A stretch of 64,000 nucleotides of DNA from Polaromonas sp. (GTDB taxonomy: Bacteria; Pseudomonadota; Gammaproteobacteria; Burkholderiales; Burkholderiaceae_C): the NCBI GenBank assembly GCA_013297865.1, contig JAAFIP010000001.1, forward strand, positions 248,001 to 312,000. The letters are read 5' to 3'. The translations under genes and the position numbers were made by a program. Shown here one piece after another: positions 1 through 64,000 of this stretch (positions are counted from its first letter, which is position 1; every line of letters starts with the position of its first letter). The notes beneath the pieces were generated by a model. It saw only the letters and a list, made by a program, of their open reading frames with translations. It ran no database searches and was not told the origin of the DNA.

Positions 1-272
1 ATCCCCTGAAAACCGCTTCCACCCACGTCAACCCCGACAGTGTGCGCACCAAGAAGCTGTTGATGAAGAAAGACGACATCCGCCGCCTGATTGGCAAAGT
101 GGAGCAAAAGGGCTACACCCTGGTGCCTGTCAACCTGCATTGGAAGAATGGCCGCGTGAAATGCGAGATCGCTCTAGCCAAAGGCAAGGCCGAGCATGAC
201 AAACGCTCAGTGGTAGCCGAGCGTGAAGGCAAGCGTGAAGTGGAGCGGGCCATGAAGGTGCACAACCGCTAG
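1..272 (+). CDS. smpB: SsrA-binding protein SmpB, C-terminal part (5' truncated by window)
   Basis: The open frame enters from the left edge (codons in phase with position 3) and stops with TAG at 270-272. The roughly 90 visible residues match the C-terminal half of Smp[21 protein letters not shown], then [20 protein letters not shown] and a basic tail ending VHNR. SmpB binds tmRNA and delivers it to stalled ribosomes for trans-translation. The basic tail that occupies the mRNA channel is present. The true start lies outside the window. The next gene is convergent, with a short spacer and no clear terminator. Confidence 0.93.
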
Positions 273-318
273 CGTTGGGCCTTGCACGCGACCGCAGCTT
301 GGCCCTGACTGGACTGCT

Positions 319-1470
319 TCAGCTCAAATGCCGCAGCGGATGCGCGTCTGCCGGCCACGGGCTCGTGAAAAACGGCTGCACCATCTCTGGCGTCACGTCT
401 TCGATGCGTGCCGGGTTCCACCGGGGCGCATGGTCCTTATCTACCGCCAGGGCGCGGATGCCTTCCACCGTTTCGCTTGCTGCACCTGCGCGCTGCAAAT
501 GTGCGGTGTGAAAGCAATGGCGCACCAAGTCACGCTCCAGCCGCAGGTCATCAGCCAGGTTCATGCTGCGGGCGCGGCGGATGAGTTCGAGGACCACGTG
601 CAGCATCAAAGGCGAGCGTTTGCGCAGCGTGGCTGCCGTCTCCATGGCCCAGTCAGAACCTTCTTGATCCAGAGCCTGTACGATCTGCAACACGCCGGGC
701 AAGGCAAAAATGGTATCTATTTTTATGCGATTTTGGGCTGTAGGCCCCTGAAATATCGCGGGAGCAGCTATTTTTTTAGTAGCAATCAGCGCTTCAATGA
801 AACCTGCATCGCCGTTCTGCAAAGCAGCCAGGCCGTCCCACAGACCAGCCAGATCGGTTGCTTTGACTAGCCCATCGGCCAGGTGATTGGCAATCGCCTC
901 ATCGCCGCCGATCAACTGCCCCGTCAGCGCCAGATACTCCCCCACCCTGCCCGGGCAGCGGCTTAAAAAGTAGCCGCCACCGACATCCGGGAACAGGCCA
1001 ATGCCCGTCTCAGGCATGGCCATCTTGGTACGCTCCGTGACGATGCGGTGCGAGGCCCCCTGGCTGATGCCCATACCACCCCCCATGACGATACCGTCCA
1101 TGAAGGCAACGTAGGGCTTGGGGTAGGTGTGAATGAGATGGTTAAGCGCATATTCTTCGGTGAAGAAATCTTCCAACGCCGGGTCGCCTGCCAGCGCAGC
1201 CTGGTGGAAAAACCGAATGTCGCCGCCTGCGCAAAAACTGCCGAAAGGCGCAAAAGCTGGCGCGCTGGGGTCAGCCGCATGGGCCGGATTTTTACCCATG
1301 CCACGAATCGCCACCAGCTTGATGGCCGGGTTGGATTTCCACGCCAGTAGAGCTGCCGTGATGTCGCGGATCATGGGCAAGGACAAGGCGTTGAGGGCCT
1401 TGGGGCGATTGAGGGTGATCAGGCCTGCGCCGCCGCGCACTTCGGTGATGACATGGCTTTCAGACGGCAT
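319..1470 (-). CDS. Enoyl-CoA hydratase/isomerase-fold protein, 3-hydroxyisobutyryl-CoA hydrolase-like
   Basis: This is a crotonase-fold protein of 383 aa. The N-terminal LITLNRPKALNALSLPM, the oxyanion-hole segment GSFCAGGDIRFF and the block GIVMGGGMGISQGASHRI with PETGIGLFPDVGG are typical of 3-hydroxyisobutyryl-CoA hydrolases (valine catabolism), which are longer than ordinary enoyl-CoA hydratases. Start 1470 (MPSESH) is chosen because AAGGAG precedes it at good spacing. An upstream in-frame start at 1515 lacks this support. The start overlaps the end of the upstream DMT gene by 11 nt, suggesting translational coupling. Around residues 230-255 the reading frame runs through a copy of the interspersed repeat (712-785, antisense to the gene), adding about 20 residues. 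Substrate is inferred, not proven. Confidence 0.85.
   Translation of the reverse strand: MPSESHVITEVRGGAGLITLNRPKALNALSLPMIRDITAALLAWKSNPAIKLVAIRGMGKNPAHAADPSAPAFAPFGSFCAGGDIRFFHQAALAGDPALEDFFTEEYALNHLIHTYPKPYVAFMDGIVMGGGMGISQGASHRIVTERTKMAMPETGIGLFPDVGGGYFLSRCPGRVGEYLALTGQLIGGDEAIANHLADGLVKATDLAGLWDGLAALQNGDAGFIEALIATKKIAAPAIFQGPTAQNRIKIDTIFALPGVLQIVQALDQEGSDWAMETAATLRKRSPLMLHVVLELIRRARSMNLADDLRLERDLVRHCFHTAHLQRAGAASETVEGIRALAVDKDHAPRWNPARIEDVTPEMVQPFFTSPWPADAHPLRHLS
712..785 (+). repeat. Interspersed core repeat R1, inside the crotonase-fold gene (antisense)
   Basis: Core AATATCGCGGGAGCAGCTAT at 752-771, exact. The gene on the minus strand reads the opposite strand of the element as KKIAAPAIFQGPTAQ. 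It is the only intragenic copy in antisense orientation. Confidence 0.9.
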
Positions 1471-2350
1471 TCGTTTTCTCCTTCCAACCCAGAATTTCGT
1501 TGACCAGCAGCGCACCGATCACCAGAGCGCCGCCCAGCAGCACAGTCTGGCCGGGCACCTCGTTCGCTCCCAGCCAGGCCAGCGCAATACCAAAAATCAC
1601 TTCCAACAAGGCCAGCAGCGACACCTCGGGCGCCTTGAGCACGCGCGCGCAGATCACCGACAGTGTGCAGGGAATGGCCAGCTGCACCAGGCCCAGCATG
1701 CCCAGCCAAGCCATATCTTTGCCCGAGGCGGCAAACGGAAACGCGAGCGGCAAAGTAACCAGTGAAGAAATCACTGCGCCCACCAGCACGCAAGGCACCA
1801 GGTCAATCTGGTCGCCATGGGCCTGGGCCTTTTGCACCACTGTCCAGTGTGTCGCGCCCGCCATCGGCACCGTCAGCGCCACAAGGCAGCCCACCAAGGC
1901 GCCGGGCTGGCCCATATTCATCTGCGAGCCAAACATATAGGCGATGCCCGCACCTGCGACGCCAATGGCCACCCAGGTGCGCAGCGGCAATCTATGGCCA
2001 ATGAAAATGCGTGCCATCAAGGCGGTAAACAGTGGCCCGACCGACATGGTGACCAGCACATTGCCCACGCTGGTGAGGGTGAGCGCAATCATGAAGGAAG
2101 TGAACATCACGCTCCAGCAGACGCCTGAAATCCAGAATGATTTGCTGGACCAGTGCATGTTGCGGAACACGTTTTTGCCCTGCCACAGCGGCAGAATCAC
2201 CAGCAGCGACAGCATGGTGAAAAAGCTGCGCCAAAACGTCACCTCAAAGCTCCTGGCATGCTCCAGCTGCCGCGTCACCACGCCCGCAATCGACCACATC
2301 AAGGCCACAGCGACCATGACCAGCACTGCTTTGCCGTGGGTTAGCTTCAT
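1460..2350 (-). CDS. DMT-superfamily (EamA) permease
   Basis: This 296-aa protein is almost entirely hydrophobic with about ten predicted membrane segments, the pattern of the drug/metabolite transporter superfamily with two EamA repeats. The first starts at GKAVLVMVAVALMWSIAGVV and the second near GALVGCLVALTVPMAGA. It is an inner-membrane protein and the substrate is unknown. It lies directly upstream of the crotonase-fold gene and overlaps its start, so the two are probably cotranscribed. The spacer on its 5' side holds a long inverted repeat. Confidence 0.88.
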   Translation of the reverse strand: MKLTHGKAVLVMVAVALMWSIAGVVTRQLEHARSFEVTFWRSFFTMLSLLVILPLWQGKNVFRNMHWSSKSFWISGVCWSVMFTSFMIALTLTSVGNVLVTMSVGPLFTALMARIFIGHRLPLRTWVAIGVAGAGIAYMFGSQMNMGQPGALVGCLVALTVPMAGATHWTVVQKAQAHGDQIDLVPCVLVGAVISSLVTLPLAFPFAASGKDMAWLGMLGLVQLAIPCTLSVICARVLKAPEVSLLALLEVIFGIALAWLGANEVPGQTVLLGGALVIGALLVNEILGWKEKTNAV

Positions 2351-2386
2351 AGGTTATTGCTTTAAAGGTACATAGATAAAACCAAG

Positions 2387-2548
2387 ACAGGCCGCGAAGG
2401 ACGCTAAGACTCCGCGAAGAACGCGAAAGAAAACAAAAAAGAAAACCAAGATATCGACAAACTCAGCTTACAGTGATTGCTTGCAGTCACCTTAATTTGG
2501 TATTCCTTTCGCGTCCTTCGCGTAACCTTCGCGCCCTTCGCGGCCTGT
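2387..2548. repeat. Long imperfect inverted repeat, GCGAAGG-rich family, copy 1
   Basis: Left arm 2387-2431 and right arm 2503-2548 are near-complements built from iterations of CGCGAAGG / CCTTCGCG, separated by about 70 nt of AT-rich sequence. They could form a very long stem. It fills the 232-nt gap between the DMT gene and typA. A second, better-preserved copy sits at 17605-17783. Confidence 0.85.
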
Positions 2549-2582
2549 ATTTGGTTTTTGTGACGCTCTCTACACTACAAAA

Positions 2583-4415
2583 TTACCCGCGACCTGCCTT
2601 CTTGCGCTCGTGCTCCTTGAGGTAGCGCTTGCGCAGGCGAATCGACTTGGGGGTGATTTCCACCAGCTCGTCGTCTTCCAGAAATTCCACCGCAGTCTCC
2701 AGCGTGAGGATGATCGGAGGCGTGATCTTGATCGCGTCTTCTTTGCCCGACACACGGAAGTTGGTGAGCTGTTTCTGGCGCACGGCGTTGACCACCAGGT
2801 CGTTGTCGCGGTTGTGGATGCCCACGATCATGCCTTCATACACTGGGTCACCGGCCTTGACCACCATGCGGCCACGGTCATCGAGCTTGCCAAGCGAGTA
2901 GGTCACGATTTCGCCATCGTCCATCGAGATCAGCACGCCGTTTTTGCGGCCTGGGATATCGCCACGGAAGGCTTCGTAGCTGTCAAAAATGTTGCTGGCC
3001 AAACCGGTGCCGCGTGTCAAGTTCAGGAACTCGTTACGGAAACCGATCAAACCACGCGCAGGAATGCGGTACTCCAGGCGCACACGGCCACGGCCGTCCG
3101 GCTCCATATTGGCCAGGTCACCCTTGCGCTCGCCCAGGGCCTGCATCACGCCGCCCTGGTGCTGCTCTTCGATGTCCACAGTCAGCAGCTCGATAGGCTC
3201 GCACTTCTCGCCGTTGATTTCCTTGAACACCACGCGGGGCTTGCCCACGGCCAGCTCATAGCCTTCGCGGCGCATGGTCTCAAGCAAAATGGTCAGGTGC
3301 AGTTCACCACGGCCCGACACTTCAAAAATGCCATCTTCGTCGGTGTCCTTCACGCGCAGCGCCATGTTGGACTGCAGCTCGCGCTGCAGGCGGTCATACA
3401 GCTGGCGGCTGGTCACAAACTTGCCTTCGCGTCCTGCCAGTGGCGAGTTGTTGACGCAGAAGTTCATGGTCAGCGTCGGCTCGTCCACTTTGAGCATGGG
3501 CAATGGCTGGGGTGCCAGTGGGTCGGTAATGGTCACGCCCAGTGCAATGTCTTCAATGCCGTTGATCAGCACGATGTGGCCTGGGTAGGCCATTTCGCCA
3601 GCGTCCAGCGGACGGCGCTCCAGGCCTTCAAAGGTCAGCACCTGGTTGATACGGCACTTGACGGGTGCACCGTCTGGGCCAGCCATCATCACCACGTCTT
3701 GCGGCATCTTCAGCGTGCCCTGGTTGATACGGCCTACGCCGATCTTGCCGACATAGCTGGAGTAGTCCATGCTGGAGATCTGTAGCTGCAGCGGCGCAGC
3801 AGGGTCGCCCTGGTGTGCTGGCACATGGCGCAGCACGGTGTCAAACAGGGGGGCCAGGTCCTTGCCCCACTGCTCGCCTGATGCGCCCTCTTCCAGCGTG
3901 GCCCAGCCGTTGAGGCCGGATGCGTACACCACTGGAAAGTCCAGCTGCTCTTCAGTGGCGCCCAGCTTGTCAAACAGCTCAAACGCTGCGTTGATCACGT
4001 AGTCGGGGCGTGCACCAGGACGGTCCACCTTGTTGACCACGACGATGGGCTTGAGGCCAAGCGCCAGCGCTTTTTTGGTCACAAAACGGGTTTGCGGCAT
4101 GGGGCCTTCGACCGCGTCAATCAGCAGCACCACACCATCCACCATGGACAGCGCACGCTCCACCTCGCCGCCAAAGTCGGCGTGGCCTGGGGTGTCAACG
4201 ATGTTGATGTGGGTGCCCTGCCAGCTCACTGCGCAGTTTTTGGCCAGAATGGTGATGCCGCGCTCTTTTTCGAGGTCGTTGTTGTCCATCACGCGCTCGG
4301 TCATTTTGGCGTTTTCGCGGAAGGTGCCCGACTGGCGCAGCAGTTGGTCTACCAGCGTGGTTTTGCCGTGGTCGACGTGGGCGATGATGGCGATGTTGCG
4401 GATTTGTTGGCTCAT
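2583..4415 (-). CDS. typA: Translational GTPase TypA/BipA
   Basis: A 610-aa ribosome-binding GTPase. The G1 motif HVDHGKTT is at residues 13-20, switch II is [16 protein letters not shown] and the NKVD specificity motif is near residue 131. EF-G-like domains III and V and the C-terminal domain of TypA follow ([19 protein letters not shown], then [18 protein letters not shown]). Length matches E. coli TypA. It acts in ribosome assembly and stress adaptation. A purine-rich GAGAGAAACC precedes the ATG. The gene follows truB by 10 nt, so it may read through from the translation operon. The upstream repeat at 4432-4510 could instead separate them. Confidence 0.97.
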
Positions 4416-4425
4416 GGTTTCTCTC

Positions 4426-5541
4426 TCAATGCCCCGTTCGCCCTGAGTCCGCCTGCTCAGTAACGAGCACGGGACTTTCTAGGGCTTCGACAAGCTCAGC
4501 CCGAACGGGGGTGGCTGCTTGCGAAGTCAAAATCTGATCAATTTCAATCGGTGATAACAGGCGGGTGGGGATCAGCTCACCCGCCTTGATGTGCGCTGCG
4601 CCTAACAGCGCGCGCGGTGTGTCTCCAAATACAGCGACTTGCTCTGCATCAGGCTGCTGGGTTCTGCGGCGCAGCCCGCTCAAAAAGCGTCCTGCATTGT
4701 CGCTGTCCAGTGTGACCTGGACATGACCATCCAGCAGGCTGTCCACAGGCTGCAGGCAGGCCATGCGCTCGGCTTCGCTCATGGCCTCAAGCTGCTGCAA
4801 AGTCACCGCACGGCTGACATCCAGTGCACCCGTGCGCGTACGGCGCAGCGCGCTCAGATGCGCACCGCAGCCCAGCGCCTCACCAATATCTTCACCCAGG
4901 GTGCGGATATAGGTGCCTTTGCTGACGGTAGCTACTATTTTAATAGCTGCTCCCGCGATATTCTGTTGGGCTAGAGCGATATTTAGCTTATAAATTGTGA
5001 CATCCCGCGCGGCGCGCTCTACCGTGACGCCCTCGCGCGCATACTCGTACAGCGCCTTGCCGTCTTTTTTGAGTGCACTGTGCATCGGAGGCACCTGGCG
5101 GATGGGGCCCGTGAAGAGCTTTTGCACCCGATCAATGTCAGCCTGGGTGACATTGACTGCGCGCTGCTCGATCACCTCGCCTTCGGCATCGCCTGTAGAC
5201 GTCTTGATGCCCAGCACGGCAGTGGCTTCATAGGTTTTGTCGGCTTCGAGCTGCAAGGCGCTGAATTTGGTAGCTGCGCCAAAGCACAGCGGCAATACAC
5301 CTGTGGCCAGTGGGTCCAGCGTGCCGGTATGGCCCGCTTTTTCTGCGCGCAGCAGCCATTTGGCTTTTTGCAGCGCATCATTACTGGACAAGCCCAGTGG
5401 TTTATCTAGCAGCAACACCCCATGCACCGGGCGACGCTGCACCCTTGTGCTGGGGGTCGCGCCCCCACGCTTCCCCGCTTCGCGTGGTCCGCTGCCCCCC
5501 AAGGGGGCCTTCGCACCTTGGGACGGCCCGGCGGTGCTCAT
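4426..5541 (-). CDS. truB: tRNA pseudouridine(55) synthase TruB, decorated by three repeat families
   Basis: TruB makes pseudouridine 55 in the tRNA T-loop. The motif [19 protein letters not shown] carries the catalytic Asp, and [20 protein letters not shown] is the conserved second block. The 371-aa protein is longer than the usual 300-315. The excess coincides with repeats. About 35 N-terminal residues come from a GC-rich element (5444-5530). A loop [20 protein letters not shown] before SKGTYIRT comes from the interspersed repeat (4929-5000). The C-terminal tail beginning [14 protein letters not shown] comes from the TTCGACAAGCTCAG element (4432-4510). Start 5541 is supported by GAGGAATAAGAATG, 2 nt after the rbfA stop. 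A later start would remove the N-terminal extension. Confidence 0.95.
4432..4510. repeat. REP-like inverted repeat (TTCGACAAGCTCAG type) forming the TruB C-terminus
   Basis: Arms CCCCGTTCGCCCTGAG (4432-4447) and CTCAGCCCGAACGGGG (4495-4510) pair at 14 of 16 positions. The right arm is preceded by GGGCTTCGACAAG, a sequence found as a dispersed repeat in many proteobacteria. It encodes the last 28 or so residues and nearly reaches the TruB stop codon. Confidence 0.85.
4929..5000 (-). repeat. Interspersed core repeat R2, inside truB in frame
   Basis: Core ATAGCTGCTCCCGCGATATT at 4943-4962 (minus orientation of the family core), flanked by TAGCTACTATTTTA and TTGGGCTAG. Read on the truB strand it encodes [11 protein letters not shown]. 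Confidence 0.9.
5444..5530. repeat. GC-rich Comamonadaceae-type repeat coding the TruB N-terminus
   Basis: The stretch contains CCCCCACGCTTCCCCGC, GGTCCGCTGCCCCCCAAGG and CCTTCGCACCTTGGGACGG. It resembles a GC-rich repeat commonly seen between genes in Comamonadaceae. Here it falls inside the assigned truB reading frame. Family assignment is from memory and needs a database check. Confidence 0.6.
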
Positions 5542-5543
5542 TC

Positions 5544-5927
5544 TTATTCCTCAGCCTCTTCGTTCTTGGAACGCGATGCCACAGCCTTGCTGATCAGGGC
5601 GTTCATGTCTGACGCCCGCTCAATGCTGCGGTCAAAATGGAAATGCAAGGTCGGCACGGTGTGGATATGCAGTTTTTTGAACAGGCCGTTGCGCAGAAAA
5701 CCCGCCGCCTGGTTCAGGCCTTCGGTGGCCAGCTCAGGGTCGCCCGTCAGCAGGCTGAAATACACCTGCGCATGGGCGTAGTCAGGCGTGACTTCCACTG
5801 CGTTGATCGTCACCATGCCCACACGCGGGTCTTTCAACTCGCGCGCAATCAACTCTGCCAGATCCCGCTGGATCTGGTCGCCGACCCGCAGGCCGCGATT
5901 GGGAGTGGATGTTTTTTTCTTGGGCAT
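5544..5927 (-). CDS. rbfA: 30S ribosome-binding factor RbfA
   Basis: A 127-aa KH-fold protein that matures the 5' end of 16S rRNA in the small subunit. The N-terminal [49 protein letters not shown] is diagnostic, in particular the DPRVGMVT segment. Length fits the family. It lies between lepB and truB, 2 nt upstream of the truB start, in the rimP-nusA-infB-rbfA-truB order common in proteobacteria. Confidence 0.96.
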
Positions 5928-5936
5928 GGGGTCAGA

Positions 5937-6611
5937 TCACAGTGCCAGCCACCAGCGGTCTACACGCGGTAGGTAAATTTTTTCAGGGTTGTGCGACATG
6001 GCTACACGCACGGCTTGTCCCGTAATGCGCTGCACATCGATAAAGCCGATAAAGCGCGAGTCGTTGCTGTTGTCGCGGCTGTCACCGAGCACCATCACAT
6101 GGCCTGCAGGCACCTCAATGGCATCGAAATCACGAAAACGGTTCAAGCGCTCAATGCGCGCCACCTGGATATGCTTGCCACCAATATCTTCACTCCAAAT
6201 CTGCGCGTTGATCACACCAGATTCCGTGGGTATCGCCCTGGAAGGCTCTATCAGCCTGCGCTCGATCACCTGTCCGTTGATGGTCAGGGTGTTGTCATGC
6301 ATCTCCACCACATCGCCTGGGATGGCCACCACGCGCTTGATCAGGTTGAGCTCGTCTTTAGGTGAATCAAAGGTAATCACATCACCACGCGCCGGGCTGT
6401 CCCAGCGTGCCAGATGCTGCAAGGTAAACGGCACACGCAGGCTGTAGGCCAGCTTGTTGACAATCACCCGGTCGCCCGAGATCAATGTCGGGTTCATGGA
6501 AGACGAAGGAACCAGGTTCCAGTCTGCCACAGCAGAGCGGAACACAAACATCAGGCTGACAAACAACAAAAAGCCTTTGTTGTTACGCCATAATTTTTTC
6601 ATTGCTTCCAT
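5937..6611 (-). CDS. lepB: Signal peptidase I
   Basis: A 224-aa S26 peptidase that removes signal peptides on the periplasmic side of the inner membrane. One N-terminal membrane segment (GFLLFVSLMFVFRSAVA) precedes the catalytic Ser motif VPSSSMNPTLISGDRV. The general-base Lys lies in NLIKRVVAIPGD, and GDSRDNSNDSR is the conserved C-terminal box. Start 6611 has AAGGGG upstream; ATG 6602 is an alternative. The position inside the infB-rbfA operon is unusual, because lepB normally follows lepA. This may be a second, specialised signal peptidase. Confidence 0.92.
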   Translation of the reverse strand: MEAMKKLWRNNKGFLLFVSLMFVFRSAVADWNLVPSSSMNPTLISGDRVIVNKLAYSLRVPFTLQHLARWDSPARGDVITFDSPKDELNLIKRVVAIPGDVVEMHDNTLTINGQVIERRLIEPSRAIPTESGVINAQIWSEDIGGKHIQVARIERLNRFRDFDAIEVPAGHVMVLGDSRDNSNDSRFIGFIDVQRITGQAVRVAMSHNPEKIYLPRVDRWWLAL

Positions 6612-6634
6612 GGTGTGCCCCTTGCATCTGCCTG

Positions 6635-9565
6635 CTACAGCGTACGCGCCACTTCCTTGATCTCGAAGAACTCCAGCACGTCATTTTCCTGAATGTCGTT
6701 GTAGTTCTTGATGTTCAAGCCGCACTCGAAGCCTTCCTTGACTTCCTTGGCATCGTCCTTGAAACGCTTGAGCGATTCGAGTTCGCCGGTGAAGATCACC
6801 ACGTTGTCGCGCAGCAGGCGCAGCTTGGCGCTGCGCAGGACACGGCCCGAGGTAACCATACAGCCCGCAATCGAACCGATCTTGGAGACGCGGAACACCT
6901 GACGGATTTCGGCAGTGCCCAACACTTCTTCCTTCTTGTCGGGCGTGAGCATGCCGCTCATGGCCGCTTTCACGTCGTCTACTGCGTCATAAATGATGTT
7001 GTAGTAGCGGATGTCGATACCGTTGTTCTCCGAGAGCTTGCGCGCACCGGCATCAGCACGGGTGTTAAAGCCGATGATCACCGCCTTGGAAGCAATGGCC
7101 AGGTTCACGTCGGATTCAGAGATGCCGCCCACGGCGGTAAACACCATCTGCACCTTGACCTCGGGGGTGGACAGCTTGAGCAGCGACTGGGCCAGTGCTT
7201 CCTGTGAGCCCTGTACGTCGGCCTTGACAATGATAGGCAGGGTTTTGACCTCGCCCGCATTGATGTCGGTGAACATGTTTTCCAGCTTGGCCGCCTGCTG
7301 CTTGGACAGCTTGGTGTTGCGGAACTTGCCTGCGCGGTAGGTGGCAATCTCGCGCACACGGCGCTCGTCCTGCATCACCATGAACTCGTCGCCTGCGCCG
7401 GGCACTTCGGCCAAGCCCTGGATTTCCACCGGAATGGAAGGGCCTGCAGACTTGATCGGCTGGCCGTTTTCGTCCAGCATGGCGCGTACACGGCCATAGG
7501 TGGAGCCCACCAAGACCATATCGCCCGCCTTGAGCGTGCCGGTTTGCACCAGCACGGTAGCCACAGGGCCGCGGCCCTTGTCCAGCTGCGCTTCGATGAC
7601 CAGGCCTTTGGCCATGGCGTCGACTGGGGCCTTGAGCTCCAGCACTTCAGCCTGCAACAGCACCTGCTCGAGCAGGTCGTCAATGCCCTGACCGGTTTTG
7701 GCCGAGACGGCCACAAACGGTGAATCACCGCCAAACTCTTCAGGCACCACTTCTTCAGCCACGAGTTCGTTTTTCACGCGCTCAGGGTTGGAGTCAGGCT
7801 TGTCGATCTTGTTGATGGCCACCACGATAGGGACACCTGCCGCTTTGGCGTGCTTGATGGCTTCTTTGGTTTGCGGCATCACGCCGTCGTCAGCCGCCAC
7901 CACCAGAATCACAATGTCGGTGGCTTTGGCACCGCGGGCACGCATGGCCGTGAAGGCCTCGTGACCGGGGGTGTCGAGGAAGGAAATCATGCCGCGTGGC
8001 GTCTCGACGTGGTAGGCACCGATATGCTGCGTAATGCCACCTGCTTCGCCAGACGCCACCTTGGCACGCCGGATGTAGTCCAGCAGCGAGGTCTTGCCAT
8101 GGTCCACGTGGCCCATGACGGTAACCACCGGAGCGCGGGGCAGCAGCTCAGCGGTCTGCTCGGTGCTGTCTTCGTCGGTAAAGGCTTCGGGGTCGTCCAG
8201 CGCAGCCACGATGGCTTTGTGGCCCAGTTCTTCCACCACGATCATGGCGGTGTCCTGGTCCAGCGGCTGGTTGATGGTGACCATCTGGCCCAGCTTCATG
8301 AGCTTCATGATCACTTCGGACGACTTGACCGCCATCTTGTGTGCCAGCTCGGCCACGGTGATGGTTTCGGGCACGTGGACTTCCAGCACGCGTGCTTCTA
8401 CGGGTGCGGCGGCTGTCACGGGTTGATCATCATCCCCACGGCGCTTGCCGCGCGGGCCCGAGCGCCAGTTGTTACGGCCTACGCCGCCGCTGGTGTCGCC
8501 ACGGGTTTTGATTTCTTTCTTCTTGGCCGGATCGCCGCCCCAGCTGGAGGACAGCTTCTCGGATTTGATTTCGGTTTTGGCGCCGCGCGGGCCGCTGGTG
8601 GGCGAGGCCGCTGTGCCAGGCGCCTTGGGTGCGGCTGCGGGCTTGTGCAGTGTGCCTTTGACGCCATCTTTGGCCACCGGCTTGGCTTCTTCAGGCTTTT
8701 TGGCCACGAGCACGCGCTTGGGCGCGTTCATCATGGCGCGGATGCCTTCGGCCTCAGCCAGCGCCTTGCGGCGGCGCTCGTCCAGGTCCTTGGCGCGGGC
8801 CACATCATCGGCCTTGGCTTCAGCAGCAACGCGAGCGGTTTCGTTGGCACTGGCTTTGGCCTGGTCAGCCACTGCGGCTGCTGCGGCCTCTTTGTCGGCC
8901 TGCTCGGTGTTCTTGCTGGCCTGCACAGCCTCTTTTTCGGCTTTGACCGCCAGCTTGCGCGCGGCATCCTCGGCCTGCATCTGCGCTAGCGTTTTGGTAG
9001 CTGCTGGCGCGGCATTTTCCTGCTCTGCGCCCTCTTTTTTCACGTCGTCCTGGGCACGGGTAGCGTCCACAACGGCTTTCTGGGCCATTTCCATGTCGCG
9101 CGCTTCCTGCGCTTCGCGCAGACGGCGGCGCTCGGCCAGCTCTTCTTCCTGGCGGCGCAGCAGCTCGGCTTGGCGGCGCGCTTCTTCCTCGCGGCGGGTC
9201 AGCTCGGCATCGTCGATCACGGGTGCGGCAGACTCTGCAGAGGCTGACGAAGCTTCCACCTCGTCGTCGCGCTGCACAAAGGTGCGTTTTTTACGCACTT
9301 CCACCTGGATGGTGCGGGCTTTGCCGGTGGCATCGGCCTGCTTGATCTCGGTGGTGGATTTTTTCACCAGCGTGATCTTCTTGCGCTCGGCCGTGGCGGT
9401 GCCATGGCTGGTCTGCAAAAAGCTCAGCAGTTTCTGCTTGTCGGCATCGGTCAGCGCGTCGTCGGCCGAGGCCTTGGGCACGCCAGCGCTTTTAAGCTGC
9501 TCGAGCAGCGTATCGGTGGGTTTTTTGAGTTCGTTTGCAAACTCGGAGACTGTGGTGCTTGACAT
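6635..9565 (-). CDS. infB: Translation initiation factor IF-2
   Basis: A 976-aa GTPase that places initiator tRNA on the 30S subunit. Layout: IF2 N-terminal subdomain (residues 1-55), a long charged Ala/Glu/Lys-rich coiled linker (about 90-310), a basic Arg/Gly patch, a second IF2_N-type region ([20 protein letters not shown]), the G domain with [16 protein letters not shown] near residue 485 and NKIDKP, then domains II-IV ending EVARTL. Length is normal for betaproteobacteria. It follows nusA by 23 nt. A GGAGAC Shine-Dalgarno lies upstream of the ATG. Confidence 0.97.
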
Positions 9566-9588
9566 AATGATGGGGTGTCTCCATGGTG

Positions 9589-11115
9589 TTACTCGACAGC
9601 TGGTTTGGCATCGCTTGCAGCGACATCATTGGCAAACCAGTGTTCACGCGCTTTCATGATGAGCGCTGTCGCCTCTTCGGCAGACTGACCGGTGATATCG
9701 GTCAGCTCATCGGTGGCCAGATCGGCCAGGTCATCACGGGTGTGCACGCCAGATTCCACTAGCTTGGCAATCAGCGCAGGCGTCAAACCATGCAGGTCCT
9801 TGAGGTCCTGGCTGACCTCTTCAACAGACTCTTCCTTGGCAATGGCCATGGTCAGTAATGCGTCTTTGGCACGGGTGCGCAGCTCGGTGACGGTGTCTTC
9901 GTCGAAGCTCTCGATCTCCAGCATTTCCTGCAGCGGCACATAAGCCACTTCTTCCAGGCTGGTGAAGCCTTCTTCGATCAGAATGTCGGCCACTTCCTGG
10001 TCTACGTCCAGCTTGGCCATAAACAGGGCGCGGGTACCTTCGGTCTCCACAGCCTGCTTCTGCGCGGATTCCGCAGCGTCCATGATGTTGATCTTCCAGC
10101 CCGTGAGGTCGGAAGCCAGGCGCACGTTCTGCCCACCGCGACCGATCGCAATGGCCAGGTTTTCCTCGTCCACCACTACATCCATGGCGTGGCGCTCTTC
10201 GTCCACCACAATCGAGGTGACGTTGGCCGGGGCCAAGGCGCCGATCACAAACTGCGCCGGGTCTTCGCTCCACAAAACGATATCCACGCGCTCGCCGGCC
10301 AGTTCGTTGGTGACTGCGTTGACGCGCGAACCACGCACGCCCACGCAGGTGCCGATCGGGTCCACGCGCTTGTCGTGGGACAGCACGGCGATCTTGGCGC
10401 GCGAGCCTGGGTCACGGGCGCAGGATTTGATCTCCAGCAGGCCCTGCTCGATCTCGGGCACTTCGTTGCGGAACAGCTCGATCATGTAGGACGGGGCCGA
10501 GCGGCTCAAAATAATGGGGGCGCCACGCAGGGTGGTGTCCACTTCCATGATCATGGCGCGCACGCGATCACCCGAGCGCAGGTTTTCTTTGGGGATCATC
10601 TCGCTGCGTCGCAGGCGGCCTTCGACACGGCCGCTCTCGACGATGATGTCGCCCTTGTCCATGCGCTTGACGGTGCCGACAAAAATCTTGTCGCCACGGC
10701 TCATGAAGTCGTTGAGCAAAATCTCGCGCTCGGCGTCGCGGATTTTCTGCAAGATCACCTGCTTGGCAGCCATGGCACCAATACGGCCAATGGGCACGGA
10801 TTCCACCGGCTTTTCAATATAGTCGCCCTCTTCGATGTCGGCGATCTGGTCACGCGCATCCATCAGCATTTCTTCGGCGTCGGGGTTTTGCAGGCCGGCG
10901 TCGTCGGCCACCACCAGCCAGCGGCGGAAAGTTTCGTAGTTGCCCGAATCGCGGTCCAACGCCACACGGATCTCCACGTCGCCGTGGCCTTCGTTCTGGT
11001 GCAGCTTTTTTGTGGCTTGCGCCAGCGCGGCTTCCACCGCGCCAAACACCACGTCCTGCTCGACGTTTTTCTCACGGGAAATGGCTTCAATCAGCATCAA
11101 CATTTCGCGGTTCAT
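9589..11115 (-). CDS. nusA: Transcription termination/antitermination factor NusA
   Basis: A 508-aa RNA polymerase-binding factor. The N-terminal domain ([18 protein letters not shown]) is followed by an S1 domain around 135-200 ([20 protein letters not shown]), tandem KH domains with [21 protein letters not shown] and [18 protein letters not shown], and two C-terminal acidic helical repeats. Length is as in E. coli (495 aa). It is second in the rimP-nusA-infB operon and works with IF-2 and RimP in coupled transcription and translation. Confidence 0.97.
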
Positions 11116-11164
11116 GTCACTACACTCCTATTGTTCAATCAGTTCTTGCCTCAAAACCCGGGCC

Positions 11165-11722
11165 TTATGCCGCCTTGGGTTTGCGGCCTTTAAAGTCCAC
11201 AATCGGCGCCAGTCGCGCCTCACGCAATTCATCCAAAACAAATCCCAGCGCCTGCATGGCTGCTGGCGCCTTTTTCTTGCTCACCCGCGCACCGGGCTTG
11301 GGCTGCGGCGCATCGCTCCAGACGATCTGCCAGCCCGACTCTGCCTTTTCCAGCGTGCCGCGAAACTTTTTGCGGTTCGCATTCACCTGGCCCTGCGCGG
11401 CCTCACCCATCGGTGCCTTGAGGGTGATGTCAATCACCTCACCCACAAAGCGCTCAAAATCTGCCGCATGGCGCAGTGGCCGGTCAATCCCCGGCGACGA
11501 CACTTCCAGGCGGCGGTACTCAATCTCCTCGACCTCCAGTGCAAACTGCAGCTGGCGTGTCACGCGCTCACAGTCTTCCACTGCCACCAGCGCATCCGCT
11601 GCGCCTGCAGTCCAGGGATGGTCAATCGTGATGCGCAGCAGGCCGCCTGCTGAGCGCTCCAGCTCTACCAGGTCGTAACCCAAACCACTGACCGTGGTTT
11701 CAACAATCGTCTGCAAACTCAC
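11165..11722 (-). CDS. rimP: Ribosome maturation factor RimP
   Basis: A 30S maturation protein, 185 aa from the chosen GTG start at 11722 (V/M-SLQTIVETTVSGLGYDLVELERS). An ATG at 11767 in the same frame would add 15 residues that do not look like RimP. The conserved core is EVSSPGIDRPLRHAADFERF followed by the C-terminal SH3-like domain. The Lys-rich C-terminal extension (PGARVSKKKAPAAMQ) is longer than in E. coli. It is the first gene of the translation operon and should follow the operon promoter, which I cannot place confidently. Confidence 0.93.
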   Translation of the reverse strand: MSLQTIVETTVSGLGYDLVELERSAGGLLRITIDHPWTAGAADALVAVEDCERVTRQLQFALEVEEIEYRRLEVSSPGIDRPLRHAADFERFVGEVIDITLKAPMGEAAQGQVNANRKKFRGTLEKAESGWQIVWSDAPQPKPGARVSKKKAPAAMQALGFVLDELREARLAPIVDFKGRKPKAA

Positions 11723-11820
11723 GCTAGCCCAGCCTTTGTATCCACAAGCCCCATAAAAATTAGCCAAACAGCCTAGCCCGCCGAAGCCTCAGGGCCTTGG
11801 CACACCAAACACGTTCAGCC

Positions 11821-11852
11821 AAAAAAAAACGGGCGCTTGATGCCGCCCGTTT
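11821..11852 (-). terminator. Rho-independent terminator for the AlkB-like gene
   Basis: Stem AAACGGGCG (11827-11835) with CGCCCGTTT (11844-11852). On the minus strand the stem is followed by a run of T. It lies 31 nt past the stop of the hydroxylase gene and upstream of rimP. Confidence 0.85.
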
Positions 11853-11882
11853 GGTCGATATGTATCTGATTATAAAGGATTT

Positions 11883-12941
11883 TCAGGCGTTTGCCAAGCC
11901 CCCGGATGGAGTATTTTGCAGTGCAGCAATCCGCTTGTGCATCAGGGCAAACCACAGGGGCGGCAGCATGGCCAGCAGCAGGCAGCCGGCGTAGCCTGTG
12001 GGCAACTGGGGGCCGGGCAGTGGCTCCAGCGTGGGGTACGGCTTCCAGGCGTGCATGTGGTGGTCAGAGTGGCGCTGCAGGTTGGCCAGCAGGCTGTTGG
12101 TCACCACATGGTCGGCGTTCCAGGCGTGCATCATGCCAAAGGCTTCGCGCTTGCTGCCATCGGCCTTGCGCTGCAGCCCGTAGTGCTCAATATAGTTCAC
12201 GATCTCCAGCAGCAGGAAAGCCAGGCAGGACTGGCCTACAAAAAATGCTACATATTTAATAGCTGCTCCCGCGACTAAATATTGGGCTGGCAGCACAATA
12301 AGCATCAAGGAAACGACTGTGCTCCACAGCAGCGGGCTGCGCAGCCAGGTGGATTTCATCTGCTGCAGGCGCAGGCCTTCCAGCCGCCAGCCACTGGCCA
12401 GGCTGCCCCACAGGGTGCGCGGTAAAAAGCGGTACAGGCTCTCGCCGTAGCGGGCCGAGGCCGGGTCGTCGTAGGTGGCTGCACGCGGGTGGTGGCCACG
12501 GTAATGCTCCACCATGAAGTGGCCGTAGCAGACGCTGGTCATCAGCACCCAGCCACCGAGGCGGTCGATTTTGGATTTGCTATGGCCCAGCTCATGGGCC
12601 AGGGTGATGCCCTGGGCCCCCGTAACGTACCCCACAGCAAAGGTCACGCCCAGCATTGTCAGCCAGTCGCTGTGCACAGCGGCGTAGGCCCCCAAGCCGA
12701 TCAGCGCCAGCTGCAACAGCACATACAAGCGCAGGATCCAGCTGAAGTAGCCCATGCTGGTACCAGTGGCCACAGCAGCGGGCGATGATTTGCCACCAGG
12801 CCAGAACAGTTCCAGCAAGACAATACTGCCCCACACGGCCAGGGTCAGGGGCCCGCTCAGATGGGGCATCAACAGCACGCCCGCAATGGCGTTAATGGGC
12901 AAAGCCAGGATGATCAAAAAACGAAAGTCAGACATTCTCAT
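11883..12941 (-). CDS. AlkB-type membrane di-iron hydroxylase (alkane 1-monooxygenase family)
   Basis: An integral membrane protein of about 352 aa. The three histidine motifs of the AlkB/fatty-acid-desaturase superfamily are present: HELGH, EHYRGHH and LQRHSDHH. NYIEHYGLQR, typical of alkane monooxygenases, is also present. It probably hydroxylates a hydrophobic substrate in the inner membrane. A rubredoxin partner is not nearby. The start is uncertain: 12941 (MRMSDF) is taken, while 12935 and 12998 are also in frame and no clear ribosome site decides. An interspersed repeat copy (12246-12300) encodes AQYLVAGAAIKYVA in a loop between membrane segments. Confidence 0.85.
   Translation of the reverse strand: MRMSDFRFLIILALPINAIAGVLLMPHLSGPLTLAVWGSIVLLELFWPGGKSSPAAVATGTSMGYFSWILRLYVLLQLALIGLGAYAAVHSDWLTMLGVTFAVGYVTGAQGITLAHELGHSKSKIDRLGGWVLMTSVCYGHFMVEHYRGHHPRAATYDDPASARYGESLYRFLPRTLWGSLASGWRLEGLRLQQMKSTWLRSPLLWSTVVSLMLIVLPAQYLVAGAAIKYVAFFVGQSCLAFLLLEIVNYIEHYGLQRKADGSKREAFGMMHAWNADHVVTNSLLANLQRHSDHHMHAWKPYPTLEPLPGPQLPTGYAGCLLLAMLPPLWFALMHKRIAALQNTPSGGLANA
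12246..12300 (-). repeat. Interspersed core repeat R3, inside the AlkB-like gene in frame
   Basis: Core variant starting ATAGCTGCTCCCGCGA at 12259, followed by CTAAATATTGGGCTGG. The 3' half of the core differs slightly from consensus. It is read by the host gene as VAGAAIK. Confidence 0.85.
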
Positions 12942-13006
12942 ACACAGGACTTTGACACAGCTTGCGCGCGCTGGCAAGCCTTGCGCCGCAAAACACAAAG
13001 ACCCAA

Positions 13007-13015
13007 TGGGATAAT
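13007..13015 (+). promoter_or_regulatory. Extended -10 promoter element, possibly giving a leaderless dapC mRNA
   Basis: TGGGATAAT is an extended -10 (TG-N-GATAAT) ending 6 nt before the dapC ATG at 13022. A transcript from it would begin at or next to the A of the start codon. No Shine-Dalgarno is visible, only a run of C between them. Confidence 0.5.
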
Positions 13016-13021
13016 CCCCCC

Positions 13022-14230
13022 ATGAATCCCCTGCTCTCCAAACTCCAGCCTTACCCTTTTGAACGGCTCAAGGCGCTGTTTGCCCCCATCACCCCCAACC
13101 CCGCCTACCGCGCCATCAGCCTGGGCATCGGCGAGCCCAAGCATGCTACGCCGCAGCTTATCAAGGACGCGCTGACCCAGCATCTGCAAGGCCTGGCGGC
13201 CTATCCGGCCACTGCGGGCGAGCCTGCCCTGCGCCAGGCCTGTGCGGCCTGGCTGCAGCGCCGCTATGGCGTAGCGTTGGACGCAGCCACTCAAGTGCTG
13301 CCGGTCAATGGCTCTCGCGAAGCCCTGTTCTCACTCACCCAAGCCGTAATCGACCCCACGCGTGCCAACGCTACAGTGATCAGCCCTAACCCGTTCTACC
13401 AAATCTATGAAGGCGCAGCGCTGCTGGCAGGGGCGCAACCCTATTACGTAGCCAGCAACCCGGCGCGCAACTTTGCCATCGACTGGGACAGCGTGCCCGC
13501 CAGCGTGTGGGCCCAGACCCAGCTGATCTTTGCCTGCTCGCCGGGCAACCCTACCGGCGCGGTGATGGACCTGGCCGAATGGGACAAGCTGTTTGCGCTG
13601 AGCGATCAATATGGCTTTGTCATTGCGTCGGACGAGTGCTACAGCGAGATCTATTTCCGCGACGAGCCGCCATTGGGCGGCCTGGAAGCTGCGTTTAAGC
13701 TCGGGCGCAGCGACTTCAAAAACCTGGTGGCCATGACCTCGCTGTCCAAGCGCAGCAATGTGCCGGGCATGCGCAGCGGCTTTGTGGCGGGCGACGCGCG
13801 CATCATGAAGCAGTTTTTGCTCTACCGCACCTACCACGGCAGCGCTATGAGCCACACCGTGCAGGCCGCCAGCATCGCCGCCTGGAACGATGAGCAGCAT
13901 GTGGTGGATAACCGCGCCATGTACCGCGAAAAGTTTGCCCAGGTCACGCCCCTGCTGGCCCAGGTGCTGAATGTCAAGCTGCCTGACGCGGCCTTCTACC
14001 TGTGGGCGCAAATACCGGCAAATGTGTGTGGCGGCTCGGACACGGTGTTCGCCGCCCGGCTGTTAGAACAATACAATGTGACCGTGCTGCCGGGCAGCTA
14101 CCTGGCGCGCGATGCGCAGGGACACAACCCCGGCGCAGGCTTCGTGCGCATGGCGCTGGTCGCACAAACGCCAGAATGCGTGGAAGCGGCGCAGCGTATC
14201 GTCGAATTTGTCCGTCAAAACTCTGTTTAA
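13022..14230 (+). CDS. dapC: Succinyldiaminopimelate transaminase DapC
   Basis: A 402-aa class I/II PLP aminotransferase making N-succinyl-L,L-diaminopimelate in the succinylase branch of lysine and peptidoglycan-precursor synthesis. Visible are [19 protein letters not shown], the PLP-contact [12 protein letters not shown], the [10 protein letters not shown] segment and the Schiff-base Lys in [15 protein letters not shown]. Start 13022 ([16 protein letters not shown]) matches the family N-terminus. An upstream frame to 12962 is not supported. dapD follows after 38 nt. Confidence 0.94.
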
Positions 14231-14268
14231 TCTTTCTTTTTCCTTTCTGTTTTTTCAAAGAATATCCA

Positions 14269-15093
14269 ATGACCCAACAACTGCAAACCATTATCGACGC
14301 CGCCTGGGAAAACCGCGCTACCCTGTCTCCCGCTGCTGCCCCCAAGGAAACCCTGGACGCCGTGGAGCACGTGATCAGCGAGCTCAACAAAGGCAAGCTG
14401 CGCGTGGCCACGCGCGAGAGCGTGGGCGTGTGGACCACCCACCAGTGGATCAAAAAAGCCGTGCTGCTGTCGTTTCGCCTCAAGGACAACCAGGTGGTCA
14501 AGGCTGGTGACCTGGGCTTTTATGACAAGGTGCAAACCAAATTTGCCCATCTGAACGAAGACGAGATGAAAGCCACCGGCGTGCGCGTGGTGCCCCCTGC
14601 GGTAGCGCGGCGCGGCAGCTACATCGCCAAGGGCGCGATCTTGATGCCCAGCTATGTCAACATCGGCGCCTATGTGGACGAAGGCACCATGGTGGATACC
14701 TGGGCTACGGTGGGCAGCTGTGCGCAGGTCGGCAAAAACGTGCACCTGTCTGGCGGCGTAGGTCTGGGCGGCGTGCTGGAGCCGCTGCAGGCCAACCCCA
14801 CCATCATCGAGGACAACTGCTTTATCGGCGCGCGCTCCGAAGTGGTGGAAGGCGTGATTGTCGAGGAAAACTCGGTGATTTCCATGGGCGTATACATTGG
14901 CCAGAGCACCAAGATTTATGACCGCGCCACCGGCACCGTGACCTATGGCCGCATTCCTGCAGGCTCGGTAGTGGTCAGCGGCAACCTGCCCAGCGCTGAC
15001 GGAAAATACAGCCTGTACTGCGCCGTGATCGTCAAGCGTGTTGACGCGCAAACCCGCGCCAAAACCAGCCTGAACGACCTGCTGCGTGACTGA
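14269..15093 (+). CDS. dapD: 2,3,4,5-tetrahydropyridine-2,6-dicarboxylate N-succinyltransferase DapD
   Basis: A 274-aa left-handed beta-helix acyltransferase that succinylates tetrahydrodipicolinate. [21 protein letters not shown] is the family N-terminus. The hexapeptide-repeat core includes [39 protein letters not shown] and [20 protein letters not shown]. Its product feeds DapC, encoded just upstream. Length is identical to E. coli DapD. Confidence 0.97.
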
Positions 15094-15098
15094 TTTGG

Positions 15099-15172
15099 GG
15101 CTAAATATATAGGCTAATCCCGCGCCAAGCCAATGGAATATCGCGGGAGCAGCTATTAAAATGATAGTTAAC
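15099..15172 (+). repeat. Interspersed core repeat R4, between dapD and pilU
   Basis: Core AATATCGCGGGAGCAGCTAT at 15137-15156, followed by TAAAATGATAG. It occupies most of the dapD-pilU gap and ends just before the pilU ribosome site AACAGGAGAAA. Confidence 0.9.
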
Positions 15173-15185
15173 AGGAGAAACTGAC

Positions 15186-16337
15186 ATGAGCACGATGGAA
15201 CGTATTTTGAAGCTGATGGCCGAGAAAAAGGCCTCTGACGTCTATCTCTCGGCCTACTCTCCTGCCACCATCAAGATCAACGGCCAGTGCGTGCCGATCA
15301 ACAGCCAGGCGCTGCCTGCGGACGCGCCGAAAAACTTCCTGGCCGAGGTGCTGCCGCCCACGCGCATCGAGGAGCTGGAGGAAAACGGCGAGCTCAACAT
15401 GGCCCACGCCCTGCCCGGCGTAGGCAACTTCCGTATCAGCGCCATGCGCCAGCGCGGCACCTATGCCGTGGTCATCCGCTACATCGCCACCGATATCCCC
15501 CTGCTGGAGACGCTGAACGTGCCGCCAGTGCTGAGCGACCTGATCATGGAAAAGCGCGGCCTGATCCTGATGGTGGGTGCCACGGGTGCGGGCAAGTCCA
15601 CCACCCTGGCCGCCATGATCGACCAGCGCAACATGAAGGTGCCAGGCCACATCCTGACGGTAGAAGACCCGGTGGAATTTCTGTTCACCAACAAAAAGTC
15701 CATCGTCAACCAGCGCGAGGTGGGCTCGGACACCAACTCGATGCAGGTGGCGCTGAAAAACGCGCTGCGCCAGGCCCCGGACGTGATTCTGATTGGCGAA
15801 ATCCGCGACCGCGAAACCATGTCAGCCGCCATCGCCTACGCCCAGTCAGGCCACCTGTGCCTGGCCACCATGCACGCCAACAACAGCTACCAGGCACTCA
15901 ACCGGATTTTGAGCTTCTATCCCGTCGAAGTGCGCAACACCATGCTGGGCGACCTATCGTCAGCGCTCAAAGCCATCGTTTCGCAGCGCCTGCTGCGTAC
16001 CGTGCACGGCACACGCACCCCGGCGGTGGAGGTGATGCTCAACACCAAGCTGGTGCAGGACCTGATTGAAAAAGGCGACTTTTCCGGCGCCAAGGAAGCC
16101 ATGGAAAACTCCATGGTCGAAGGCTCGCAGACCTTCGAGCAGGACATTGCCCGACTGATTGTGGAAGGCACCATCGAGCGCAAGGAAGGCCTGACCTACT
16201 CCGACAGCCCGACCAACCTGATGTGGCGCCTGGCGAACGACTTTGCCAAGGCGCAAAAAGCCCAGGAGCCCGAGGCTGAGATCGACGACACGCCGTCGTT
16301 CACCGAGATCACGCTGGATGTGAAGCACGAAAGCTAA
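15186..16337 (+). CDS. pilU: Type IV pilus retraction-type ATPase PilU
   Basis: A 383-aa PilT/PilU-family hexameric ATPase that helps retract type IV pili. It carries the N-terminal PAS-like domain, Walker [10 protein letters not shown], the Asp box TVEDPVEF, Walker [13 protein letters not shown] and the His box [11 protein letters not shown]. The long C-terminal tail ([23 protein letters not shown]) is PilU-like rather than PilT-like. AGGAG precedes the start by 8 nt. It lies alone between dapD and dapE, away from other pilus genes. It therefore works in trans with pilT and pilB elsewhere. Confidence 0.92.
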
Positions 16338-16353
16338 GGCCTGCTGCACCACC

Positions 16354-17574
16354 ATGCCCGACCCACTTGCCACCCTGCGCCTTGCTGAACAGCTGATCGC
16401 CTGCCCCTCGGTCACGCCGCTGGACGCGGGCTGCATGGACATCATCGCCCAGCGCCTGCAGCCGCTGGGCTTTGCCTGCGAGTGGATGGACAGCGGCCCG
16501 GACAGCTTTCGGGTTCGAAATTTATGGGCAAAACGGCCTGCAGCCCAAAAGAATATCGCGGGAACAGCTAGCAAAAAGATAGCAACTTTCGTCTTTGCAG
16601 GGCATACTGATGTGGTGCCCACCGGCCCGCTGGAGCAGTGGCAATTCCCGCCGTTTGCCCCCACCCACCATGATGGCAAGCTCTACGGCCGCGGCACCAA
16701 CGACATGAAAACCTCCATCGCCGCCATGGTGGTGGCAGTGGAAGAATTCGTGGCAGCCCAGCCCGATGCACCGCTCGACATCGCCTTCATGCTCACCAGC
16801 GACGAGGAAGGCCCCGCGCTGGACGGCACTATCAAGATGTGCGAACAGCTCACCGCGCGCGGCCAGGCGCTGGACTACTGCATCGTCGGCGAGCCCACCA
16901 GCGTGCTGAAAACCGGCGACATGGTCAAAAACGGCCGCCGCGGCACGCTCAGCGGCAAGCTCACCATCCTGGGCATCCAGGGCCACATCGCCTACCCGCA
17001 CCTGGCCAAAAACCCCATCCACATAGTCGCGCCCATCCTGGCCGATCTGGTCAAAATCGAATGGGACCGAGGCAACGCCTACTTTCAGCCCACCAGCTGG
17101 CAGATGAGCAATATCCACGGTGGCACCGGCGCGGGCAATGTGATTCCCGGCCAGGTAGTGATTGATTTCAATTTCCGTTTTTGCACCGAGTCCAGCCCCG
17201 AGAGCCTGCAGCAGCGCCTGGAGGACGTGCTACAGCAGCACGGCTTGCAAGCCACTACAGACTACACCCTGGCCTGGACCCTAGGCGGCCTGCCCTTTCT
17301 GACCCCTGTACGCGAGGACACATCGCATGGTGTCGGCAGCCTGATCAACGCCGTGCGCGCCGCCATCACCGCCGAAACCGGCCTCACCACCGAGCTGTCC
17401 ACCACCGGCGGCACCAGCGACGGCCGCTTCATCGCCAAAATCTGCCCCCAAACGATAGAGCTGGGGCCACCCAACGCCATGATCCACAAGATCAACGAAC
17501 ATCTGTCGGTGGCAGATATTGAGCCTTTGAAGAACATCTACCGGCGGGTGCTGGAGAATTTGGCTGCTGGTTAG
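16354..17574 (+). CDS. dapE: Succinyl-diaminopimelate desuccinylase DapE
   Basis: A 406-aa M20-family Zn peptidase giving L,L-diaminopimelate. Metal and catalytic motifs are visible: [44 protein letters not shown], and a C-terminal [15 protein letters not shown] with [15 protein letters not shown]. The protein is about 30 residues longer than E. coli DapE. Most of the excess is [18 protein letters not shown] just before FVFAGHTD, encoded by an interspersed repeat (16522-16586). The insertion lies only a few residues from the first zinc ligand and yet keeps the frame. Confidence 0.96.
16522..16586 (+). repeat. Interspersed core repeat R5, inside dapE in frame
   Basis: Core variant AATATCGCGGGAACAGCTAG at 16552-16571, preceded by GGCCTGCAGCCCAAAAG and followed by CAAAAAGATAGC. 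It differs from the consensus at two core positions. It is read as [11 protein letters not shown]. Confidence 0.9.
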
Positions 17575-17604
17575 TTTTGTAGTTTGCAAAAGTCTGAAAT
17601 CGGG

Positions 17605-17783
17605 CTTCCGGACGCGAAGGGCGCGAAAATTACGCGAAGGACGCGAAAGAAGACAAAACAGCCAAAGTGAGAAAGGAATTTCAAGCTTGGATTGATTCCA
17701 AGTTTGGTGTTTATTTTTGTATTATTTTTGTATCTTCTTTTTCGCGTCCTTCGCGTAATTTTCGCGCCCTTCGCGTCCGGAAG
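17605..17783. repeat. Long inverted repeat, GCGAAGG-rich family, copy 2
   Basis: Left arm 17605-17653 and right arm 17733-17783 are almost perfect complements (about 49 bp) made of CGCGAAGGGCGCGAAAATTACGC-type modules. The loop is about 80 nt. It lies in the 285-nt gap between convergent dapE and the DUF2147 gene, where it could end transcription from both sides. Same family as 2387-2548. Confidence 0.9.
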
Positions 17784-17859
17784 TTCTCTTCTAAACCCCG
17801 TAAAAAAATAACGTCACCCGTTCCTTGACCAAGACAAGACGCATAAGCTGGCAAGCCTG

Positions 17860-18279
17860 CTAAGGCATGCGTGCAAAAGACAGCGTGTCACACAGCGTCA
17901 ACATAACGCACACTCTGAAGTCGGCTTGGCCGTTGTCTTTAATATTGATGTTCGCGTCATAGGTGGTTTTCCCGTCTACGAATTTTCCCTGCCAGCCTTT
18001 TTTGGCATCTTTGCGGATGTCTTTGATGACGACTTTGCCCAGGCTGCTGGGCTCGCCGGGTTTGAGGGTCTCTTCAATGACGGTGGCGCATAGGTCAGCG
18101 GCTGCGCTGCAAGGTGCGATGTCGATGATGGCCGAGCCGTCTGTGGCGCGCCACTTGCCAGCCAGCTCTGAGGATGCGTGCACCACATGGGGCATGATGG
18201 CAGCGATGAGAACTGCTAAAGCTACTGCCCACTGAAATCTGGGCATATCCAAGGGCCTGATGTCTGAGAAAAATGGCAT
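17860..18279 (-). CDS. DUF2147 family secreted protein
   Basis: A 139-aa protein with a signal peptide (FQWAVALAVLIAAIMPHVVHA) and a DUF2147 body: GKWRATDGSAIIDIAPC, LCATVIEETLKPGEP and TYDANINIKDNGQADFRVCV. The family is exported and of unknown function; some members are associated with envelope phospholipid or lipid-handling genes. Start 18279 is chosen because AGGAG lies 6 nt upstream; ATG 18285 would sit directly on the ribosome site. A second DUF2147-like gene lies 3 kb away at 21230. Confidence 0.85.
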   Translation of the reverse strand: MPFFSDIRPLDMPRFQWAVALAVLIAAIMPHVVHASSELAGKWRATDGSAIIDIAPCSAAADLCATVIEETLKPGEPSSLGKVVIKDIRKDAKKGWQGKFVDGKTTYDANINIKDNGQADFRVCVMLTLCDTLSFARMP

Positions 18280-18302
18280 GCGCATCTCCTTTTAGATGCG
18301 CA
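18279..18302 (-). promoter_or_regulatory. Hairpin displaying the ribosome-binding site of the DUF2147 gene
   Basis: TGCGCATCT (18279-18287) pairs perfectly with AGATGCGCA (18294-18302), leaving a 6-nt loop. The Shine-Dalgarno AAGGAG of the downstream gene starts in that loop and the start codon abuts the stem, so folding could gate translation. Confidence 0.55.
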
Positions 18303-18388
18303 GATAATAAAAGTCTGCTGCGCCTGAAACCTTTGATTCTGGTTAAATGCAGGCGCATAGCCATAAGCAAAACATAAGCACCCACCGC

Positions 18389-19027
18389 ATGAAAAAAGAG
18401 CATATTGCCCCCTTCTTTGCCACGCTCAAGGCAGCCAATCCGCAGCCTAACACCGAGCTGGAATACACCAGCGTGTTTGAGCTGCTGGCCGCTGTGCTGC
18501 TGAGCGCGCAGGCCACCGATGTGGGCGTCAACAAAGCTACGCGCAGGCTGTTTCCGGTAGCCAATACGCCGCAGGCTATTCTGGATTTGGGCTTGGCGGG
18601 GCTGGAGAGCTATATCAAAACCATTGGCCTGTACCGCAGCAAAGCCAAGCACCTGATGCAAACCTGCCAGATCCTCGTGCAGCAGCACGCTGGCGTGGTG
18701 CCGCGCACGCGCGAGGCGCTGGAGGCTCTGCCGGGGGTGGGCCGCAAAACGGCCAATGTGGTGCTCAATGTGGCCTTTGGCCAGCCCACCATGGCGGTGG
18801 ACACGCATATCTTTCGCATGGGCAACCGCACCGGGCTGGCTCCGGGCAAAACGCCCTATGAGGTGGAGATGGGGCTGGTCAAGCGCATCCCCACTGAATA
18901 CCTGGTGGATGCACACCACTGGCTGATTTTGCATGGCCGCTATGTCTGCCAGGCGCGCAAACCGTTATGCTATCAATGTGGTGTGGCATCCTACTGTGCG
19001 TTCAAGCCCAAAACTGCTGCACCATAA
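18389..19027 (+). CDS. nth: Endonuclease III (DNA glycosylase/AP lyase)
   Basis: A 212-aa base-excision-repair enzyme removing oxidised pyrimidines. VLLSAQATDVGVNKAT, the helix-hairpin-helix LPGVGRKTANVV with the catalytic Lys, VDTHIFRMGNRTG with the catalytic Asp, and the 4Fe-4S loop C-X6-C-X2-C-X5-C (CQARKPLCYQCGVASYC) are all present. Start 18389 aligns with E. coli Nth; an upstream frame adds 14 residues without support. The last 23 codons are duplicated 4.8 kb downstream (23759-23827). Confidence 0.96.
   Translation: MKKEHIAPFFATLKAANPQPNTELEYTSVFELLAAVLLSAQATDVGVNKATRRLFPVANTPQAILDLGLAGLESYIKTIGLYRSKAKHLMQTCQILVQQHAGVVPRTREALEALPGVGRKTANVVLNVAFGQPTMAVDTHIFRMGNRTGLAPGKTPYEVEMGLVKRIPTEYLVDAHHWLILHGRYVCQARKPLCYQCGVASYCAFKPKTAAP
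18959..19027 (+). repeat. Direct repeat A: 3' end of nth (left boundary of inserted block)
   Basis: The 69 nt ending at the nth stop match 23759-23827 at 62 positions by my count. Weaker similarity continues about 25 nt further, into what may be a remnant of the interspersed repeat (TATAGCGGCT against CATAGCTGCT). Confidence 0.9.
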
Positions 19028-19067
19028 CCTGCTGCGCACCGTATAGCGGCTTAGGACCGATTCGATC

Positions 19068-20453
19068 TCAGACACGTGCGTTGTGCAGCATCAAGGTAAA
19101 ACGCCCCTCAAGACCACGGCCCGATGGCGCATCCAGCAGCTCAAAGCCCATACCCAGCAGCGCGCTGACGCGCTGCACGATCGACAGACCCAGCCCGCTG
19201 CCGTATTCGTCGCTGGCACTCAGGCGCACAAAAGCCTGCATGGCATGCTGGCGCTGCTCAAGCGACAAGCCAGGGCCATTGTCAATCACTGACAGATGCA
19301 CCTTATCGGCCTGCCGCGAAACTACAACATCAATGCCAGCATCCTGCGGGCTGTAGCGTAGCGCGTTGTCAAGCACATTGCGCAAGGCGATGCCAAGCAA
19401 CTCGCTGTCGCTATTCACACACAGCGGCTCAACCTGTGTGCGCACCTGGATACGCCGCCGCTGGGCCAAACTGCGGCTGCCATCGACAGTGCGCGCTACC
19501 AGCACGGCCAGGTTCACAGGTTCGTCGCGCGCAGACATGGCATCGGACTGCAGGCTGTCCATGCGTGCCAGTTCGAGGAGCTGCTCAGCCACACGCGAGG
19601 TGCGGTCAATACCGTCAATCAGCCGCGTCAACGCTGCATCGCGCTGCACTGCATCACGTGTGCGCATCGCTACCTGCGCCTGCACGCGCAGCACAGCCAA
19701 TGGTGTACGCAACTCATGCGCAGCATCGCCGATAAAGCGCTGCTGCGCTTCGCGCGCCTGCGCCGCGCGCTGCAGCATATCGTTGAAGGTGTTGACCAGC
19801 GGCACCGCTTCGCTCGGCAAGCCAGTCGCCGACAGCGCAGTGTGGTCGTCTGGACGGCGCTGCGCAACGCTGTTGCGCAACCGGCGCAAGGGCTGTGCAG
19901 TCCACATGCCCACAGCCAGCAGGCACGGCGTCAGGAGCAGCAGCAACCACAGCAAACCGAACAGACCTTCTTTTGCTTCCAGCATGGCGGCCACCTGGCG
20001 CTGCTCGACACTTGAGCCTACCTGCACCTGAATTTCACCATTAGCATCGTTCAACGAGTACACGCGCCATACCACGCCCTGCATACGGGCTGTGCTGAAA
20101 CCGGGGTCAAAGCGCGGGTTCAAAGGCTCGCCAGGCGTCGTCGAGGCCCGGCTCACCAGGCGTTGGTCGCGGGTCCAAACCTGGTAGTTGAATTCGTAGG
20201 CCGCTTTCAAGTCAACGCCTTCCTTTGGCAGCTCAAAATTAGTCGGCTCTGGATGTACGACCAGTACACGCGGAAACGCCCTCAATATCACTTCGGCGTT
20301 CAGCCGCAGTTCATCGTCGTAGCGGCGGCTACGCTCCTGCGATGCATCCCACCACGCCCACAGCGAATAGCCGCTCCACACCACCAGACAGGTCACCAGT
20401 GTGGTCGCCACCGAGCGCGCCTGGAATGAACGCAGCCACGATGGCGCAGTCAT
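19068..20453 (-). CDS. Two-component sensor histidine kinase (QseC/PmrB/TctE-like)
   Basis: A 461-aa inner-membrane kinase with two membrane segments (residues about 17-34 and 163-185) around a periplasmic sensor domain. A HAMP-like stretch follows, then the phosphoacceptor box HELRTPLAVLRVQAQ, the N box NVLDNALRYSP, and G boxes DNGPGLS and GSGLGLSIVQRV. The start overlaps the stop of the response-regulator gene by 4 nt (ATGA), so the pair is translationally coupled. The signal is unknown. It lies inside the nth-bounded block. Confidence 0.93.
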   Translation of the reverse strand: MTAPSWLRSFQARSVATTLVTCLVVWSGYSLWAWWDASQERSRRYDDELRLNAEVILRAFPRVLVVHPEPTNFELPKEGVDLKAAYEFNYQVWTRDQRLVSRASTTPGEPLNPRFDPGFSTARMQGVVWRVYSLNDANGEIQVQVGSSVEQRQVAAMLEAKEGLFGLLWLLLLLTPCLLAVGMWTAQPLRRLRNSVAQRRPDDHTALSATGLPSEAVPLVNTFNDMLQRAAQAREAQQRFIGDAAHELRTPLAVLRVQAQVAMRTRDAVQRDAALTRLIDGIDRTSRVAEQLLELARMDSLQSDAMSARDEPVNLAVLVARTVDGSRSLAQRRRIQVRTQVEPLCVNSDSELLGIALRNVLDNALRYSPQDAGIDVVVSRQADKVHLSVIDNGPGLSLEQRQHAMQAFVRLSASDEYGSGLGLSIVQRVSALLGMGFELLDAPSGRGLEGRFTLMLHNARV

Positions 20454-21109
20454 GGCCGCTCCACGCTGTAGCCCAGCCCCCGGCGCGTGCGGATGAAGTC
20501 ACGGCCAAGCTTACGTCGCAGCTGGGATATGTAAACCTCAACCGCGTTGCTGCTGACCTCACGCTCCCACTGGAACAGCGTCTCTTCCAGCTCACCGCGG
20601 GTGACAATACGCCCTGCGCGTTCCATCATGAAAGCAGCGATCGTGTACTCGCGCGCCGTCAACTCGATCAGTGTGCCCTCGACACTGATACGCTTGGAGA
20701 CGCTGTCCAGCGTCACAGCGCCGATCTCGATCAGCGGGTCGGCCCGGCCATTGAGCCGCCGCGTCACAGCGCGCACGCGCGCGGTCAGCTCGTCCAGATC
20801 GAAGGGTTTGAGGATGTAGTCGTCGGCCCCAGCATCCAGCCCGATGATGCGATCACCTATCCGGTCGCGCGCAGTGACGATCAGCACCGCAGTCTTGCTG
20901 CCGCGTGTACGTAGCGTGCGCAGCACGTCCAGTCCATCGCGGCCGGGCAGCCCAAGGTCAAGCAGAACGGCCTCGTACTCGTGCGTCAGCGCAGCCTGGC
21001 GTGCAGCGTCGCCGTCACGCACCCAGTCGACTGCATAGCCGTCCTGTTCGAGGCCGATCTGCATCGACTCTCCGAGCATCTTGTCATCTTCCACTAGCAG
21101 CAATCGCAT
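20450..21109 (-). CDS. OmpR/QseB-family response regulator
   Basis: A 219-aa regulator. The receiver domain (MRLLLVEDDKMLGESM, phosphoacceptor Asp in AVLLDLGLPGRDGLD, Lys in DYILKPFDLDEL) is followed by an OmpR-type winged helix (ELTAREYTIAAFMMERAGRIVTR, VEVYISQLRRKLG, TRRGLGYSV). Start 21109 gives the canonical receiver N-terminus; a longer frame to 21208 is rejected because it has no homologous content. It is divergent from the DUF2147-like gene at 21230. The shared promoter contains a double tandem-repeat operator. Confidence 0.95.
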   Translation of the reverse strand: MRLLLVEDDKMLGESMQIGLEQDGYAVDWVRDGDAARQAALTHEYEAVLLDLGLPGRDGLDVLRTLRTRGSKTAVLIVTARDRIGDRIIGLDAGADDYILKPFDLDELTARVRAVTRRLNGRADPLIEIGAVTLDSVSKRISVEGTLIELTAREYTIAAFMMERAGRIVTRGELEETLFQWEREVSSNAVEVYISQLRRKLGRDFIRTRRGLGYSVERP

Positions 21110-21152
21110 CGTTCGTGCACCTGGAACCATCTGGACGCAGATTATCGACTGT

Positions 21153-21199
21153 GCACCTGAGGTGAATCTGAGGCTTGGCTTCAGACTCACCTCAGGTGC
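21153..21199. promoter_or_regulatory. Two-winged operator in the divergent promoter, candidate response-regulator site
   Basis: Arms 21153-21171 and 21181-21199 are inverted repeats matching at 18 of 19 positions. Each arm holds two direct hexamers 11 bp apart (CTGAGG-N5-CTGAGG on the left, CTGAGG-N5-CTGAAG on the right, opposite strand). Tandem half-sites one helical turn apart are the usual binding mode of OmpR/PmrA/QseB-type regulators. The site lies 44 nt from the regulator start and 31 nt from the divergent gene. Confidence 0.7.
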
Positions 21200-21229
21200 T
21201 GGTGGCAATATTGTGATGTCTCACTTTGA

Positions 21230-21649
21230 ATGGACTATCCCATGATATTGCACTGCTTTGTCTTACCGTGTGCGCTGGCATTGCTACCAATTGCTACCGC
21301 GCCATCACTGTCTGGTCTGTGGAGCTTTGAAGGCGATGGCACTGTCGTCGAATTCAAGTCCTGCGGCAATGCCGTTTGCGCCACCGTGCGCCGCACATCT
21401 CCCAAAAACGATCAAGCGACAGACAACCTGAAATGCGGCCAGATAGTTATGGGCGGCATGAAGCCCGAGCGTGGTGCGGTTCACTACCGCGGCTGGGTGC
21501 TTGATCCTGCATCGCACAGGCGCTACAACGCGCGGATTGAGCCTGATACGGGTGCGTTGAAGTTGGCTGTGAGTGCAATGGGGGGCTTGTTCAGCGAGAC
21601 ATACCGACTTCGTCCGGTGGTCGGTGCCATCGAATCATGCCAGTCCTGA
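21230..21649 (+). CDS. DUF2147-like secreted protein
   Basis: A 139-aa protein with a signal peptide (MILHCFVLPCALALLPIATA) and a body of DUF2147 type: SGLWSFEGDGTVVEFKSCGNAVCATVRRTS, then HYRGWVLDPASHRRYNARIEPD. Length equals the other DUF2147 protein at 17860, although the two are diverged. It is first in a plus-strand operon with the patatin and the lipoprotein, divergent from the two-component genes, and probably controlled by them. Function unknown. Confidence 0.75.
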   Translation: MDYPMILHCFVLPCALALLPIATAPSLSGLWSFEGDGTVVEFKSCGNAVCATVRRTSPKNDQATDNLKCGQIVMGGMKPERGAVHYRGWVLDPASHRRYNARIEPDTGALKLAVSAMGGLFSETYRLRPVVGAIESCQS

Positions 21650-21663
21650 AGGTGCACGCTGTC

Positions 21664-22932
21664 ATGTTCGCATTCATAAAGACCCGACCGCGTTGCGCCT
21701 GCTGGCTTCTGCTGGGTGTGCTGGCTTTGACCGGCTGCTCCAGTGCGCGTCCCCCTTGGGTGAATGCGCCGACAGCAGCGCTGCCAGATAACACGCTCTA
21801 CCGTCTGGCCGCACGGGCTCCCTATTCAGCGCAGCACGATTTGACGGTAGTGCTCAGCTTCTCCGGTGGAGGCTCGCGTGCCGCTGCATTTGCGCACGGT
21901 GTCTTGCTGGAGCTGGCTGCAACCCGCATCCAATGGCAAGGCCGTACGACCACCCTGCTGGACGAAGTAGACCTGGTGAGCGGCGTCAGCGGCGGCAGCG
22001 TTGCCGCAGCCTATTTTGTTGCCTTTGGTGCTGCTGGCCTGCATCGCTTTCCTGAAGCGTTTTTATATGAAGACGTCGAACTTCAGCTGGTAAGCGACAT
22101 ACTGCTTCCAACCCATACTTGGCGCCTGACCTCGCCATGGTATGGTCGCAGTCACGTGCTGATGAAGCAATGGGATCGTCTCTTTGAAGGTATGCGTTAC
22201 CGCGACCTGAACCAGCGCCAGCGAGGGCCTTTGCTCTTGATCAGCGCTACAGATCTGAGTAGCGGTGAGGCCTTTGTCTTCACGCAGGATCAATTCGATA
22301 GACTCTGCAGCGATCTGGCTGATGTGCCCCTGGCCTACGCTGTTGCAGCCTCCTCGGCGGTACCTTTGCTGTTAACGCCCCTTCTGCTTGTGGATCACGG
22401 CCCTCAGTGCAGCGCCAGGCCAACTGCGCAGCGGTATCTGCACCTGGTGGATGGTGCCATGTCCGATAATCTTGGCCTGGAGGCATTGCTGCGTCTGAGT
22501 TCAGTGGACGATGCCACCGCACGGCCACCTCGCGAGATGGTGTTGATTTCAGTGGATGCGGCAATTGATCCGACACACGGTCTAAGTGCCAGCGACCGTA
22601 TTCCTGGCTCCTTTCAGGTGATTGATGCACTTATCCATTCAACTATTGAGCGCCGCAACAGCGATACCCGAGCTGCACTGCACAAGGCAGCGCAGCAATG
22701 GCTAGCGTCTCCCAGTGGCGCGAACACGGCTCTCTCTCTCATAGGACTCAATCTGCCTGAACTGCCCGCAGCGGGGCCAACCCTGGCACTGCGCAGCATT
22801 CCAACCAACTTCTCGCTGGCGCGAGATGATGCCAATCGGCTTATTGAGGCCGGACGGCAGGCCCTGCGGCAGCACCCAGGCTACGCCGCTTTGCTGCAGC
22901 GTTTGCAGGCACGGGATGATTTACCGCACTAA
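21664..22932 (+). CDS. Patatin-like phospholipase, lipoprotein
   Basis: A 422-aa protein with a lipoprotein signal ending in lipobox LALTGC, so it is probably membrane-anchored outside the cytoplasm. The patatin fold is marked by the oxyanion loop SFSGGGSRAAAFAHGVL, the nucleophile elbow GVSGGS (Gly-X-Ser-X-Gly) and the second dyad residue in LVDGAMSDN. It probably hydrolyses acyl esters of phospholipids. Start 21664 is preferred because GAAGG precedes it and it gives a compact signal peptide. ATG 21637, overlapping the upstream stop, is also possible. Confidence 0.85.
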   Translation: MFAFIKTRPRCACWLLLGVLALTGCSSARPPWVNAPTAALPDNTLYRLAARAPYSAQHDLTVVLSFSGGGSRAAAFAHGVLLELAATRIQWQGRTTTLLDEVDLVSGVSGGSVAAAYFVAFGAAGLHRFPEAFLYEDVELQLVSDILLPTHTWRLTSPWYGRSHVLMKQWDRLFEGMRYRDLNQRQRGPLLLISATDLSSGEAFVFTQDQFDRLCSDLADVPLAYAVAASSAVPLLLTPLLLVDHGPQCSARPTAQRYLHLVDGAMSDNLGLEALLRLSSVDDATARPPREMVLISVDAAIDPTHGLSASDRIPGSFQVIDALIHSTIERRNSDTRAALHKAAQQWLASPSGANTALSLIGLNLPELPAAGPTLALRSIPTNFSLARDDANRLIEAGRQALRQHPGYAALLQRLQARDDLPH

Positions 22933-22993
22933 CACTATGTTCATTACCCATTAATTAGTTTCACCATCCCACTTATTCTGGAAACCTCAATCC

Positions 22994-23641
22994 ATGCCAT
23001 TTCGTACTGACCCACTCTCCAAATGCCTTGCCACGCGCTATGTTGCCTTGGGATTGCTCGCCTCCAGTCTCATGGGTTGCGCCTCCAACCAGCTCACGCG
23101 CTCAGAATTCCTCAGCGAGCCCAGTCGTCTTGCTACCAGCGCAGACCCTGGACTGGCCGTGTTCCGCTCTCCAGAGCTGAACACCCGTCTGTGGGCATTG
23201 ACAGCAGTAGAGATCGCACCGCCCGATACGCAGGCGCCCCGCCTTCAAACTCTGGGCGAAGCGCAGCGCGCCGAGCTGACCGCACACCTGCAGCTGACCG
23301 CGCAGGAAGTCTTTGTGAATAAGGCTACCGCTGCACCATTGACCACACCTGCCGTCCTGCGCGTTAAGCTGACTGATGTGGATACTGCCAACGTCGCCGT
23401 GAACTGGGCTACCACGCTGTTGATCGGCCCTGTGACCACGGGTGGCGCAAGCATCGAGGTGGAGATTCTGGCTGCTAGTGATCGGCAACTCCTCTTCGGC
23501 GGCAGCTGTGTAGAGCGCGGCAATGTGGTGTCGGACTTCAGGGCTTCCTACAGCACATTGGGTCATGCCAAGGCCTCGATCACGCGCTGCATGGTGAAAA
23601 TGAAGCAAGCCTACGAAGGCACCATACCAGCCGCAAAATAG
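22994..23641 (+). CDS. Predicted lipoprotein, DUF3313-like
   Basis: A 215-aa protein with lipobox SSLMGCAS at about residues 24-31. The segment LTRSEFLSEPSRL after the signal resembles the start of DUF3313 lipoproteins. I do not recognise a catalytic motif. It is third in the operon after the DUF2147-like and patatin genes, 61 nt after the latter. It ends close to the right edge of the nth-bounded block. Function unknown; an envelope role is inferred from its neighbours. Confidence 0.65.
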   Translation: MPFRTDPLSKCLATRYVALGLLASSLMGCASNQLTRSEFLSEPSRLATSADPGLAVFRSPELNTRLWALTAVEIAPPDTQAPRLQTLGEAQRAELTAHLQLTAQEVFVNKATAAPLTTPAVLRVKLTDVDTANVAVNWATTLLIGPVTTGGASIEVEILAASDRQLLFGGSCVERGNVVSDFRASYSTLGHAKASITRCMVKMKQAYEGTIPAAK

Positions 23642-23758
23642 TGCCCCGCGCCACAAGTATTCCGGCGCAATACATTTCGCCACACGGCGTGATAACTATC
23701 TGCACGGCGAATTAAATCAGGCCATTGCTCTGGATGTATTTACACCGCCAGTATCTTT

Positions 23759-23827
23759 AACCGTTATGCTATGCATGTGGCGTGGCATCGTATTGTGCGT
23801 TCAAGCCCAAAACTGCTGCGCCATGAC
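23759..23827 (+). pseudogene. Duplicated 3' end of nth (direct repeat B, right boundary of block)
   Basis: The sequence encodes PLCYACGVASYCAFKPKTAAP followed by TGA, nearly identical to the nth C-terminus, with three of its four Fe-S cysteines. It has no upstream reading frame and cannot be a gene. It marks the other end of the inserted block and sits directly before repeat copy R6 and tctC. It is probably the original nth end or a copy brought in with the block. Confidence 0.88.
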
Positions 23828-23837
23828 ACGCTATCGA

Positions 23838-23876
23838 TTGCATAGCTGCTCCCGCGGTATTTTAAAGGTCTGGAGG
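23838..23876 (-). repeat. Interspersed core repeat R6, upstream of tctC
   Basis: Core variant ATAGCTGCTCCCGCGGTATT at 23842-23861 with one change from the family core. It lies between the duplicated nth end and the TctC gene. Confidence 0.85.
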
Positions 23877-23884
23877 CCCCTGTC

Positions 23885-24904
23885 ATGAGAAATTCCCCTC
23901 TGCTCAAGCGTCGCAACTGGATACTCAATGCCCTCGCAGCGCCCAGCCTGCTGGCACTGGGCTGGCCTCCACTGGCCCAGGCACAGGCGCAGTCAGACTA
24001 TCCCAACAAACCAGTGAAGATCGTGGTGGGTTTCCCGGCCGGGGGCGGCACCGACGTGTTTGCACGCGCCCTGGCCCAGGGCCTGACCGCCCAGCTGGGC
24101 CAGCAGTTCGTCATTGACAACAAGCCCGGCGCGGGCGGCGTGATTGCCAGCCAGAGCCTGCTGCAAACCGCTGCCGACGGCTACACCCTGCTGGTGGGCA
24201 GCACCTCCACCCAGGCCATTGCACCCCTGCTGTATGCCAAGCGCCCCTACAGCGCGGCAGACTTCACGCCCATTGCACACATCGCCAGCGTGGGCATCGT
24301 GCTGGTGGCGCACCCCTCAGCGCCGTTCAACAACGTGTCCGAGCTGGTGGCCTACGCCCGCCAGCGCCCCGGCCAGCTTAACTACGCCTCGGGCGGCAAC
24401 GGCGTGACCAACCACCTGGCCATGGAGCTGCTCAAAAGCCGCACCCGCAGCTTCATCACCCACATCCCCTACCGCGGCTCGGCCCCCGCGCTGCAGGACG
24501 TGATGGCCGGCCAGGTGCCGGTGATGTTTGACTCCATCGCCTCCAGCGGCCCGCAGATCCGCGCAGGCAAGGTCAAGGCCCTGGGCATCGCCGGCCTGGC
24601 CCGCAGCGACGCCCTGCCCGGCGTGCCCACCATCAGCGAGAGCGGCGCAGGCGTGGGCTTGGGCGGCTTTGACACCCCCGGCTGGATCGCCCTGTACGCC
24701 CCCAAGGCCCTGCCCGCCGCCATCACCGCCCGGCTGCAGGACGCCGTAGCCAAAGTGCTGGCCAGCCCCGAAGTAGCCCAGCGTTTCGCCGCCGCAGGCG
24801 CCGCACCGCGCTATCTGGACGCCACCGCCCTCACCGCCTATGAAGCCACCGAGATCAGCAAATGGGGCGAAGCCATCCAGTTTTCAGGGGCCAAGCTGGA
24901 CTGA
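23885..24904 (+). CDS. Tripartite tricarboxylate transporter receptor (Bug/TctC family)
   Basis: A 339-aa periplasmic binding protein with an Ala-rich signal peptide ending near LAQAQAQ. Family motifs are YPNKPVKIVVGFPAGGGTDVFARALAQ, the ligand-loop DNKPGAGGVIASQ and GYTLLVGSTSTQA. Bug proteins bind carboxylates or amides. No tctA or tctB membrane genes are adjacent, which is usual for the many orphan Bug genes of Comamonadaceae. Ligand unknown. Confidence 0.92.
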   Translation: MRNSPLLKRRNWILNALAAPSLLALGWPPLAQAQAQSDYPNKPVKIVVGFPAGGGTDVFARALAQGLTAQLGQQFVIDNKPGAGGVIASQSLLQTAADGYTLLVGSTSTQAIAPLLYAKRPYSAADFTPIAHIASVGIVLVAHPSAPFNNVSELVAYARQRPGQLNYASGGNGVTNHLAMELLKSRTRSFITHIPYRGSAPALQDVMAGQVPVMFDSIASSGPQIRAGKVKALGIAGLARSDALPGVPTISESGAGVGLGGFDTPGWIALYAPKALPAAITARLQDAVAKVLASPEVAQRFAAAGAAPRYLDATALTAYEATEISKWGEAIQFSGAKLD

Positions 24905-24973
24905 GCTTGATCGCTGGCGGGGCCTTTTCAGCCTCTTTGGGGTGTCCTCGGGCACCTTTTTCAGGTTGTTTTT

Positions 24974-25034
24974 AATGGCTTATTGGCCTGCAGACCAATA
25001 GAATATCGCGGGAGCAGCTATTAAATGGATAGCA
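24974..25034 (+). repeat. Interspersed core repeat R7, intergenic
   Basis: A consensus-like full copy: TTGGCCTGCAGACCAATAG, then core AATATCGCGGGAGCAGCTAT at 25002-25021, then TAAATGGATAGC. Confidence 0.92.
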
Positions 25035-25245
25035 TTTACTGGCTCCTTCCAGCCTGCGTGCTGGCACTGCCCGCTCCTCCACACCAGCCCTGACCCGCAG
25101 CGGGCCGTGCATCCGGCCTGCTCAAATGTGACCAAGGGTTGCGTCTGCCATGCTTCACTGTGGAGGCCATCTCGCTATGACAGAGGGTAGTTTGCGTTCG
25201 CTCTTTGGCATGGAATGTCCTGCAGATTGTTACAAATTAAGGCTT

Positions 25246-25268
25246 TAAATGTGCAGTCTGCACATTTA
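25246..25268. promoter_or_regulatory. Perfect 23-bp palindrome upstream of the DUF6502 gene
   Basis: TAAATGTGCAG and CTGCACATTTA are exact complements around a single central T. It ends 26 nt before the DUF6502 start codon. Its symmetry, length and position suit an operator for a dimeric regulator, possibly the adjacent HTH-containing DUF6502 protein itself. Confidence 0.65.
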
Positions 25269-25294
25269 CACTGTGGACATCACAGCGAACAGCC

Positions 25295-26233
25295 ATGCCC
25301 AACACCACCTCCCTTCCCGACATCGACAGCACGGCGCTGAGCGAAGAGCAGCGCAGCTTGCTGGCGGCCATTGACAGCTTGCTGCTGCCGCTGTCAGAGC
25401 TGTGCCTGGCCAAGGGGCTGACCATCCAGTCGATCGAGGAGCGCTTGCGCATGGCCTTTGTCACCTCGGCCATTGGCGCGCACGGCCACCTGCCTGCCAG
25501 CCGCCAGAGCAGCCGCATCAGTGCCAGCACCGGGCTCACGCGCAGGGAAGTGGCGCGGCTGCAGGCGGCCCAGGCACAGACCTCGCCGCGCAAGCTGCGG
25601 CCCTCCTCTGCCACAGAGCTGTTTACCCGCTGGATGAGCGAGCCCAGCCTGCGCGATGCACAAGGCCTGCCCATGGTGCTGCCGCGCAGTGGCCCGCAGC
25701 CCAGCTTTGAACAGCTGGCCCACAGCGTCACGCAGGATGTGCACCCCCGCAGCCTGCTGGATGACCTGTGCCGCCTGGGCCTGGCGCGCTGGGACCAGGC
25801 CGATGACACGGTAGAGCTGGTCAAAGAAGCTTTTGTGCCCCGCGGCGACTGGCTGCGCATGACGCAGTTTCTGGCCGACAACGTGGGCGACCATCTGCGT
25901 GCTGCCAGCGCCAACGTGCTGAGCACCGGCAAGGAACACCTGGAGCAGGCGATTTTTGCCGATGAGCTGTCGGTGCAGTCGCTGCAAGCGTTTCGCGACA
26001 TGATGGCCGCGCAGTGGAGCGCCATGCTCAAAGACCTGGTGCCCCAGCTCGAAGCCATGATTGAGGCAGACAAGCAGGCAGGCCGCATCCAGAACCAGCG
26101 CGTGCGCATCGGCCTGTACACCTGGTCGCAGCCTATGGCGGGCACCACGCGCCAGTTCAGCCTGCTCAGCCCTGCCAGCCCACAACCGGATCTGTCTGCC
26201 CCGTCAGCCAACGATGCAGGCCATACCGCCTGA
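25295..26233 (+). CDS. DUF6502 family protein (putative HTH regulator)
   Basis: A 312-aa soluble protein without a signal peptide. LCLAKGLTIQSIEERLRMAFV and a helix-turn-helix-like ISASTGLTRREVARLQAA lie in the N-terminal third. The C-terminal two thirds are helical. The DUF6502 assignment is from the overall pattern and from the next two genes, which are DUF5666 lipoproteins; these families often occur together. It is probably a regulator of, or a partner to, the lipoproteins. The perfect palindrome upstream suggests autoregulation. Function not established. Confidence 0.75.
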   Translation: MPNTTSLPDIDSTALSEEQRSLLAAIDSLLLPLSELCLAKGLTIQSIEERLRMAFVTSAIGAHGHLPASRQSSRISASTGLTRREVARLQAAQAQTSPRKLRPSSATELFTRWMSEPSLRDAQGLPMVLPRSGPQPSFEQLAHSVTQDVHPRSLLDDLCRLGLARWDQADDTVELVKEAFVPRGDWLRMTQFLADNVGDHLRAASANVLSTGKEHLEQAIFADELSVQSLQAFRDMMAAQWSAMLKDLVPQLEAMIEADKQAGRIQNQRVRIGLYTWSQPMAGTTRQFSLLSPASPQPDLSAPSANDAGHTA

Positions 26234-26267
26234 TCAGTCGCTGACCAGACCCCACAGAAAGAACACC

Positions 26268-27461
26268 ATGACGACACCAACCCTTTCCTTGATACGCCGC
26301 TGGCTGCGCACCGCCCCCACCCGTCTGGCCATCGCTGGCCTGGGCCTGATGTTGGTGCTGGCCGCGTGTGGCGGCGGTGGTGGCGGTGTGGCCTCAGTCG
26401 GCTCTGGCGGCACTGGCGCATTCAGCGTGGGCACCGTCACCGGCTTTGGCTCGGTGATTGTCAACGGCTTGCGCTATGACGACAGCGCGGCCAGTGTCAG
26501 CGACGAAGACGGCCCCCGCAGCCGCAGCGACCTGAAGCTGGGCATGGTGGTCAAGGTGCGCGGCACCGTCAATGCAGGTGCCAGCAGTGCCAACAGCATC
26601 ATGTTTGACAGCGAACTGCTAGGGCCTGTGAGTGCGCTGAACAACACCGCTAAAACCGTCACCATCCTGGGCCAGAAGGTCCTGTTTGATGCCAGCAGTG
26701 TGTTTGATGCCAGCCTGCCCCAGGGCTTTGCCAGCATCCAGGCCAACCAGGTGCTGGAGGTGCACGGCTATCTCAACCCGCTGACCAACGAACTGCAGGC
26801 CACGCTGGTGGAGCTCAAGTCCAATCCCAACAAATACAAACTCAGCGGCATCGTGCGCAATCTGCAAACCAGCGCCAAAACGCTGCAAATCGGCAGTGAG
26901 ACGATTGGTTATTCCAGCCTGAACGGCTCGCAGCTTCCTGCCAGTCTGGCCAATGGCGTGCTGATCAAGGCCCGCCTCAGCCCCACTGCGTCCAACACCT
27001 CGGTCACATGGAACGCCACCAAACTCAGCCTGCCTGACGCTGGGGTGCAAGACGAAGACCAGGCAGATGTGGAAGGACTGATCACCGCCTTTGTCTCGAG
27101 CAGCCAGTTCACTGTGGGCACAGTGCCTGTCGATGCACGCAACGCCAGCGTGCCCAGCGGCACGGTGCTGCAGCTGGGTGCACGGGTCAAGGTGGAAGGC
27201 TCGATTACCGGTGGCGTGCTGATTGCCCGCGAAGTCAAGCTGGAGACCAGTGGCAAGTCCATCGATCTGCGCGGCACGATCTCTGCTGCCGATACGGTGG
27301 CCAAAACCTTCGTCGTGCGCGGCGTCACCGTCAGCTATGCCACGGGCGTGCAGTTTGACAACGGCACCGCCGCCAATCTGGTCAATGGTGCCAATGTCGA
27401 GGTTAAAGGCCAGCTGGCTCCCAACAGCGCGGTGGTCAACGCCACCCGCATCAAGTTTTAA
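26268..27461 (+). CDS. DUF5666 lipoprotein, first paralogue
   Basis: A 397-aa exported lipoprotein (lipobox LVLAACGG followed by a Gly run). The body consists of repeated beta-rich DUF5666 modules, including VGTVTGFGSVIVNGLRYDDSAASVSD, ILGQKVLFDASSVFD and RGTISAADTVAKTFVVRGVTV. Each module resembles a small OB-like barrel. It follows the DUF6502 gene by 34 nt and precedes a second copy by 54 nt. Function unknown; probably a surface or periplasmic protein. Confidence 0.82.
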   Translation: MTTPTLSLIRRWLRTAPTRLAIAGLGLMLVLAACGGGGGGVASVGSGGTGAFSVGTVTGFGSVIVNGLRYDDSAASVSDEDGPRSRSDLKLGMVVKVRGTVNAGASSANSIMFDSELLGPVSALNNTAKTVTILGQKVLFDASSVFDASLPQGFASIQANQVLEVHGYLNPLTNELQATLVELKSNPNKYKLSGIVRNLQTSAKTLQIGSETIGYSSLNGSQLPASLANGVLIKARLSPTASNTSVTWNATKLSLPDAGVQDEDQADVEGLITAFVSSSQFTVGTVPVDARNASVPSGTVLQLGARVKVEGSITGGVLIAREVKLETSGKSIDLRGTISAADTVAKTFVVRGVTVSYATGVQFDNGTAANLVNGANVEVKGQLAPNSAVVNATRIKF

Positions 27462-27515
27462 ATCCCCCAGTTCCCCCACCGCTCAATCCGAGCTTATTTG
27501 CAAAGGAAACATGCC

Positions 27516-28766
27516 ATGCGACATCTCACTTTACCCCCTTGGTCCGCAGTATTTGCCCGAGGCAGTGCTGCGCTTGCCGCCCTCATGGCGGCCCTGGTCC
27601 TCACTGCCTGCGGCGGCGGTGGCGGCGGTGACAGTGGCGGCAGCCCTGCTGTCAGTGGAAGTTCACAGGCCGTAAGCCAGGGCGTGATCACGGGCTTTGG
27701 CTCGGTGATTGTCAATGGTGTGCGCCATGACGACTCTGCGGCCCAGGTCAGCGACGATGATGATGAAGACAACCCACTGCGCGGCAAGGACGACCTGAAG
27801 CTGGGCATGGTGGTCACCATCAGCGGCACCAGTGGCACCACCACGGGCACGGCCAGCGCCATCAGCTTTGGCAGCACGCTCAAAGGCCCGGTGCAGACCG
27901 TATCGCCCAGCACCACCGGCACCTCCAGCACCACACCGCAAAGCCTCACCATTCTGGGGCAAACGGTGCTGATCGATGCCAAGACCGTGTTTGACCCGCT
28001 CACCCTGCCCAATGGCTTTGCCTCCATCAGCGCAGGCAACATCCTGGAAGTGCACGGCCATCTGGACCCGGCGGCCAACAAGATCATGGCCACTCGCATC
28101 AGCCGTGAGAACAATGCCAACCAGTACAAGATCACTGGCAACGTCAGCAGCCTGAACACTGCTTCCAAGAGCTTCAAGATCGGCTCTGAAACCATCAACT
28201 ACGGCACCGTAGACCCCAACAAACTGCGCGTCACGCTGGCCAACAACCTGACGGTCAAAGTGCGCCTGTCCACCACGCCAGTGACCACCGGCACCTGGAG
28301 CGCCACCCGCATCAAGCCTGCAGCCAAAGCCATGGAAGACAAGGCCAAGGCCGAGATCGAAGGCGTGATCGATGCGTTCACCTCCAGTGCCAAGTTCAGC
28401 GTCAACGGCATTGCAGTAGATGCCAGCCAGGCCAGCTTCCCCAAAGGCACGGCCAGCATCGTGCTGGGCGCACGGGTAGAAGTGAAAGGCAGCATCGTGG
28501 CAGGCACCCTGGTTGCCACCCGGGTCAAGCCTGAAGGCGACGATGCCGATGAGAACGAGATTGAGCTGTACGGCAGCATCAGCAACGTCAACACCACGGC
28601 CAAGACCTTTGAGCTGCGCGGCCAGACCGTGAGCTTTGCTGGCACTGTGAGCTACCAGCGCGGCAGCGCCAGCAATCTGGTCAACGGCGCCAAGGTTGAA
28701 GTCAAAGGCGTCAACGCCACCACCGGCACCAGCATACAGGCTGTGAAAATCAAGTTCGAGGACTAA
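27516..28766 (+). CDS. DUF5666 lipoprotein, second paralogue
   Basis: A 416-aa lipoprotein (lipobox LVLTACGG, then a Gly run) with the same modules as its upstream neighbour: ITGFGSVIVNGVRHDDSAAQVSD, ILGQTVLIDAKTVFDP and YGSISNVNTTAKTFELRGQTV. The two genes are clear tandem paralogues. ATG 27516 is preferred because AAAGGAAA precedes it; a TTG at 27498 is in frame. A strong terminator follows. Confidence 0.82.
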   Translation: MRHLTLPPWSAVFARGSAALAALMAALVLTACGGGGGGDSGGSPAVSGSSQAVSQGVITGFGSVIVNGVRHDDSAAQVSDDDDEDNPLRGKDDLKLGMVVTISGTSGTTTGTASAISFGSTLKGPVQTVSPSTTGTSSTTPQSLTILGQTVLIDAKTVFDPLTLPNGFASISAGNILEVHGHLDPAANKIMATRISRENNANQYKITGNVSSLNTASKSFKIGSETINYGTVDPNKLRVTLANNLTVKVRLSTTPVTTGTWSATRIKPAAKAMEDKAKAEIEGVIDAFTSSAKFSVNGIAVDASQASFPKGTASIVLGARVEVKGSIVAGTLVATRVKPEGDDADENEIELYGSISNVNTTAKTFELRGQTVSFAGTVSYQRGSASNLVNGAKVEVKGVNATTGTSIQAVKIKFED

Positions 28767-28792
28767 GCCCTGGCACGGTGTGCCAGAGAGCA

Positions 28793-28822
28793 AAAACGGG
28801 AGCCTTGTGCTCCCGTTTTTTT
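28793..28822 (+). terminator. Rho-independent terminator of the DUF6502-DUF5666 operon
   Basis: Stem AAAACGGGAGC with GCTCCCGTTTT around loop CTTGT, followed by a T run. It lies 26 nt after the second DUF5666 stop and abuts the convergent tadA fusion gene. Confidence 0.92.
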
Positions 28823-30234
28823 TAGCCAAACAGCTCTACCGCACGCTGCGCAATAACCTGCCCGTGCTCTTGCACAAAATGCCCGGCCTGGGGCAGCAGC
28901 AAAGGCTCGGGGCAGTGGCGGATGATCTTGTGCAGGCCGCGCATGGGCTGCTCGCCCAGCACCGGGTCCTGCGTGCCAATAGCCATCAGGCTGGTGCCAC
29001 TCCACTGCGTCTGCCAGAAGGCCATGGCCTCGCGGCTGATCGCTGCGCCCTCGGAATCTTCAAACTCGGGCACCATAGCCGGGAAGGCCCGGGTGGCCGC
29101 GCGGTGGCCGCTGTCTGGGAACGGCGCCATATAGGCAGCGCATTCGGCCTCGGTCATGGACGGATCGCCGCGCGCAAACAGGCGGGCGATGTCGAAGTCT
29201 GGCTTGTCCTTGCACATGGCGCGCCAGGCCTTGAACCCGGGCGTCAGAGGCACCAGGCCCGTGGCCAGCGCGGTGTTCATCACCACCAGGCCGCGGTAGC
29301 GCTGCGGCGCAGCCATCGGCAGGGTCAGGCCCAGCAGGCCGCCCCAGTCCTGCACCACCAGCACGATATTGCGCAGGTCCAGATGCTCCACCAGCTCCAG
29401 CAGGCACTGGCGGTGCCAGTCAAAGCGGTGAAAGCTGTCTTTTTTGGGCTTGTCTGACTTGCCAAAACCAATCATGTCGGGCGCCACAACGCGAGCGCCC
29501 GAGGCGCTGAAGATGGGAATCATCTTGCGGTAGAGATAGCTCCAGGCGGGGTTGCCATGCAGACACAGATAGGTGGTGTCGCTGTGGGGCTGCGCAGCAG
29601 CTATGTCCAGATAGTGCATGCGCAGGCCCTGCAGGCTGGGCAGCTCGCTCACATACTGCGCAGGCCAGGGGTAGCCTGGCAAATCGGTAAATGCGCTGTC
29701 AGGCGTGCGCAGCGCGTCCTCGCGCACTGGCTGGTGCTGCTGGCGCTGCAGCTTGCGTTTGTGGCTGAAAAAATCCTGCAGCAGCGCCGCGCTGTCGCTG
29801 GCTGCCTGCGCGCACGCAGCACCCAGCTGGGCAGCGGTCTGCACCTGTGTGTGGTGGTTCAGCTGGCTGTGCGCAAACAGGTTGGTCACCGAGCCTGCCG
29901 CGCCGGTTTTAGGGTCGGCCACTGCGTAGACCACGCGCGCTATTCGCGCATGCAGCATGGCCCCCGCACACATCGCGCAGGGCTCCAGCGTGACATACAG
30001 CTCGCAGCCGTCCAGCCGGTAGTTGCCCAGCTGCGCCGCAGCAGCGCGCAAGGCGGCAATTTCCGCGTGGGCGGTAGGGTCATGCTGGCCAATCGGCGCA
30101 TTGCGCCCGCTGGCGATGACCTGGCCGTCCTTGACCACCACGGCGCCCACTGGCACTTCGCCTGCAGCGGCGGCGGCGCGGGCCTGTTCCAGGGCCTGTT
30201 GCAAAAAATAAGCGTTGTCACCAGTGTGCGGCAT
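28822..30234 (-). CDS. tadA: TadA tRNA adenosine deaminase fused to a haloalkane-dehalogenase-like hydrolase
   Basis: A 470-aa two-domain protein. Residues 1-165 are TadA, which makes inosine at tRNA position 34: zinc ligands and general base in HAEIAALR (His56, Glu58) and PCAMCAGAM (Cys86, Cys89). After a Gln/Arg-rich linker, residues about 185-470 form an alpha/beta hydrolase of haloalkane dehalogenase type: CLHGNPAWSYLYRKMIPIF, nucleophile Asp in VVQDWGGLLG, and cap segment FPDSGHRAATRAFPAMVPEF resembling DhlA. The His near the end is in PQAGHFVQEHG. No stop or frameshift separates the domains. The hydrolase substrate is unknown. Confidence 0.9.
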   Translation of the reverse strand: MPHTGDNAYFLQQALEQARAAAAAGEVPVGAVVVKDGQVIASGRNAPIGQHDPTAHAEIAALRAAAAQLGNYRLDGCELYVTLEPCAMCAGAMLHARIARVVYAVADPKTGAAGSVTNLFAHSQLNHHTQVQTAAQLGAACAQAASDSAALLQDFFSHKRKLQRQQHQPVREDALRTPDSAFTDLPGYPWPAQYVSELPSLQGLRMHYLDIAAAQPHSDTTYLCLHGNPAWSYLYRKMIPIFSASGARVVAPDMIGFGKSDKPKKDSFHRFDWHRQCLLELVEHLDLRNIVLVVQDWGGLLGLTLPMAAPQRYRGLVVMNTALATGLVPLTPGFKAWRAMCKDKPDFDIARLFARGDPSMTEAECAAYMAPFPDSGHRAATRAFPAMVPEFEDSEGAAISREAMAFWQTQWSGTSLMAIGTQDPVLGEQPMRGLHKIIRHCPEPLLLPQAGHFVQEHGQVIAQRAVELFG

Positions 30235-30258
30235 AGCCAGTCAGTTTACAGTGATGGC

Positions 30259-33048
30259 ATGAAACACCTTGTCGCACGCCTGACTTTTTTCTTCTTCCTG
30301 TTCATCAGCCTGGCTGCCCACGCCCAGCTCACGCAGGTGCGCAGCATCGAGAACGTGACCGAATACACCTTGCCCAACGGCCTGCAGGTGCTGCTGGTGC
30401 CCGACCCTGCGAAGCCCGTGGCTACGGTCAACATCACCTACCGCGTGGGCTCGCGCCACGAAAGCGTCGGCGAGACCGGCTCGGCCCACCTGCTGGAGCA
30501 CATGCTGTTCAAGGCGAGCGGCAAAGTCACCAACGCCATGCTGGACATGCAGGGCCTGGGCATGCGCTGGAACGGCACCACCCACTTTGACCGTACCAAT
30601 TATTTCGCGCATTTTCTGAGCAATGACGACAAGGCCACCGAGCGCATGGACTACATGATCAGTTGGCTGGCCGGCATGATGACGCAGGCCAAGTTCACCC
30701 GCGCCGACTTGGACAGCGAGATGACCGTGGTGCGCAACGAGTTTGAGCGCGCTGAAAACGAGCCCGGCCGTGTGCTGGGCGATCGCATGCGCGCGGCAGC
30801 CTTCAGCTACCACGGCTACGGCCACAGCGTGCTGGGTGCAAAAAGCGATATCGAGAACATTCCGCTGGATGCGCTGTATGCTTTCTATCGCAAACACTAC
30901 CGCCCTGATAACGCCACTTTGATCATCGCAGGCCGATTTGACGAAGCCTTGGTCAAAGCCAAAATTAGCGCCGAGTTTGGCCCTATCCCCAAGCCCGCGG
31001 CGCCCCTGCCAGCCACCTACACAGTTGACCCCGTGCAGGACGGCGAACGCAGCGTGACGCTGCGCCGCGTGGGCGGCTTTGCCAGCGCAGCAGCGATGTA
31101 CCACATGCCTGCAGGCGGCACCAGCGCCGGCGTGGCCGCACGCATTCTGGCCGAGACGCTGCAGCAGCGCGGCGGGCCGCTGGAGCGCGCTCTGGTGGGG
31201 CAGAAGCTGGCGGTGACGCAGTGGGCCTTTTTCTCGGCCACGCGCGAGCCTGGCTGGATGACTGCGGGTATCGGCCTGCCAGAGAAAGCCGAAGGCGCAA
31301 GCGATGACCAATACCGCATCTCAGCGCTGTCATCCGCCGCCGCACTGGCCAAGGTGCTGGAGACCTACCAACCCACTGACGCAGAAGTCAACACCGCACG
31401 CAACACCCTGCTGGCCAATGCGCGCACCATTTTGCGCGACGCAGAAGCCACGGGCCAAATGCTCAGCGAGATGGTGTCCCAAGGCGACTGGCGCTTGCTG
31501 TTTGGCCTGCGCGATGCGCTGCAAAGCGTGAGCGCAGATGAGGTGCGCGCTGTGGCCCGTAGCTACCTGCTCGCCAGCAACCGCACCGCAGGCACCTACC
31601 TGCCCTTGCCTGCTGGTGATGCTGCGCTAGCGCGCGCCCCTGCACTGGGCATTCCTGCAGCCACCCAGCTGGTGCTGGCTACCGCCACGGTGGCCAAAAC
31701 GGCTGCCGCTCCTGCTGCGCAGCCTGGCGCAGTGATCAAGGCTGAGAGCTTTGACATCACCCCCGCGGCTCTGGCCCAGCGCACACAGCAGGGCCAGCTC
31801 ACCGTGGCTGGCGCGCCGGGCCTGAAGCTGGCCGTGCTGCCACGCGCAGCCAAGGACGACCGCGTTACGGCCACATTGCGCCTGCGCTGGGGCACGGCAG
31901 AGTCGGTCAAGGGCTCCAGCGCCATTGCGCCGATGATTGCCACGCTGCTGCTGGAAGGCACTAAAGAGTTGGACGCCGCGCAGATCAAGGAGCGCATGCA
32001 GGCGCTGGACGCGCGCATCAACTTTTCCAGCTTTGCAGGCTTTTTGAATGCCAATATGGAGTTTCCTGCGGCCAACACCGCTGCGGTGCTGGATTTGCTG
32101 CACCAACTGCTGACCCAGTCCAATTTGAGCGATGCGGCGTTTGAGCGCAACCAGCGCGCCATGGTGGCCAGCATGCAGGGCATCAAGGCCAACACCGCCA
32201 GCCTGGCTGGCAATGCGCTGGAGCGCATCTACCGCCCCAAGAACCTGTATGGCGAAGGCGACCCGCGTGAGGTTCGCAGCTTTGACGAGACAGAGGCCAT
32301 CGTGCGCCAGGCCAAGGGACAGGACCTGCGCGACTACTGGAAGCGCTTTGGCTCGGCCCAGGTGGGCGAGCTGGTGCTGATGGGGCCGATTGCGCTGGCC
32401 CCCGTGCAGGCGCAGATGCAGGCCCTGTGGGGCAACTGGGCCACCAGCGAAAAACATGTGCCGTGGCAGACTGACTATGCCGCGCCGCAAGGCGAAAAAG
32501 CCCTCACGCTGCCGGTGGCCGACAAGGCCAACGCCAACTACAGCGGGCGCATCGCGATCACCATGAATGAGTCTGACGCGGATTTTCCGGCCCTGTTTAC
32601 GGCCGTCCAGATTTTCAGCCAGCAGGGCCTGCGCCAGCGCGTGCGCGTGAAAGAGGGCCTGAGCTATGGCGTAGATGCCAGCCTGAGCGTCCCGGCGCAA
32701 GGCCAGACGGCTGCCATCAACCTGAGCGCCAGCTTTGCACCAGCCAATCTGGCCAAGCTGCGCACCACCATCCGCGAGGTGGTCAGCGAGGCGCGCACCA
32801 ACGGCTACAGCGCGCTGGAGGTGGGCTTTGCCAAGTCCGCCATCATCAGCCGCCGCGCAGAGCTGCGCAACCAGGCCGCCAATGTGGTGGGCGGCATTGC
32901 CTACAACCTGCGTTACAACCACCCGCTGGACAACGGCGCAAAGTTTGACAAAGCCTACGAAGCGCTGGACACCGCCACCGTCAACGCAGCGCTGAAAAAA
33001 TACCTCGACCCCGAGCGTTTGTGGGATGTGGCGGTAGGGAGTTTTTAA
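30259..33048 (+). CDS. M16 family zinc metallopeptidase, two-domain, exported
   Basis: A 929-aa pitrilysin/insulinase-family protease with a signal peptide (MKHLVARLTFFFFLFISLAAHA). The inverted zinc motif HLLEH is at residues 77-81 and the distal Glu falls in EMTVVRNEFERAE. The C-terminal half is the usual inactive M16 domain, ending GSF. Start 30259 is chosen because it gives the signal peptide; the frame extends upstream to 29557 only by chance through the antisense of tadA. It is divergent from tadA with a 24-nt gap. Substrate unknown. Confidence 0.93.
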   Translation: MKHLVARLTFFFFLFISLAAHAQLTQVRSIENVTEYTLPNGLQVLLVPDPAKPVATVNITYRVGSRHESVGETGSAHLLEHMLFKASGKVTNAMLDMQGLGMRWNGTTHFDRTNYFAHFLSNDDKATERMDYMISWLAGMMTQAKFTRADLDSEMTVVRNEFERAENEPGRVLGDRMRAAAFSYHGYGHSVLGAKSDIENIPLDALYAFYRKHYRPDNATLIIAGRFDEALVKAKISAEFGPIPKPAAPLPATYTVDPVQDGERSVTLRRVGGFASAAAMYHMPAGGTSAGVAARILAETLQQRGGPLERALVGQKLAVTQWAFFSATREPGWMTAGIGLPEKAEGASDDQYRISALSSAAALAKVLETYQPTDAEVNTARNTLLANARTILRDAEATGQMLSEMVSQGDWRLLFGLRDALQSVSADEVRAVARSYLLASNRTAGTYLPLPAGDAALARAPALGIPAATQLVLATATVAKTAAAPAAQPGAVIKAESFDITPAALAQRTQQGQLTVAGAPGLKLAVLPRAAKDDRVTATLRLRWGTAESVKGSSAIAPMIATLLLEGTKELDAAQIKERMQALDARINFSSFAGFLNANMEFPAANTAAVLDLLHQLLTQSNLSDAAFERNQRAMVASMQGIKANTASLAGNALERIYRPKNLYGEGDPREVRSFDETEAIVRQAKGQDLRDYWKRFGSAQVGELVLMGPIALAPVQAQMQALWGNWATSEKHVPWQTDYAAPQGEKALTLPVADKANANYSGRIAITMNESDADFPALFTAVQIFSQQGLRQRVRVKEGLSYGVDASLSVPAQGQTAAINLSASFAPANLAKLRTTIREVVSEARTNGYSALEVGFAKSAIISRRAELRNQAANVVGGIAYNLRYNHPLDNGAKFDKAYEALDTATVNAALKKYLDPERLWDVAVGSF

Positions 33049-33076
33049 CTAGGGCCTGTTTGCGCTAGCTTGCCCA

Positions 33077-33526
33077 TCAGGGCGCGACAGCCGCCTGCGC
33101 AATACCGCCCAGGGCCTTGCTCAGGTTGTCCACCGCAGGGCAGCTGGCTGCGCCGTGGCGCTTGGCCAGGAAGGCGGGGTCGTTGTAGCTGAGCATGACT
33201 TTGCCGTCCTCACCCTGCCATACCAGCGCTTTAAGCGGCAGGTCGATACCAGCAGTCTGGGCGCACTCCATCAGCGGTGTGCCGCCCTGGGGGTTGCCAA
33301 AAATCAACAGCTCGGTAGGACGCAGGTTTTTGCTGATGCGGGCTGCGCCCGCGGCGTGGTCTATGCGCGCAAAGACATTGAGACCGCGCTCCTTGACGAT
33401 GGTTTCGAGCCGCGTCATGGTTTGCGCAGCGCTGTGCGGGCTGGCCACCGTGATCAGGCCGTCGGCCTGGGCAAGGGCTGCGGACGTGGCCAGCAGGGCG
33501 ATAAGGGCGCAGGCGATATGTTTCAT
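33077..33526 (-). CDS. DUF302 family exported protein
   Basis: A 149-aa protein with a signal peptide (MKHIACALIALLATSAALA) and a DUF302 body: FARIDHAAGAARISKNLRPTELLIFGNPQGGTPLMECAQTAGIDLPLKALVW. Start 33526 follows a good AGGAG; ATG 33562 lacks one. The family is of unknown function, sometimes linked to redox or heavy-metal stress. It is convergent with the M16 protease gene. Confidence 0.9.
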   Translation of the reverse strand: MKHIACALIALLATSAALAQADGLITVASPHSAAQTMTRLETIVKERGLNVFARIDHAAGAARISKNLRPTELLIFGNPQGGTPLMECAQTAGIDLPLKALVWQGEDGKVMLSYNDPAFLAKRHGAASCPAVDNLSKALGGIAQAAVAP

Positions 33527-33635
33527 GGTGTAGCTCCTGAAAGATTGTTGATACATGACCATCTTGGTCGCTGTACTAGAGGGTTTTATTACACGCGCTG
33601 TTCAAAGCGCTTGGAACACGCTTTGTGTATCCCAT

Positions 33636-33731
33636 TGCAACCAGGCTGCTGCGGTAAGCAGGCGTTGCCCTTTTATGCAGCCATAGCGACCAGGCGCTGC
33701 CGTCTTATGCCGCCGCAGCGACAAGACGCTG
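33636..33731. repeat. Tandem 32-bp repeats at the 3' end of yejF
   Basis: Copy 1 (33700-33731) encodes the last residues and stop of yejF (QRLVAAAA). Copy 2 (33668-33699) repeats it just past the stop, at about 78% identity by eye, and would encode QRLVAMAA plus stop. A third, degenerate unit (33636-33667) may follow. Confidence 0.6.
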
Positions 33732-35333
33732 CGTGTAGGGGTGCTGTGGCGCGTCTAGCACCGCATGCACACTGCCCTGCTCTACGATGTCGCCGTCTTT
33801 CATCACCATCACCTCATGGGCCATGGCGCGGATCACGTCCACGTCGTGGGTGATCAGCAGGTAGCTCAGGCCGCGCTCTTTCTGCAGGCGCTGCAGCAGG
33901 GACAACACCTGTTTCTGGATCGTCACGTCCAGCGCGCTGGTGGGCTCATCCAGCACCAAGGTCTGCGGCTGCACGATCAAGGCGCGGGCAATCGCAATAC
34001 GCTGGCGCTGCCCGCCAGAGAACTCATGCGGATAGCGCTGCAAAATGCCCGGAAACTGCGCCTGCGTCAGACCCACTTCCTGCAGCGTCTGCAGCACGCG
34101 CTCCTGGCGCTGCGCCTCGGTCAGCTCGGTGGCGTGTATGCGCAGCCCTTCGCCCACAATTTCTTCCACCGTCATGCGCGGCGACAGCGAGGAAAACGGG
34201 TCCTGAAACACCACCTGGATCGTGCGACGCAAGCCAGAAGCGTAGTCTACAGATGCTATATCTTTCATAGCTGCTCCCGCGGCATTCTGTGGGTCTGCAG
34301 CACTAAAACCCTTATAAAACACGTCACCGCGCGCTTTGGTGAGCCCCAGCATGGCCAGGGCCAGTGTGGACTTGCCTGAGCCTGATTCGCCAATCACGCC
34401 CAGCGTCTGCCCGGCAGCCACGTCAAACGCCGCTTGCTTGACGGCGACAAACTCGCCTTTGCTGAACCAGCCTTTGAAACCGGGCTTGGAAATTGCATAG
34501 CCCACGCGCAGTTGCTTGGCGGCCAGCACCATAGCGCCAGGCTGGGCCGCATCAGGCTGCGCTACGTCACGCACCGGCTTGCTGGCCAGCAGCTTTTGGG
34601 TGTAGGCATGCTGCGGGTTGGCAAACACCTGCGCCACAGCGCCCTGCTCCACGATATGGCCGTTTTCCATCACAGCAATGCGATCGGCAAATTTGCGCAC
34701 CATGTTCAGGTCGTGCGTGATCAGCAGCACTGCCATGTTGTGGCTCTTTTGCAAAGCGCCCAGCAGGTCCAGTATCTGCTGGCGCAGTGTGACGTCCAGC
34801 GCGGTGGTGGGCTCGTCGGCCAGCAGCAGGCGCGGCTTGCAGGCCAGCGCCATGGCAATCATGGCCCGCTGGCGCTGCCCGCCACTGAGCTGATGCGGGT
34901 AGTTCAAGGCCCGGCGCTCTGGCTCTGGTATGCCGGTCTCCACCAGCAGCTCGATCACGCGCGACCAGGCCGCTTTTTTGCTGAGCGCCTGCTTGGTCTC
35001 CAACACCTCGGCAATCTGGTCGCCAATGGTGTACAGCGGGTTGAGTGCTGTCATTGGCTCCTGAAAAATCATCGCAATATCGTCACCGCGCAGGCCGCGC
35101 AGATCGTTCTCTGGCATCTGCAAGGTGTCTTTGCCGTCGAACAGCACCTGCCCACCCAATTGTGCGTTCTGCACCAAACGCAAAATCGCCAATGCAGTCA
35201 CTGATTTGCCAGAGCCCGACTCGCCCACCAGCGCCAGCTTTTCGCCTGCGTTCAGCGTGAAGTTGATGCCGTGCACCACCTCTTTGCCTGCGAAGGATAC
35301 GCTCAGGTTTTGGACATCGAGCAAGGCGGTCAT
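33705..35333 (-). CDS. yejF: Microcin C/oligopeptide ABC importer, fused dual ATPase YejF
   Basis: A 542-aa cytoplasmic protein with two complete nucleotide-binding domains. The first has GESGSGKSVTALA, LSGGQRQRAMIAMAL and LLLADEPTTALDV. The second has GESGSGKSTLALA, FSGGQRQRIAIARAL and LVLDEPTSALDV. The DppD/DppF fusion is the YejF architecture. Its start overlaps the yejE stop by 4 nt. Between Walker A and the Q-loop of the second domain, an interspersed repeat (34252-34318) encodes PQNAAGAAMKDIAS in frame. The C-terminal codons are tandemly duplicated downstream. Confidence 0.94.
   Translation of the reverse strand: MTALLDVQNLSVSFAGKEVVHGINFTLNAGEKLALVGESGSGKSVTALAILRLVQNAQLGGQVLFDGKDTLQMPENDLRGLRGDDIAMIFQEPMTALNPLYTIGDQIAEVLETKQALSKKAAWSRVIELLVETGIPEPERRALNYPHQLSGGQRQRAMIAMALACKPRLLLADEPTTALDVTLRQQILDLLGALQKSHNMAVLLITHDLNMVRKFADRIAVMENGHIVEQGAVAQVFANPQHAYTQKLLASKPVRDVAQPDAAQPGAMVLAAKQLRVGYAISKPGFKGWFSKGEFVAVKQAAFDVAAGQTLGVIGESGSGKSTLALAMLGLTKARGDVFYKGFSAADPQNAAGAAMKDIASVDYASGLRRTIQVVFQDPFSSLSPRMTVEEIVGEGLRIHATELTEAQRQERVLQTLQEVGLTQAQFPGILQRYPHEFSGGQRQRIAIARALIVQPQTLVLDEPTSALDVTIQKQVLSLLQRLQKERGLSYLLITHDVDVIRAMAHEVMVMKDGDIVEQGSVHAVLDAPQHPYTQRLVAAAA
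34252..34318 (-). repeat. Interspersed core repeat R8, inside yejF in frame
   Basis: Core variant ATAGCTGCTCCCGCGGCATT at 34267-34286, with flanks GATGCTATATCTTTC and CTGTGGGTCTGCAGCAC. It is read as NAAGAAMKDIA by yejF. Confidence 0.88.
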
Positions 35334-36466
35334 GGGCCTGCCTTTCGTGGACTAGCATCAGGAACTTGATCCGCCTTGCGCGGACTAGCATCAGGAACTT
35401 GATCCGCCTTGCGCGGACTAGCATCAGGAACTTGATCCGCCTTGCGCGGATCAAGGGCATCCCGCAACGCGTCGCCCATAAAGGTCAGCAGCAGCAAAGT
35501 GACCACGAGCACCGCAAAGGTGGACAGCGATATCCACCAGGCATCGATATTGTTTTTGCCCTGCGCCAGCATCTCACCCAAGCTGGGTGTGCCGGGCGGC
35601 ACACCGAGGCCCAGAAAGTCCAACGAGGTCAGCGCCAAAATCGCCCCGCTCATGCGAAACGGCAAAAATGTCACCACGGGGGTCATACTATTAGGCAGCA
35701 CATGGCGCGTGATGATCTGCCAGTGCGACAGGCCCAGCGCCCGCGCGGCGCGCACATAGTCCATCTGGCGGTTGCGCAAAAACTCGGCCCGCATGTAGTC
35801 GCTCAGCCCCATCCAGCCAAATGCGCTGAGCAAAATCAGCAGAATCAAAATACTGGGTTCAAATACGGCCGCAAAGATGATCAGCAGATACAGCTCGGGC
35901 AGCGAGCCCCAGATTTCGATAAAACGCTGAAAAGCCAGGTCAATCTTGCCTGCAAAATAGCCCTGCACAGCGCCAATGATGATGCCCAGCAGGGTGCCGA
36001 TGACGGTCAGCGCCAGAGCAAACAGGATGGACACCCGAAAGCCATACAGCAGGCGCGCCAACACATCGCGGCCGTTGCCGTCGGTGCCCAGCCAGTTCTC
36101 GGCAGATGGCGGCGCTGGGTTAGGCTTCTGTGCAAAATAGTTCAGCGTGTTGTAGTGGTAGTTGTTGATCGGGAAAAACGCAAAATTGCCCGGCTTGGAA
36201 AACTGCTCGCGCACAAAGGGGTCGAGATAATCGGTGTTGGTTTGAAAATCACCGCCAAACGTGGTTTCGGGCAATTGCTGCAGCACGGGCACATACCACT
36301 GGCCGTTATAGCGGGCAATCAGCGGCTTGTCGTTGGACACCAGCTCCGCGCCCAGGCTCAGTACAAACAGCGCAGACAACACCACCAGACTCCAGAAGCC
36401 CAGGCCGTTGCGGCGAAAGCGCAGCCACGCACGTTGGCTGGGAGACAGTGATACGGTGGCTTGCAT
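35330..36466 (-). CDS. yejE: Microcin C/oligopeptide ABC importer permease YejE
   Basis: A 378-aa inner-membrane permease. The long periplasmic N-terminal segment after the first membrane helix (SNDKPLIARYNGQWYVPVL) and FLPFRMSGAILALTSLDFLGLG are typical of YejE. The EAA-like loop is near YVRAARALGLSHWQIITRHVLP. ATG 36466, 4 nt after the yejB stop, is preferred over TTG 36478; neither has a clear ribosome site. The C-terminus after ALDP is extended by three identical 11-residue units (RKADQVPDASP), encoded by a 33-bp tandem repeat. Confidence 0.93.
   Translation of the reverse strand: MQATVSLSPSQRAWLRFRRNGLGFWSLVVLSALFVLSLGAELVSNDKPLIARYNGQWYVPVLQQLPETTFGGDFQTNTDYLDPFVREQFSKPGNFAFFPINNYHYNTLNYFAQKPNPAPPSAENWLGTDGNGRDVLARLLYGFRVSILFALALTVIGTLLGIIIGAVQGYFAGKIDLAFQRFIEIWGSLPELYLLIIFAAVFEPSILILLILLSAFGWMGLSDYMRAEFLRNRQMDYVRAARALGLSHWQIITRHVLPNSMTPVVTFLPFRMSGAILALTSLDFLGLGVPPGTPSLGEMLAQGKNNIDAWWISLSTFAVLVVTLLLLTFMGDALRDALDPRKADQVPDASPRKADQVPDASPRKADQVPDASPRKAGP
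35349..35447. repeat. Three exact 33-bp tandem repeats in the yejE C-terminus
   Basis: Units 35349-35381, 35382-35414 and 35415-35447 are identical (GGACTAGCATCAGG then AACTTGATCCGCCTTGCGC). The unit length keeps frame and adds 11 residues per copy. CTTGATCCGC-CTTGC-GCGGATCAAG at 35432-35456 forms a palindrome at the junction with native sequence. Confidence 0.97.
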
Positions 36467-36470
36467 AGGG

Positions 36471-37490
36471 TTAGTCAAACTTGACGCGCGGGTCTACCCA
36501 CACATACATCAAATCGCTGATCAGCTTGGTGACCAGACCGATCAGGGTGAACAAATACAGCGTACCCAGCACGACAGGGTAATCGCGGCGGATCACGCTC
36601 TCATAGCCCAGCAGGCCCAAGCCATCGAGCGAGAACAGGGTTTCGATCAGCAGTGCGCCTGCAAAAAACGCACCGATGAAGGCCGCGGGAAAACCTGCAA
36701 TGATGGGCAGCATGGCGTTGCGGAACACATGCTTGTAGAGCACACGCTTTTCATCCAGGCCCTTGGCACGCGCGGTAATGACATACTGCTTGCGGATTTC
36801 CTCCAAGAATGAGTTTTTGGTCAGCATGGAGATGGTGGCAAAACTGCCGATGACCAGCGCAGTGACGGGCATGGCGATATGCCACAGATAGTCCACGATT
36901 TTGGCGCTCCAGCTCAGGGTATCCCAGTTGGCCGAAGTCAGGCCACGCAGCGGAAACCACTGCAGCTGCCCGCCAAAAATCACCAGCAGCGCGATGCCCA
37001 GCACGAAGCCGGGGATGGCATAGCCTATCAGCACCAGCAGCGTGGTCCACAGATCAAAGCTGCTGCCTGCGCGCACGGCCTTGGAAATGCCCAGGGGAAT
37101 GGAGATGAAGTAAGACAGGAAAAAGCTCCACAAGCCCAGGCTGATCGACACAGGCAGTTTTTCCTTGATTAGGTCCCACACGGGCTTGTTTTGAAAAAAG
37201 CTCTTGCCCAAGTCAAAAGTCAGGTACGACTTGAGCATGATCCAAAAGCGCTCGGTGGCTGGCTTGTCAAAGCCATACAGCGCCTTGATTTCGGCCAGGC
37301 GCTTTTCAGTGACGCCCTTGCCCCCGCGGTACAGCGACTCGCCACCTGCGCCTGCGGTGGCCTTGGACTCGGCCAGATACTGCTCCACCGGCCCGCCCGG
37401 CACAAACTGGATCACCACAAAGGTCAGCAGCAATACCCCGAACAAGGTGGGGATCATCAGCAGCAGGCGTTTGAGGATATAGCTGAGCAT
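36471..37490 (-). CDS. yejB: Microcin C/oligopeptide ABC importer permease YejB
   Basis: A 339-aa inner-membrane permease starting MLSYILKRLLLMIPTLFGVLLLTFVVIQFVPGGPVEQYL, the signature of DppB/YejB proteins. The EAA loop is near RKQYVITARAKGLDEKRVLYKHVFRNAMLP. It pairs with YejE to form the pore. It lies 7 nt downstream of yejA in the order yejA-yejB-yejE-yejF. Confidence 0.95.
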   Translation of the reverse strand: MLSYILKRLLLMIPTLFGVLLLTFVVIQFVPGGPVEQYLAESKATAGAGGESLYRGGKGVTEKRLAEIKALYGFDKPATERFWIMLKSYLTFDLGKSFFQNKPVWDLIKEKLPVSISLGLWSFFLSYFISIPLGISKAVRAGSSFDLWTTLLVLIGYAIPGFVLGIALLVIFGGQLQWFPLRGLTSANWDTLSWSAKIVDYLWHIAMPVTALVIGSFATISMLTKNSFLEEIRKQYVITARAKGLDEKRVLYKHVFRNAMLPIIAGFPAAFIGAFFAGALLIETLFSLDGLGLLGYESVIRRDYPVVLGTLYLFTLIGLVTKLISDLMYVWVDPRVKFD

Positions 37491-37497
37491 GGTGTAT

Positions 37498-39294
37498 CTA
37501 TTTTTGCGCTGAGGCGGCCCACCACATGCCCAGCAGCCAGCCGTCTGCCCGGTAGTACTTGGGCGTCACGCTGGGCTTGATGAGCTTGCGCGGGTTGTAG
37601 GCCACGTTGTGTTGACCAGAATACCACTGCGGCACGAAGATGTAGCTGTTGCTGATGACCCGCTCCAGCGCGCGGCAGGCGGCGAAATAGTCGGTTTTGT
37701 TCTGCGCGGTCACCATGCGGTCGATCAGCGCATCCACGGCTTTGTTGCTGATGCCAGAGTAGTTGCCCGAGTCCTCCACATCCACCGACTTGGAGCCAAA
37801 TAGCTCGCCATATTCAGCGCCGGGGCTGTTGGTGCCCTGGAAAGCCAAGCTGGCCAAATCAAAATCAAACTTGGCCAGGCGCTGCTGGTACAGCGCAAAG
37901 TCCACTGCGCGCAGGCGCAGCTCGATGCCCAGCTTGGCCAGATTGCGCTGCCACGCGCCCAGCGTCGCAGCGCGCGACTCCTGGCTGTCCACATAGTCAA
38001 TCACCAGTGCCATGCCCTGGGCGTTGCGCAGCACGCCGTTCTGCACTGTCCAGCCAGCCTCTTTGAGCAAGGCCTGCGCTTTGCGCAAATTGTCCCGCAG
38101 CTGGTCTTTGCCATCAGAATTCGGATTGGCCGCCAGCGGGCCAAAGCTGCCCGCAGGAATCTGACTGCGCCAGGGCTCCAACAAAGCAAGCTCTTCGGGG
38201 CTGGGCTGCCCTTTGGCCTCGCACTCGGTGTTGCCAAACAGGCCTTTGACGGGCTTGTACAGGCCGTAGAAAAGCTGACGGCTCATCCAGTTGAAATCGT
38301 GTGCCAGCCCGATGGCCTGACGCACACGCACGTCCTTGAACTGCGGCCTGCGCGTGTTGAACACATAGCTTTGAAAGCCCGTGGGCAGACTGTGCTGGAA
38401 CTCGCCTTTGACCAGATCGCCGCTGTCAAAGCGCTTGCCGGTGGCGCGCCGCGCCCAGTCACCCGCAGAGTAAAACTGCATGAAGTCAAACTCGCCCGCC
38501 TTGAGGCCTTCCAGTCGCGCAGTGTTGTCCTTGTAGATTTTGATGGTGATGCGGTCGAAATTGCCCTGACCCACATTCACATTGAGTTTTTCGCCCCAGT
38601 AACTTGGGTCGCGCACATAGGTGATGTCCTTGCCGAATTTGACTGGACCAATCTTGTAGCGCCCGCTGCCAATCGGTATGTCGGTCACTACCTGGTCGAA
38701 GGTTTTGCCTTTGCCCCATTCACGGCTGAAAATCGGGATGGAGCCCACGGTCAGCGGCAGCTCGCGGTTTTTACGCTTGAAGACAAAGCGCACCGTCAAA
38801 GGCCCCACCACCTCGGCGCGCTCCACGTCTTCGAGCAAGGTGCGGTACGAGGGCGTGGTGTATTTGCTATTGAGGTTGTCAAAGCTGTGCTTCACATCCA
38901 GGGCCATGACCGGCTTGCCATCGTGAAAGCGCGCTGTGCTGCGCAGCTTGAACGTGGCGCTCAAGCCGTCAGCTGGTACATCCACATCTTCGGCCAGCAG
39001 CCCATAGCTGCTGCCCAGTTCGTCTGCTGAGCCGGCCAGCAAGGTGTCAAACAGCATCTCGCTCAGATAAGCCGGCGAGGTGCCCTTGACGATAAAGGGG
39101 TTGTATTTATCGAAGGTCGATACCCGCAGATTGCTCACCGCCGCCAGTTCACCGCCTTTGGGGGCGTTGGGGTTGACGTAGTCAAAGTGCGCGAAGTTGG
39201 GCGGGTATTTGAGGTCGCCCCACAGCGCATAGCCGTGCGCTGCCCACACAGGGGCGGCCAGCATTGCCAGTACACTCAGGACAGTTTTACGCAT
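37498..39294 (-). CDS. yejA: Microcin C/oligopeptide ABC importer binding protein YejA
   Basis: A 598-aa periplasmic solute-binding protein of family SBP_bac_5. A short signal peptide ([18 protein letters not shown]) is followed by [31 protein letters not shown], strongly YejA-like. Other typical blocks are [23 protein letters not shown] and [19 protein letters not shown]. It is first gene of the importer operon and divergent from fabI with only 38 nt between the start codons, so promoters must overlap the coding ends. Confidence 0.95.
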
Positions 39295-39332
39295 GCGACA
39301 ATTGTTGCACTGATTTCAAAAAAGAGGTACTC

Positions 39333-40118
39333 ATGGGTTTCCTGAATGGAAAAAAGTTTTTGATCACGGGCGTGCTGTCCAACCGTTCCATAGCATACGG
39401 CATTGCCAAAGCCTGTCACCGCGAGGGGGCAGAGATCGCGCTGAGCTATGTGGGCGAACGCTTCAAGGAGCGCACAGCCGAGTTTGCGGCCGATTTTGGC
39501 AGCCAATTGATATTTGACTGTGATGTGGGCAGCGATGAGCAGATTGCCAAGCTGTTTGCGGATTTGACCCAGGTGTGGCCCACGTTTGACGGCTTTGTGC
39601 ACGCCATTGGCTTTGCGCCGCGTGAGGCGATTGCCGGGGACTTTCTGGAGGGTCTGTCGCGTGAGGGTTTCAAAATCGCGCACGATATCAGTGCCTACAG
39701 CTTTCCGGCCATGGCCAAGGCGGCCCTGCCCTACCTGAACGACAAGGCCGCCGCCCTGACGCTGACCTACCTGGGCGCCGAGCGCATTGTGCCCAACTAC
39801 AACACCATGGGCCTGGCCAAGGCCTCGCTGGAGGCCTCGGTGCGCTACATTGCGGGCTCCTACGGCAAGCAAGCGCGGGGCCTGCGCGCCAACGGCATCA
39901 GCGCCGGGCCGATCAAAACCCTGGCCGCCAGCGGCATCAAGGATTTTGGCAAGATTCTGGGCGCAGTGGCCGCTGCCTCGCCGATCCGCCGCAACGTGAC
40001 GATTGACGACGTGGGCAACGTGGCCGCGTTTTTGATGAGCGACCTGGCCGCGGGCGTGAGCGCCGAGATCACCTACGTAGATGGCGGCTTCAGCCATGTG
40101 GTGGGGATTGAAGAGTAG
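39333..40118 (+). CDS. fabI: Enoyl-[acyl-carrier-protein] reductase (NADH) FabI
   Basis: A 261-aa short-chain dehydrogenase fold enzyme that reduces enoyl-ACP in fatty-acid elongation. [27 protein letters not shown] binds the cofactor. AHDISAYSF and the catalytic Tyr/Lys in [20 protein letters not shown] are canonical FabI. Start 39333 follows AAAGAGG; an upstream frame to 39264 is not needed. A terminator and a repeat copy follow. Confidence 0.97.
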
Positions 40119-40142
40119 GCAGCATCTGCAGCCCTCTTCAAC

Positions 40143-40164
40143 GCGGCCCCAGGGCCGCTTTTTT
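40143..40164 (+). terminator. Rho-independent terminator after fabI
   Basis: Stem GCGGCC with GGCCGC around loop CCAG, followed by TTTTTT. It lies 25 nt after the fabI stop. Confidence 0.85.
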
Positions 40165-40224
40165 ATGGCTTATCGGCCTGCAGGCCAATAGAATATCGCG
40201 GGAGCAGCTATAAAATAAATAGCG
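40164..40224 (+). repeat. Interspersed core repeat R9, between fabI and the LysR gene
   Basis: The cleanest copy: GGCCTGCAGGCC palindrome, AATAG, core AATATCGCGGGAGCAGCTAT at 40192-40211, then AAAATAAATAGC. It ends at the 3' end of the convergent LysR gene. Confidence 0.93.
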
Positions 40225-41160
40225 TCATGACGTCGTAAAGGCGCCAGCCAGCCACTCGCGCAGCCATTGGTTGGCGGCGTCCTGGTGCACACGGCGGTGC
40301 CAGAACAGCTTGACCTGAAACTCGGGCATGGCCACGGGGTGGGCCAAGGCCACCAGGCCAAAGGGGCCGCAGGCCTCCAGCGCCAGGCGCTCGGGCACCG
40401 TGGCAATCAAATCGGACGAGGCCAGCAGATACGGCACGCTTAAAAAACTGGGCACCTGCACCGCCACCTTGCGCTGCACACTGGCGGGCTTGTCCAGGCT
40501 TTGCAGCTTGGCATTGGCCTTGGCATGGCCCGTGCCCTCGGCGTGGATGGCCACATGCTCCGCGCTCTGGAACCGGGCCAGGGTGAGCTTGCCTTTGGCC
40601 AGCGGATGGCCCGCACGCATGAGGCAGACATAACGCTGGGTGAACAGGCGGCGCTGGTAGAAGCCCTGGGGCACATCGGGCAGCCAGCCCAGCGCCAGGT
40701 CGACCGCGCCCTCGGCCATGGCGGCGTTCAGGCCGCCAGGCGCATCACGCACGGTGGACAAAGTCAGCCCCGGCGCAGCGCTGCGCAGGTGCTGCAGCAG
40801 CGGCGGCAAAAACACGATTTCGCCGATATCCGTCATGGCCAGCCGCGCGCTCCACACGCTGGAGGCTGGGCTGAAGGTTTGTTTGGTTTTGAGCGCCCCG
40901 TCGATGGCTGCCAGCGCAGGGGCCAGCGTGGCATGCACGGCCAGCGCATAGGCCGTGGGCTGCATGCCCTGTGCCGAGCGGGTCAACAGCTCGTCGCCCA
41001 GCGCAACGCGCAGTCGGCCCAGCGCGTTGCTCACCGCAGGCTGGGACAGGCCCAGACGCGCTGCTGCAGGCGCCACCTTGCGCTCCTGCATCAGCGTGTC
41101 CAACACGCGCAGCAGGTTCATGTCCAGCGAGGCTACCGTGGCGACGGATGGGGGTTTCAT
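40225..41160 (-). CDS. LysR-type transcriptional regulator
   Basis: A 311-aa regulator with an N-terminal winged HTH (LMQERKVAPAAARLGLSQPAVSNALGRLRVALGDELLTR) of the NahR/NodD subgroup and a substrate-binding C-terminal domain. It is divergent from the Rieske oxygenase operon and probably activates it in response to an aromatic compound, as NahR does for naphthalene/salicylate genes. A dyad with T-N11-A architecture lies between them. Confidence 0.92.
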   Translation of the reverse strand: MKPPSVATVASLDMNLLRVLDTLMQERKVAPAAARLGLSQPAVSNALGRLRVALGDELLTRSAQGMQPTAYALAVHATLAPALAAIDGALKTKQTFSPASSVWSARLAMTDIGEIVFLPPLLQHLRSAAPGLTLSTVRDAPGGLNAAMAEGAVDLALGWLPDVPQGFYQRRLFTQRYVCLMRAGHPLAKGKLTLARFQSAEHVAIHAEGTGHAKANAKLQSLDKPASVQRKVAVQVPSFLSVPYLLASSDLIATVPERLALEACGPFGLVALAHPVAMPEFQVKLFWHRRVHQDAANQWLREWLAGAFTTS

Positions 41161-41194
41161 GGCGCTATGATGCCGTGAATAGGGCTGCTTGTGT

Positions 41195-41211
41195 TATTCA
41201 TAGCATGAATA
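41195..41211. promoter_or_regulatory. Candidate LysR-box in the divergent promoter
   Basis: TATTCAT-AGC-ATGAATA is a perfect 7-bp inverted repeat with a 3-bp centre and contains TTCATAGCATGAA, a T-N11-A motif. It sits between the LysR gene (start 41160) and the oxygenase gene (start 41269). Confidence 0.7.
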
Positions 41212-41268
41212 TTACAACTTCACCACCTTGACTTGGCAAACCGCGCGCCCTGAGCGACACTGCAGGCC

Positions 41269-42579
41269 ATGAACGCTACCATCCCGATCCATCTGGCTCC
41301 ACCAGACAGCACCCCCGCCTGGGGCGATGCGCCCACCAGCCGCGCACCGGGCTGGATTTACACCGATGCCCCGCTATACCAGCGCGAGATGGAGCAGCTG
41401 TTCTACCAAGGCCACTGGTGCTATGTGGGCCTGGAGTGTGAAATCCCCAAGGCAGGCGACTACAAGCGCAGCCAGATTGGCGAGCGCAGCGTGGTGATGG
41501 TGCGCGAGCGCGGCCGCCCCGGGCAGCCCGACCAGATCCATGTGGTGGAAAACCGCTGCGCCCACCGGGGCGTGCAGTTTGTGCGCGAGCGCACTGGCAA
41601 CGCACGCAACTTTGTCTGTCCCTACCACCAGTGGACCTACAAGCTCAACGGCGACCTGGCGGGCCTGACCTTTCGCAACGGCGTGGAGCGCGTCGAAGGC
41701 GATGGCAGCATCACCCGGCAAGGCGGCATGGATGCGGATTTTCAGCTATGCGACCATGGGCTGACCAAACTCAAGGTGGCGCGGCGCGGCGGCGTGGTGT
41801 TTGCCAGCTTTGACCACAGCGTGGAAAGCTTTGAAGACTACCTCGGCCCTGACGTGCTGCGCTACTTTGACCGCGTGTTCCACAAGCCGCTCAAGCTGCT
41901 GGGCATCAACCGCCAGCGCATCCCCGCCAACTGGAAGCTGATGCAGGAAAACATCAAAGACCCCTACCACCCCGGCCTGCTGCACACCTGGTTTGTCACC
42001 TTCGGCCTGTGGCGCGCTGACCAGCAAAGCCAGATGGTGATGGACGCCAAACACCGCCACGCCTGCATGATCTCGCGGCGCAACGAGGGCGGCGCGGGCG
42101 CGGTGACGCAGGGCGTGACCAGCTTCAAGGAAAACATGCAACTGCACGACAAGGCCCTGCTGGACATCGTGCCCGAGGCATGGTGGAAGATTGGCGATGC
42201 AGTGCCCACCGTGGTGATGATGACGCTGTTCCCCAGCCTGATCATCCAGCAGCAGGTCAACTCGCTGTCCACGCGCCACATCCAGCCTGCGGGCGTGGGC
42301 GAATTTGACTTTGTGTGGACGCACTTTGGTTTTGAAGATGACAGCGAAGAGATGACTCAGCGCCGCCTGCGCCAGGCCAACCTGTTTGGCCCGGCAGGCT
42401 TTGTCTCTGCTGACGATGGCGAGGTGATAGAGTTTGTGCAGCAGGCCTTTGCGGCCAACCCACAGGCGCGCACCATCAGCGAACAGGATGGCACTGGCGT
42501 GCACAACACTGAGCACAACGTCACCGAAACCCTGATCCGCGGCATGTACAGCTACTGGCGCGCACAGATGGGTGTGTGA
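41269..42579 (+). CDS. Rieske oxygenase large subunit, salicylate 5-hydroxylase/anthranilate dioxygenase-like
   Basis: A 436-aa ring-hydroxylating oxygenase alpha subunit. The Rieske centre is CAHRGVQFVRERTGNARNFVCPYHQW (C-X-H, C-X2-H). The mononuclear iron site is in ENIKDPYHPGLLHTWF (Asp-X2-His-X4-His). The sequence closely recalls NagG of salicylate 5-hydroxylase and AndAc of anthranilate dioxygenase (HWCYVGLECEIPKAGDYKRS, VVFASFDHSVESFEDYLGP). Substrate is therefore probably a hydroxy- or amino-benzoate. Ferredoxin and reductase genes are not in the operon and must come from elsewhere. Confidence 0.9.
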   Translation: MNATIPIHLAPPDSTPAWGDAPTSRAPGWIYTDAPLYQREMEQLFYQGHWCYVGLECEIPKAGDYKRSQIGERSVVMVRERGRPGQPDQIHVVENRCAHRGVQFVRERTGNARNFVCPYHQWTYKLNGDLAGLTFRNGVERVEGDGSITRQGGMDADFQLCDHGLTKLKVARRGGVVFASFDHSVESFEDYLGPDVLRYFDRVFHKPLKLLGINRQRIPANWKLMQENIKDPYHPGLLHTWFVTFGLWRADQQSQMVMDAKHRHACMISRRNEGGAGAVTQGVTSFKENMQLHDKALLDIVPEAWWKIGDAVPTVVMMTLFPSLIIQQQVNSLSTRHIQPAGVGEFDFVWTHFGFEDDSEEMTQRRLRQANLFGPAGFVSADDGEVIEFVQQAFAANPQARTISEQDGTGVHNTEHNVTETLIRGMYSYWRAQMGV

Positions 42580-42595
42580 TACCTACCAAGTGCTC

Positions 42596-42663
42596 TATTT
42601 ATATAACAAATCAGCCTGCAGCCCAATAAAAAGCCGCGGGAGCAGCTACTAAAATAATAGCAT
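42596..42663 (+). repeat. Interspersed core repeat R10, between the two oxygenase subunit genes
   Basis: Diverged core AAAGCCGCGGGAGCAGCTAC at 42630-42649, with left flank CAGCCTGCAGCCCAATAA and right flank TAAAATAATAGC. The small-subunit ATG begins right after it, so GGGAGC of the repeat may serve as part of the ribosome site. Confidence 0.85.
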
Positions 42664-43134
42664 ATGGATTTTCCTACTTACCTCGCCGTCACGGCCCTGC
42701 AGCAGCGCTACGCCCAGATTCTGGACAGCAACGACCTGTCCACCTGGCCCGATCTGTTCACTGCCCAGTGCAATTACCTGCTGCAGTCGCGAGAGAATTT
42801 TGACGCCGCCCTGCCATTGGGCGTGATGCACCTGAGCAGCCAGGCCATGCTGCGCGACAGGGTGTATGCCGTGGCCCACACGCTTTATCACGAACCCTAC
42901 TACCAGCGCCACGTGTGCGGTGCCCCCACGCTCAGCAGCACAACACAAGGCATGGTGCATTCAGAGTCCAGCTACATCGTCATCCGCACGCAGCGCGACA
43001 GCATGCCGCAGATTCTGAGCACGGGCCGCTATGTAGACCAGATTGTGCACCACGAGGGCGCATGGCTGTTCCAGTCGCGCAGCGTGATTTTCGACAACGA
43101 CCTGATCCCCAATTCCATTATCAAACCCATCTAA
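42664..43134 (+). CDS. Rieske oxygenase small subunit (NagH/AndAd-like)
   Basis: A 156-aa beta subunit of the SnoaL/ring-hydroxylating small-subunit fold: FPTYLAVTALQQRYAQILDSNDLSTWPDLFTAQCNYLLQSRENFD, then TLYHEPYYQRHV and a C-terminal VIFDNDLIPNSIIKPI. It completes an alpha-beta terminal oxygenase with the preceding gene. The two are separated by 84 nt, nearly all repeat copy R10, so the operon has tolerated the insertion. The next gene starts 94 nt downstream. Confidence 0.88.
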   Translation: MDFPTYLAVTALQQRYAQILDSNDLSTWPDLFTAQCNYLLQSRENFDAALPLGVMHLSSQAMLRDRVYAVAHTLYHEPYYQRHVCGAPTLSSTTQGMVHSESSYIVIRTQRDSMPQILSTGRYVDQIVHHEGAWLFQSRSVIFDNDLIPNSIIKPI

Positions 43135-43227
43135 ATCCCATGGATTACCGGGTTAGCGCTGATGCCTGGCAAGGCCATTTGCAGTAAATTACTTGAAGCT
43201 TGAAATATTTTTTTGGAGAACCTCACC

Positions 43228-44415
43228 ATGACCACCCGTCGCCTTGTTTTGTCCCGCAGTGCAGCCCTCGTAGGCGCCGCATCCACCGGCCTGCTCTTGC
43301 CCTCGCTGGCCGGTGCGCAGAGCGCCAAAATCCGCGTCGGCCTGATGCTGCCTTACACCGGCACCTTTGCACAGCTGGGCGTGGCAATTGAAAACGGCTT
43401 TCGCATGGCACTGGCCGAGCAAGGCGGCAAGCTGGGTGGCCGCGAAGTAGAGTTTTTCAAAGTCGATGACGAATCCGAGCCTTCCAAAGGCGTGGAAAAC
43501 GCCACCAAGCTGGTGCAGCGCGACAAGGTGGACGTGCTGGTAGGCACCGTGCACAGCGGCGTGCAGATGGGCATCCAGAAAGTGGCGCGCGAGTCTGGCG
43601 TGCTCAGCCTGATCCCCAACGCAGGCGTCCACGCCGCCACCCGCGCTTTGTGCGCACCCAATGTGTTTCGCACCAGCTTCAGCAACAGCCAGCCCACGCG
43701 CGCCCTGGGCAAGGTGATGGCAGACAAAGGCCACAAAAAAGCCGTCTGGATCACCTGGAAATACGCCGCAGGCGACGAGGCTTTTGAAGGCTTCAAAGAA
43801 GGCTACACCGCAGCCGGTGGCACCATCGTCAAAGAGCTCGGCCTGCCCTTTCCCAACGTGGAGTTCCAGGCCCTGCTCACCGAGATTGCCGCGCTCAAGC
43901 CCGATGCTGTGGCCTGCTTCTTCGCCGGTGGCGGCGCAGCCAAGTTCATCAAGGACTATGCCGCTGCGGGCCTCAAGGGCAAGATCCCGCTGTACGGCTC
44001 GGGCTTCCTGACCGAGGGCGTGCTCGACGCTGCTGGCCCTGCGGCCGACGGCATTATCACCACCATGCACTACAGCGACTCCCTGGACACTGCGCGCAAC
44101 AAAGCCTTCCGACTGGCCTACGCCAAGGCCTACAAGGCCCAGCCCGATGTCTATGCCGTGCAAGGCTACGACACTGGCTTGCTGCTGGTGCAGGGTGCCA
44201 ACGCCGTCAAGGGCGACCTGAGCAACAAGGCCGCCCTCTACGCCGCCATGGAAAACGCCCGCATCGACAGCCCGCGCGGCGCCTGGACCATGAGCAAGTC
44301 GCACAACCCGATTCAAGACATCTACGTGCGCGAAGTCGCCAACAAGGAAAACAAGGTCCTCGGCGTTGCAGCCAAAGCGCTCTCTGACAGCGGCGCGGGC
44401 TGCAAGATGGGTTGA
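43228..44415 (+). CDS. Branched-chain-type ABC transporter substrate-binding protein
   Basis: A 395-aa periplasmic binding protein of the LivJ type (Peripla_BP_6). A Tat-like or Sec signal (MTTRRLVLSRSAALVGAAST) is followed by IRVGLMLPYTGTFAQLGVAIENGFRMAL. GGAGAACCTC precedes the ATG. With the livHMGF-like genes downstream it forms one importer. Its operon position after an aromatic oxygenase suggests uptake of an aromatic acid or related compound rather than leucine; this is inference. Confidence 0.92.
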   Translation: MTTRRLVLSRSAALVGAASTGLLLPSLAGAQSAKIRVGLMLPYTGTFAQLGVAIENGFRMALAEQGGKLGGREVEFFKVDDESEPSKGVENATKLVQRDKVDVLVGTVHSGVQMGIQKVARESGVLSLIPNAGVHAATRALCAPNVFRTSFSNSQPTRALGKVMADKGHKKAVWITWKYAAGDEAFEGFKEGYTAAGGTIVKELGLPFPNVEFQALLTEIAALKPDAVACFFAGGGAAKFIKDYAAAGLKGKIPLYGSGFLTEGVLDAAGPAADGIITTMHYSDSLDTARNKAFRLAYAKAYKAQPDVYAVQGYDTGLLLVQGANAVKGDLSNKAALYAAMENARIDSPRGAWTMSKSHNPIQDIYVREVANKENKVLGVAAKALSDSGAGCKMG

Positions 44416-45494
44416 GTTTGACAGCGTCTTTGCGTCGTCGCCAGCTGGGCCTGTGGGCCGCTGGCGCATGCGTTACCCTGCAGACCGCCCCCGCGTGGGG
44501 GCAAACCGTCAAGTCGCCCTATCTGGCCGACATGCACTCGCATTACGGCATGTTTTTGCCCAGGCTTTTTGGCTTTGATCTGACCAAGCACATGCGCGAG
44601 TCGGGCATCACCCTGCTGGCTTGGGCCATCGTGGACGACCAGCGCTGGATGAGCAACACCCCTGCGGGCTACAAGCAGGGCTCGGTGCCCAAACCAGGCG
44701 ATCTGTGGGCTTATTTTCAAGCCCGCGTGGCCGATTACGAAGCCCGCCTGACGCAATGGGGCGTGACCAAGGCGCTGACTGCTGCCGATGTGGATGCCGC
44801 GCTGGCAGGCAGCCCGCGCGTGCTGCTGGCCACCGAAGCGGCCAATTTTCTCGAAGGCGACGTGACGCGCCTGGAGTGGGCGCACAGCATTGGTGTGCGC
44901 CATATGCAGCTGGTGCACTACATCCAAAGCCCCATTGGCGACCACCAGACCGCAGAGCCTGTGCACGGCGGCCTCACGCCGCTGGGAGCGCAGGTGGTGG
45001 CGCAGTGCAAGCGCTTGGGCATGGTGGTGGACCTGGCCCACGGCACGGCCTCTCTGGTCGACGGCGCGCTGGACGCGTCTGACGCGCCCATGGTCTGGTC
45101 TCACTCGTGGATCAGCCCCCAGGGCGGAACACCCGGCGATGTCGGCTGGATGGCCCGGTCGCTAGCCCTGCCCACCGCCCGAAAAATTGCTGCGCGCGGC
45201 GGCGCGGTAGGCCTGTGGAGCCTGCGCACACGCAACGACCCCGCCTACCCGGTCAACAGCATTGGCTCGTATGCTGACGAGATCATGCGCATGTGCGACC
45301 TGATCGGCCCGACGCATGTGGCCTTTGGTACCGATCTGGAAGGCGTATGGCCCGGCCGCATCATGACCAGCTATGGCGACCTGCGCGATGTGGCCGATAA
45401 CCTGGCCAAGCGCGGCATGAGCGAAGCCAATTTGAACGGTGTCTTCATCGGTAACTACGCCAGCATCGTGAAAAAAGCCATGCGCGCTGCATAA
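44412..45494 (+). CDS. M19 family (renal dipeptidase-like) membrane dipeptidase, exported
   Basis: A 360-aa metallohydrolase. Zinc-binding ADMHSHYG at the N-terminus, the DLAHGT and WSHSWI histidines and the C-terminal GTDLEGVWPG match the M19 fold. An RRRQLGLWAAGAC stretch suggests a Tat signal. No suitable ATG exists; TTG 44412 overlapping the previous stop by 4 nt is the most likely start. It probably cleaves a dipeptide or N-acyl conjugate in the periplasm. Its place between the binding protein and the permease genes suggests that it processes the importer's ligand or a precursor. Confidence 0.82.
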   Translation: MSLTASLRRRQLGLWAAGACVTLQTAPAWGQTVKSPYLADMHSHYGMFLPRLFGFDLTKHMRESGITLLAWAIVDDQRWMSNTPAGYKQGSVPKPGDLWAYFQARVADYEARLTQWGVTKALTAADVDAALAGSPRVLLATEAANFLEGDVTRLEWAHSIGVRHMQLVHYIQSPIGDHQTAEPVHGGLTPLGAQVVAQCKRLGMVVDLAHGTASLVDGALDASDAPMVWSHSWISPQGGTPGDVGWMARSLALPTARKIAARGGAVGLWSLRTRNDPAYPVNSIGSYADEIMRMCDLIGPTHVAFGTDLEGVWPGRIMTSYGDLRDVADNLAKRGMSEANLNGVFIGNYASIVKKAMRAA

Positions 45495-45502
45495 TCGTTC
45501 TC

Positions 45503-46153
45503 ATGACACTCTCTACCTACCTCCTGTATCTGGCCGCAGTGGCCCTGCTGGTGCTGACGCCCGGCCCCACCATGCTCATGAGCATGACCAATGCCATCGC
45601 CCACGGCGCGCCCAAGGCCATGGCCTCGGCCAGTGGCAGCATCACGGCAGCGCTGGGCATGATCTTGCTGTCCTCGCTGGGCTTGGGCGCAGTGCTGGCA
45701 GCGTCTGACACCGCCTTTTGGGTGTTGAAGCTGGTAGGTGGTGCCTATCTGATTTATCTGGGCATCAAAACCTTCCGCTCCCCCGTCAGCAGCTTTGACT
45801 TGCCCGCCACCAGCAACTTAGGCCCCGCTGATGGCAAAGCGCCTGCAGGCACCCGCATGCGCACGCTGTACCTGCAGGGCTTGCTGGTCGGCGGCAGCAA
45901 CCCCAAGGCTCTGCTGTTTTTTGCGGCCTTCTTTCCACAGTTTGTCGATGCGTCCCAGGCCTGGGCACCGCAGTTTGCCATTTTGGCGCTCACCTTTGTC
46001 GCCTTTGAGTTCACCACGCTGAGCCTGTGCACCCTGTTTGCCGCGCGCATTGCGCCCTGGCTGCGCCAGGCAGGCCGCGCCCGGGTGTTCAACCGCGTCT
46101 CGGGCAGTCTGTTTGCAGGTATGGGCTGTCTGTTGCTGGCGGCACGCAAGTAA
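45503..46153 (+). CDS. LysE/RhtB family amino-acid exporter
   Basis: A 216-aa inner-membrane protein with about six membrane segments. LLVLTPGPTMLMSMTNAIAHG is the LysE/RhtB signature and LIYLGIKTFRS follows. It lies 8 nt after the M19 gene and 8 nt before livH, firmly within the operon. It may export an amino acid released by the dipeptidase or by catabolism of the imported compound. Confidence 0.9.
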   Translation: MTLSTYLLYLAAVALLVLTPGPTMLMSMTNAIAHGAPKAMASASGSITAALGMILLSSLGLGAVLAASDTAFWVLKLVGGAYLIYLGIKTFRSPVSSFDLPATSNLGPADGKAPAGTRMRTLYLQGLLVGGSNPKALLFFAAFFPQFVDASQAWAPQFAILALTFVAFEFTTLSLCTLFAARIAPWLRQAGRARVFNRVSGSLFAGMGCLLLAARK

Positions 46154-46161
46154 TTTCGAGC

Positions 46162-47025
46162 ATGGACTTTGGCACCTTCCTGATCCAGCTGCTCAACAGC
46201 GTGCAGTACGGCCTGCTGCTGTTCATGCTGGCCGCCGGGCTGACGCTGATCTTCGGCATCATGGGCGTGGTCAATCTGGCGCACGGCAGCTTCTACATGC
46301 TGGGCGCTTACATGGCCTGGTCGCTGGCGGGGCTGCTGGGCAGCTTCACTTTGGCTGTCATTGTGGGTGTGCTGCTGTCCATCGTGTTTGGCCTGGCGCT
46401 CGAATGGGTGCTGTTTCGCCATTTTTACCAGCGCAGCCATCTTGACCAGGTGCTGCTCACCTTTGGTCTGATCTATATCTTTGAAGAAACCCGCTCCATC
46501 CTGTGGGGCGACGATGTGCACGGGGTCACCATCCCAGCGGCGCTGTCTGCGTCCATCCCCCTGACCGAAAACCTGTCCTACCCCGTCTACCGCCTGTTCA
46601 TGAGCGGCCTGTGCATAGCGTTGGCCGTGGGCCTGTATCTGCTGATCTCCAAAACCAAGCTTGGCATGAAAATCCGCGCGGGCGCTTTCAACAGCGACAT
46701 GGCGCAGGCCCTGGGTGTCAATGTCAAGCTGATCCAGATGATTGTGTTTGCGCTAGGCGTGGCGCTGGCCGCCATTGCAGGCATGATTGCCGCGCCGATC
46801 TCGTCGGTCTATCCCAACATGGGCAGCAGCGTGCTGATCATGTGCTTTGTGGTGGTAGTGATCGGCGGCATTGGCTCGGTGCGCGGCGCGCTGATTGCGG
46901 CGCTGCTGGTGGGCTTGGTCGACACGTTTGGCAAGGTGCTGTTTCCTTCGGTCGCCAGCATGTTGGTGTACGTGCTGATGGCCCTGGTGCTGCTGTTCAG
47001 GCCAGAGGGCATGTTCAAACAATGA
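46162..47025 (+). CDS. livH: Branched-chain-type ABC permease LivH
   Basis: A 287-aa permease with eight or so membrane helices: NSVQYGLLLFMLAAGLTLIFGIMGVVNLAHGSFYMLGAYMAW is the LivH signature, and GAFNSDMAQALGVNVKLIQ is the cytoplasmic coupling loop. Start 46162 gives the family N-terminus. It pairs with LivM, 9 nt downstream. The substrate is not necessarily a branched-chain amino acid. Confidence 0.94.
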   Translation: MDFGTFLIQLLNSVQYGLLLFMLAAGLTLIFGIMGVVNLAHGSFYMLGAYMAWSLAGLLGSFTLAVIVGVLLSIVFGLALEWVLFRHFYQRSHLDQVLLTFGLIYIFEETRSILWGDDVHGVTIPAALSASIPLTENLSYPVYRLFMSGLCIALAVGLYLLISKTKLGMKIRAGAFNSDMAQALGVNVKLIQMIVFALGVALAAIAGMIAAPISSVYPNMGSSVLIMCFVVVVIGGIGSVRGALIAALLVGLVDTFGKVLFPSVASMLVYVLMALVLLFRPEGMFKQ

Positions 47026-47034
47026 CGCATCCCC

Positions 47035-48126
47035 ATGAGTAACGCACAGACCCACCTGGAGCGCCTGCCGCGCAGCCTGCAGTTCACCCTCGGCCTGGGC
47101 GTGCTGGCCTTGGCTGTCTTTCCGTTTGTGGGCAGCGATTTTTACATGGGCATGGTCACACGCATGATGATCATGGCCATCTTTGCCATGAGCCTGGATG
47201 TGCTGCAGGGTGTGACGGGCCTGGTGTCCCTGGGCCACGCGGCCTATTTCGGCCTGGCGGGCTATGTGCTGGCCTTTGTGTCGCCAGCCGACAGCGGTGC
47301 CAGCATCTGGTGGAGCCTGCCGCTGGCGGTGGGCGCATCGGCACTGGCCGCGCTGGTGATTGGCTTTTTTGTGGTGCGCACGCACGGCATTTATTTCATC
47401 ATGGTCACCATGGCATTTGCGCAGATGGTGTTCTTCCTGTTTTTTGACAACAAGGCCTTGGGCGGCTCGGACGGGCTGTATATCAACCTCAAGCCCACCG
47501 TGGCCTTGGGCAGCCTGGAACTGCTCAATCTGGACAGCAAGCGCAGCCTGTACTTTGCGGTGCTCGCGCTGCTGCTTGTGGTGTATTTTTTCCTGCGCCG
47601 CGTGCTGTTCAGCCCCTTTGGGCGCACGCTGGGTGGCATCCGCATCAACGAGCACCGCATGCGCGCCATGGGCTACAACACCTTTGGCTACAAGCTGGCT
47701 GCGTTCACGCTGGCAGGCGCGCTGGCCGGGGTGGCGGGCTATCTGTGGGGGGTACAGACGGGCTACATCAACCCCGAGCTCATGGGCTTTCATAACAGCG
47801 CGCATGTGATCATGATGCTGATTCTGGGCGGCATGGGCAATTTTGCCGGGGCCGTAGTGGGCGCGTTTGCGTTCGAGATGTTTTTGCACCTGTTCAAGGA
47901 CATCACCAAGCACTGGCAGTTGCTGATGGGCGGGTTTATTGTGGCGGTGGTGATTTTTTCGCCGCGCGGCCTGCTGGGTTTGGTAGAAAAATTTACCACC
48001 AAAAAATCCACCAGCCCTTCTGACGGCGACACGCCACGCGATATGAGCAAGTCCCACTCTGGTGTGGAAACGGTACAAAGCAAAATAACAGGCCACGTAG
48101 CCCAAGATGGGGGTAGCCATGACTGA
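47035..48126 (+). CDS. livM: Branched-chain-type ABC permease LivM
   Basis: A 363-aa permease: IFAMSLDVLQGVTGLVSLGHAAYFGLAGYVLA is the LivM signature and GGIRINEHRMRAMGYNTFGYKLAAFTLAG the coupling loop. The hydrophilic C-terminal tail of about 40 residues (after GLLGLVEKF) is longer than in most relatives and rich in Ser, Thr and Asp. Its stop overlaps the livG start by 8 nt. Confidence 0.93.
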   Translation: MSNAQTHLERLPRSLQFTLGLGVLALAVFPFVGSDFYMGMVTRMMIMAIFAMSLDVLQGVTGLVSLGHAAYFGLAGYVLAFVSPADSGASIWWSLPLAVGASALAALVIGFFVVRTHGIYFIMVTMAFAQMVFFLFFDNKALGGSDGLYINLKPTVALGSLELLNLDSKRSLYFAVLALLLVVYFFLRRVLFSPFGRTLGGIRINEHRMRAMGYNTFGYKLAAFTLAGALAGVAGYLWGVQTGYINPELMGFHNSAHVIMMLILGGMGNFAGAVVGAFAFEMFLHLFKDITKHWQLLMGGFIVAVVIFSPRGLLGLVEKFTTKKSTSPSDGDTPRDMSKSHSGVETVQSKITGHVAQDGGSHD

Positions 48127-48868
48127 CACCCTGCTGGTCGCCAAAAACCTCACCAAGCGCTTTGGTGGCTTGGCTGCGGTCAACGATATTTCGATCACGC
48201 TAACACGCAACACGATCCACGCCGTGATCGGCCCCAACGGCGCAGGCAAATCCACCCTGACCAACCTGCTCTCGGGCGACATACGCCCCAGCGCGGGCAG
48301 CGTGCATCTGATGGGCCACGACGTGACGGGCGCAGCACCCGAAAAAATCTCGCGCACGGGCCTGGGCCGCAGCTACCAGAAAACCAATATCTTTCTTCCC
48401 CTGAGCGTTTGGGACAATGTGCATCTGGCGGCCCAGTCGCGCGCGCAGCACGCGCTGCGCTGGCTCTCGGCTGCCACCCGTTTTGAATCCACAGGTGCCC
48501 TGACCACCCGGGCACTCGAGCAGGCTGGCCTGCATCAGCGCAGCCAGGCCATCGCCGCAGCCCTGTCCCACGGCGAGCAGCGCCAGCTGGAAATTGCCAT
48601 GGCCCTGGCAACACAGCCCCAGGTGCTGTTGCTGGACGAGCCGCTGGCTGGCATGGGCACCGCAGAGGCCGAGAAAATGATTGCGCTGCTGCAGGCGCTC
48701 AAGCAAGACCACGCCATCATGCTGGTGGAGCACGATATGGATGCTGTGTTTGCACTGGCCGACCAGCTCACTGTGATGGTCAATGGCCAGATGATTGCCA
48801 GTGGCTCACCCGCCCAGGTGCGGGCCAATGCGGCGGTGCAGGCAGCCTATCTGGGCGAGGAGCACTGA
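48119..48868 (+). CDS. livG: Branched-chain-type ABC ATPase LivG
   Basis: A 249-aa nucleotide-binding subunit: Walker A GPNGAGKSTLTNLL, the signature LSHGEQRQLEIAMAL and Walker B VLLLDEPLAGMG. GLGRSYQKTNIF is the Q-loop. Start 48119 (MTDTLLVAKNL) follows GATGGGGG. The Q-K instead of the common Q-x-P-R after the Q-loop is a normal variant. The C-terminal AAYLGEEH is typical of LivG. Confidence 0.94.
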   Translation: MTDTLLVAKNLTKRFGGLAAVNDISITLTRNTIHAVIGPNGAGKSTLTNLLSGDIRPSAGSVHLMGHDVTGAAPEKISRTGLGRSYQKTNIFLPLSVWDNVHLAAQSRAQHALRWLSAATRFESTGALTTRALEQAGLHQRSQAIAAALSHGEQRQLEIAMALATQPQVLLLDEPLAGMGTAEAEKMIALLQALKQDHAIMLVEHDMDAVFALADQLTVMVNGQMIASGSPAQVRANAAVQAAYLGEEH

Positions 48869-48870
48869 GC

Positions 48871-49584
48871 ATGGCCACACCACTGATCCAGGTGCAGGGT
48901 CTGCACAGCTACTATGGCGCCAGCCACATCCTGCGCGGTATTGACTTCACGGTGGGTGCCGGCGAGACCATTGGCCTGATGGGTCGCAACGGCATGGGCA
49001 AGTCCACCCTGCTCAAGTCGATCATGGGCCTGGTCAAGCCCGCGCGTGGCAGCGTGCACATCACGGGCCGGGAGATGACCGGCCGCTCAGCCTACGAGGT
49101 GGCCAATCTGGGCATTGCCTATGTGCCCGAGGGGCGCGGCATCTTTGGCAACCTGAGCGTGAAAGAAAACCTGCTGATGGCCGCACGCGCAGGCACGCGC
49201 GGGCAAACCGACTGGACCTATGCACGCGTGCTGCAGACCTTTCCGCGCCTGACTGAGCGCCTGGGCCACGGTGGGCAGCAGCTCTCAGGCGGCGAGCAGC
49301 AGATGCTCACCATTGGCCGTGCGCTGATGACCAACCCCGACGTGTTGATCCTGGACGAAGCCACTGAAGGCCTGGCGCCCTTGATCGCCAAGGAAATCTG
49401 GCATATCTGCGAAACCATCAAGCAAACTGGCATCAGCAGCGTGATTGTGGACAAGAACTACAAGCATGTGGCGCAGATTGCTGACCGCAACGTAATTTTG
49501 GTCAAAGGCGAAGTCGTGTTTACGGGCAGCTCAGCGCAGCTGCACGCCCAGCCGGATATGCTGGCCAGGCATCTGGGCGTCTAG
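48871..49584 (+). CDS. livF: Branched-chain-type ABC ATPase LivF
   Basis: A 237-aa nucleotide-binding subunit: Walker A GRNGMGKSTLLKS, YVPEGRGIFGNLSVKENL after the Q-loop, LSGGEQQMLTIGRAL and Walker B VLILDEATEGLAP. It partners LivG. Last gene of the operon that begins with the Rieske oxygenase; 2 nt from livG. A 202-nt spacer with hairpins and a bidirectional terminator follows. Confidence 0.95.
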   Translation: MATPLIQVQGLHSYYGASHILRGIDFTVGAGETIGLMGRNGMGKSTLLKSIMGLVKPARGSVHITGREMTGRSAYEVANLGIAYVPEGRGIFGNLSVKENLLMAARAGTRGQTDWTYARVLQTFPRLTERLGHGGQQLSGGEQQMLTIGRALMTNPDVLILDEATEGLAPLIAKEIWHICETIKQTGISSVIVDKNYKHVAQIADRNVILVKGEVVFTGSSAQLHAQPDMLARHLGV

Positions 49585-49588
49585 CGCT

Positions 49589-49684
49589 ATGGGCTCATGG
49601 CATGGCCCATGGGGAAATAACTATGGGTTTAAGGACATGCCTGACAGTCCCTGAGGCTGCCTGGCTGGAGCGATTCAAACCCAT
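49589..49684 (+). other. Hairpin-rich tail downstream of livF
   Basis: ATGGGC (49589-49594) with GCCCAT (49605-49610), and ATGGGTTT (49623-49630) with AAACCCAT (49677-49684), form nested complementary pairs. There is no U tract. It may be a 3'-UTR structure or an RNA processing site. I see no gene here. Confidence 0.35.
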
Positions 49685-49743
49685 GGATACCGCCCGCCCA
49701 ACAAAATAGGTGCCAAGCCAACGAAACTGGCAAAAAACAGGCA

Positions 49744-49775
49744 AAAAAATACCCGCTTACGCGGGTATTTTTTAT
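49744..49775. terminator. Bidirectional rho-independent terminator
   Basis: AAAAATACCCGC and GCGGGTATTTTT around loop TTAC, with T-rich sequence on both strands. It serves the plus-strand liv operon and the minus-strand microprotein gene, whose stop is 12 nt away. Confidence 0.9.
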
Positions 49776-49786
49776 TTTGCGGCTAA

Positions 49787-49840
49787 TTACTTAGCTGCTG
49801 GGGCCTTCTTGCCGCCTTTTTTCTTCATTTTCTTTGCCAT
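49787..49840 (-). CDS. 17-residue lysine-rich microprotein
   Basis: The frame encodes MAKKMKKKGGKKAPAAK (eight Lys, no acidic residue, predicted strongly basic). The ribosome site GAAGGAAG lies about 7 nt upstream of the ATG. A strong terminator begins 12 nt after the stop. It therefore has its own compact transcription unit, convergent to livF and divergent from the ABC transporter gene at 50047. I do not recognise a family. A nucleic-acid-binding or secreted cationic peptide are both possible. Too short for ordinary gene finders. Confidence 0.6.
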   Translation of the reverse strand: MAKKMKKKGGKKAPAAK

Positions 49841-49905
49841 GATAGTCTTCCTTCGATTAGAGGGGGTTAATATTCACCTGCTTCGCAGCCGGTGCGCCAG
49901 TGTAA

Positions 49906-49926
49906 CCAATAAGTCGACCCTATTGG
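49906..49926. promoter_or_regulatory. Dyad between the microprotein and ABC transporter genes
   Basis: CCAATA and TATTGG flank a 9-nt centre that includes GTCGAC. It lies in the divergent intergenic region and could be an operator shared by both genes. Downstream, TTGACA (49960-49965) with GATATT (49984-49989, 18-nt spacer) is a plausible sigma-70 promoter for the plus-strand gene. Confidence 0.45.
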
Positions 49927-50046
49927 CCTACCACAACAACGAAATCTGCTGGTGTTGCGTTGACAATACTATCAAAAACTATCGATATTTAGGGTTTTCC
50001 CTAGTATTTCTGAATCCGAACTTACAAACTTTTTTGCGACTGTGCA

Positions 50047-51618
50047 ATGACAAGCCCCCCAATTGCCTCTGTGAAGGCATTCCGAGCCCGAGATTTTGCG
50101 GCCCTTTTGCTGTGCGCGCCTTTCTACGGCATGTTGATGCTGCTGATGGTGGAGGCTGCGCTGGCAGCGTTAACCACCTGGCTGGTGATACAAGCGGGGC
50201 AAGACCTGGCCAATGAAGATTTTCTGATCGCTGACTTTGCCTGGATCGTGCTGGCGCAGTCTGCCTCCTATGTGGTGGGCGCAATCAGCTGGATTTATGC
50301 CGAGCGTGCGGGCTTTGGTGCCTTTGGCCGCTACATGCTGCGCTTTACCCGCGAGAACCGCGGCGACGCACGGCTGTTTGCAGGCACCACGCAGCGCGAG
50401 AAGGTGGAGCCTTTTCTCACCAACGAAACCTTCCACATCATTTTTGAGTTGATCTACGAACTCGAAGCTGACCTCAAGCTGTTTTTCAGCCTGCTGTTCA
50501 ACTCCATCGTGCTGGGCTTTGCCATCGACGCAGGCCTGCCGTTTGTGTATGGCGCGGTGTTTGTGGGCCTGATGGTGCTGCAATACGCCGTGCGCAAATG
50601 GGTCAACCGCGTGTACGCCGAAAACCAGCGCGCCACCAACAGCATGACCGCGCGCACCTACACCGCCTGGGACAACATCACCAGTGGCAACCGCTATAAC
50701 TTCCGCATCTGGCATGCCGGCTTCAAAAAGCGGCTGCGCGACGCGCTGCACGCCCAGATCCGCGCCATCATGGCCAAGCAGGGCCTGGCAGCGTCCAGCG
50801 GCATCGCCTCGCTGCTGATCATCATGGCCTATCTGGCCTATGTGGCGGGCCACAACGCTGAGAACACAGCCCTCTTGATCGCACTGGCCGCCACGCTACC
50901 GCGCCAGATCGAGCTGTCCTACAACGTGCACGACCTGGCTGCAGGCTGGAACGACCTGCAGGCCATCTGGACGCGCATGACCGGCGCCAGCCAGGCCATG
51001 CAGGTGCACCCGGACGAAGACTTCAATGACCGCATCAAAATGCGCGAGCTGCGCCTGGTCTACCAGCCGCCTGACAGCAACGCGGCCCAAGCCACCACCC
51101 TACCGCTAGAGAGCTTTGCCGCGGCCTGCGCCATGCTGCCCCAACTGCAGCGCGGAGTGGTGCAGGTGCGCGGCAGCAATGGCGCGGGCAAGTCCACCCT
51201 GCTGGCTGCACTGAAACACCATATCGGCGGCACCGCCTACTACTGGCCCACCAGCACCAAGCTGGCCTTTGACTTTGCTGCTGCCGAGATGGCGGCCAAG
51301 GAAGAGGAAGTGGCGAAGGACATGAGCGAGGACAGCCTGGCCGAAGACGATGCCAGCGACACGCCAACGCAGACCGCGCACAGCGCTCCACCAGACGCCA
51401 CCCCAACCGCCAGCCATGCCGCAAAAACCGCAGGGTTCTCCTCGGGCGAGCGCCAGCTCCAGTCGCTCACCGAGATCGTGCGCCAGACCGATGCCAAGGT
51501 CTATCTGCTGGACGAATGGGACGCCAACCTGGACGCTGCCAACCGCGCCAAAGCGCAAAGCCTGATTGACGAGCTGGCAGCGCGCAGCCTGGTGGTGGAG
51601 ATTTCGCACCGGGGCTAA
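50047..51618 (+). CDS. Fused membrane/ATPase ABC transporter with atypical linker
   Basis: A 523-aa single-polypeptide half-transporter: four to six membrane helices in residues 15-305, then an ATPase domain with Walker A GSNGAGKST (near 377), signature FSSGERQLQSL, Walker B VYLLDEWDANLD and H-switch EISHRG. Between Walker A and the signature lies an unusual stretch of about 60 residues, acidic and then Pro/Thr/Ala-rich, where normal domains have the helical region. The family resembles peptide/cyclic-peptide exporters of the YojI/SyrD class only loosely. Substrate unknown; the divergent microprotein is a candidate partner. Confidence 0.8.
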   Translation: MTSPPIASVKAFRARDFAALLLCAPFYGMLMLLMVEAALAALTTWLVIQAGQDLANEDFLIADFAWIVLAQSASYVVGAISWIYAERAGFGAFGRYMLRFTRENRGDARLFAGTTQREKVEPFLTNETFHIIFELIYELEADLKLFFSLLFNSIVLGFAIDAGLPFVYGAVFVGLMVLQYAVRKWVNRVYAENQRATNSMTARTYTAWDNITSGNRYNFRIWHAGFKKRLRDALHAQIRAIMAKQGLAASSGIASLLIIMAYLAYVAGHNAENTALLIALAATLPRQIELSYNVHDLAAGWNDLQAIWTRMTGASQAMQVHPDEDFNDRIKMRELRLVYQPPDSNAAQATTLPLESFAAACAMLPQLQRGVVQVRGSNGAGKSTLLAALKHHIGGTAYYWPTSTKLAFDFAAAEMAAKEEEVAKDMSEDSLAEDDASDTPTQTAHSAPPDATPTASHAAKTAGFSSGERQLQSLTEIVRQTDAKVYLLDEWDANLDAANRAKAQSLIDELAARSLVVEISHRG

Positions 51619-51636
51619 GCCCGGTGTGCGGCAGGC

Positions 51637-52626
51637 TTACACGCCGTCGCGCAGCAGCTGGGCGTAATAGGCGGGGTCTACATTGCCGCCGCTGACGATG
51701 ATGCCTACGCGCTTGCCTTTCACATCCAGCTTGCCTTCGCTGTCGCCCAGCATGGCGGCGGCAGCGGCGAGACCGCCCGTGGGCTCGATGACCATCTTCA
51801 TGCGCTCGGCAAAAAAGCGCATGGTGTTGACCAACGCATGGTCGTCCACCGTCAGCACGTCTTTGAGCAGGGCTTTGCACACTGCGTAGGTCAAGTTGCC
51901 AGGAGATTGCGTCTGCGCGCCGTCCGCAATGGTGCGCGGCACATCAATTTTGACAAGCTGCCCGCTGCGAAAGCTCTGCTGAAAATCGTTGCCCGCCAGC
52001 GGCTCCACACCGTAGACATCGCACTGAGGCAGCAGATGTTTGGCAGCCACTGCGCAGCCAGACGTGAGGCCGCCACCGCCCATGCAGATCAGCAGGATGT
52101 CCAGCGTGCCTACCTCTTCGATCAGTTCCAGCCCCGCAGTGCCCTGCCCGGCCATCACATGGGCGTGGTTGTAGGGCGGGATGAGCGTCATGCCGCGCTC
52201 GGTAGCGATCTGCTTGCCCAAAGCCTCTCGGTCCTGGGTGTAGCGGTCAAACAAAATCACCTCAGCGCCATACTCCCGCGTGGCGCGGATTTTGGCCTCA
52301 GGCGCGTCTTTGGGCATGACGATGACGGACTGCATGCCCAGCAGCTTGGCTGAGAGCGCGATGGCCTGGGCATGGTTGCCCGATGAAAATGCAATCGCCC
52401 CGGCTTTGCGTTGCTCGGGGGAGAACTGTGCCAATGCGTTGTAGCCACCACGAAACTTGAATGCGCCCATGCGCTGGAAGTTTTCGCATTTGAAGAACAG
52501 CTCTGCGCCTGCACGCGCATTGGCCGTGCTACTGGTGTGGACCGGGGTGCGATGCGCTACGCCTTGAAGGCGGGCGGCGGCGGCGCTGATGTCGGCGAAG
52601 CTGATGGGGAGGCTGGGGTTGCTCAT
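51637..52626 (-). CDS. PLP-dependent threonine/serine dehydratase-like enzyme
   Basis: A 329-aa fold-type II PLP enzyme. The Schiff-base Lys is in GAFKFRGGYNAL, SSGNHAQAIA contacts the substrate carboxylate, and MGGGGLTSGC binds the PLP phosphate. Similar proteins are annotated as catabolic threonine dehydratase, serine racemase or threo-3-hydroxy-L-aspartate ammonia-lyase; sequence alone does not decide. No C-terminal ACT domain, so no isoleucine feedback. It is on the same strand as, and downstream of, a 2OG-Fe dioxygenase gene, separated by a repeat pair. Confidence 0.88.
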   Translation of the reverse strand: MSNPSLPISFADISAAAARLQGVAHRTPVHTSSTANARAGAELFFKCENFQRMGAFKFRGGYNALAQFSPEQRKAGAIAFSSGNHAQAIALSAKLLGMQSVIVMPKDAPEAKIRATREYGAEVILFDRYTQDREALGKQIATERGMTLIPPYNHAHVMAGQGTAGLELIEEVGTLDILLICMGGGGLTSGCAVAAKHLLPQCDVYGVEPLAGNDFQQSFRSGQLVKIDVPRTIADGAQTQSPGNLTYAVCKALLKDVLTVDDHALVNTMRFFAERMKMVIEPTGGLAAAAAMLGDSEGKLDVKGKRVGIIVSGGNVDPAYYAQLLRDGV

Positions 52627-52721
52627 GTGGGCTCCTGGGTTTTCTGTTCACAACTATGGGATTGGCTGGCGTACTGTATTTGCTGTGCTGAGGTTGCTGT
52701 GCTCGCCGTGGCACTTGGCGT

Positions 52722-52940
52722 GCGCAGCTCCGCGGCTGTCCCCCGCCCTTCGGGCTCCTCCTTGATGCCGCTGCGCTGCGCACACCAAGCGCCAGGGCTG
52801 CGTAGTGGGATGGTTGGTGCGGGGGCGGTTGTTTAATCACCATGGTCACAGAGCTGGTCGGCGGTGTGCTCAGCGCAGCGGCATCAAGGAGGAGCTGTCG
52901 GCCCTAGGCCGACGCGGGGGACAGCCGCGGAGCTGAGTAC
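52722..52940. repeat. Inverted pair of GC-rich repeats between the dehydratase and 2OG dioxygenase genes
   Basis: Two blocks are exact complements: 52725-52745 with 52915-52935 (21 bp) and 52755-52778 with 52871-52894 (24 bp). The interior parts differ (CCGCCCTTCGGG against a TCGGCC-CTA-GGCCGA hairpin). This is the arrangement of paired REP-like sequences. The 379-nt spacer 52627-53005 holds no gene that I can see. Confidence 0.9.
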
Positions 52941-53005
52941 GCCGTCGGCCTGCTCCCGCACAAAACGCGGGCAAGCAAGGCTGCTGACGTTGGAGGAGAA
53001 CACCA

Positions 53006-53752
53006 TCAAGTCGCATCCTGAAACGCCTGAGACCGCAAAGTAATCACCAAGGTGTCTCGGTGGGCGTTGTCAGCGGTCGGTTGAATCGGCGTGGTTTCGT
53101 GGATCACGCGCGCGTCGTCCAGCAGCAGCACGCTCCAGGGCTCGGTCAGGGTAAAGCGCTGGCCGCCTGGCCCTTGGGCGTCAAACACGCGTGTCTCGCC
53201 GCCCTTCACGCCCTCACGCGCCACCAGAAACACGGCCACCAGGTCTACGCCGTCGCGGTGCGCACCCTCGGGCGTGGGCCGGCCAATGCCGCCTTCGGTG
53301 TCGATGCGAAACTGGTGCGCCTCGCTATACCAAGGCTGCGGCGCGCGCAGCTGGTCTGCCAGGCTGCCCATCCAGCGCAGCAGCGCGGTCCATGCGGGTG
53401 TGTGCGTAGTTGGCTCGATAGGCTCAAACCAGCGCTCCATGCCGCCGTGCAGCGCGTTGTATTCCAGCGGCTGCCAGTGCGCGCGGTGCGCCATGGGCTG
53501 CACACCCTGCGCGCCAATCACATAGCTGGCATGGCGGCGTTTGCGGTATTTGCCGCCGTCTTTGAGGTAAGCGTCGGGCGACAAGCGGCTCCAGCTCATC
53601 CCCAGCGTGTGCAACTGCTGCAGATCGCACCCCGCCAGTTGCGCGACATCTGTTGCAGGCAGCAACGCAAAGCCCTGTTGCATCAGCGCGGGTAGCAAGG
53701 TGGCAGGATGGGTATAGGGCGGGACAAAGCCCGTGACTGACGATGTGGACAT
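53006..53752 (-). CDS. 2-oxoglutarate/Fe(II) dioxygenase family protein
   Basis: A 248-aa protein of the 2OG-Fe_Oxy_2 type that includes free-amino-acid hydroxylases such as isoleucine dioxygenase. Iron ligands are probably HRDGVD (His-X-Asp) and the distal His in DDARVIHETTPI; the later Arg is in NAHRDTLVITLR. GGKYRKRRHASYVI is another family block. Start 53752 (MSTSSVTGF) is preferred over 53764; no strong ribosome site decides. The neighbour encodes a hydroxyamino-acid-type dehydratase, so the pair may form and degrade a hydroxylated amino acid. Confidence 0.8.
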   Translation of the reverse strand: MSTSSVTGFVPPYTHPATLLPALMQQGFALLPATDVAQLAGCDLQQLHTLGMSWSRLSPDAYLKDGGKYRKRRHASYVIGAQGVQPMAHRAHWQPLEYNALHGGMERWFEPIEPTTHTPAWTALLRWMGSLADQLRAPQPWYSEAHQFRIDTEGGIGRPTPEGAHRDGVDLVAVFLVAREGVKGGETRVFDAQGPGGQRFTLTEPWSVLLLDDARVIHETTPIQPTADNAHRDTLVITLRSQAFQDAT

Positions 53753-53862
53753 GGTTAAAAGCATAAACCGCTTTCACCAAACCCCAACATCACAGTTGGG
53801 CTTTATTTGCACCAATACAGCACCTTGCGCAGTGATCGGCCAGCACGAACTGTTACCCCAAT

Positions 53863-53930
53863 TGCTACAAAATATATAGCTGCTCCCGCGATATTCTATT
53901 GACCTTGCGGCCATTTCTTTATGCAAAATA
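53863..53930 (-). repeat. Interspersed core repeat R11, left of the GFA gene
   Basis: Core ATAGCTGCTCCCGCGATATT at 53876-53895 followed by CTATTGACCTTGCGGCC. Exact core match, same orientation as copy R12 on the other side of the GFA gene. Confidence 0.92.
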
Positions 53931-53956
53931 CACTCAAAGCTGGTTCCAAACCAGGC

Positions 53957-54352
53957 TCAGACATCGTGAGGGTTATGAATACCCCACCACTTGGGCCGTT
54001 TGCCAGTGTAGGAGTGATACTCTGGTGCCAGTTCCTGCCGGTTGGGTGCATCGAATGTGCCCACTGTCAGCGCCAACGTGGGTTTGTCATCGATAGCCCC
54101 CAGCGTGCTGCCGCACACCGGGCAGAACGCGCGACTGGACCATGCGGACGAGCGCCACTGCGATGGCGCACCGCCCGGCCCTGTCCATGAAACCTGCTCT
54201 TTGGCAAACTCCACCCACATTTGCGTGAGCGCGCCGGAGTGCCTTTGGCATTGCCTGCACGAACAGGTGTGCGGCCTGAGCGCAGGCCCTTGTGCAACAA
54301 AGCGGATGTTTCCGCACAAACAACCGCCTTCGTAGACTTTCTGCTTGGCCAT
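53957..54352 (-). CDS. GFA (glutathione-dependent formaldehyde-activating/CENP-V) family protein
   Basis: A 131-aa zinc-binding protein. Cys motifs YEGGCLCGNIRF, CSCRQCQRHSG and FCPVCGS are the family ligands, and KWWGIHNPHDV is near the end. The family includes glutathione-hydroxymethyl synthases and proteins of unknown role. The gene and its flanks are bracketed by repeat copies R11 and R12 in the same orientation, about 540 bp apart, so it could be lost by recombination between them. Confidence 0.88.
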   Translation of the reverse strand: MAKQKVYEGGCLCGNIRFVAQGPALRPHTCSCRQCQRHSGALTQMWVEFAKEQVSWTGPGGAPSQWRSSAWSSRAFCPVCGSTLGAIDDKPTLALTVGTFDAPNRQELAPEYHSYTGKRPKWWGIHNPHDV

Positions 54353-54399
54353 CTTGAACCCTCATGATCTGTTGGTGGTGGATCCGCAGGACTATGCAA

Positions 54400-54458
54400 C
54401 CACTATCAATAACATAGCTGCTCCCGCGATATTCTATTGGGCTGCAGCCCTAAAACAC
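54400..54458 (-). repeat. Interspersed core repeat R12, right of the GFA gene
   Basis: Core ATAGCTGCTCCCGCGATATT at 54414-54433, followed by CTATTGGGCTGCAGCCC. Exact core match. Confidence 0.92.
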
Positions 54459-54481
54459 CACAAAAGCAGCTGTCAGTTATC

Positions 54482-56581
54482 TCAAAATGTAGCCTGCAGT
54501 CCTGCCTTGAGGCTGCGCCCTGGCAAGGGGGACTTGCCAGGCGCGGACTGGGTCAGGATGGAGGTGGCGCTGTAGGCCAGCTTGTCTGCCGCGTTTTCCA
54601 GCCGTGCAAACCACAGCAAGCTGGCGTTTTGCGCTTTCATGCGGTAGGTCAATGCCGCATTCCACAGCGTATAGGCGCTGGTGGTGTTGTCGCGCGGCTT
54701 GGCGTAGTGGTCAAAACCGCCGCGCACGCTCCACGCGCCCAGTGCCCACACCAAGGTGGCGCCCAGGCGCACGGGCGCGATGCGTGGCAAGCTGGCCCCT
54801 GTATCGGTGTTGACCGCGCGCACCGTGTCGGCGCGCCACTGCATGTCCAGCGTGCCGCCCTTGTCCAGCAGCCGCCAGTTGCCCGACGCCTCCAGGCCGC
54901 GAAACCGCGCTGGCACCTGGCGGTAGGCAAACTCGGGCAAGATTTCTTCACCGCTGCCGTCGGCTATGCCATCGCCATCTGCATCCACAGGATTGGTTTC
55001 ACCATCAAGCCCGCGCGAGTTGCCTGTGGCGTCCAGCAGGATGTAGTTTTTAAACCGGCTCACAAATGCATTGAGCTGCAGGGTGTTGGCACCGCTTTTC
55101 CATTGCGCGCCCACATCCACGCTGGTGGACTTTTCCTTGGCTAGGGCAGCGTTGCCCAGCTCGTAGGCTGCGGTGGCGATATGCGGGCCGTCGGCAAACA
55201 GTTCATAGTCTTTGGGCGCGCGCTGCGTGAGGGCCAGGTTGCTGGTGAGCTGCCATTGGGGGCTGAGCTTGAACAGGCCGCCCAGGGCGTAGCTGGCAGG
55301 CTTGAACGAGCGTGTGCCTGGCACAAAGCGGGCGACATCCGGGTTGCCAAACGACTGCACCTTGACACTCTCCAGGCGCGCCCCCAGGCTGATCTTGCCC
55401 CAGCTGAAGCTGGCCTCTTCGTAGGCAAATGCAGCGGCTTGCCGGGTTTGGCTGAATGGCGCAAAGGCCTCTTCGCCGTTGGCAGAAAAGTTGTTTTTCT
55501 CTGCCTGCAGCCCTAGCACCCCTTCGACCGGGCCCAGCTTGGCGTGCCGCGCCTCCAGGCGCAGGTCATTGCCCTTGTTTTTGAACACCGTGCCCACCTC
55601 AGCACCTTCCAGCTCGGTGTGCTGGTAATCGGTGCGGCTGAGCTGGCCCTTGAGGGACTGCAGCCAGCCGTCCAGCCTGACCTCGCCTTCCAGGGCCAGG
55701 CGCTCGGAGCGCATGTCAATCGTCACCTCATCTTCGGCCACAGTGCCGTAATTGGTCTTGAAGCTCGACAGCGCTGCGCCCAGATACCCGCGGTCAAAAA
55801 ACACCGAGCCGCCCAGCGCACCGCCGCGGGTGTCTGCCGCGGAGTTGCATATTTTGCGCTGCAGCCTGGGCGTGCCGCCTTTGCTGCAGGCCAGATCGGC
55901 AGGCACCGCCACGTCCTCGCTGGAGCGTGAAAACACATCTGCGTGCAAGGCAAACTGCTTATTGCCGCCTTCGAGCAGGAAGGCACCGTTTTTGCCGTTG
56001 TTGCCGCTGGAAAAACCCGCGTCCACCTTGCCCACAATACCCTCTACTGCAGCACGGGGAATGCGGTTGTCAATCACGTTGACCACACCACCCACCGCAC
56101 TGCCACCATACAGCAGCGCGCCGGGGCCGCGCAGCACCTCCACGCGCTCTATGGCAATAGGATCAATCGGTACAGCATGGTCAAAGCTCAAGCCCGAGGC
56201 GTCAATGCTGGCACCTGAATTGCTCAGCACACGCACACGGTCGCCGTCCAGACCACGAATGATGGGGCGGCTGGCGTTAGGGCCAAAGTAAGTGCTGCTG
56301 ACACCGGGGGTGTTGGCCAGGGTCTCTCCCAGGGTGCTTTGCTGGCGCAGCAGCAGGCCGGTGCCAGAGTAGCTGCTGGTGGGGGCGATCAGGTCGCTGC
56401 TGCCCAAAGGGTTGGCCGTGATGGTGACTTCCTTGAGCCTGGGGCTGGAGTCGGGCGCTGCTGCTGCAGATGGCGGCGGCGTTTGGGCAGGGGTTTGTAC
56501 GGGAGCTTGGGCCAAGGCGTGCAAGGCCCACGGGCAAGCCAGTGCAGCAGCAAGGGCGCTGCGGGGAAAAGATGGATTCAT
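54482..56581 (-). CDS. TonB-dependent outer-membrane receptor, ZnuD-like
   Basis: A 699-aa receptor with signal peptide (SALAAALACPWALHALAQA). The TonB box region is PRLKEVTITANP, followed by the plug (GETLANTPGVSSTYFGPNASRPIIRGLDGDRVRVLSNSG, VLRGPGALLYGGSAVGGVVNV) and a beta-barrel ending LKAGLQATF with terminal Phe. FDHAVPIDPIAIERVEVLRGP is reminiscent of zinc receptor ZnuD. Start 56581 gives the signal peptide; a longer frame to 56749 is not supported. Last gene of a six-gene minus-strand locus pointing to metal, probably zinc, uptake. The ligand is an inference. Confidence 0.88.
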   Translation of the reverse strand: MNPSFPRSALAAALACPWALHALAQAPVQTPAQTPPPSAAAAPDSSPRLKEVTITANPLGSSDLIAPTSSYSGTGLLLRQQSTLGETLANTPGVSSTYFGPNASRPIIRGLDGDRVRVLSNSGASIDASGLSFDHAVPIDPIAIERVEVLRGPGALLYGGSAVGGVVNVIDNRIPRAAVEGIVGKVDAGFSSGNNGKNGAFLLEGGNKQFALHADVFSRSSEDVAVPADLACSKGGTPRLQRKICNSAADTRGGALGGSVFFDRGYLGAALSSFKTNYGTVAEDEVTIDMRSERLALEGEVRLDGWLQSLKGQLSRTDYQHTELEGAEVGTVFKNKGNDLRLEARHAKLGPVEGVLGLQAEKNNFSANGEEAFAPFSQTRQAAAFAYEEASFSWGKISLGARLESVKVQSFGNPDVARFVPGTRSFKPASYALGGLFKLSPQWQLTSNLALTQRAPKDYELFADGPHIATAAYELGNAALAKEKSTSVDVGAQWKSGANTLQLNAFVSRFKNYILLDATGNSRGLDGETNPVDADGDGIADGSGEEILPEFAYRQVPARFRGLEASGNWRLLDKGGTLDMQWRADTVRAVNTDTGASLPRIAPVRLGATLVWALGAWSVRGGFDHYAKPRDNTTSAYTLWNAALTYRMKAQNASLLWFARLENAADKLAYSATSILTQSAPGKSPLPGRSLKAGLQATF

Positions 56582-56660
56582 AGGATTCTCTTTGAAATGC
56601 GAAAACAGCCGTGGCGCAGCGCACATCACATGCGCTGCGCACAGCACGGACAAGGCAGGT

Positions 56661-57125
56661 TCAAAGAGACTGGGGTGGGCCGCGCGCCTCAAACAGCGCA
56701 GCTGCGCGGGCGGTGGAGGTGATTTGCGAGAACGCAATCCATAGCGCATTCAAGGGCGCTGGCAGCAAGGCCTGCTGCGCAAAGACCACTGCGTCAGAGC
56801 TCGTCTGCGCGTCCATGAGGCGGCAGCTGGACTCATCATCGTGCTGGGCAAACAGCGCGCTGAGCCAGCCATGGTCGCAGTCACTGGCATGGTGCTGTCC
56901 GTGGGTATGCGGCGGTGCATCAGCGCTGCTCTCAGCCGGCCGATGTGCAGGCAGATGCGCCTGCTCAGCAAACAGCGCGTAGCCCGAGCTGGTCAGCGGG
57001 CTGTGCAGGCTGCGGTGCATCAACCCCAGGGTCTGTGACATCACCAGCGCCGCCAGCAAGGCCAGCACGCAGCTGCGCAAGCCGTACTGAGCCTGACGGG
57101 CAAGATGTGGGATGGTCAGCGCCAT
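56661..57125 (-). CDS. DUF2946-like exported/membrane protein with His-rich segment
   Basis: A 154-aa protein: N-terminal hydrophobic segment (SCVLALLAALVMSQTLGLMHRSLH), then a His-rich stretch APPHTHGQHHASDCDHGW, then CRLMDAQTSSDAVVFAQQALL. DUF2946 proteins occur next to metal-receptor genes and have such His/Cys clusters, which could bind zinc or copper. It lies 15 nt after the DUF3299 gene and 80 nt before the TonB receptor gene. Confidence 0.75.
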   Translation of the reverse strand: MALTIPHLARQAQYGLRSCVLALLAALVMSQTLGLMHRSLHSPLTSSGYALFAEQAHLPAHRPAESSADAPPHTHGQHHASDCDHGWLSALFAQHDDESSCRLMDAQTSSDAVVFAQQALLPAPLNALWIAFSQITSTARAAALFEARGPPQSL

Positions 57126-57140
57126 GGGGCGTGTGGTGCT

Positions 57141-57698
57141 TTACTTGGCTGGCGCCGCATCGGTGATGCGGTAATACAGGCCGTAGGGATCGTCGTTCAG
57201 CACGGCAAACTTGCCCTCCACCACGACGGGCTCCAGCGTGTATTTGATCGGGGTCTTGGTGCGCACCTCAATCATGCTCTCCGGCCCGCCCGGCAGGCAG
57301 AAGCTACAGCTCATGGGCACGGAGGTGAGCAAAAAGTGGCGCTGCTTGTCGCCAGGCTCCAACGGCATCATGAAGCCCTGGACTTTCTGGGTTTTCTGGT
57401 TCAGCGCCATTTGTGACATGTTGAACACCGGGGTGATTTTGTTTTTTACCGTCTGGGTTTTCAGATCGGTCAGCACACTCCAGGGCACCACATCGGCACG
57501 GTCGACCAAGGGCGCAAAAGGGCTGTTGGGGCTGTGCACCCCCGCGCCCTGGCCAGCAGGCACGGCGGGCGCTGCACTGGCTGCTGGGGGCGTGCCGCCC
57601 GTGGCAGGCTTGGCCCCCGCCACTGGCGGGCTGAGCTGGGCGCTGGCCATGAAGGAGGCCAGCAGGCTGGCGCACAGCAGGAGAGATTTAGTGTTCAT
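57141..57698 (-). CDS. DUF3299 family exported protein
   Basis: A 185-aa protein with a signal peptide (MNTKSLLLCASLLASFMASA), an Ala/Pro-rich linker and a DUF3299 domain: VPWSVLTDLKTQTVKNKITPVF, GFMMPLEPGDKQRHFLLTSVPMSCSFCLPGG with a CxxC pair, and DPYGLYYRITDA. In Pseudomonas aeruginosa the DUF3299 protein PA4066 is in a zinc-starvation operon with a MacB-like ABC pair (PA4063-PA4066), as I recall. The same combination is here. Overlaps the upstream small gene by 11 nt. Confidence 0.85.
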   Translation of the reverse strand: MNTKSLLLCASLLASFMASAQLSPPVAGAKPATGGTPPAASAAPAVPAGQGAGVHSPNSPFAPLVDRADVVPWSVLTDLKTQTVKNKITPVFNMSQMALNQKTQKVQGFMMPLEPGDKQRHFLLTSVPMSCSFCLPGGPESMIEVRTKTPIKYTLEPVVVEGKFAVLNDDPYGLYYRITDAAPAK

Positions 57699-57957
57699 GT
57701 TTCATTCCACAGTATTTGCCAATACCTAGACCTTTGCAGGCGGCCTGCAGTTCCTTGAGGCAGACGTCTTCCTTCTTACCCGACTCCAGGCACTTGGCCG
57801 CTGCCTCATGGGCCGCCGCCATCGCGCGGTGGCGCGTGATGTCCTGCTTCTTTTCTGCATCAGTGTGCGTTGTAGAAACAGCAGCCGCTCCTGTAACCAT
57901 GACAAGGGTTAGCATAACAAAGGCCAGTATCGACTTTCCATTCCACAACATACGCAT
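57688..57957 (-). CDS. Small periplasmic Cys/His protein
   Basis: An 89-aa protein with a signal peptide (SILAFVMLTLVMVTGAAAVS). The mature part is helical and carries four Cys (AAKCLES, DVCLKE, AACKGL, KYCGM) and a His tail KHEH. These may bind metal or form two disulfides. ATG 57957 is chosen because GAGGTG lies 4-5 nt upstream; GTG 57963 is an alternative. It overlaps the DUF3299 start and nearly abuts the permease stop. I recognise no family; the context suggests a metal-handling role. Confidence 0.75.
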   Translation of the reverse strand: MRMLWNGKSILAFVMLTLVMVTGAAAVSTTHTDAEKKQDITRHRAMAAAHEAAAKCLESGKKEDVCLKELQAACKGLGIGKYCGMKHEH

Positions 57958-57959
57958 AG

Positions 57960-59171
57960 TCACCTCGATTGCAAGATTTTCAATACATCCAGACGGTAGG
58001 CTGCGGCCACGGGCAGCAGTGCGGCCAGCAGCGCCAGCAGGACCGCGCCCGCCAGTACCCAGCCCTGCTCAGGCAGCCAGATCCAGGCCGTCACGGGCAG
58101 CGACTTATCCGCAGCCAGCATATAGCCTACCAGAGCTGTCAAGCCATGGCCCAGCATCAGCCCCAAAACCCCACCCGCGAGCGTGAGTATCAGGGCCTGC
58201 CACACCAGCACCCCCGCCACGCGTGCCGGGCTGGCCCCCAGCATGCGCAGCATGGCCCAGTCGGCCTGGCGCTCGCGCAGCGCGTTCCACAGCGCAATCA
58301 GCAGGCTCACAGTGGCAATCAGCAGCAGCACCGCCGCAAAGCCACGCAGCACATCAGCCCCTACCCCCAGCATGCGAAACAGCCGCGTCATCTCGATGGC
58401 GGGCGCTGCAGCCTGCATCTCCGTAGTGGTGTTGACAAAGCGCGGAAAGCTCACTGCCGCCAAGGGAGAGGTGTACTGAATCAGCGCCATCGTCACCTCG
58501 CGCGCCTCCTCCAAAGCCTCTTGGTCCGAGGCGTCGAGTGCGGTAGCCTTTTCATGCACCTGCCAGACCGACTCGGTGGCGGTAAGGATCAGCCGGTCAA
58601 GCACGCAGTCACATTTTTGCAGTGTGCCCACCAATGTATACGGCGCCTCGCCATGGGAATGGCCTTTGTCGCCCAAGCCGTGGTTGCCAACAAAGCTGCT
58701 GCCAGGGGCCAAGCCCTGACCTGCCATGGCCTGGGCCGCCGTGTGCCCCGCCACCGCCTGCATCGGCGCAGACCAGATCTGGCCCTTGCCCATCCTGGCA
58801 CTGTAGAGGTTGATGTAATCCACTGTGGTGCCCACAATGCGATAGCCCGCAAAGCTGTCGCCCAGGCTCAGCGGAATCAGCGTTTTGACCTGCGGATTTT
58901 TTGCCAGCTCGCGCACCTCTGACAGCGGGATATTGCCCGACGGCACATCGATATGAAACACCCCCGCCAGGATCAGCTGCAGCGGGCTGCCCTTGGCACC
59001 CACCACCACATCAATGCCCTGCAGGTCGCGCTCAAACGAAGCCTGGACCTGGTGCTGCACCAGCAGCAGAAAGTTAATCGACGCCAGGCCCAGTGCCAAC
59101 AGCAGCACATTGAGCAGTGCAGCCAGCGGCCGTGCTGCCACATACCGCCAGGCTAACGCTACGCTTTTCAT
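57960..59171 (-). CDS. ABC transporter permease, FtsX/MacB-like
   Basis: A 403-aa inner-membrane protein with one N-terminal helix (LNVLLLALGLASINFLLLVQ), a large periplasmic domain and three C-terminal helices, the FtsX/MacB layout. The periplasmic domain has an unusual HSHGEAP and CDCVLD that could bind metal. ATGA overlap with the ATPase gene. The start codon ATG is formed at the end of repeat copy R13 (CTATG). A homologue of the zinc-starvation-induced PA4065 type is inferred. Confidence 0.87.
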   Translation of the reverse strand: MKSVALAWRYVAARPLAALLNVLLLALGLASINFLLLVQHQVQASFERDLQGIDVVVGAKGSPLQLILAGVFHIDVPSGNIPLSEVRELAKNPQVKTLIPLSLGDSFAGYRIVGTTVDYINLYSARMGKGQIWSAPMQAVAGHTAAQAMAGQGLAPGSSFVGNHGLGDKGHSHGEAPYTLVGTLQKCDCVLDRLILTATESVWQVHEKATALDASDQEALEEAREVTMALIQYTSPLAAVSFPRFVNTTTEMQAAAPAIEMTRLFRMLGVGADVLRGFAAVLLLIATVSLLIALWNALRERQADWAMLRMLGASPARVAGVLVWQALILTLAGGVLGLMLGHGLTALVGYMLAADKSLPVTAWIWLPEQGWVLAGAVLLALLAALLPVAAAYRLDVLKILQSR

Positions 59172-59224
59172 AGCTGCCCCCGCGATATTCTATTGACTTG
59201 CAGGCCTTTTTTATCTAAAAAATG
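59162..59224 (-). repeat. Interspersed core repeat R13, at the ATPase/permease junction
   Basis: Core variant ATAGCTGCCCCCGCGATATT at 59170-59189, followed by CTATTGACTTGCAGGCC. On the gene strand it encodes the ATPase C-terminus (LQVNRISRGQL), its stop TGA and the A-T-G of the permease start. Confidence 0.9.
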
Positions 59225-59836
59225 GGGCTCCAGAATGCCCTGCACACGCGCGTCATGTGTGGCCACCACCAGCGTGGCATCGCAGCGCTGCGCGGCCTGC
59301 GCCAGCAGCGTGATGGCGCTGTGGGCCGCCTCGTCGTCCAGGCTGGCGGTAGGCTCGTCCGCCAAAATTACCTTGGGCCGCATCAGCACCGAGCGCGCCA
59401 GCGCCACGCGCTGCGCCTGCCCACCCGACAGCGCCTGCGGCTTGCGCGCAGCCAGGTCGGCCACGCCCAGCGCGTCCAGGCTGTGCATGATCTGCGCCTT
59501 GTCCACCGGCTGGGCGGTTGCAAAATAGGCCAGGGCCAGGTTGTCAAACACCGTCAGCGCATCGCTCAGATGCAGCCGCTGCGGCAAAAAGCCCAGTGTG
59601 CGCCCGCGCCAGGCGTCGCGCTGCGCCGCGTTCAAAGCCGCCGGGTTTTGCCCCGCCACATCCACACTGCCGCTGCCCGCCACCAGCAGGCCCGCGCACA
59701 GCGCCAGCAGGGTGGACTTGCCGCTGCCCGAGTTGCCCTGCAGCACCAGCGCCGCGCCCTGGGGCACGCTCATGTCGTCAAACGTGAGGGCCGCGCCTTG
59801 CGGATAGCTAAAGCTCAATTGCGTGGTGTGGATCAT
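59168..59836 (-). CDS. ABC transporter ATPase, LolD/MacB-like
   Basis: A 222-aa nucleotide-binding protein: Walker A GNSGSGKSTLLALC, signature LSGGQAQRVALARSV, Walker B VILADEPTASLDDEA, and FLPQRLHLSDALTVFDNLAL after the Q-loop. It energises the neighbouring permease. The last 15 residues and stop codon are encoded by repeat copy R13, so the original C-terminus has been replaced. It is the first gene of the locus. Upstream is a short AT-rich region with a possible metal-regulator site. Confidence 0.9.
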   Translation of the reverse strand: MIHTTQLSFSYPQGAALTFDDMSVPQGAALVLQGNSGSGKSTLLALCAGLLVAGSGSVDVAGQNPAALNAAQRDAWRGRTLGFLPQRLHLSDALTVFDNLALAYFATAQPVDKAQIMHSLDALGVADLAARKPQALSGGQAQRVALARSVLMRPKVILADEPTASLDDEAAHSAITLLAQAAQRCDATLVVATHDARVQGILEPHFLDKKGLQVNRISRGQL

Positions 59837-59873
59837 GAAACAATACTGCGCGCCGATAAATATTCAAACATGC

Positions 59874-59885
59874 TGATTATTATCA
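59874..59885. promoter_or_regulatory. AT-rich partial dyad, possible Fur/Zur-type site
   Basis: TGATTATTATCA is an imperfect dyad containing ATTATC, a half-site of Fur-family boxes. It lies 38 nt upstream of the ABC ATPase start and about 75 nt from the divergent gene. The match to any Zur consensus is weak. Confidence 0.3.
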
Positions 59886-59959
59886 CCCCAGGGCTTGCGT
59901 CCACACTGGTGCAGACCCACGCGATGTAAACCTCTGTGTCAAATGCTAAGCTATCGCCC

Positions 59960-60937
59960 ATGAATCCTTCCACCACCCTGCTGCGCACCCACCAATTTTC
60001 TGCCCTGCAGCCCGGCCCTAGGCTCATCGTGCTGGGCGCTGTGCACGGCAACGAGACAGCGGGCACGCAGGGCATCACGCGGGTGCTGGCCGAGCTGGAC
60101 GCAGGCCGCCTGCAGATCGTGCGCGGTGCTGTGACGCTGCTGCCCATCACCAATCCGCTGGCGTACACCAAAGGGCAGCGCATGGGTGATCGCAACCTGA
60201 ACCGCAACCTCTACCCCAACACCACTCCGCAAGACTACGAAGACCGCATTGCCAATGTGCTGTGCCCCCTGCTCTCAGCCCACGATGTGCTGCTGGATCT
60301 GCATTCGTTTCACACCGCAGGCCAGCCCTTTGCCATGGTGGGGCCGCAGGACAACACCGATGCGCTGGAGCCCTTTGCCCACGCTGCCCAAGAGGAGGCC
60401 CTGGCCCTGCGTCTGGGCCCGCAGCGCATTGTCGAGGGCTGGCTCAGCACCTATGCCGACGGCGTGAAAAAGCGCCTGCAGCGCACCGCGCCCAGCGAGC
60501 GCGCCCACCTGCTGAGCACCGATCCGCGCTATGGCGTGGGCACCACCGAATACATGCGCACTCAGGGCGGCTGGGGTATCACGCTGGAGTGTGGCCAGCA
60601 TGCCGACCCAGCAGCGCCCGAGGTGGCCTACCAAGCCATTGTCAACACCCTGGCCCATCTACAGCTGATCGATGCGCCACCGCCTGCTGCGCGCACCGAC
60701 ACTTTGCTGCTGAAGTTAATGGAAGTGACCGACCGGCTGCATGCGGATGACCAATTTGCCAAGCCCTGGGCCAGCTACGACCCGCTGCAGCGCGGCGAGC
60801 TGATCGGCACGCGCCACGACGGCACGCCCATTCTTGCGCCGCAGGACGGCTTTATCGTGTTTCCGAACCCGGCTGCGTTCGCAGGCAATGAGTGGTTTTA
60901 TTTTGCGCAGGCCAGCGCGAGAAAGCTGCGTGCCTGA
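59960..60937 (+). CDS. Succinylglutamate desuccinylase/aspartoacylase family protein
   Basis: A 325-aa zinc carboxypeptidase-fold enzyme: first zinc motif GAVHGNETAGTQ (His-X2-Glu), DLHSF with the third ligand, and GDRNLNRNLYP for substrate binding. Members deacylate N-acyl amino acids. ATG 59960 is preferred; a GTG at 59936 is in frame and neither has a clear ribosome site. It is divergent from the metal ABC locus and convergent with msrA. Substrate unknown. Confidence 0.87.
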   Translation: MNPSTTLLRTHQFSALQPGPRLIVLGAVHGNETAGTQGITRVLAELDAGRLQIVRGAVTLLPITNPLAYTKGQRMGDRNLNRNLYPNTTPQDYEDRIANVLCPLLSAHDVLLDLHSFHTAGQPFAMVGPQDNTDALEPFAHAAQEEALALRLGPQRIVEGWLSTYADGVKKRLQRTAPSERAHLLSTDPRYGVGTTEYMRTQGGWGITLECGQHADPAAPEVAYQAIVNTLAHLQLIDAPPPAARTDTLLLKLMEVTDRLHADDQFAKPWASYDPLQRGELIGTRHDGTPILAPQDGFIVFPNPAAFAGNEWFYFAQASARKLRA

Positions 60938-60943
60938 AGCCTA

Positions 60944-60960
60944 GCCCAAGCGCCTTGGGC
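60944..60960. terminator. Hairpin between convergent genes
   Basis: GCCCAAG-CGC-CTTGGGC is a perfect 7-bp stem located 6 nt after the aspartoacylase-like stop and 27 nt from the convergent msrA stop. It lacks a T run, so termination is uncertain. Confidence 0.45.
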
Positions 60961-60986
60961 ACGCTCAGACACTACGGTTTTTGTAG

Positions 60987-61538
60987 CTAGGCCTTTGCCA
61001 GCCGCGCGAAGGTCTTGCGAAACTTGGCCACTTTGGGTGCTGCTACAGCCATGCAATAGCCCTGGTCAGGGTTGCGCGCAAAAAAGTCTTGGTGGTACTC
61101 CTCGGCTGCGCTGTAGTTGCGCACGGGCAGCACCTCGGTGACTATTTTGGAGCTGTAGTGTTTGCTGGCCGTCAGCTCGGCGATGATCTCGTCGGCCACC
61201 TGCTTTTGCTCAGGCGCGTGGAAGTAAATGCCGCTGCGGTATTGCGTGCCGCTGTCGTTGCCTTGGCGGTTCAGCGTGGTGGGGTCATGAATGACAAAGA
61301 AGATCTCCAGCACCTCGCGGGTAGAGATGACTGCAGGGTCATACACCAGCTTGACCACCTCGTTGTGCCCCGTACGGCCGGTGCAGACCTGCTCATACGT
61401 AGGGTTAATGGCTTCGCCATTGCTGTAGCCGCTCTCAACGTCTTCAATCCCCTGCACCGCGACGTAGACCGCCTCGGTACACCAGAAGCAGCCACCACCC
61501 AGGGTGATGGTTTGCAATGATTTAGCAGTGTTTTCCAT
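60987..61538 (-). CDS. msrA: Peptide methionine-S-sulfoxide reductase MsrA
   Basis: A 183-aa repair enzyme for oxidised methionine. The catalytic GCFWCTEAVY (residues 15-24) and GYSNGEAINPTYEQVCTGRTGHNEVVKLVYDP and YHQDFFARNP are diagnostic. It lies 26 nt downstream of the PEP-mutase-family gene, with repeat copy R14 across the junction. Probably cotranscribed with it. Confidence 0.96.
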   Translation of the reverse strand: MENTAKSLQTITLGGGCFWCTEAVYVAVQGIEDVESGYSNGEAINPTYEQVCTGRTGHNEVVKLVYDPAVISTREVLEIFFVIHDPTTLNRQGNDSGTQYRSGIYFHAPEQKQVADEIIAELTASKHYSSKIVTEVLPVRNYSAAEEYHQDFFARNPDQGYCMAVAAPKVAKFRKTFARLAKA

Positions 61539-61540
61539 GG

Positions 61541-61585
61541 ATAGCCCTTTAAAATATCGCGGGACTAGCTATTACTTTCATAGCG
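61541..61585 (+). repeat. Interspersed core repeat R14, at the end of the PEP-mutase-family gene
   Basis: Core variant AATATCGCGGGACTAGCTAT at 61553-61572, then TACTTTCATAGC. In this antisense orientation the changed AGC-to-CTA provides TAG as the stop codon of the gene on the minus strand. Confidence 0.85.
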
Positions 61586-62431
61586 TTTGCCCAGAGCCAG
61601 CAGCTCGGGGGTGCCAATCAGCGCGTTGAGCTGATCAAAGTCCAGCATGGATTGTTGCATGTTGGCAGTAGTCCCGTGCGCATGCAGGCTTTGGTAGTAG
61701 CGCTGCAGGGTGTGGGCAACGGCGCGGGCGGTGCCGCCGGGGAAGATGACGATTTTGAAACCGCGCTCGCCCAGCTCGGCCGCGCTTTGCACGGGGGTTT
61801 TGCCGCCTTCCACCATATTGGCTAAAAGCGGCGTGCGGTGGGCAAAGCGCTGGCAGGCGGACTGCATCTGCTCGGGGCTGCGCAGGGCTTCGATGAACAG
61901 CGCGTCCACCCCACAGGCCAGGTAGGCCTCGGCGCGCTCTAGTGCGGCCTCCAGGCCCTCGACAGCCACGGCATCGGTGCGGGCGAGGATTAAGGTCTCT
62001 TGGCTGTGTCTTGCGTCTACCGCCGCTTTGAGTTTGCCGCACATCTCGGCGGTGGGGATCACGGTTTTGCCATCCAGATGCCCGCAGCGCTTGGGAAAGC
62101 CCTGGTCTTCCAGCTGGATCATCGCCGCGCCCGCGCGCTCAAAGCCGCGCACGGTGCGCTGCACGTTCAGCGCGTTGCCAAAGCCGGTGTCGGCATCCAC
62201 AATGACCGGCGTAGCCACCCGCTCGGTAATGCGCGCCAGCGTGTCTTGCACCTCGGTAAAGGTGGTCAGGCCAATGTCAGATCGGGCCAGGCGCGTGTAG
62301 GCGATGGACGCGCCCGAGAGGTACAGGGCCTCAAAGCCCGCCTGCTCGGCGACAAGCGCCGTGAGCGCGTCGTACACGCCGGGGGCGAGCACTGCGCCGG
62401 GTTGGGAGAGTCGGTGTTTTAAAGTGGTCAT
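61565..62431 (-). CDS. Isocitrate lyase/PEP mutase superfamily protein (oxaloacetate decarboxylase or methylisocitrate lyase-like)
   Basis: A 288-aa TIM-barrel enzyme: APGVYDALTALVAEQAGFEALYLSGASIAYT, metal-binding VDADTGFGNALNVQRTVRGFERAGAAMIQLEDQ and the catalytic loop KRCGHLDGK. These occur in PrpB, carboxy-PEP mutase and the Pseudomonas oxaloacetate decarboxylase group; the exact reaction is not decided. The last residues (YESNS) and the stop come from repeat copy R14. Confidence 0.88.
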   Translation of the reverse strand: MTTLKHRLSQPGAVLAPGVYDALTALVAEQAGFEALYLSGASIAYTRLARSDIGLTTFTEVQDTLARITERVATPVIVDADTGFGNALNVQRTVRGFERAGAAMIQLEDQGFPKRCGHLDGKTVIPTAEMCGKLKAAVDARHSQETLILARTDAVAVEGLEAALERAEAYLACGVDALFIEALRSPEQMQSACQRFAHRTPLLANMVEGGKTPVQSAAELGERGFKIVIFPGGTARAVAHTLQRYYQSLHAHGTTANMQQSMLDFDQLNALIGTPELLALGKRYESNS

Positions 62432-62666
62432 GCGTTCGCTATCTATTGATTGCTGCGAAGTTCGTGCAGCAGCAGGGATAGAGTCTACATGCGGTCTATC
62501 TTGGTTTCAAAAAAATTGACATGATGAAAATATCGCCACTCGATTGTCAACGAGCAATTTATTTTGGATGTTGTTGAACTGAAGTGAATCTCATTGCACG
62601 ATGGGGATTTCGCTCTGAAAACCGCTTTACCGTCAGATTTACCGTCATGCAAAACTGCACTTAAGG
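62432..62666. other. AT-richer spacer without a recognisable gene
   Basis: Base composition falls here relative to the left side. A short direct repeat TTACCGTCA occurs twice near 62629-62652. I see no gene, tRNA or att-like sequence. Confidence 0.5.
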
Positions 62667-63233
62667 TTAGGTCAAACGACCATCGTCATTCCAGTTGCCG
62701 AACATCTTGTTTAAGGCGGTTTTTTTTACGAAATTTCTCAATCTTGTTTCAAACTCGCTCGGGGGTTTTCGCATTTCCTCGATATAACCAATTCTTACAG
62801 CGCGATACAGCACTGGGAATTTTTTGAAATTTGCTAGTGCATTGCCATTTGCTGATAGTGCAGCAACGATATCCGCCGGAGTATCTTGACGTAACTCTAG
62901 CGGAGGCAGCTTCACTCTTCCCGCATCGGTCATCAACTCCAACTGAATAAGACGTTGCGAGCGAGCCTTATTGAGTTCTGTCCAGTTCCCATCGGCTCGC
63001 CGAGGACTGAACCTTCGTGCCAACTCGCCGGTAGCAATACGCTTGGCTAAGCCATCAATCCAACCGAAGCAAATAGCCTCTTCAACAGAGTCTAAATAGG
63101 TTATCGATCCTTCTTCTAGACATATCAGCCAAGCATCCTTAGTTTGCGCATGGTTTTTTCTAGCCATGCACGCCAATCTTTTCGGGTTTTTAACTTGAGC
63201 GCGGTTGTGACTTCCATAAGAACTGACTTCCAA
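62667..63233 (-). CDS. YdeI/OmpD-associated family protein
   Basis: A 188-aa protein with the family blocks EEAICFGWIDGLAKRI, RFSPRRADGNWTELNKARSQRLIQLELMTDAGR and a basic C-terminal region with YIEEMRKPPSEFETRLRNF. YdeI-like proteins are linked to resistance to antimicrobial peptides or to bacteriocin protection in some bacteria; the role is not established. GGAAG lies about 9 nt upstream of the chosen start. Codon use is AT-richer than in the rest of the window, consistent with transfer. It follows the TetR gene by 4 nt. Confidence 0.78.
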   Translation of the reverse strand: MEVSSYGSHNRAQVKNPKRLACMARKNHAQTKDAWLICLEEGSITYLDSVEEAICFGWIDGLAKRIATGELARRFSPRRADGNWTELNKARSQRLIQLELMTDAGRVKLPPLELRQDTPADIVAALSANGNALANFKKFPVLYRAVRIGYIEEMRKPPSEFETRLRNFVKKTALNKMFGNWNDDGRLT

Positions 63234-63237
63234 TTAA

Positions 63238-63888
63238 CTATTTGACTACTCTTGAAAGCTCAGTAGTTGTTTCAATTTCATGAAATCCGACAAATGCACT
63301 AATGTGTGATTGCAGGAAGCTGTCAATGTCAGTAGGGTATGCAGTTGCTCCATCAAGCCCGTGTTGATGCAAAAAAATCAATATAACCGGGCTCAGCAAA
63401 GAAATTGCCGCATACCTTGTATTGGTGGGGCGCATTTCTCTCCTCGCAATATGTGCATTTAAACGACGTTCCGTCGCCAGGATAGTAGGCTCAAGAATAT
63501 GGTTAAGGTAAGAGTTTGCTAAAACGATATGGCTAAGCCCCTGAGCCAATCCAACAGCGTGTAAACGAACAAGTCCGCCGTATCGAAACCCGTCAGCCAC
63601 GTGCACGACAAGATCATGCGTTGATTGTCGAAATAACCCAGTTGGAGTTTCTGCAATGGTTAACTCCCCGTGAGCACTCTCACAACAGTCAGCAAAAACC
63701 GCCGAAAAAACCTCCTCCCGATTGCCAAAGTAATGCTGTAGCGTGGGGATCGTCACGCCCGAAGCCGTGGCTAAACCTCGATAGCTGGACGGAGGATTGC
63801 CACTCAATAACGCATCACGAAGTCGAACCAAAATGGCCGCTCTGGATGCGGCGAAATCAGCATTTTTACTACCCGTTTTTCTAGGCAT
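63238..63888 (-). CDS. TetR family transcriptional regulator
   Basis: A 216-aa repressor with an N-terminal HTH (SYRGLATASGVTIPTLQHYFGNREEVFSAVF) and an all-helical ligand-binding domain. The two genes on the minus strand form an operon (TetR then YdeI-like). The divergent gene beginning at 63983 is the likely target, since a perfect inverted repeat overlaps its promoter. The region is AT-richer than the chromosome on the left. Confidence 0.9.
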   Translation of the reverse strand: MPRKTGSKNADFAASRAAILVRLRDALLSGNPPSSYRGLATASGVTIPTLQHYFGNREEVFSAVFADCCESAHGELTIAETPTGLFRQSTHDLVVHVADGFRYGGLVRLHAVGLAQGLSHIVLANSYLNHILEPTILATERRLNAHIARREMRPTNTRYAAISLLSPVILIFLHQHGLDGATAYPTDIDSFLQSHISAFVGFHEIETTTELSRVVK

Positions 63889-63901
63889 TTAACTTCACAA
63901 C

Positions 63902-63931
63902 TTGACAAGGTATTCGTACATAAAATAAAAT
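63902..63931 (+). promoter_or_regulatory. Strong sigma-70 promoter of the divergent gene at the right edge
   Basis: Perfect -35 TTGACA (63902-63907) and -10 TAAAAT (63926-63931) with an 18-nt spacer. The -10 lies inside the left arm of the 63924-63953 operator. Confidence 0.7.
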
Positions 63932-63953
63932 ATCTCATTCGTTATATTTTATT
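63924..63953. promoter_or_regulatory. Inverted repeat, candidate TetR operator
   Basis: AATAAAATAT (63924-63933) and ATATTTTATT (63944-63953) are exact complements around a 10-nt centre. It overlaps the -10 of the rightward promoter and lies 36 nt from the TetR start, the expected place for a repressor that controls itself and the divergent gene. Confidence 0.7.
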
Positions 63954-63982
63954 AATCAACTAATTATCATAAAGAGCTACTT

Positions 63983-64000
63983 ATGCCGGCAAAAAATTTT
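63983..64000 (+). CDS. Start of a gene running off the window
   Basis: ATG at 63983 follows AAAGAG at good spacing and opens MPAKNF before the window ends. It is divergent from the TetR gene and behind a strong promoter and a palindrome. The product cannot be told from six residues; it is probably the TetR target. Confidence 0.6.

Follow-up and report, generated by a model that had tools for sequence, protein, structure and literature searches.

A rigid 66-bp DNA motif dispersed through Comamonadaceae genomes keeps its places, changes dialect genome-wide and runs in frame through conserved proteins

Our analysis revealed that the repeat dispersed through this Polaromonas sp. genome is an old DNA motif of about 66 bp and rigid length, which stays at orthologous places, changes genome-wide from one dialect to another and is nearly confined to the Comamonadaceae. 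A profile search found 161 copies in 864 kb of the source genome (a 22% sample) and none in the reversed sequence of the whole sample, which extrapolates to about 740 copies in the genome, in both orientations and both between and inside genes. In the 64-kb window, i.e. the whole stretch of DNA analysed here, the 20-nt core occurs 12 times at up to 3 mismatches and in none of 100 shuffles, and the profile search returned exactly the 14 sites, seven per strand, that the original prediction had listed (Table 1). The repeat unit, which had been given as 60 bp, is present and extends rather over about 66 columns, from a T-rich left end to ATAGCAA: a T-tract, AAA or TTT some ten bases on, GCG, GCTAY-N7-RTAGC, and AA. 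Among open papers we found none on this Comamonadaceae repeat, queries with sequence strings included.

Table 1. Copies of the motif in the 64-kb window, with strand, placement and profile E-value.
Position	Strand	Placement	E-value	Remarks
721..783	+	antisense in 3-hydroxyisobutyryl-CoA hydrolase-like crotonase gene (319-1470, -)	7e-14	host NF004127
4931..4993	-	sense in truB (4426-5418, -), 16 residues read	2e-16	host TIGR00431; 80 bits in source-genome dialect; site old in family
12247..12309	-	sense in gene 11883-12935 (-), earlier called alkB-like	1.5e-11	
15106..15168	+	intergenic	2e-14	
16521..16583	+	sense in dapE (16354-17574, +), 17 residues read	4e-13	host NF009557
23830..23892	-	overlaps 5' edge of gene 23885-24904	1.6e-11	
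24971..25033	+	intergenic	4e-18	
34255..34317	-	sense in YejF-like ABC ATPase gene (33705-35333, -)	3e-13	
40161..40223	+	intergenic	2.6e-19	best copy of the window
42599..42661	+	intergenic	2e-14	
53864..53926	-	intergenic	1.3e-13	
54402..54464	-	intergenic	1.2e-15	
59158..59220	-	across junction of genes 57960-59171 and 59168-59836	3e-14	
61522..61584	+	across junction of genes 60987-61538 and 61565-62392	1.9e-8	weakest copy of the window

Over the 66 columns, eighty copies taken from several genera can be aligned gap-free, a result that is partly built in, since the pieces had been cut to equal length around GCTAY beforehand. Information per column ranges from 0.1 to 2.0 bits and adds up to 54-75 bits over 66 bp, a conservation that is partly ascertained through the profiles with which the copies were collected. 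Spacer bases of low information separate nearly invariant blocks, a pattern beyond what copying alone would yield. Columns correlate chiefly with their neighbours, and at one triplet AAA stands in 67 and TTT in 48 of the 161 copies, as would be expected of DNA shape. No subfamilies were seen among the copies. A small excess of mutual information persists at all distances, however, and the identity of nearest neighbours is slightly higher than in shuffles (0.804 versus 0.771), which leaves room for some copying.

Related genomes spell the motif in different dialects, the central sequence shifting genome-wide, and the dialect differs even between two genomes of one genus (G015 and G145). Between the source genome and G112, a related genome, 11 reciprocal pairs of in-gene sites were compared and two of them set aside for an identity below 35%. 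At eight of the nine orthologous sites kept, both copies are written in the dialect of their own genome, an assignment that is again partly ascertained by the profile collection; one of the nine source-genome copies shows no dialect preference (15 versus 16 bits), and for dnaX, also among the nine, the placement was paired in one comparison and not clearly the same in another. The copy at 12247..12309 has its counterpart at the same place in the G112 orthologue, in G112 dialect. At the truB site the native dialect scores 80 bits against 25 for the foreign one in the source genome, and 69 against 18 in L059. Altogether, truB, dapE and seven further orthologous in-gene sites carry the dialect of the genome in which they lie. 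Furthermore, 69 of 80 related truB loci, most of whose titles name Comamonadaceae genera, share the length of this segment; of the 80 segments, 67 exceed the 99th percentile of random 66-mers, and 49 reach more than 0 bits with one of three dialects. The segment of TruB that had been regarded as an insert therefore belongs to this protein of old throughout the family, and in it the dialect changed and the length did not. This goes part of the way towards the result that the original prediction had named as speaking against it. The loop of dapE, by comparison, is occupied or empty depending on the genus, with more than one placement.

Gene calls, made with a dicodon script, place 51 of the 161 source-genome copies inside 49 host genes, 34 in sense and 17 in antisense orientation, and its density outside genes is about 15 times that inside (1.01 versus 0.068 copies per kb). 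The window has five copies inside genes, six between genes and three at gene edges; of the five in-gene copies four are sense and share one frame, as had been predicted, and the copy at 752 is antisense. Of the hosts proposed there, the crotonase, truB and dapE were borne out by model matches, whereas gene 11883-12935 has no NCBIfam match and the YejF-like gene has NF011713 as its best match at a score under the model cut-off (607.7 versus 834). Family matches, with hosts named by Pfam or NCBIfam, run across the motif in TruB, DapE, crotonase, MoeA, EarP, amidase, DXP reductoisomerase, Tex and a histidyl-tRNA synthetase-type protein. They lend independent support to the claim that the repeat causes no frameshift, which is otherwise partly built in, as no gene is called without an open frame. 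In the source genome all six frames are present, though very unevenly, and one frame is the commonest in all three genomes compared (26/51, 19/45 and 13/28 distinct sites). The net gain in the four host proteins compared ranges from none in an HSP70-family protein through 4 residues in TruB and 11 in DapE to about 27 in MoeA, the latter relative to E. coli MoeA. A dispersed Comamonadaceae repeat that lies in genes in a preferred frame and adds residues to some proteins is thus well founded.

What is conserved inside genes is the DNA. In the main sense frame, synonymous third positions have the motif base in 225/234, 122/131 and 73/78 cases, where fractions of 0.26, 0.30 and 0.15 would be expected; for the main antisense frame the counts are 80/95 and 91/99, against expected fractions of 0.18 and 0.29. 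Overall this is 84-96% against 15-30% expected. Third positions are about as conserved as copies outside genes, with the exception of the main antisense frame of the source genome (0.85 versus 0.96). Retention of the motif at synonymous positions indicates selection or drive on the DNA, with the peptide as a passenger. The idea of a protein-coding insertion element like the Rickettsia palindromic elements (RPE) was not supported in this respect, nor with regard to subfamilies. That the peptide itself was selected for protein function is hardly conceivable: one frame is indeed the commonest in all three genomes, but six frames and both strands are used in the source genome, and in its main frame position 3 matches the motif better (0.96) than positions 1 and 2 (0.88 and 0.89).

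Concerted change at hundreds of sites, including orthologous sites inside genes, needs a reader. We give not quite an even chance to the explanation that a sequence-specific system reads the motif as double-stranded DNA and that the sites follow the reader's shifting preference. Such a reader would recognise the double strand, and either selection or drive would bring the sites into line as its preference shifted; inside coding regions, survival would be limited to placements that leave the frame intact. The favoured frame would read GCT as a codon (A-I-x-x-I/V-A), probably because this yields small and hydrophobic residues, with the stop codon TAG of the consensus replaced and the peptide as a by-product.

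Among known sequences the motif most resembles uptake signals, which are of 10-mer or 12-mer length. By analogy with them, we tentatively suggest as its likeliest role, though one still less likely than not, that of a long signal by which DNA uptake recognises self; a bias in uptake would have spread and maintained it, as has been proposed for the uptake sequences of Neisseriaceae and Pasteurellaceae. The DNA uptake sequences (DUS) of the former and the uptake signal sequences (USS) of the latter are likewise dispersed within and between genes in hundreds to thousands of copies within a family, differ as dialects between related species and are restricted in genes by stop codons; for DUS, the high copy number, the dialects and the limits that stop codons set to in-gene placement are described in parts of PMC3630211, as is the length of 10 or 12 nucleotides of known signals. 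In contrast to these 10-12-mers, the motif extends over 66 bp with 54-75 bits, adds residues to some proteins and has dialects that differ at many positions even within a genus. Its information content lies far above that of known uptake signals, which is a point against the uptake reading. The uptake gene comEC does not discriminate between motif-bearing and other genomes, since ComEC (PF03772) is found in 144 of 150 family genomes; it is missing from none of the 37 genomes with at least 34 motif matches and from six of the other 113, and in G003, which belongs to the former, it is present only in three fragments. It is doubtful whether the fuller version applies, in which a double-stranded self-recognition signal, probably for uptake, would be kept by molecular drive genome-wide, could change dialect within a genus and would have written itself into some hundreds of proteins in each genome; short stretches of housekeeping enzymes such as TruB, DapE, MoeA and DnaX would then owe their shape to transformation preference and not to protein function. 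If the reader were an uptake receptor, the Comamonadaceae would be a third bacterial family whose transformation is sequence-selective; its signal would exceed the known ones several times in length and would leave a visible mark on proteins.

The reader might instead be a nucleoid protein, gyrase or condensin-like complex, the motif being a site of chromosome architecture that is kept for its fairly even spacing. We regard this as rather unlikely, although the phased T and A tracts, the rigid length and the use of both strands would suit it. Copies stand at about one per 3.5-5.4 kb, and the coefficient of variation of their spacing is below that of random placement in all three genomes: 0.78 versus 0.94 in the source genome (P 0.010), 0.74 versus 0.94 in G112 (0/500) and 0.68 versus 0.92 in G119 (0/500), the last after merging of 9 of 85 hits that were second-strand hits of the same site, the unmerged test giving P 0.118. 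In the source genome, gaps shorter than 1 kb are not unusual in number (P 0.246). Divergent, promoter-type gaps are avoided (7/109 source-genome copies versus 97/475 gaps) and convergent gaps favoured (33/109 versus 69/475), which would also fit a structural site. On the other hand, differences of dialect within a genus would be unusual for a site of a housekeeping protein, and the crowding of the motif in integron cassette arrays (see below) does not fit a role in spacing. The site furthermore seems dispensable, as 82 of 150 family genomes have no match, though a very different dialect would have been missed.

An unlikely alternative is a mobile non-autonomous element, MITE- or REP-like and analogous to RPE, that inserts at random and whose in-gene copies are the frame-keeping survivors. 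High copy number, the lower density in genes, the real gain in MoeA, the dapE loop and the small leftover similarity between copies are all in its favour, as is the finding that, where a G112 gene carries an in-gene copy and has a reciprocal match in the source genome (17 cases), the source gene has a copy in nine and none in eight, a split obtained by subtraction with low-identity pairs included. Against it stand the lack of subfamilies, the dialect switch of truB at constant length, gains of only 4 and 11 residues in TruB and DapE for a unit of about 66 nt, and a spacing more even than random. No clean fresh insertion was found between G015 and G145, of which 20% of the DNA was alignable: out of 154 hits (second-strand double hits in G015 left unmerged), 131 were not covered, 18 were present in both, four were aligned and uncalled, and one was an ambiguous gap. 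Neither here nor among the dapE loci was an empty site near enough in sequence to fix the ends of the unit.

Comparison with known elements gives a similar picture. RPE, described in part of PMC2229807 as stem-loops of 105-146 bp in 19 reading frames, and WPE, which appear there as a cited title, share with the motif the occurrence of a short repeat in frame inside conserved proteins. Unlike RPE, the motif does not covary, evolves in concert and, within the 22% sample, occupies 49 genes with 51 in-gene copies. Repetitive extragenic palindromes with their RAYT transposases (GTAG and CGTC palindromes), as far as a portion of PMC3733652 describes them, are similar in having hundreds of short copies that lie mostly outside genes and favour convergent gaps, and differ in that our motif lacks a hairpin signal at copy level and a tie to a PF01797 gene. 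An associated REP-type transposase had been suggested; PF01797 does not track the motif and was rejected as a required partner, since a motif match is missing in 7 of the 24 family genomes that carry PF01797 and G020 has 31 motif matches without PF01797. On either side of the PF01797 gene of the source genome lie GGGGTCAGA repeats, and 654 bp separate this gene from the nearest motif. Among 18 PF01797 regions, ten contain no motif, and in L178 a motif lies 66 bp from the domain.

A hairpin element acting as RNA or single-stranded DNA (REP, terminator or attC-like) is very unlikely. The consensus can fold, that of G119 strongly (-24.8 kcal/mol), and in each of three genomes the folding of real copies is stronger than that of column shuffles (z -4.1, -3.9 and -8.2; 0/60 shuffles each), an excess that is confounded by neighbour correlation and shifted left arms. 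At copy level, however, candidate stems showed no covariation in three genomes, neither by column pairs nor by arm pairing, the arms pairing no better within a copy than across copies. The right end of the motif columns reads RTAGC, again with no hairpin signal in single copies. In-gene copies lie on either strand, and none of the 14 window sites is overlapped by an Rfam match, even at E-values up to 5.

With regard to its range, a sequence-only profile (R1) matched 68 of 150 Comamonadaceae genomes; since R1 was built from a few dialects, genomes without a match may carry another. In an order-level scan of 120 genomes two outside the family matched, with one hit each. The exact consensus used as a probe matched 2 of 299 family genomes, as its dialect is local. 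One Comamonadaceae plasmid was among the 25 listed of 1749 plasmid records, in a search of low sensitivity (17 hits in 400 kb of G119).

The motif also appears to have entered protein annotation. The first third of the Pfam profile DUF1010 (PF06231) falls on the translated motif and its last third on a translated attC-like end, so that DUF1010 appears, from these alignments, to be a chance reading of motif plus integron attC site as protein. The integron cassette concerned is gcuF, with its attC boxes; the genomic motif is without attC. DUF1010 matches extending over the motif part crowd together in arrays next to intI, and such crowding would be favoured by biased uptake. DUF1010 might point to a Comamonadaceae-like source of a resistance-integron cassette.

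Within the window, a profile built from the genome itself recovered exactly the 14 sites of the original prediction and none extra, with the predicted split of seven per strand, while the core AATATCGCGGGAGCAGCTAT gave 12 matches at up to three mismatches and none in 100 shuffles. The Polaromonas genome holding the window (a 3.99 Mb draft in 27 contigs) contained 247 matches to the 27-nt pattern CGCGGGAGCAGCTAY-N7-RTAGC (134 + 113 by strand) and none when read backwards. The profile search identified 161 copies in the window plus 800 kb of further stretches (864 kb, 22% of the genome) and none in the same sample reversed, which extrapolates to ~740 copies per genome. In two other genomes, G112 and G119, with 400 kb searched in each, we found 109-113 and 87-93 profile matches, the range being set by the starting profile, and none in reversed sequence; 76 of the 85 G119 matches in later use are distinct sites.

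The G112 and G119 consensus sequences differ from that of Polaromonas mainly in the centre, with GCG, GCTAY-N7-RTAG and the tracts kept. Leave-one-out scoring assigned 158/161 Polaromonas, 104/112 G112 and 85/85 G119 copies to the dialect (spelling of the centre) of their own genome, an assignment that is partly ascertained since the copies were found by profiles. Decisive is the comparison of orthologous sites. All nine Polaromonas in-gene sites with a true G112 orthologue had the motif in the G112 gene as well, eight of them clearly at the same place, and in eight of nine pairs each copy was spelled in its own genome's dialect, by margins of 8 to 71 bits for Polaromonas and 16 to 100 bits for G112. 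Seventeen G112 genes with in-gene copies have a reciprocal Polaromonas match, compared with the nine shared, so that about half are not common to both. The truB copy scored 80 bits in the Polaromonas dialect versus 25, and that of truB locus L059 69 versus 18 in favour of its own, without a change in length. Dialects differed even between two genomes of one genus (G015 and G145).

Genes were called with our own script, on which all inside and outside counts are based. Of the Polaromonas copies, 81 were intergenic, 29 lay across a gene edge and 51 well within a gene (49 genes), corresponding to densities of 1.01/kb outside and 0.068/kb inside genes. Convergent gaps held 33 of the 109 non-gene copies flanked on both sides versus 69 of 475 gaps >40 bp, and divergent gaps 7 of 109 versus 97 of 475. 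The in-gene share was 51/161 in Polaromonas, 45/112 in G112 and 28/76 in G119. All six frames were represented, unevenly (26, 11, 6, 5, 2 and 1 copies), the commonest being a sense frame with a 13-residue reading and the second an antisense frame reading IAAPAIF. At the consensus TAG in the favoured sense frame, 87 of 110 copies that are not in genes have a stop codon; it is altered in all 26 in-gene copies of that frame, as a gene call requires. One gene of 1343 residues (C1:158185-162216, L016-L017) carries two copies in two different sense frames.

The conserved level is DNA rather than peptide. Where strong motif columns fall on synonymous third positions of in-gene copies, the motif base was present in 225/234 (Polaromonas), 122/131 (G112) and 73/78 (G119) cases for the main sense frame and in 80/95 and 91/99 for the main antisense frame, against a codon-usage expectation of 0.15-0.30. 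The Pfam scan of 30 host proteins named many ordinary enzymes, including MoeA, UvrC, DnaX, FabH, DXP reductoisomerase, EarP, Tex and an HSP70-family chaperone; three had no Pfam family at E 1e-10. Hosts in the window are TruB, DapE, a YejF-like ATPase, a 3-hydroxyisobutyryl-CoA hydrolase-like protein and a fifth protein with no match among NCBIfam models. The idea of an in-frame insertion into such proteins held in part: residues were gained relative to solved homologues in TruB (net +4; 1r3f, 1k8w), DapE (net +8 plus +3; 7t1q) and MoeA (net ~+27; 1fc5), but the HSP70-family host, whose copy is weak (29 bits), showed no net gain over DnaK. The motif unit thus partly covers pre-existing codons. 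In TruB its right half falls on the strand preceding SKGTY, and in Polaromonas DapE its left part covers the conserved NLWAKR, unlike in G112, where it is positioned after NLWAKR.

The motif is old and family-wide. Among 80 truB loci, with titles mostly of Comamonadaceae genera and some only of higher rank, segment length was identical in 69 and shorter by four residues in six. At the site, 67 of these loci exceeded the 99th percentile of random 66-mers drawn from the loci themselves, and 49 had a positive bit score in one of the three dialects; many Variovorax loci lacked the DNA signature, some at equal length and some four residues shorter. A sequence-only profile from 80 copies (trimmed to 66 nt around GCTAY, gap-free alignment) matched in 68 of 150 family genomes and gave none in 82; 37 had at least 34 scored matches and 13 exactly one. 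The order sample yielded matches in 4 of 120 genomes, namely our Polaromonas, one more family member and two from other families with a single match each (E 1.9e-6 and 0.0099). A sister spelling, AAGCGCTAGCAGCTAT, was present in 23 of 150 family genomes with a maximum of 61 copies (0 read backwards). Four viral contigs (L275-L278) carry an exact copy of it including the right arm.

We consider it probable that the motif is a maintained double-stranded recognition motif. It would be read as double-stranded DNA by a protein or complex, as suggested by its rigid length, its T- and A-tracts phased at roughly one helical turn, the interchange of AAA and TTT (67 and 48 of 161 copies), its occurrence in either orientation, the near independence of its columns and dialects that extend over whole genomes. 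A role in DNA uptake is a tentative proposal by analogy: among known kinds, DNA uptake sequences (DUS), as described in PMC3630211, share the most features with the motif. Copies are more evenly spaced than random, with CVs of 0.78 versus 0.94 (P 0.010) in Polaromonas, 0.74 versus 0.94 (0/500) in G112 and 0.68 versus 0.92 (0/500) in G119 after its double matches were merged, which made the evenness stronger. Even spacing fits uptake and architecture equally, and therefore leaves the odds between them unaltered; ComEC is uninformative because it is nearly universal. Crowding of motif-bearing cassettes, an indirect sign, would be an expected outcome of biased uptake, and in G119 13 DUF1010 matches covering the motif part lie within 13 kb beside an integron integrase (family matches only).

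The family's chromosomal integrons seem to be rich in such cassettes, judging by DUF1010 matches (see table); no integron integrase was above cut-off in Polaromonas or G112. In NZ_MZ513635.1 (L279), a class 1 integron has between dfrA12 and aadA2 a cassette (gcuF) with a DUF1010 ORF at 1099-1389. This ORF contains the motif (1201-1240), read in the S-S-Y frame and followed downstream by an attC-like end. A 56-mer query matched 1749 of 72,556 plasmid records, and 21 of the 25 matches listed fall under a gene named DUF1010.

DUF1010 arrays adjoining an integron integrase in genomes of the samples
Feature	Location	Basis
DUF1010 array	G119:C1:1576196-1590608	family matches
DUF1010 array	G071:C1:3315969-3320558	family matches
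DUF1010 array	G141:C69	family matches
DUF1010 array	G145:C21	family matches
DUF1010 array	G004:C1:156184-158625	family matches
DUF1010 array	G010:C4	family matches

Among the papers listed by searches of an open-access library, none dealt with this repeat. Dispersed signals (DUS, USS) are already known, as are in-frame repeats (RPE; PMC2229807). To our knowledge, a 66-bp signal that has both fast dialects and a third to two fifths of its copies in genes is new as a form of these.

A weak structural constraint may also act on the copies: in each of the three genomes their folding was better than that of column-shuffled sequences (z -4.1, -3.9 and -8.2), an excess that correlation between neighbours and the shifting of left arms can also produce. 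Column information ranged from 0.1 to 2.0 bits, the mutual-information excess decayed within ~5 bases with a small remainder at every distance, and nearest-neighbour identity of copies was 0.804 versus 0.771 shuffled. No partner emerged from the suggested check for a REP-type transposase. PF01797 (Y1 transposase), of which Polaromonas has one, was present in 31 of the 40 genomes scanned (Polaromonas counted), but it does not track the motif: among the first 24 family genomes, seven have it without motif matches, and it is missing from G020 with 31 motif matches. Of 18 PF01797 regions read, ten had no motif; distances from the domain to a motif in the others included 66 bp (L178), 346 bp (L190) and 654 bp (Polaromonas). 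The script located the gene in 15 of the regions, and in 12 of these GGGGTCAGA repeats flank it on one or both sides. The L178 copy (10105-10153) is the sole such close case in the 18 regions. A copied hairpin is disfavoured as far as tested, since no candidate stem paired better within copies than across copies, single columns also being examined, and Rfam up to E 5 gave no match overlapping the 14 window sites.

Other repeats were present in the window. A second one (2378-2557 and 17605-17783) consists of GCGAAGG/CGCGAAAG-type arms in inverted orientation; at the latter place the arms are perfect, 44 nt long and separated by 91 nt, and Rfam gave only matches under the gathering score around them. 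Three tandem 33-nt units (35340-35450; start-to-start 33 nt, 96% alike) sit within the end of a minus-strand ORF (35330-36478). Two 92-nt stretches (18960-19051 and 23759-23850) are 82% alike, and the second extends into the motif copy at 23830.

Follow-up and report, generated by a model that had tools for sequence, protein, structure and literature searches.

A lysine-rich micro-gene lies upstream of a rare ABC transporter family in Polaromonas and other genera

We found that a lysine-rich micro-ORF and a rare ABC transporter very probably form a functional pair, whatever the mechanism that joins them, because such a micro-ORF lies upstream of the transporter in all 13 genomes of the family that carry it, and none turned up in related genomes that do not. 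The pair was read in a 64,000-nucleotide stretch of contig JAAFIP010000001.1 (assembly GCA_013297865.1), hereafter the window. Our fuller reading, which we place a little short of an even chance, is that the micro-ORF would be a real gene for a soluble, disordered and strongly cationic micropeptide, paired as a conserved unit of two genes with type IV ABC transporters of a rare family. At 10 to 21 codons, such genes fall under the usual size limits of genome annotation, and few conserved genes with a link to one particular membrane machine may be smaller. The association is firm enough for experiments to start from it directly. The pair offers a testable case of apparent selection on charge alone, and a defined peptide partner could reveal the substrate of an unusual ABC family.

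The micro-ORF occupies positions 49787 to 49840 of the minus strand, stop codon included, where it is supported by its reading frame, its homologues and coding-type conservation. Its 17 codons read MAKKMKKKGGKKAPAAK, the lysine-rich microprotein that an initial annotation had described, and the gene is indeed unannotated, as was anticipated there. The strong ribosome site named by the same annotation is also present, as a Shine-Dalgarno sequence AAGGA (49849 to 49853, minus strand) that lies 8 nt 5' of the ATG and was graded good; Polaromonas G031 has exactly the same leader, GGAAGACTATCATGGC. The micro-ORF is divergent from the ABC gene at 50047 to 51618. Not one lysine-rich micro-ORF (K ≥ 40%) arose in 1000 dinucleotide shuffles of the 294-nt region, and the same rule returned 7 ORFs from 169 kb of control DNA, five of which were the Polaromonas homologues or their internal starts; of the other two, one was the C-terminal end of a longer secreted protein, the second unrelated. 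A search for sigma-70 promoters of the micro-gene did no better than shuffles at 12 of the 13 loci, with none convincing, and searches for RNA families and tRNAs within the window found none.

An intrinsic terminator hairpin of 13 bp with a U-tract (49744 to 49773, minus strand) starts 13 nt past the micro-ORF stop. It had been described as the micro-gene's own terminator; the hairpin and its U-tract are there, but it is better read as shared, because the structure running from 49773 to 49744 is palindromic, is flanked by A/T tracts on both sides and separates the micro-gene from the convergent liv operon, which it probably also ends. The dyad TAGGGTTTTCCCTA reported from the shared intergenic region exists as well (49990 to 50003, no strand) but is unremarkable and shows no sign of function. 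Genome-wide, its motif TAGGGN4CCCTA was counted 4 times and the reversed control 5 times, and none of the other 12 micro-ORFs has the motif within 150 nt upstream. We therefore gave the dyad little weight, and a regulon built on it was rejected for want of enrichment over that control. Judged by its sequence, a promoter-like site of the ABC gene (TTGACA-18-GATATT) lies at 49960 to 49989 on the plus strand, and TTGACA is also found upstream of the ABC gene in G035, G136, G228 and G230.

As the initial annotation had proposed, the divergent gene (50047 to 51618, plus strand, start codon not certain) encodes a fused ABC transporter, here an atypical half-transporter of 523 amino acids that is probably homodimeric. 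Its PF00005 match is above the cut-off; Walker A, signature, Walker B and H-loop are all present, with GxNGxGKS, S(S/A)GE, LDEWDANLD and SH found in 14 of 14 homologues. No transmembrane-domain family in Pfam was reported for any member of the family, no NCBIfam model rose above its cut-off among the best 25 matches listed, and matches to anti-phage defence models were confined to the ATPase domain. The structural model built on a 14-sequence alignment (pLDDT 70.9, pTM 0.60) predicts a six-helix membrane domain followed by a C-terminal nucleotide-binding domain, in an exporter fold whose best matches are the type IV exporters EfrCD, MsbA and BmrCD (Z 19 to 21). The fold is that of the type IV exporters in general (MsbA, BmrCD, EfrCD, TmrAB, PCAT1, McjD; Z ~20 over ~420 residues), but the transporter differs from them in sharing only ~14% identity, in its SSGE signature, in the WDANLD that follows Walker B, and in having the interval from Walker A to the signature taken up by an acidic, low-confidence insert.

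This insert, delimited by charge and low model confidence, spans residues ~409 to 462 of the nucleotide-binding domain (51271 to 51432, plus strand). It carries a net charge of -9 over residues 402 to 462, and pLDDT is below 50 at residues 402 to 464, which in the model suggests that it is probably disordered; it either replaces or masks the part of the domain where an ordered Q-loop and helical subdomain would be expected. The insert varies in length and sequence among homologues and is acidic in every one, at net -5 to -9 in 13 transporters and -4 in G593. A second acidic feature is formed by the residues at 121, 127, 134, 138, 140 and 142, which are invariant or nearly so across homologues and fall on, or just before, the third long helix (residues 126 to 159 in the model).

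The transporter family is rare. Within the bacterial family of the window, to which Polaromonas also belongs, it was present in 13 of 400 genomes and in 7 of 141 genera; these 400 genomes were drawn from a larger group. One more homologue (G593) was found among 300 genomes of the order and belongs to another family; among 249 genomes across the phylum only the window's own genome carried the transporter, and 72,556 plasmids carried none. In all 13 genomes, and thus in all 7 transporter genera, a lysine-rich micro-ORF of 10 to 21 residues lies upstream, divergent in 12 and co-directional in one (G164). Beyond the peptide of the window, the products are MAKKAKKMKKAKKAAPAAK (two genomes) and MAKRTKKSRKAKKAAPAAK (one) in Polaromonas, and elsewhere MTNATAKPKKSKKPVKKTPAK, MNNATSKPKKSKKPMKKAK, MNNATSKPKKTKKPAKKAPAK, MNNATAKPKKSKKPAKKMPAK, MSKKKHSKKPAKK (three genomes), MTKKKHSKKPAKKSVAK and MAKKKGKKKK, the 10-residue peptide of the co-directional case.

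Nine of these micro-ORFs are close to the transporter and four lie 1.8 to 2.4 kb away with other genes between, namely a LysR-type and an oxidoreductase gene in G063 (2.4 kb) and icd with a secreted protein gene at the Polaromonas loci. Two apparent exceptions fell away on these distances: G063 has its micro-ORF 2.4 kb upstream, and the first Polaromonas homologue, which adjoined a secreted Ala/Pro/Lys protein and might have spoken for a peptide independent of the transporter, has the transporter ~2 kb away. When the same filter was applied to 256 kb around the transporters, it returned one free-standing lysine-rich micro-ORF per locus, the other matches being internal or in-frame alternative starts of these micro-ORFs and, at two Polaromonas loci, a repeat stretch within a larger frame. 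Most of the micro-ORFs stand within a short terminator-bounded unit. The remaining gene neighbours of the pair differ from genus to genus, and the NNAT-type and SKKKH-type peptides each track one clade of the transporter tree. G593 has no micro-ORF within 20 kb around its transporter and a genome-wide pattern search there gave no clear candidate, so a transporter without the peptide may exist; this single case also has the least acidic insert. Both genes may have been passed on together on a single DNA segment, and the co-occurrence therefore weighs less than the count of genomes would imply.

Searches that were blind to the transporter gave a matching distribution. Among 84,980 species genomes scanned for short MAKK...KK...AAK ORFs, ten stretches were recovered, with free-standing peptides only in three Polaromonas assemblies; of the rest, two formed the C-terminal ends of longer secreted proteins and the others were unrelated. 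Searching 400 family genomes for the leader recovered the micro-ORF from four genomes only, that of the window and the three of Polaromonas, and the other leader matches read, or those with the variant GGAAGACCATCATGGCCCAGAA, either did not start with MAKK or opened a longer ribosomal-type protein. The pattern K.K.[ST]KKP.KK yielded in-frame micro-ORFs in five of 240 genomes, all five of them transporter-positive (hypergeometric ~4e-8 given ten positives in the 240, a value that ignores relatedness); two further candidates, L052 and L058, were discarded as lying in other frames of larger genes. MAKK..KK..K-stop had four matches in 190 genomes, three beside the transporter (one, in Polaromonas, ~2 kb away) and the fourth before gmk in another transporter-positive genome (G136). 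This last ORF, MAKKPKKHVKNSLK (L061 1500 to 1545), was set aside as incidental, since it lacks a separate terminator and runs right up to the start of gmk; it is possibly a second lysine-rich short ORF or a leader peptide. Across three transporter-blind searches, free-standing micro-ORFs thus appeared in transporter-positive genomes only, and same-genus genomes without the transporter (G185, G133, G331) had none in the pattern searches covering them; such searches detect this make-up only, and differently composed peptides in transporter-negative genomes would escape them.

The micro-ORFs change in the manner of protein-coding genes. Between related genera, NNAT-type ORFs are 0.79 to 0.86 identical, against 0.43 to 0.71 in their flanks; synonymous changes equal or exceed replacements in 6 of 6 pairs, and every indel consists of whole codons. 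In Polaromonas, a single synonymous change separates two of the ORFs, against an identity of 0.73 over the next 60 nt downstream; in the third ORF, replacements outnumber silent changes, and two of the replacements are K to R. The conservation of codons in relatives, which had been suggested as a check, therefore came out in favor of the frame, and together with the occurrence at 13 of 13 loci it lends strong support to the originally proposed tie between peptide and transporter. Such coding-type conservation marks the micro-ORF as a protein-coding gene and strongly suggests that it is translated. Sequence and length vary twofold among the peptides, while net charge stays at +7, +8 or +9 in all 13, and each contains at most one residue of the set FWYILVC (a Val). 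Selection thus appears to act on charge alone rather than on sequence.

How might such a peptide serve the transporter? We suggest a protein product that works in trans, since four genomes have kept the micro-gene despite the other genes that now stand between it and the transporter. Contact between the two would fit the association and the complementary charges, which are kept while sequence drifts, and it is opposite charge that points to the insert as the binding site. We tentatively propose, as a possibility somewhat below even, that the peptide docks on the acidic insert as a regulator of the transporter. The cationic peptide would bind by charge to this probably disordered insert, which follows Walker A and precedes the signature motif, near the Q-loop and helical subdomain where the ATPase couples to the membrane domain, and binding would switch or tune transport; a separate short transcript would let the level of peptide be set apart from that of the transporter. 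More tentative still is the specific form in which a polycationic micropeptide, in the shortest case the 10 residues of MAKKKGKKKK, selected for net charge and not for sequence, would form a fuzzy electrostatic complex with the ATPase-domain insert and so gate the transporter.

The peptide might instead be cargo. Made in the cytosol as a leaderless cationic peptide, it would dock via the acidic insert and the acidic residues of the third long helix, and once outside would serve as a signal, an antimicrobial or a surface-binding polycation. We consider this rather unlikely, and regulation of the transporter at least as likely as export. Besides the co-occurrence, export could draw on the predicted placement of the conserved E127, E134, E138, E140 and D142 on helix 126 to 159, and on closest folds that include the peptide exporters and transporters PCAT1, McjD and TAP; these stand among many others, however, and such matches are generic for type IV exporters, and G593, with no micro-ORF near its transporter, retains the same acidic helix residues. 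Pmt with the phenol-soluble modulins, and the leaderless bacteriocins, also combine short cationic leaderless peptides with an ABC exporter, and our pair resembles them in having a short cationic peptide without a leader and an exporter fold. The peptides of those systems act on membranes and are amphipathic or hydrophobic, whereas the micropeptides, lacking hydrophobic and aromatic residues save for at most one Val, are by composition none of these. The earlier suggestion that the transporter detoxifies the peptide found no support of its own.

Other readings dispense with contact between the two products. A histone-tail-like polycation (SKKPAKK) could bind nucleic acid, in line with the chromatin- or RNA-binding peptide of the initial annotation, or another polyanion, and share only physiology with the transporter, such as polyamine or polyanion balance; conserved charge rather than sequence would suit it, as would a Lys/Pro/Ala/Ser composition that resembles histone H1-like tails. 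It is nevertheless improbable, since it leaves unexplained both the position upstream of the transporter and the presence only in genomes with this rare transporter. Still less probable is that the pair merely travels as a block of DNA, with a short transcript that acts as RNA or is irrelevant. Rare, patchy distribution does suggest gain and loss of a block, and the majority of the ORFs do lie in a short terminator-bounded unit, but the ORF is conserved above its flanks with synonymous change and codon-sized indels, the micro-gene was retained after other genes intervened, and what the four peptide sequence types have in common is amino-acid make-up and charge, not RNA sequence. We give least credence to a cis-acting leader or attenuator in which lysine supply would be sensed through translation of the Lys codons, with the terminator governing the genes behind it. 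A short ORF rich in one amino acid is followed by a terminator, and in G164 the ABC gene is downstream on the same strand; yet the terminator cannot act on an ABC gene that is divergent in 12 of 13 loci and 1.8 to 2.4 kb off in four, and conservation of the peptide with free synonymous change argues for a product.

If regulation by docking is the right reading, the micropeptide would join the small proteins that are known to bind transporters and tune them. SgrT, MgtS and KdpF, the last of them hydrophobic, are very small products tied to one transporter. The general idea of small transporter partners is already known, for example from AcrZ-AcrB; AcrZ is a transmembrane peptide and small partner of AcrB (PMC7267776), which the micropeptide resembles in being very small, separately encoded and tied to one transporter. 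Unlike AcrZ or KdpF, our micropeptides are soluble polycations of 10 to 21 residues without hydrophobic residues. The strict genetic association expected of a small-protein regulator of a transporter was found at 13 of 13 loci. No description of the pair was found in the open-access literature, within which both the transporter family and the peptide family appear to be undescribed.

Several features of the surrounding DNA were recorded. An Ala/Pro/Lys-rich secreted protein (MNKLIAALVAGLFAAGAFAQ...KKMKKASMKAAAAK; L002 1280 to 1545) is encoded outside the window, at ~233.1 to 233.3 kb of its own genome, between a DUF192 gene and icd; related proteins occur in Polaromonas and elsewhere in the Burkholderiales, and searches of Pfam and NCBIfam gave no match to it. 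The C-terminus of these secreted proteins resembles the micropeptide (81% over 51 nt) and is a possible evolutionary source of it, but they differ in having a signal peptide and ~90 residues and in occurring without the transporter nearby. The gene adjoins the micro-gene in Polaromonas and lies 64 kb away in the window's genome. Adjoining the transporter, positions 51637 to 52626 encode a threo-3-hydroxy-L-aspartate ammonia-lyase (NCBIfam PRK07048 above its cut-off), which was not seen beside the transporter in the other genera read. Finally, MKKDEM repeats (MKKDEMMKKDEMMKKDEMMKK) end a reading frame at two Polaromonas loci (L065 18328 to 18390 and L073 16533 to 16600).
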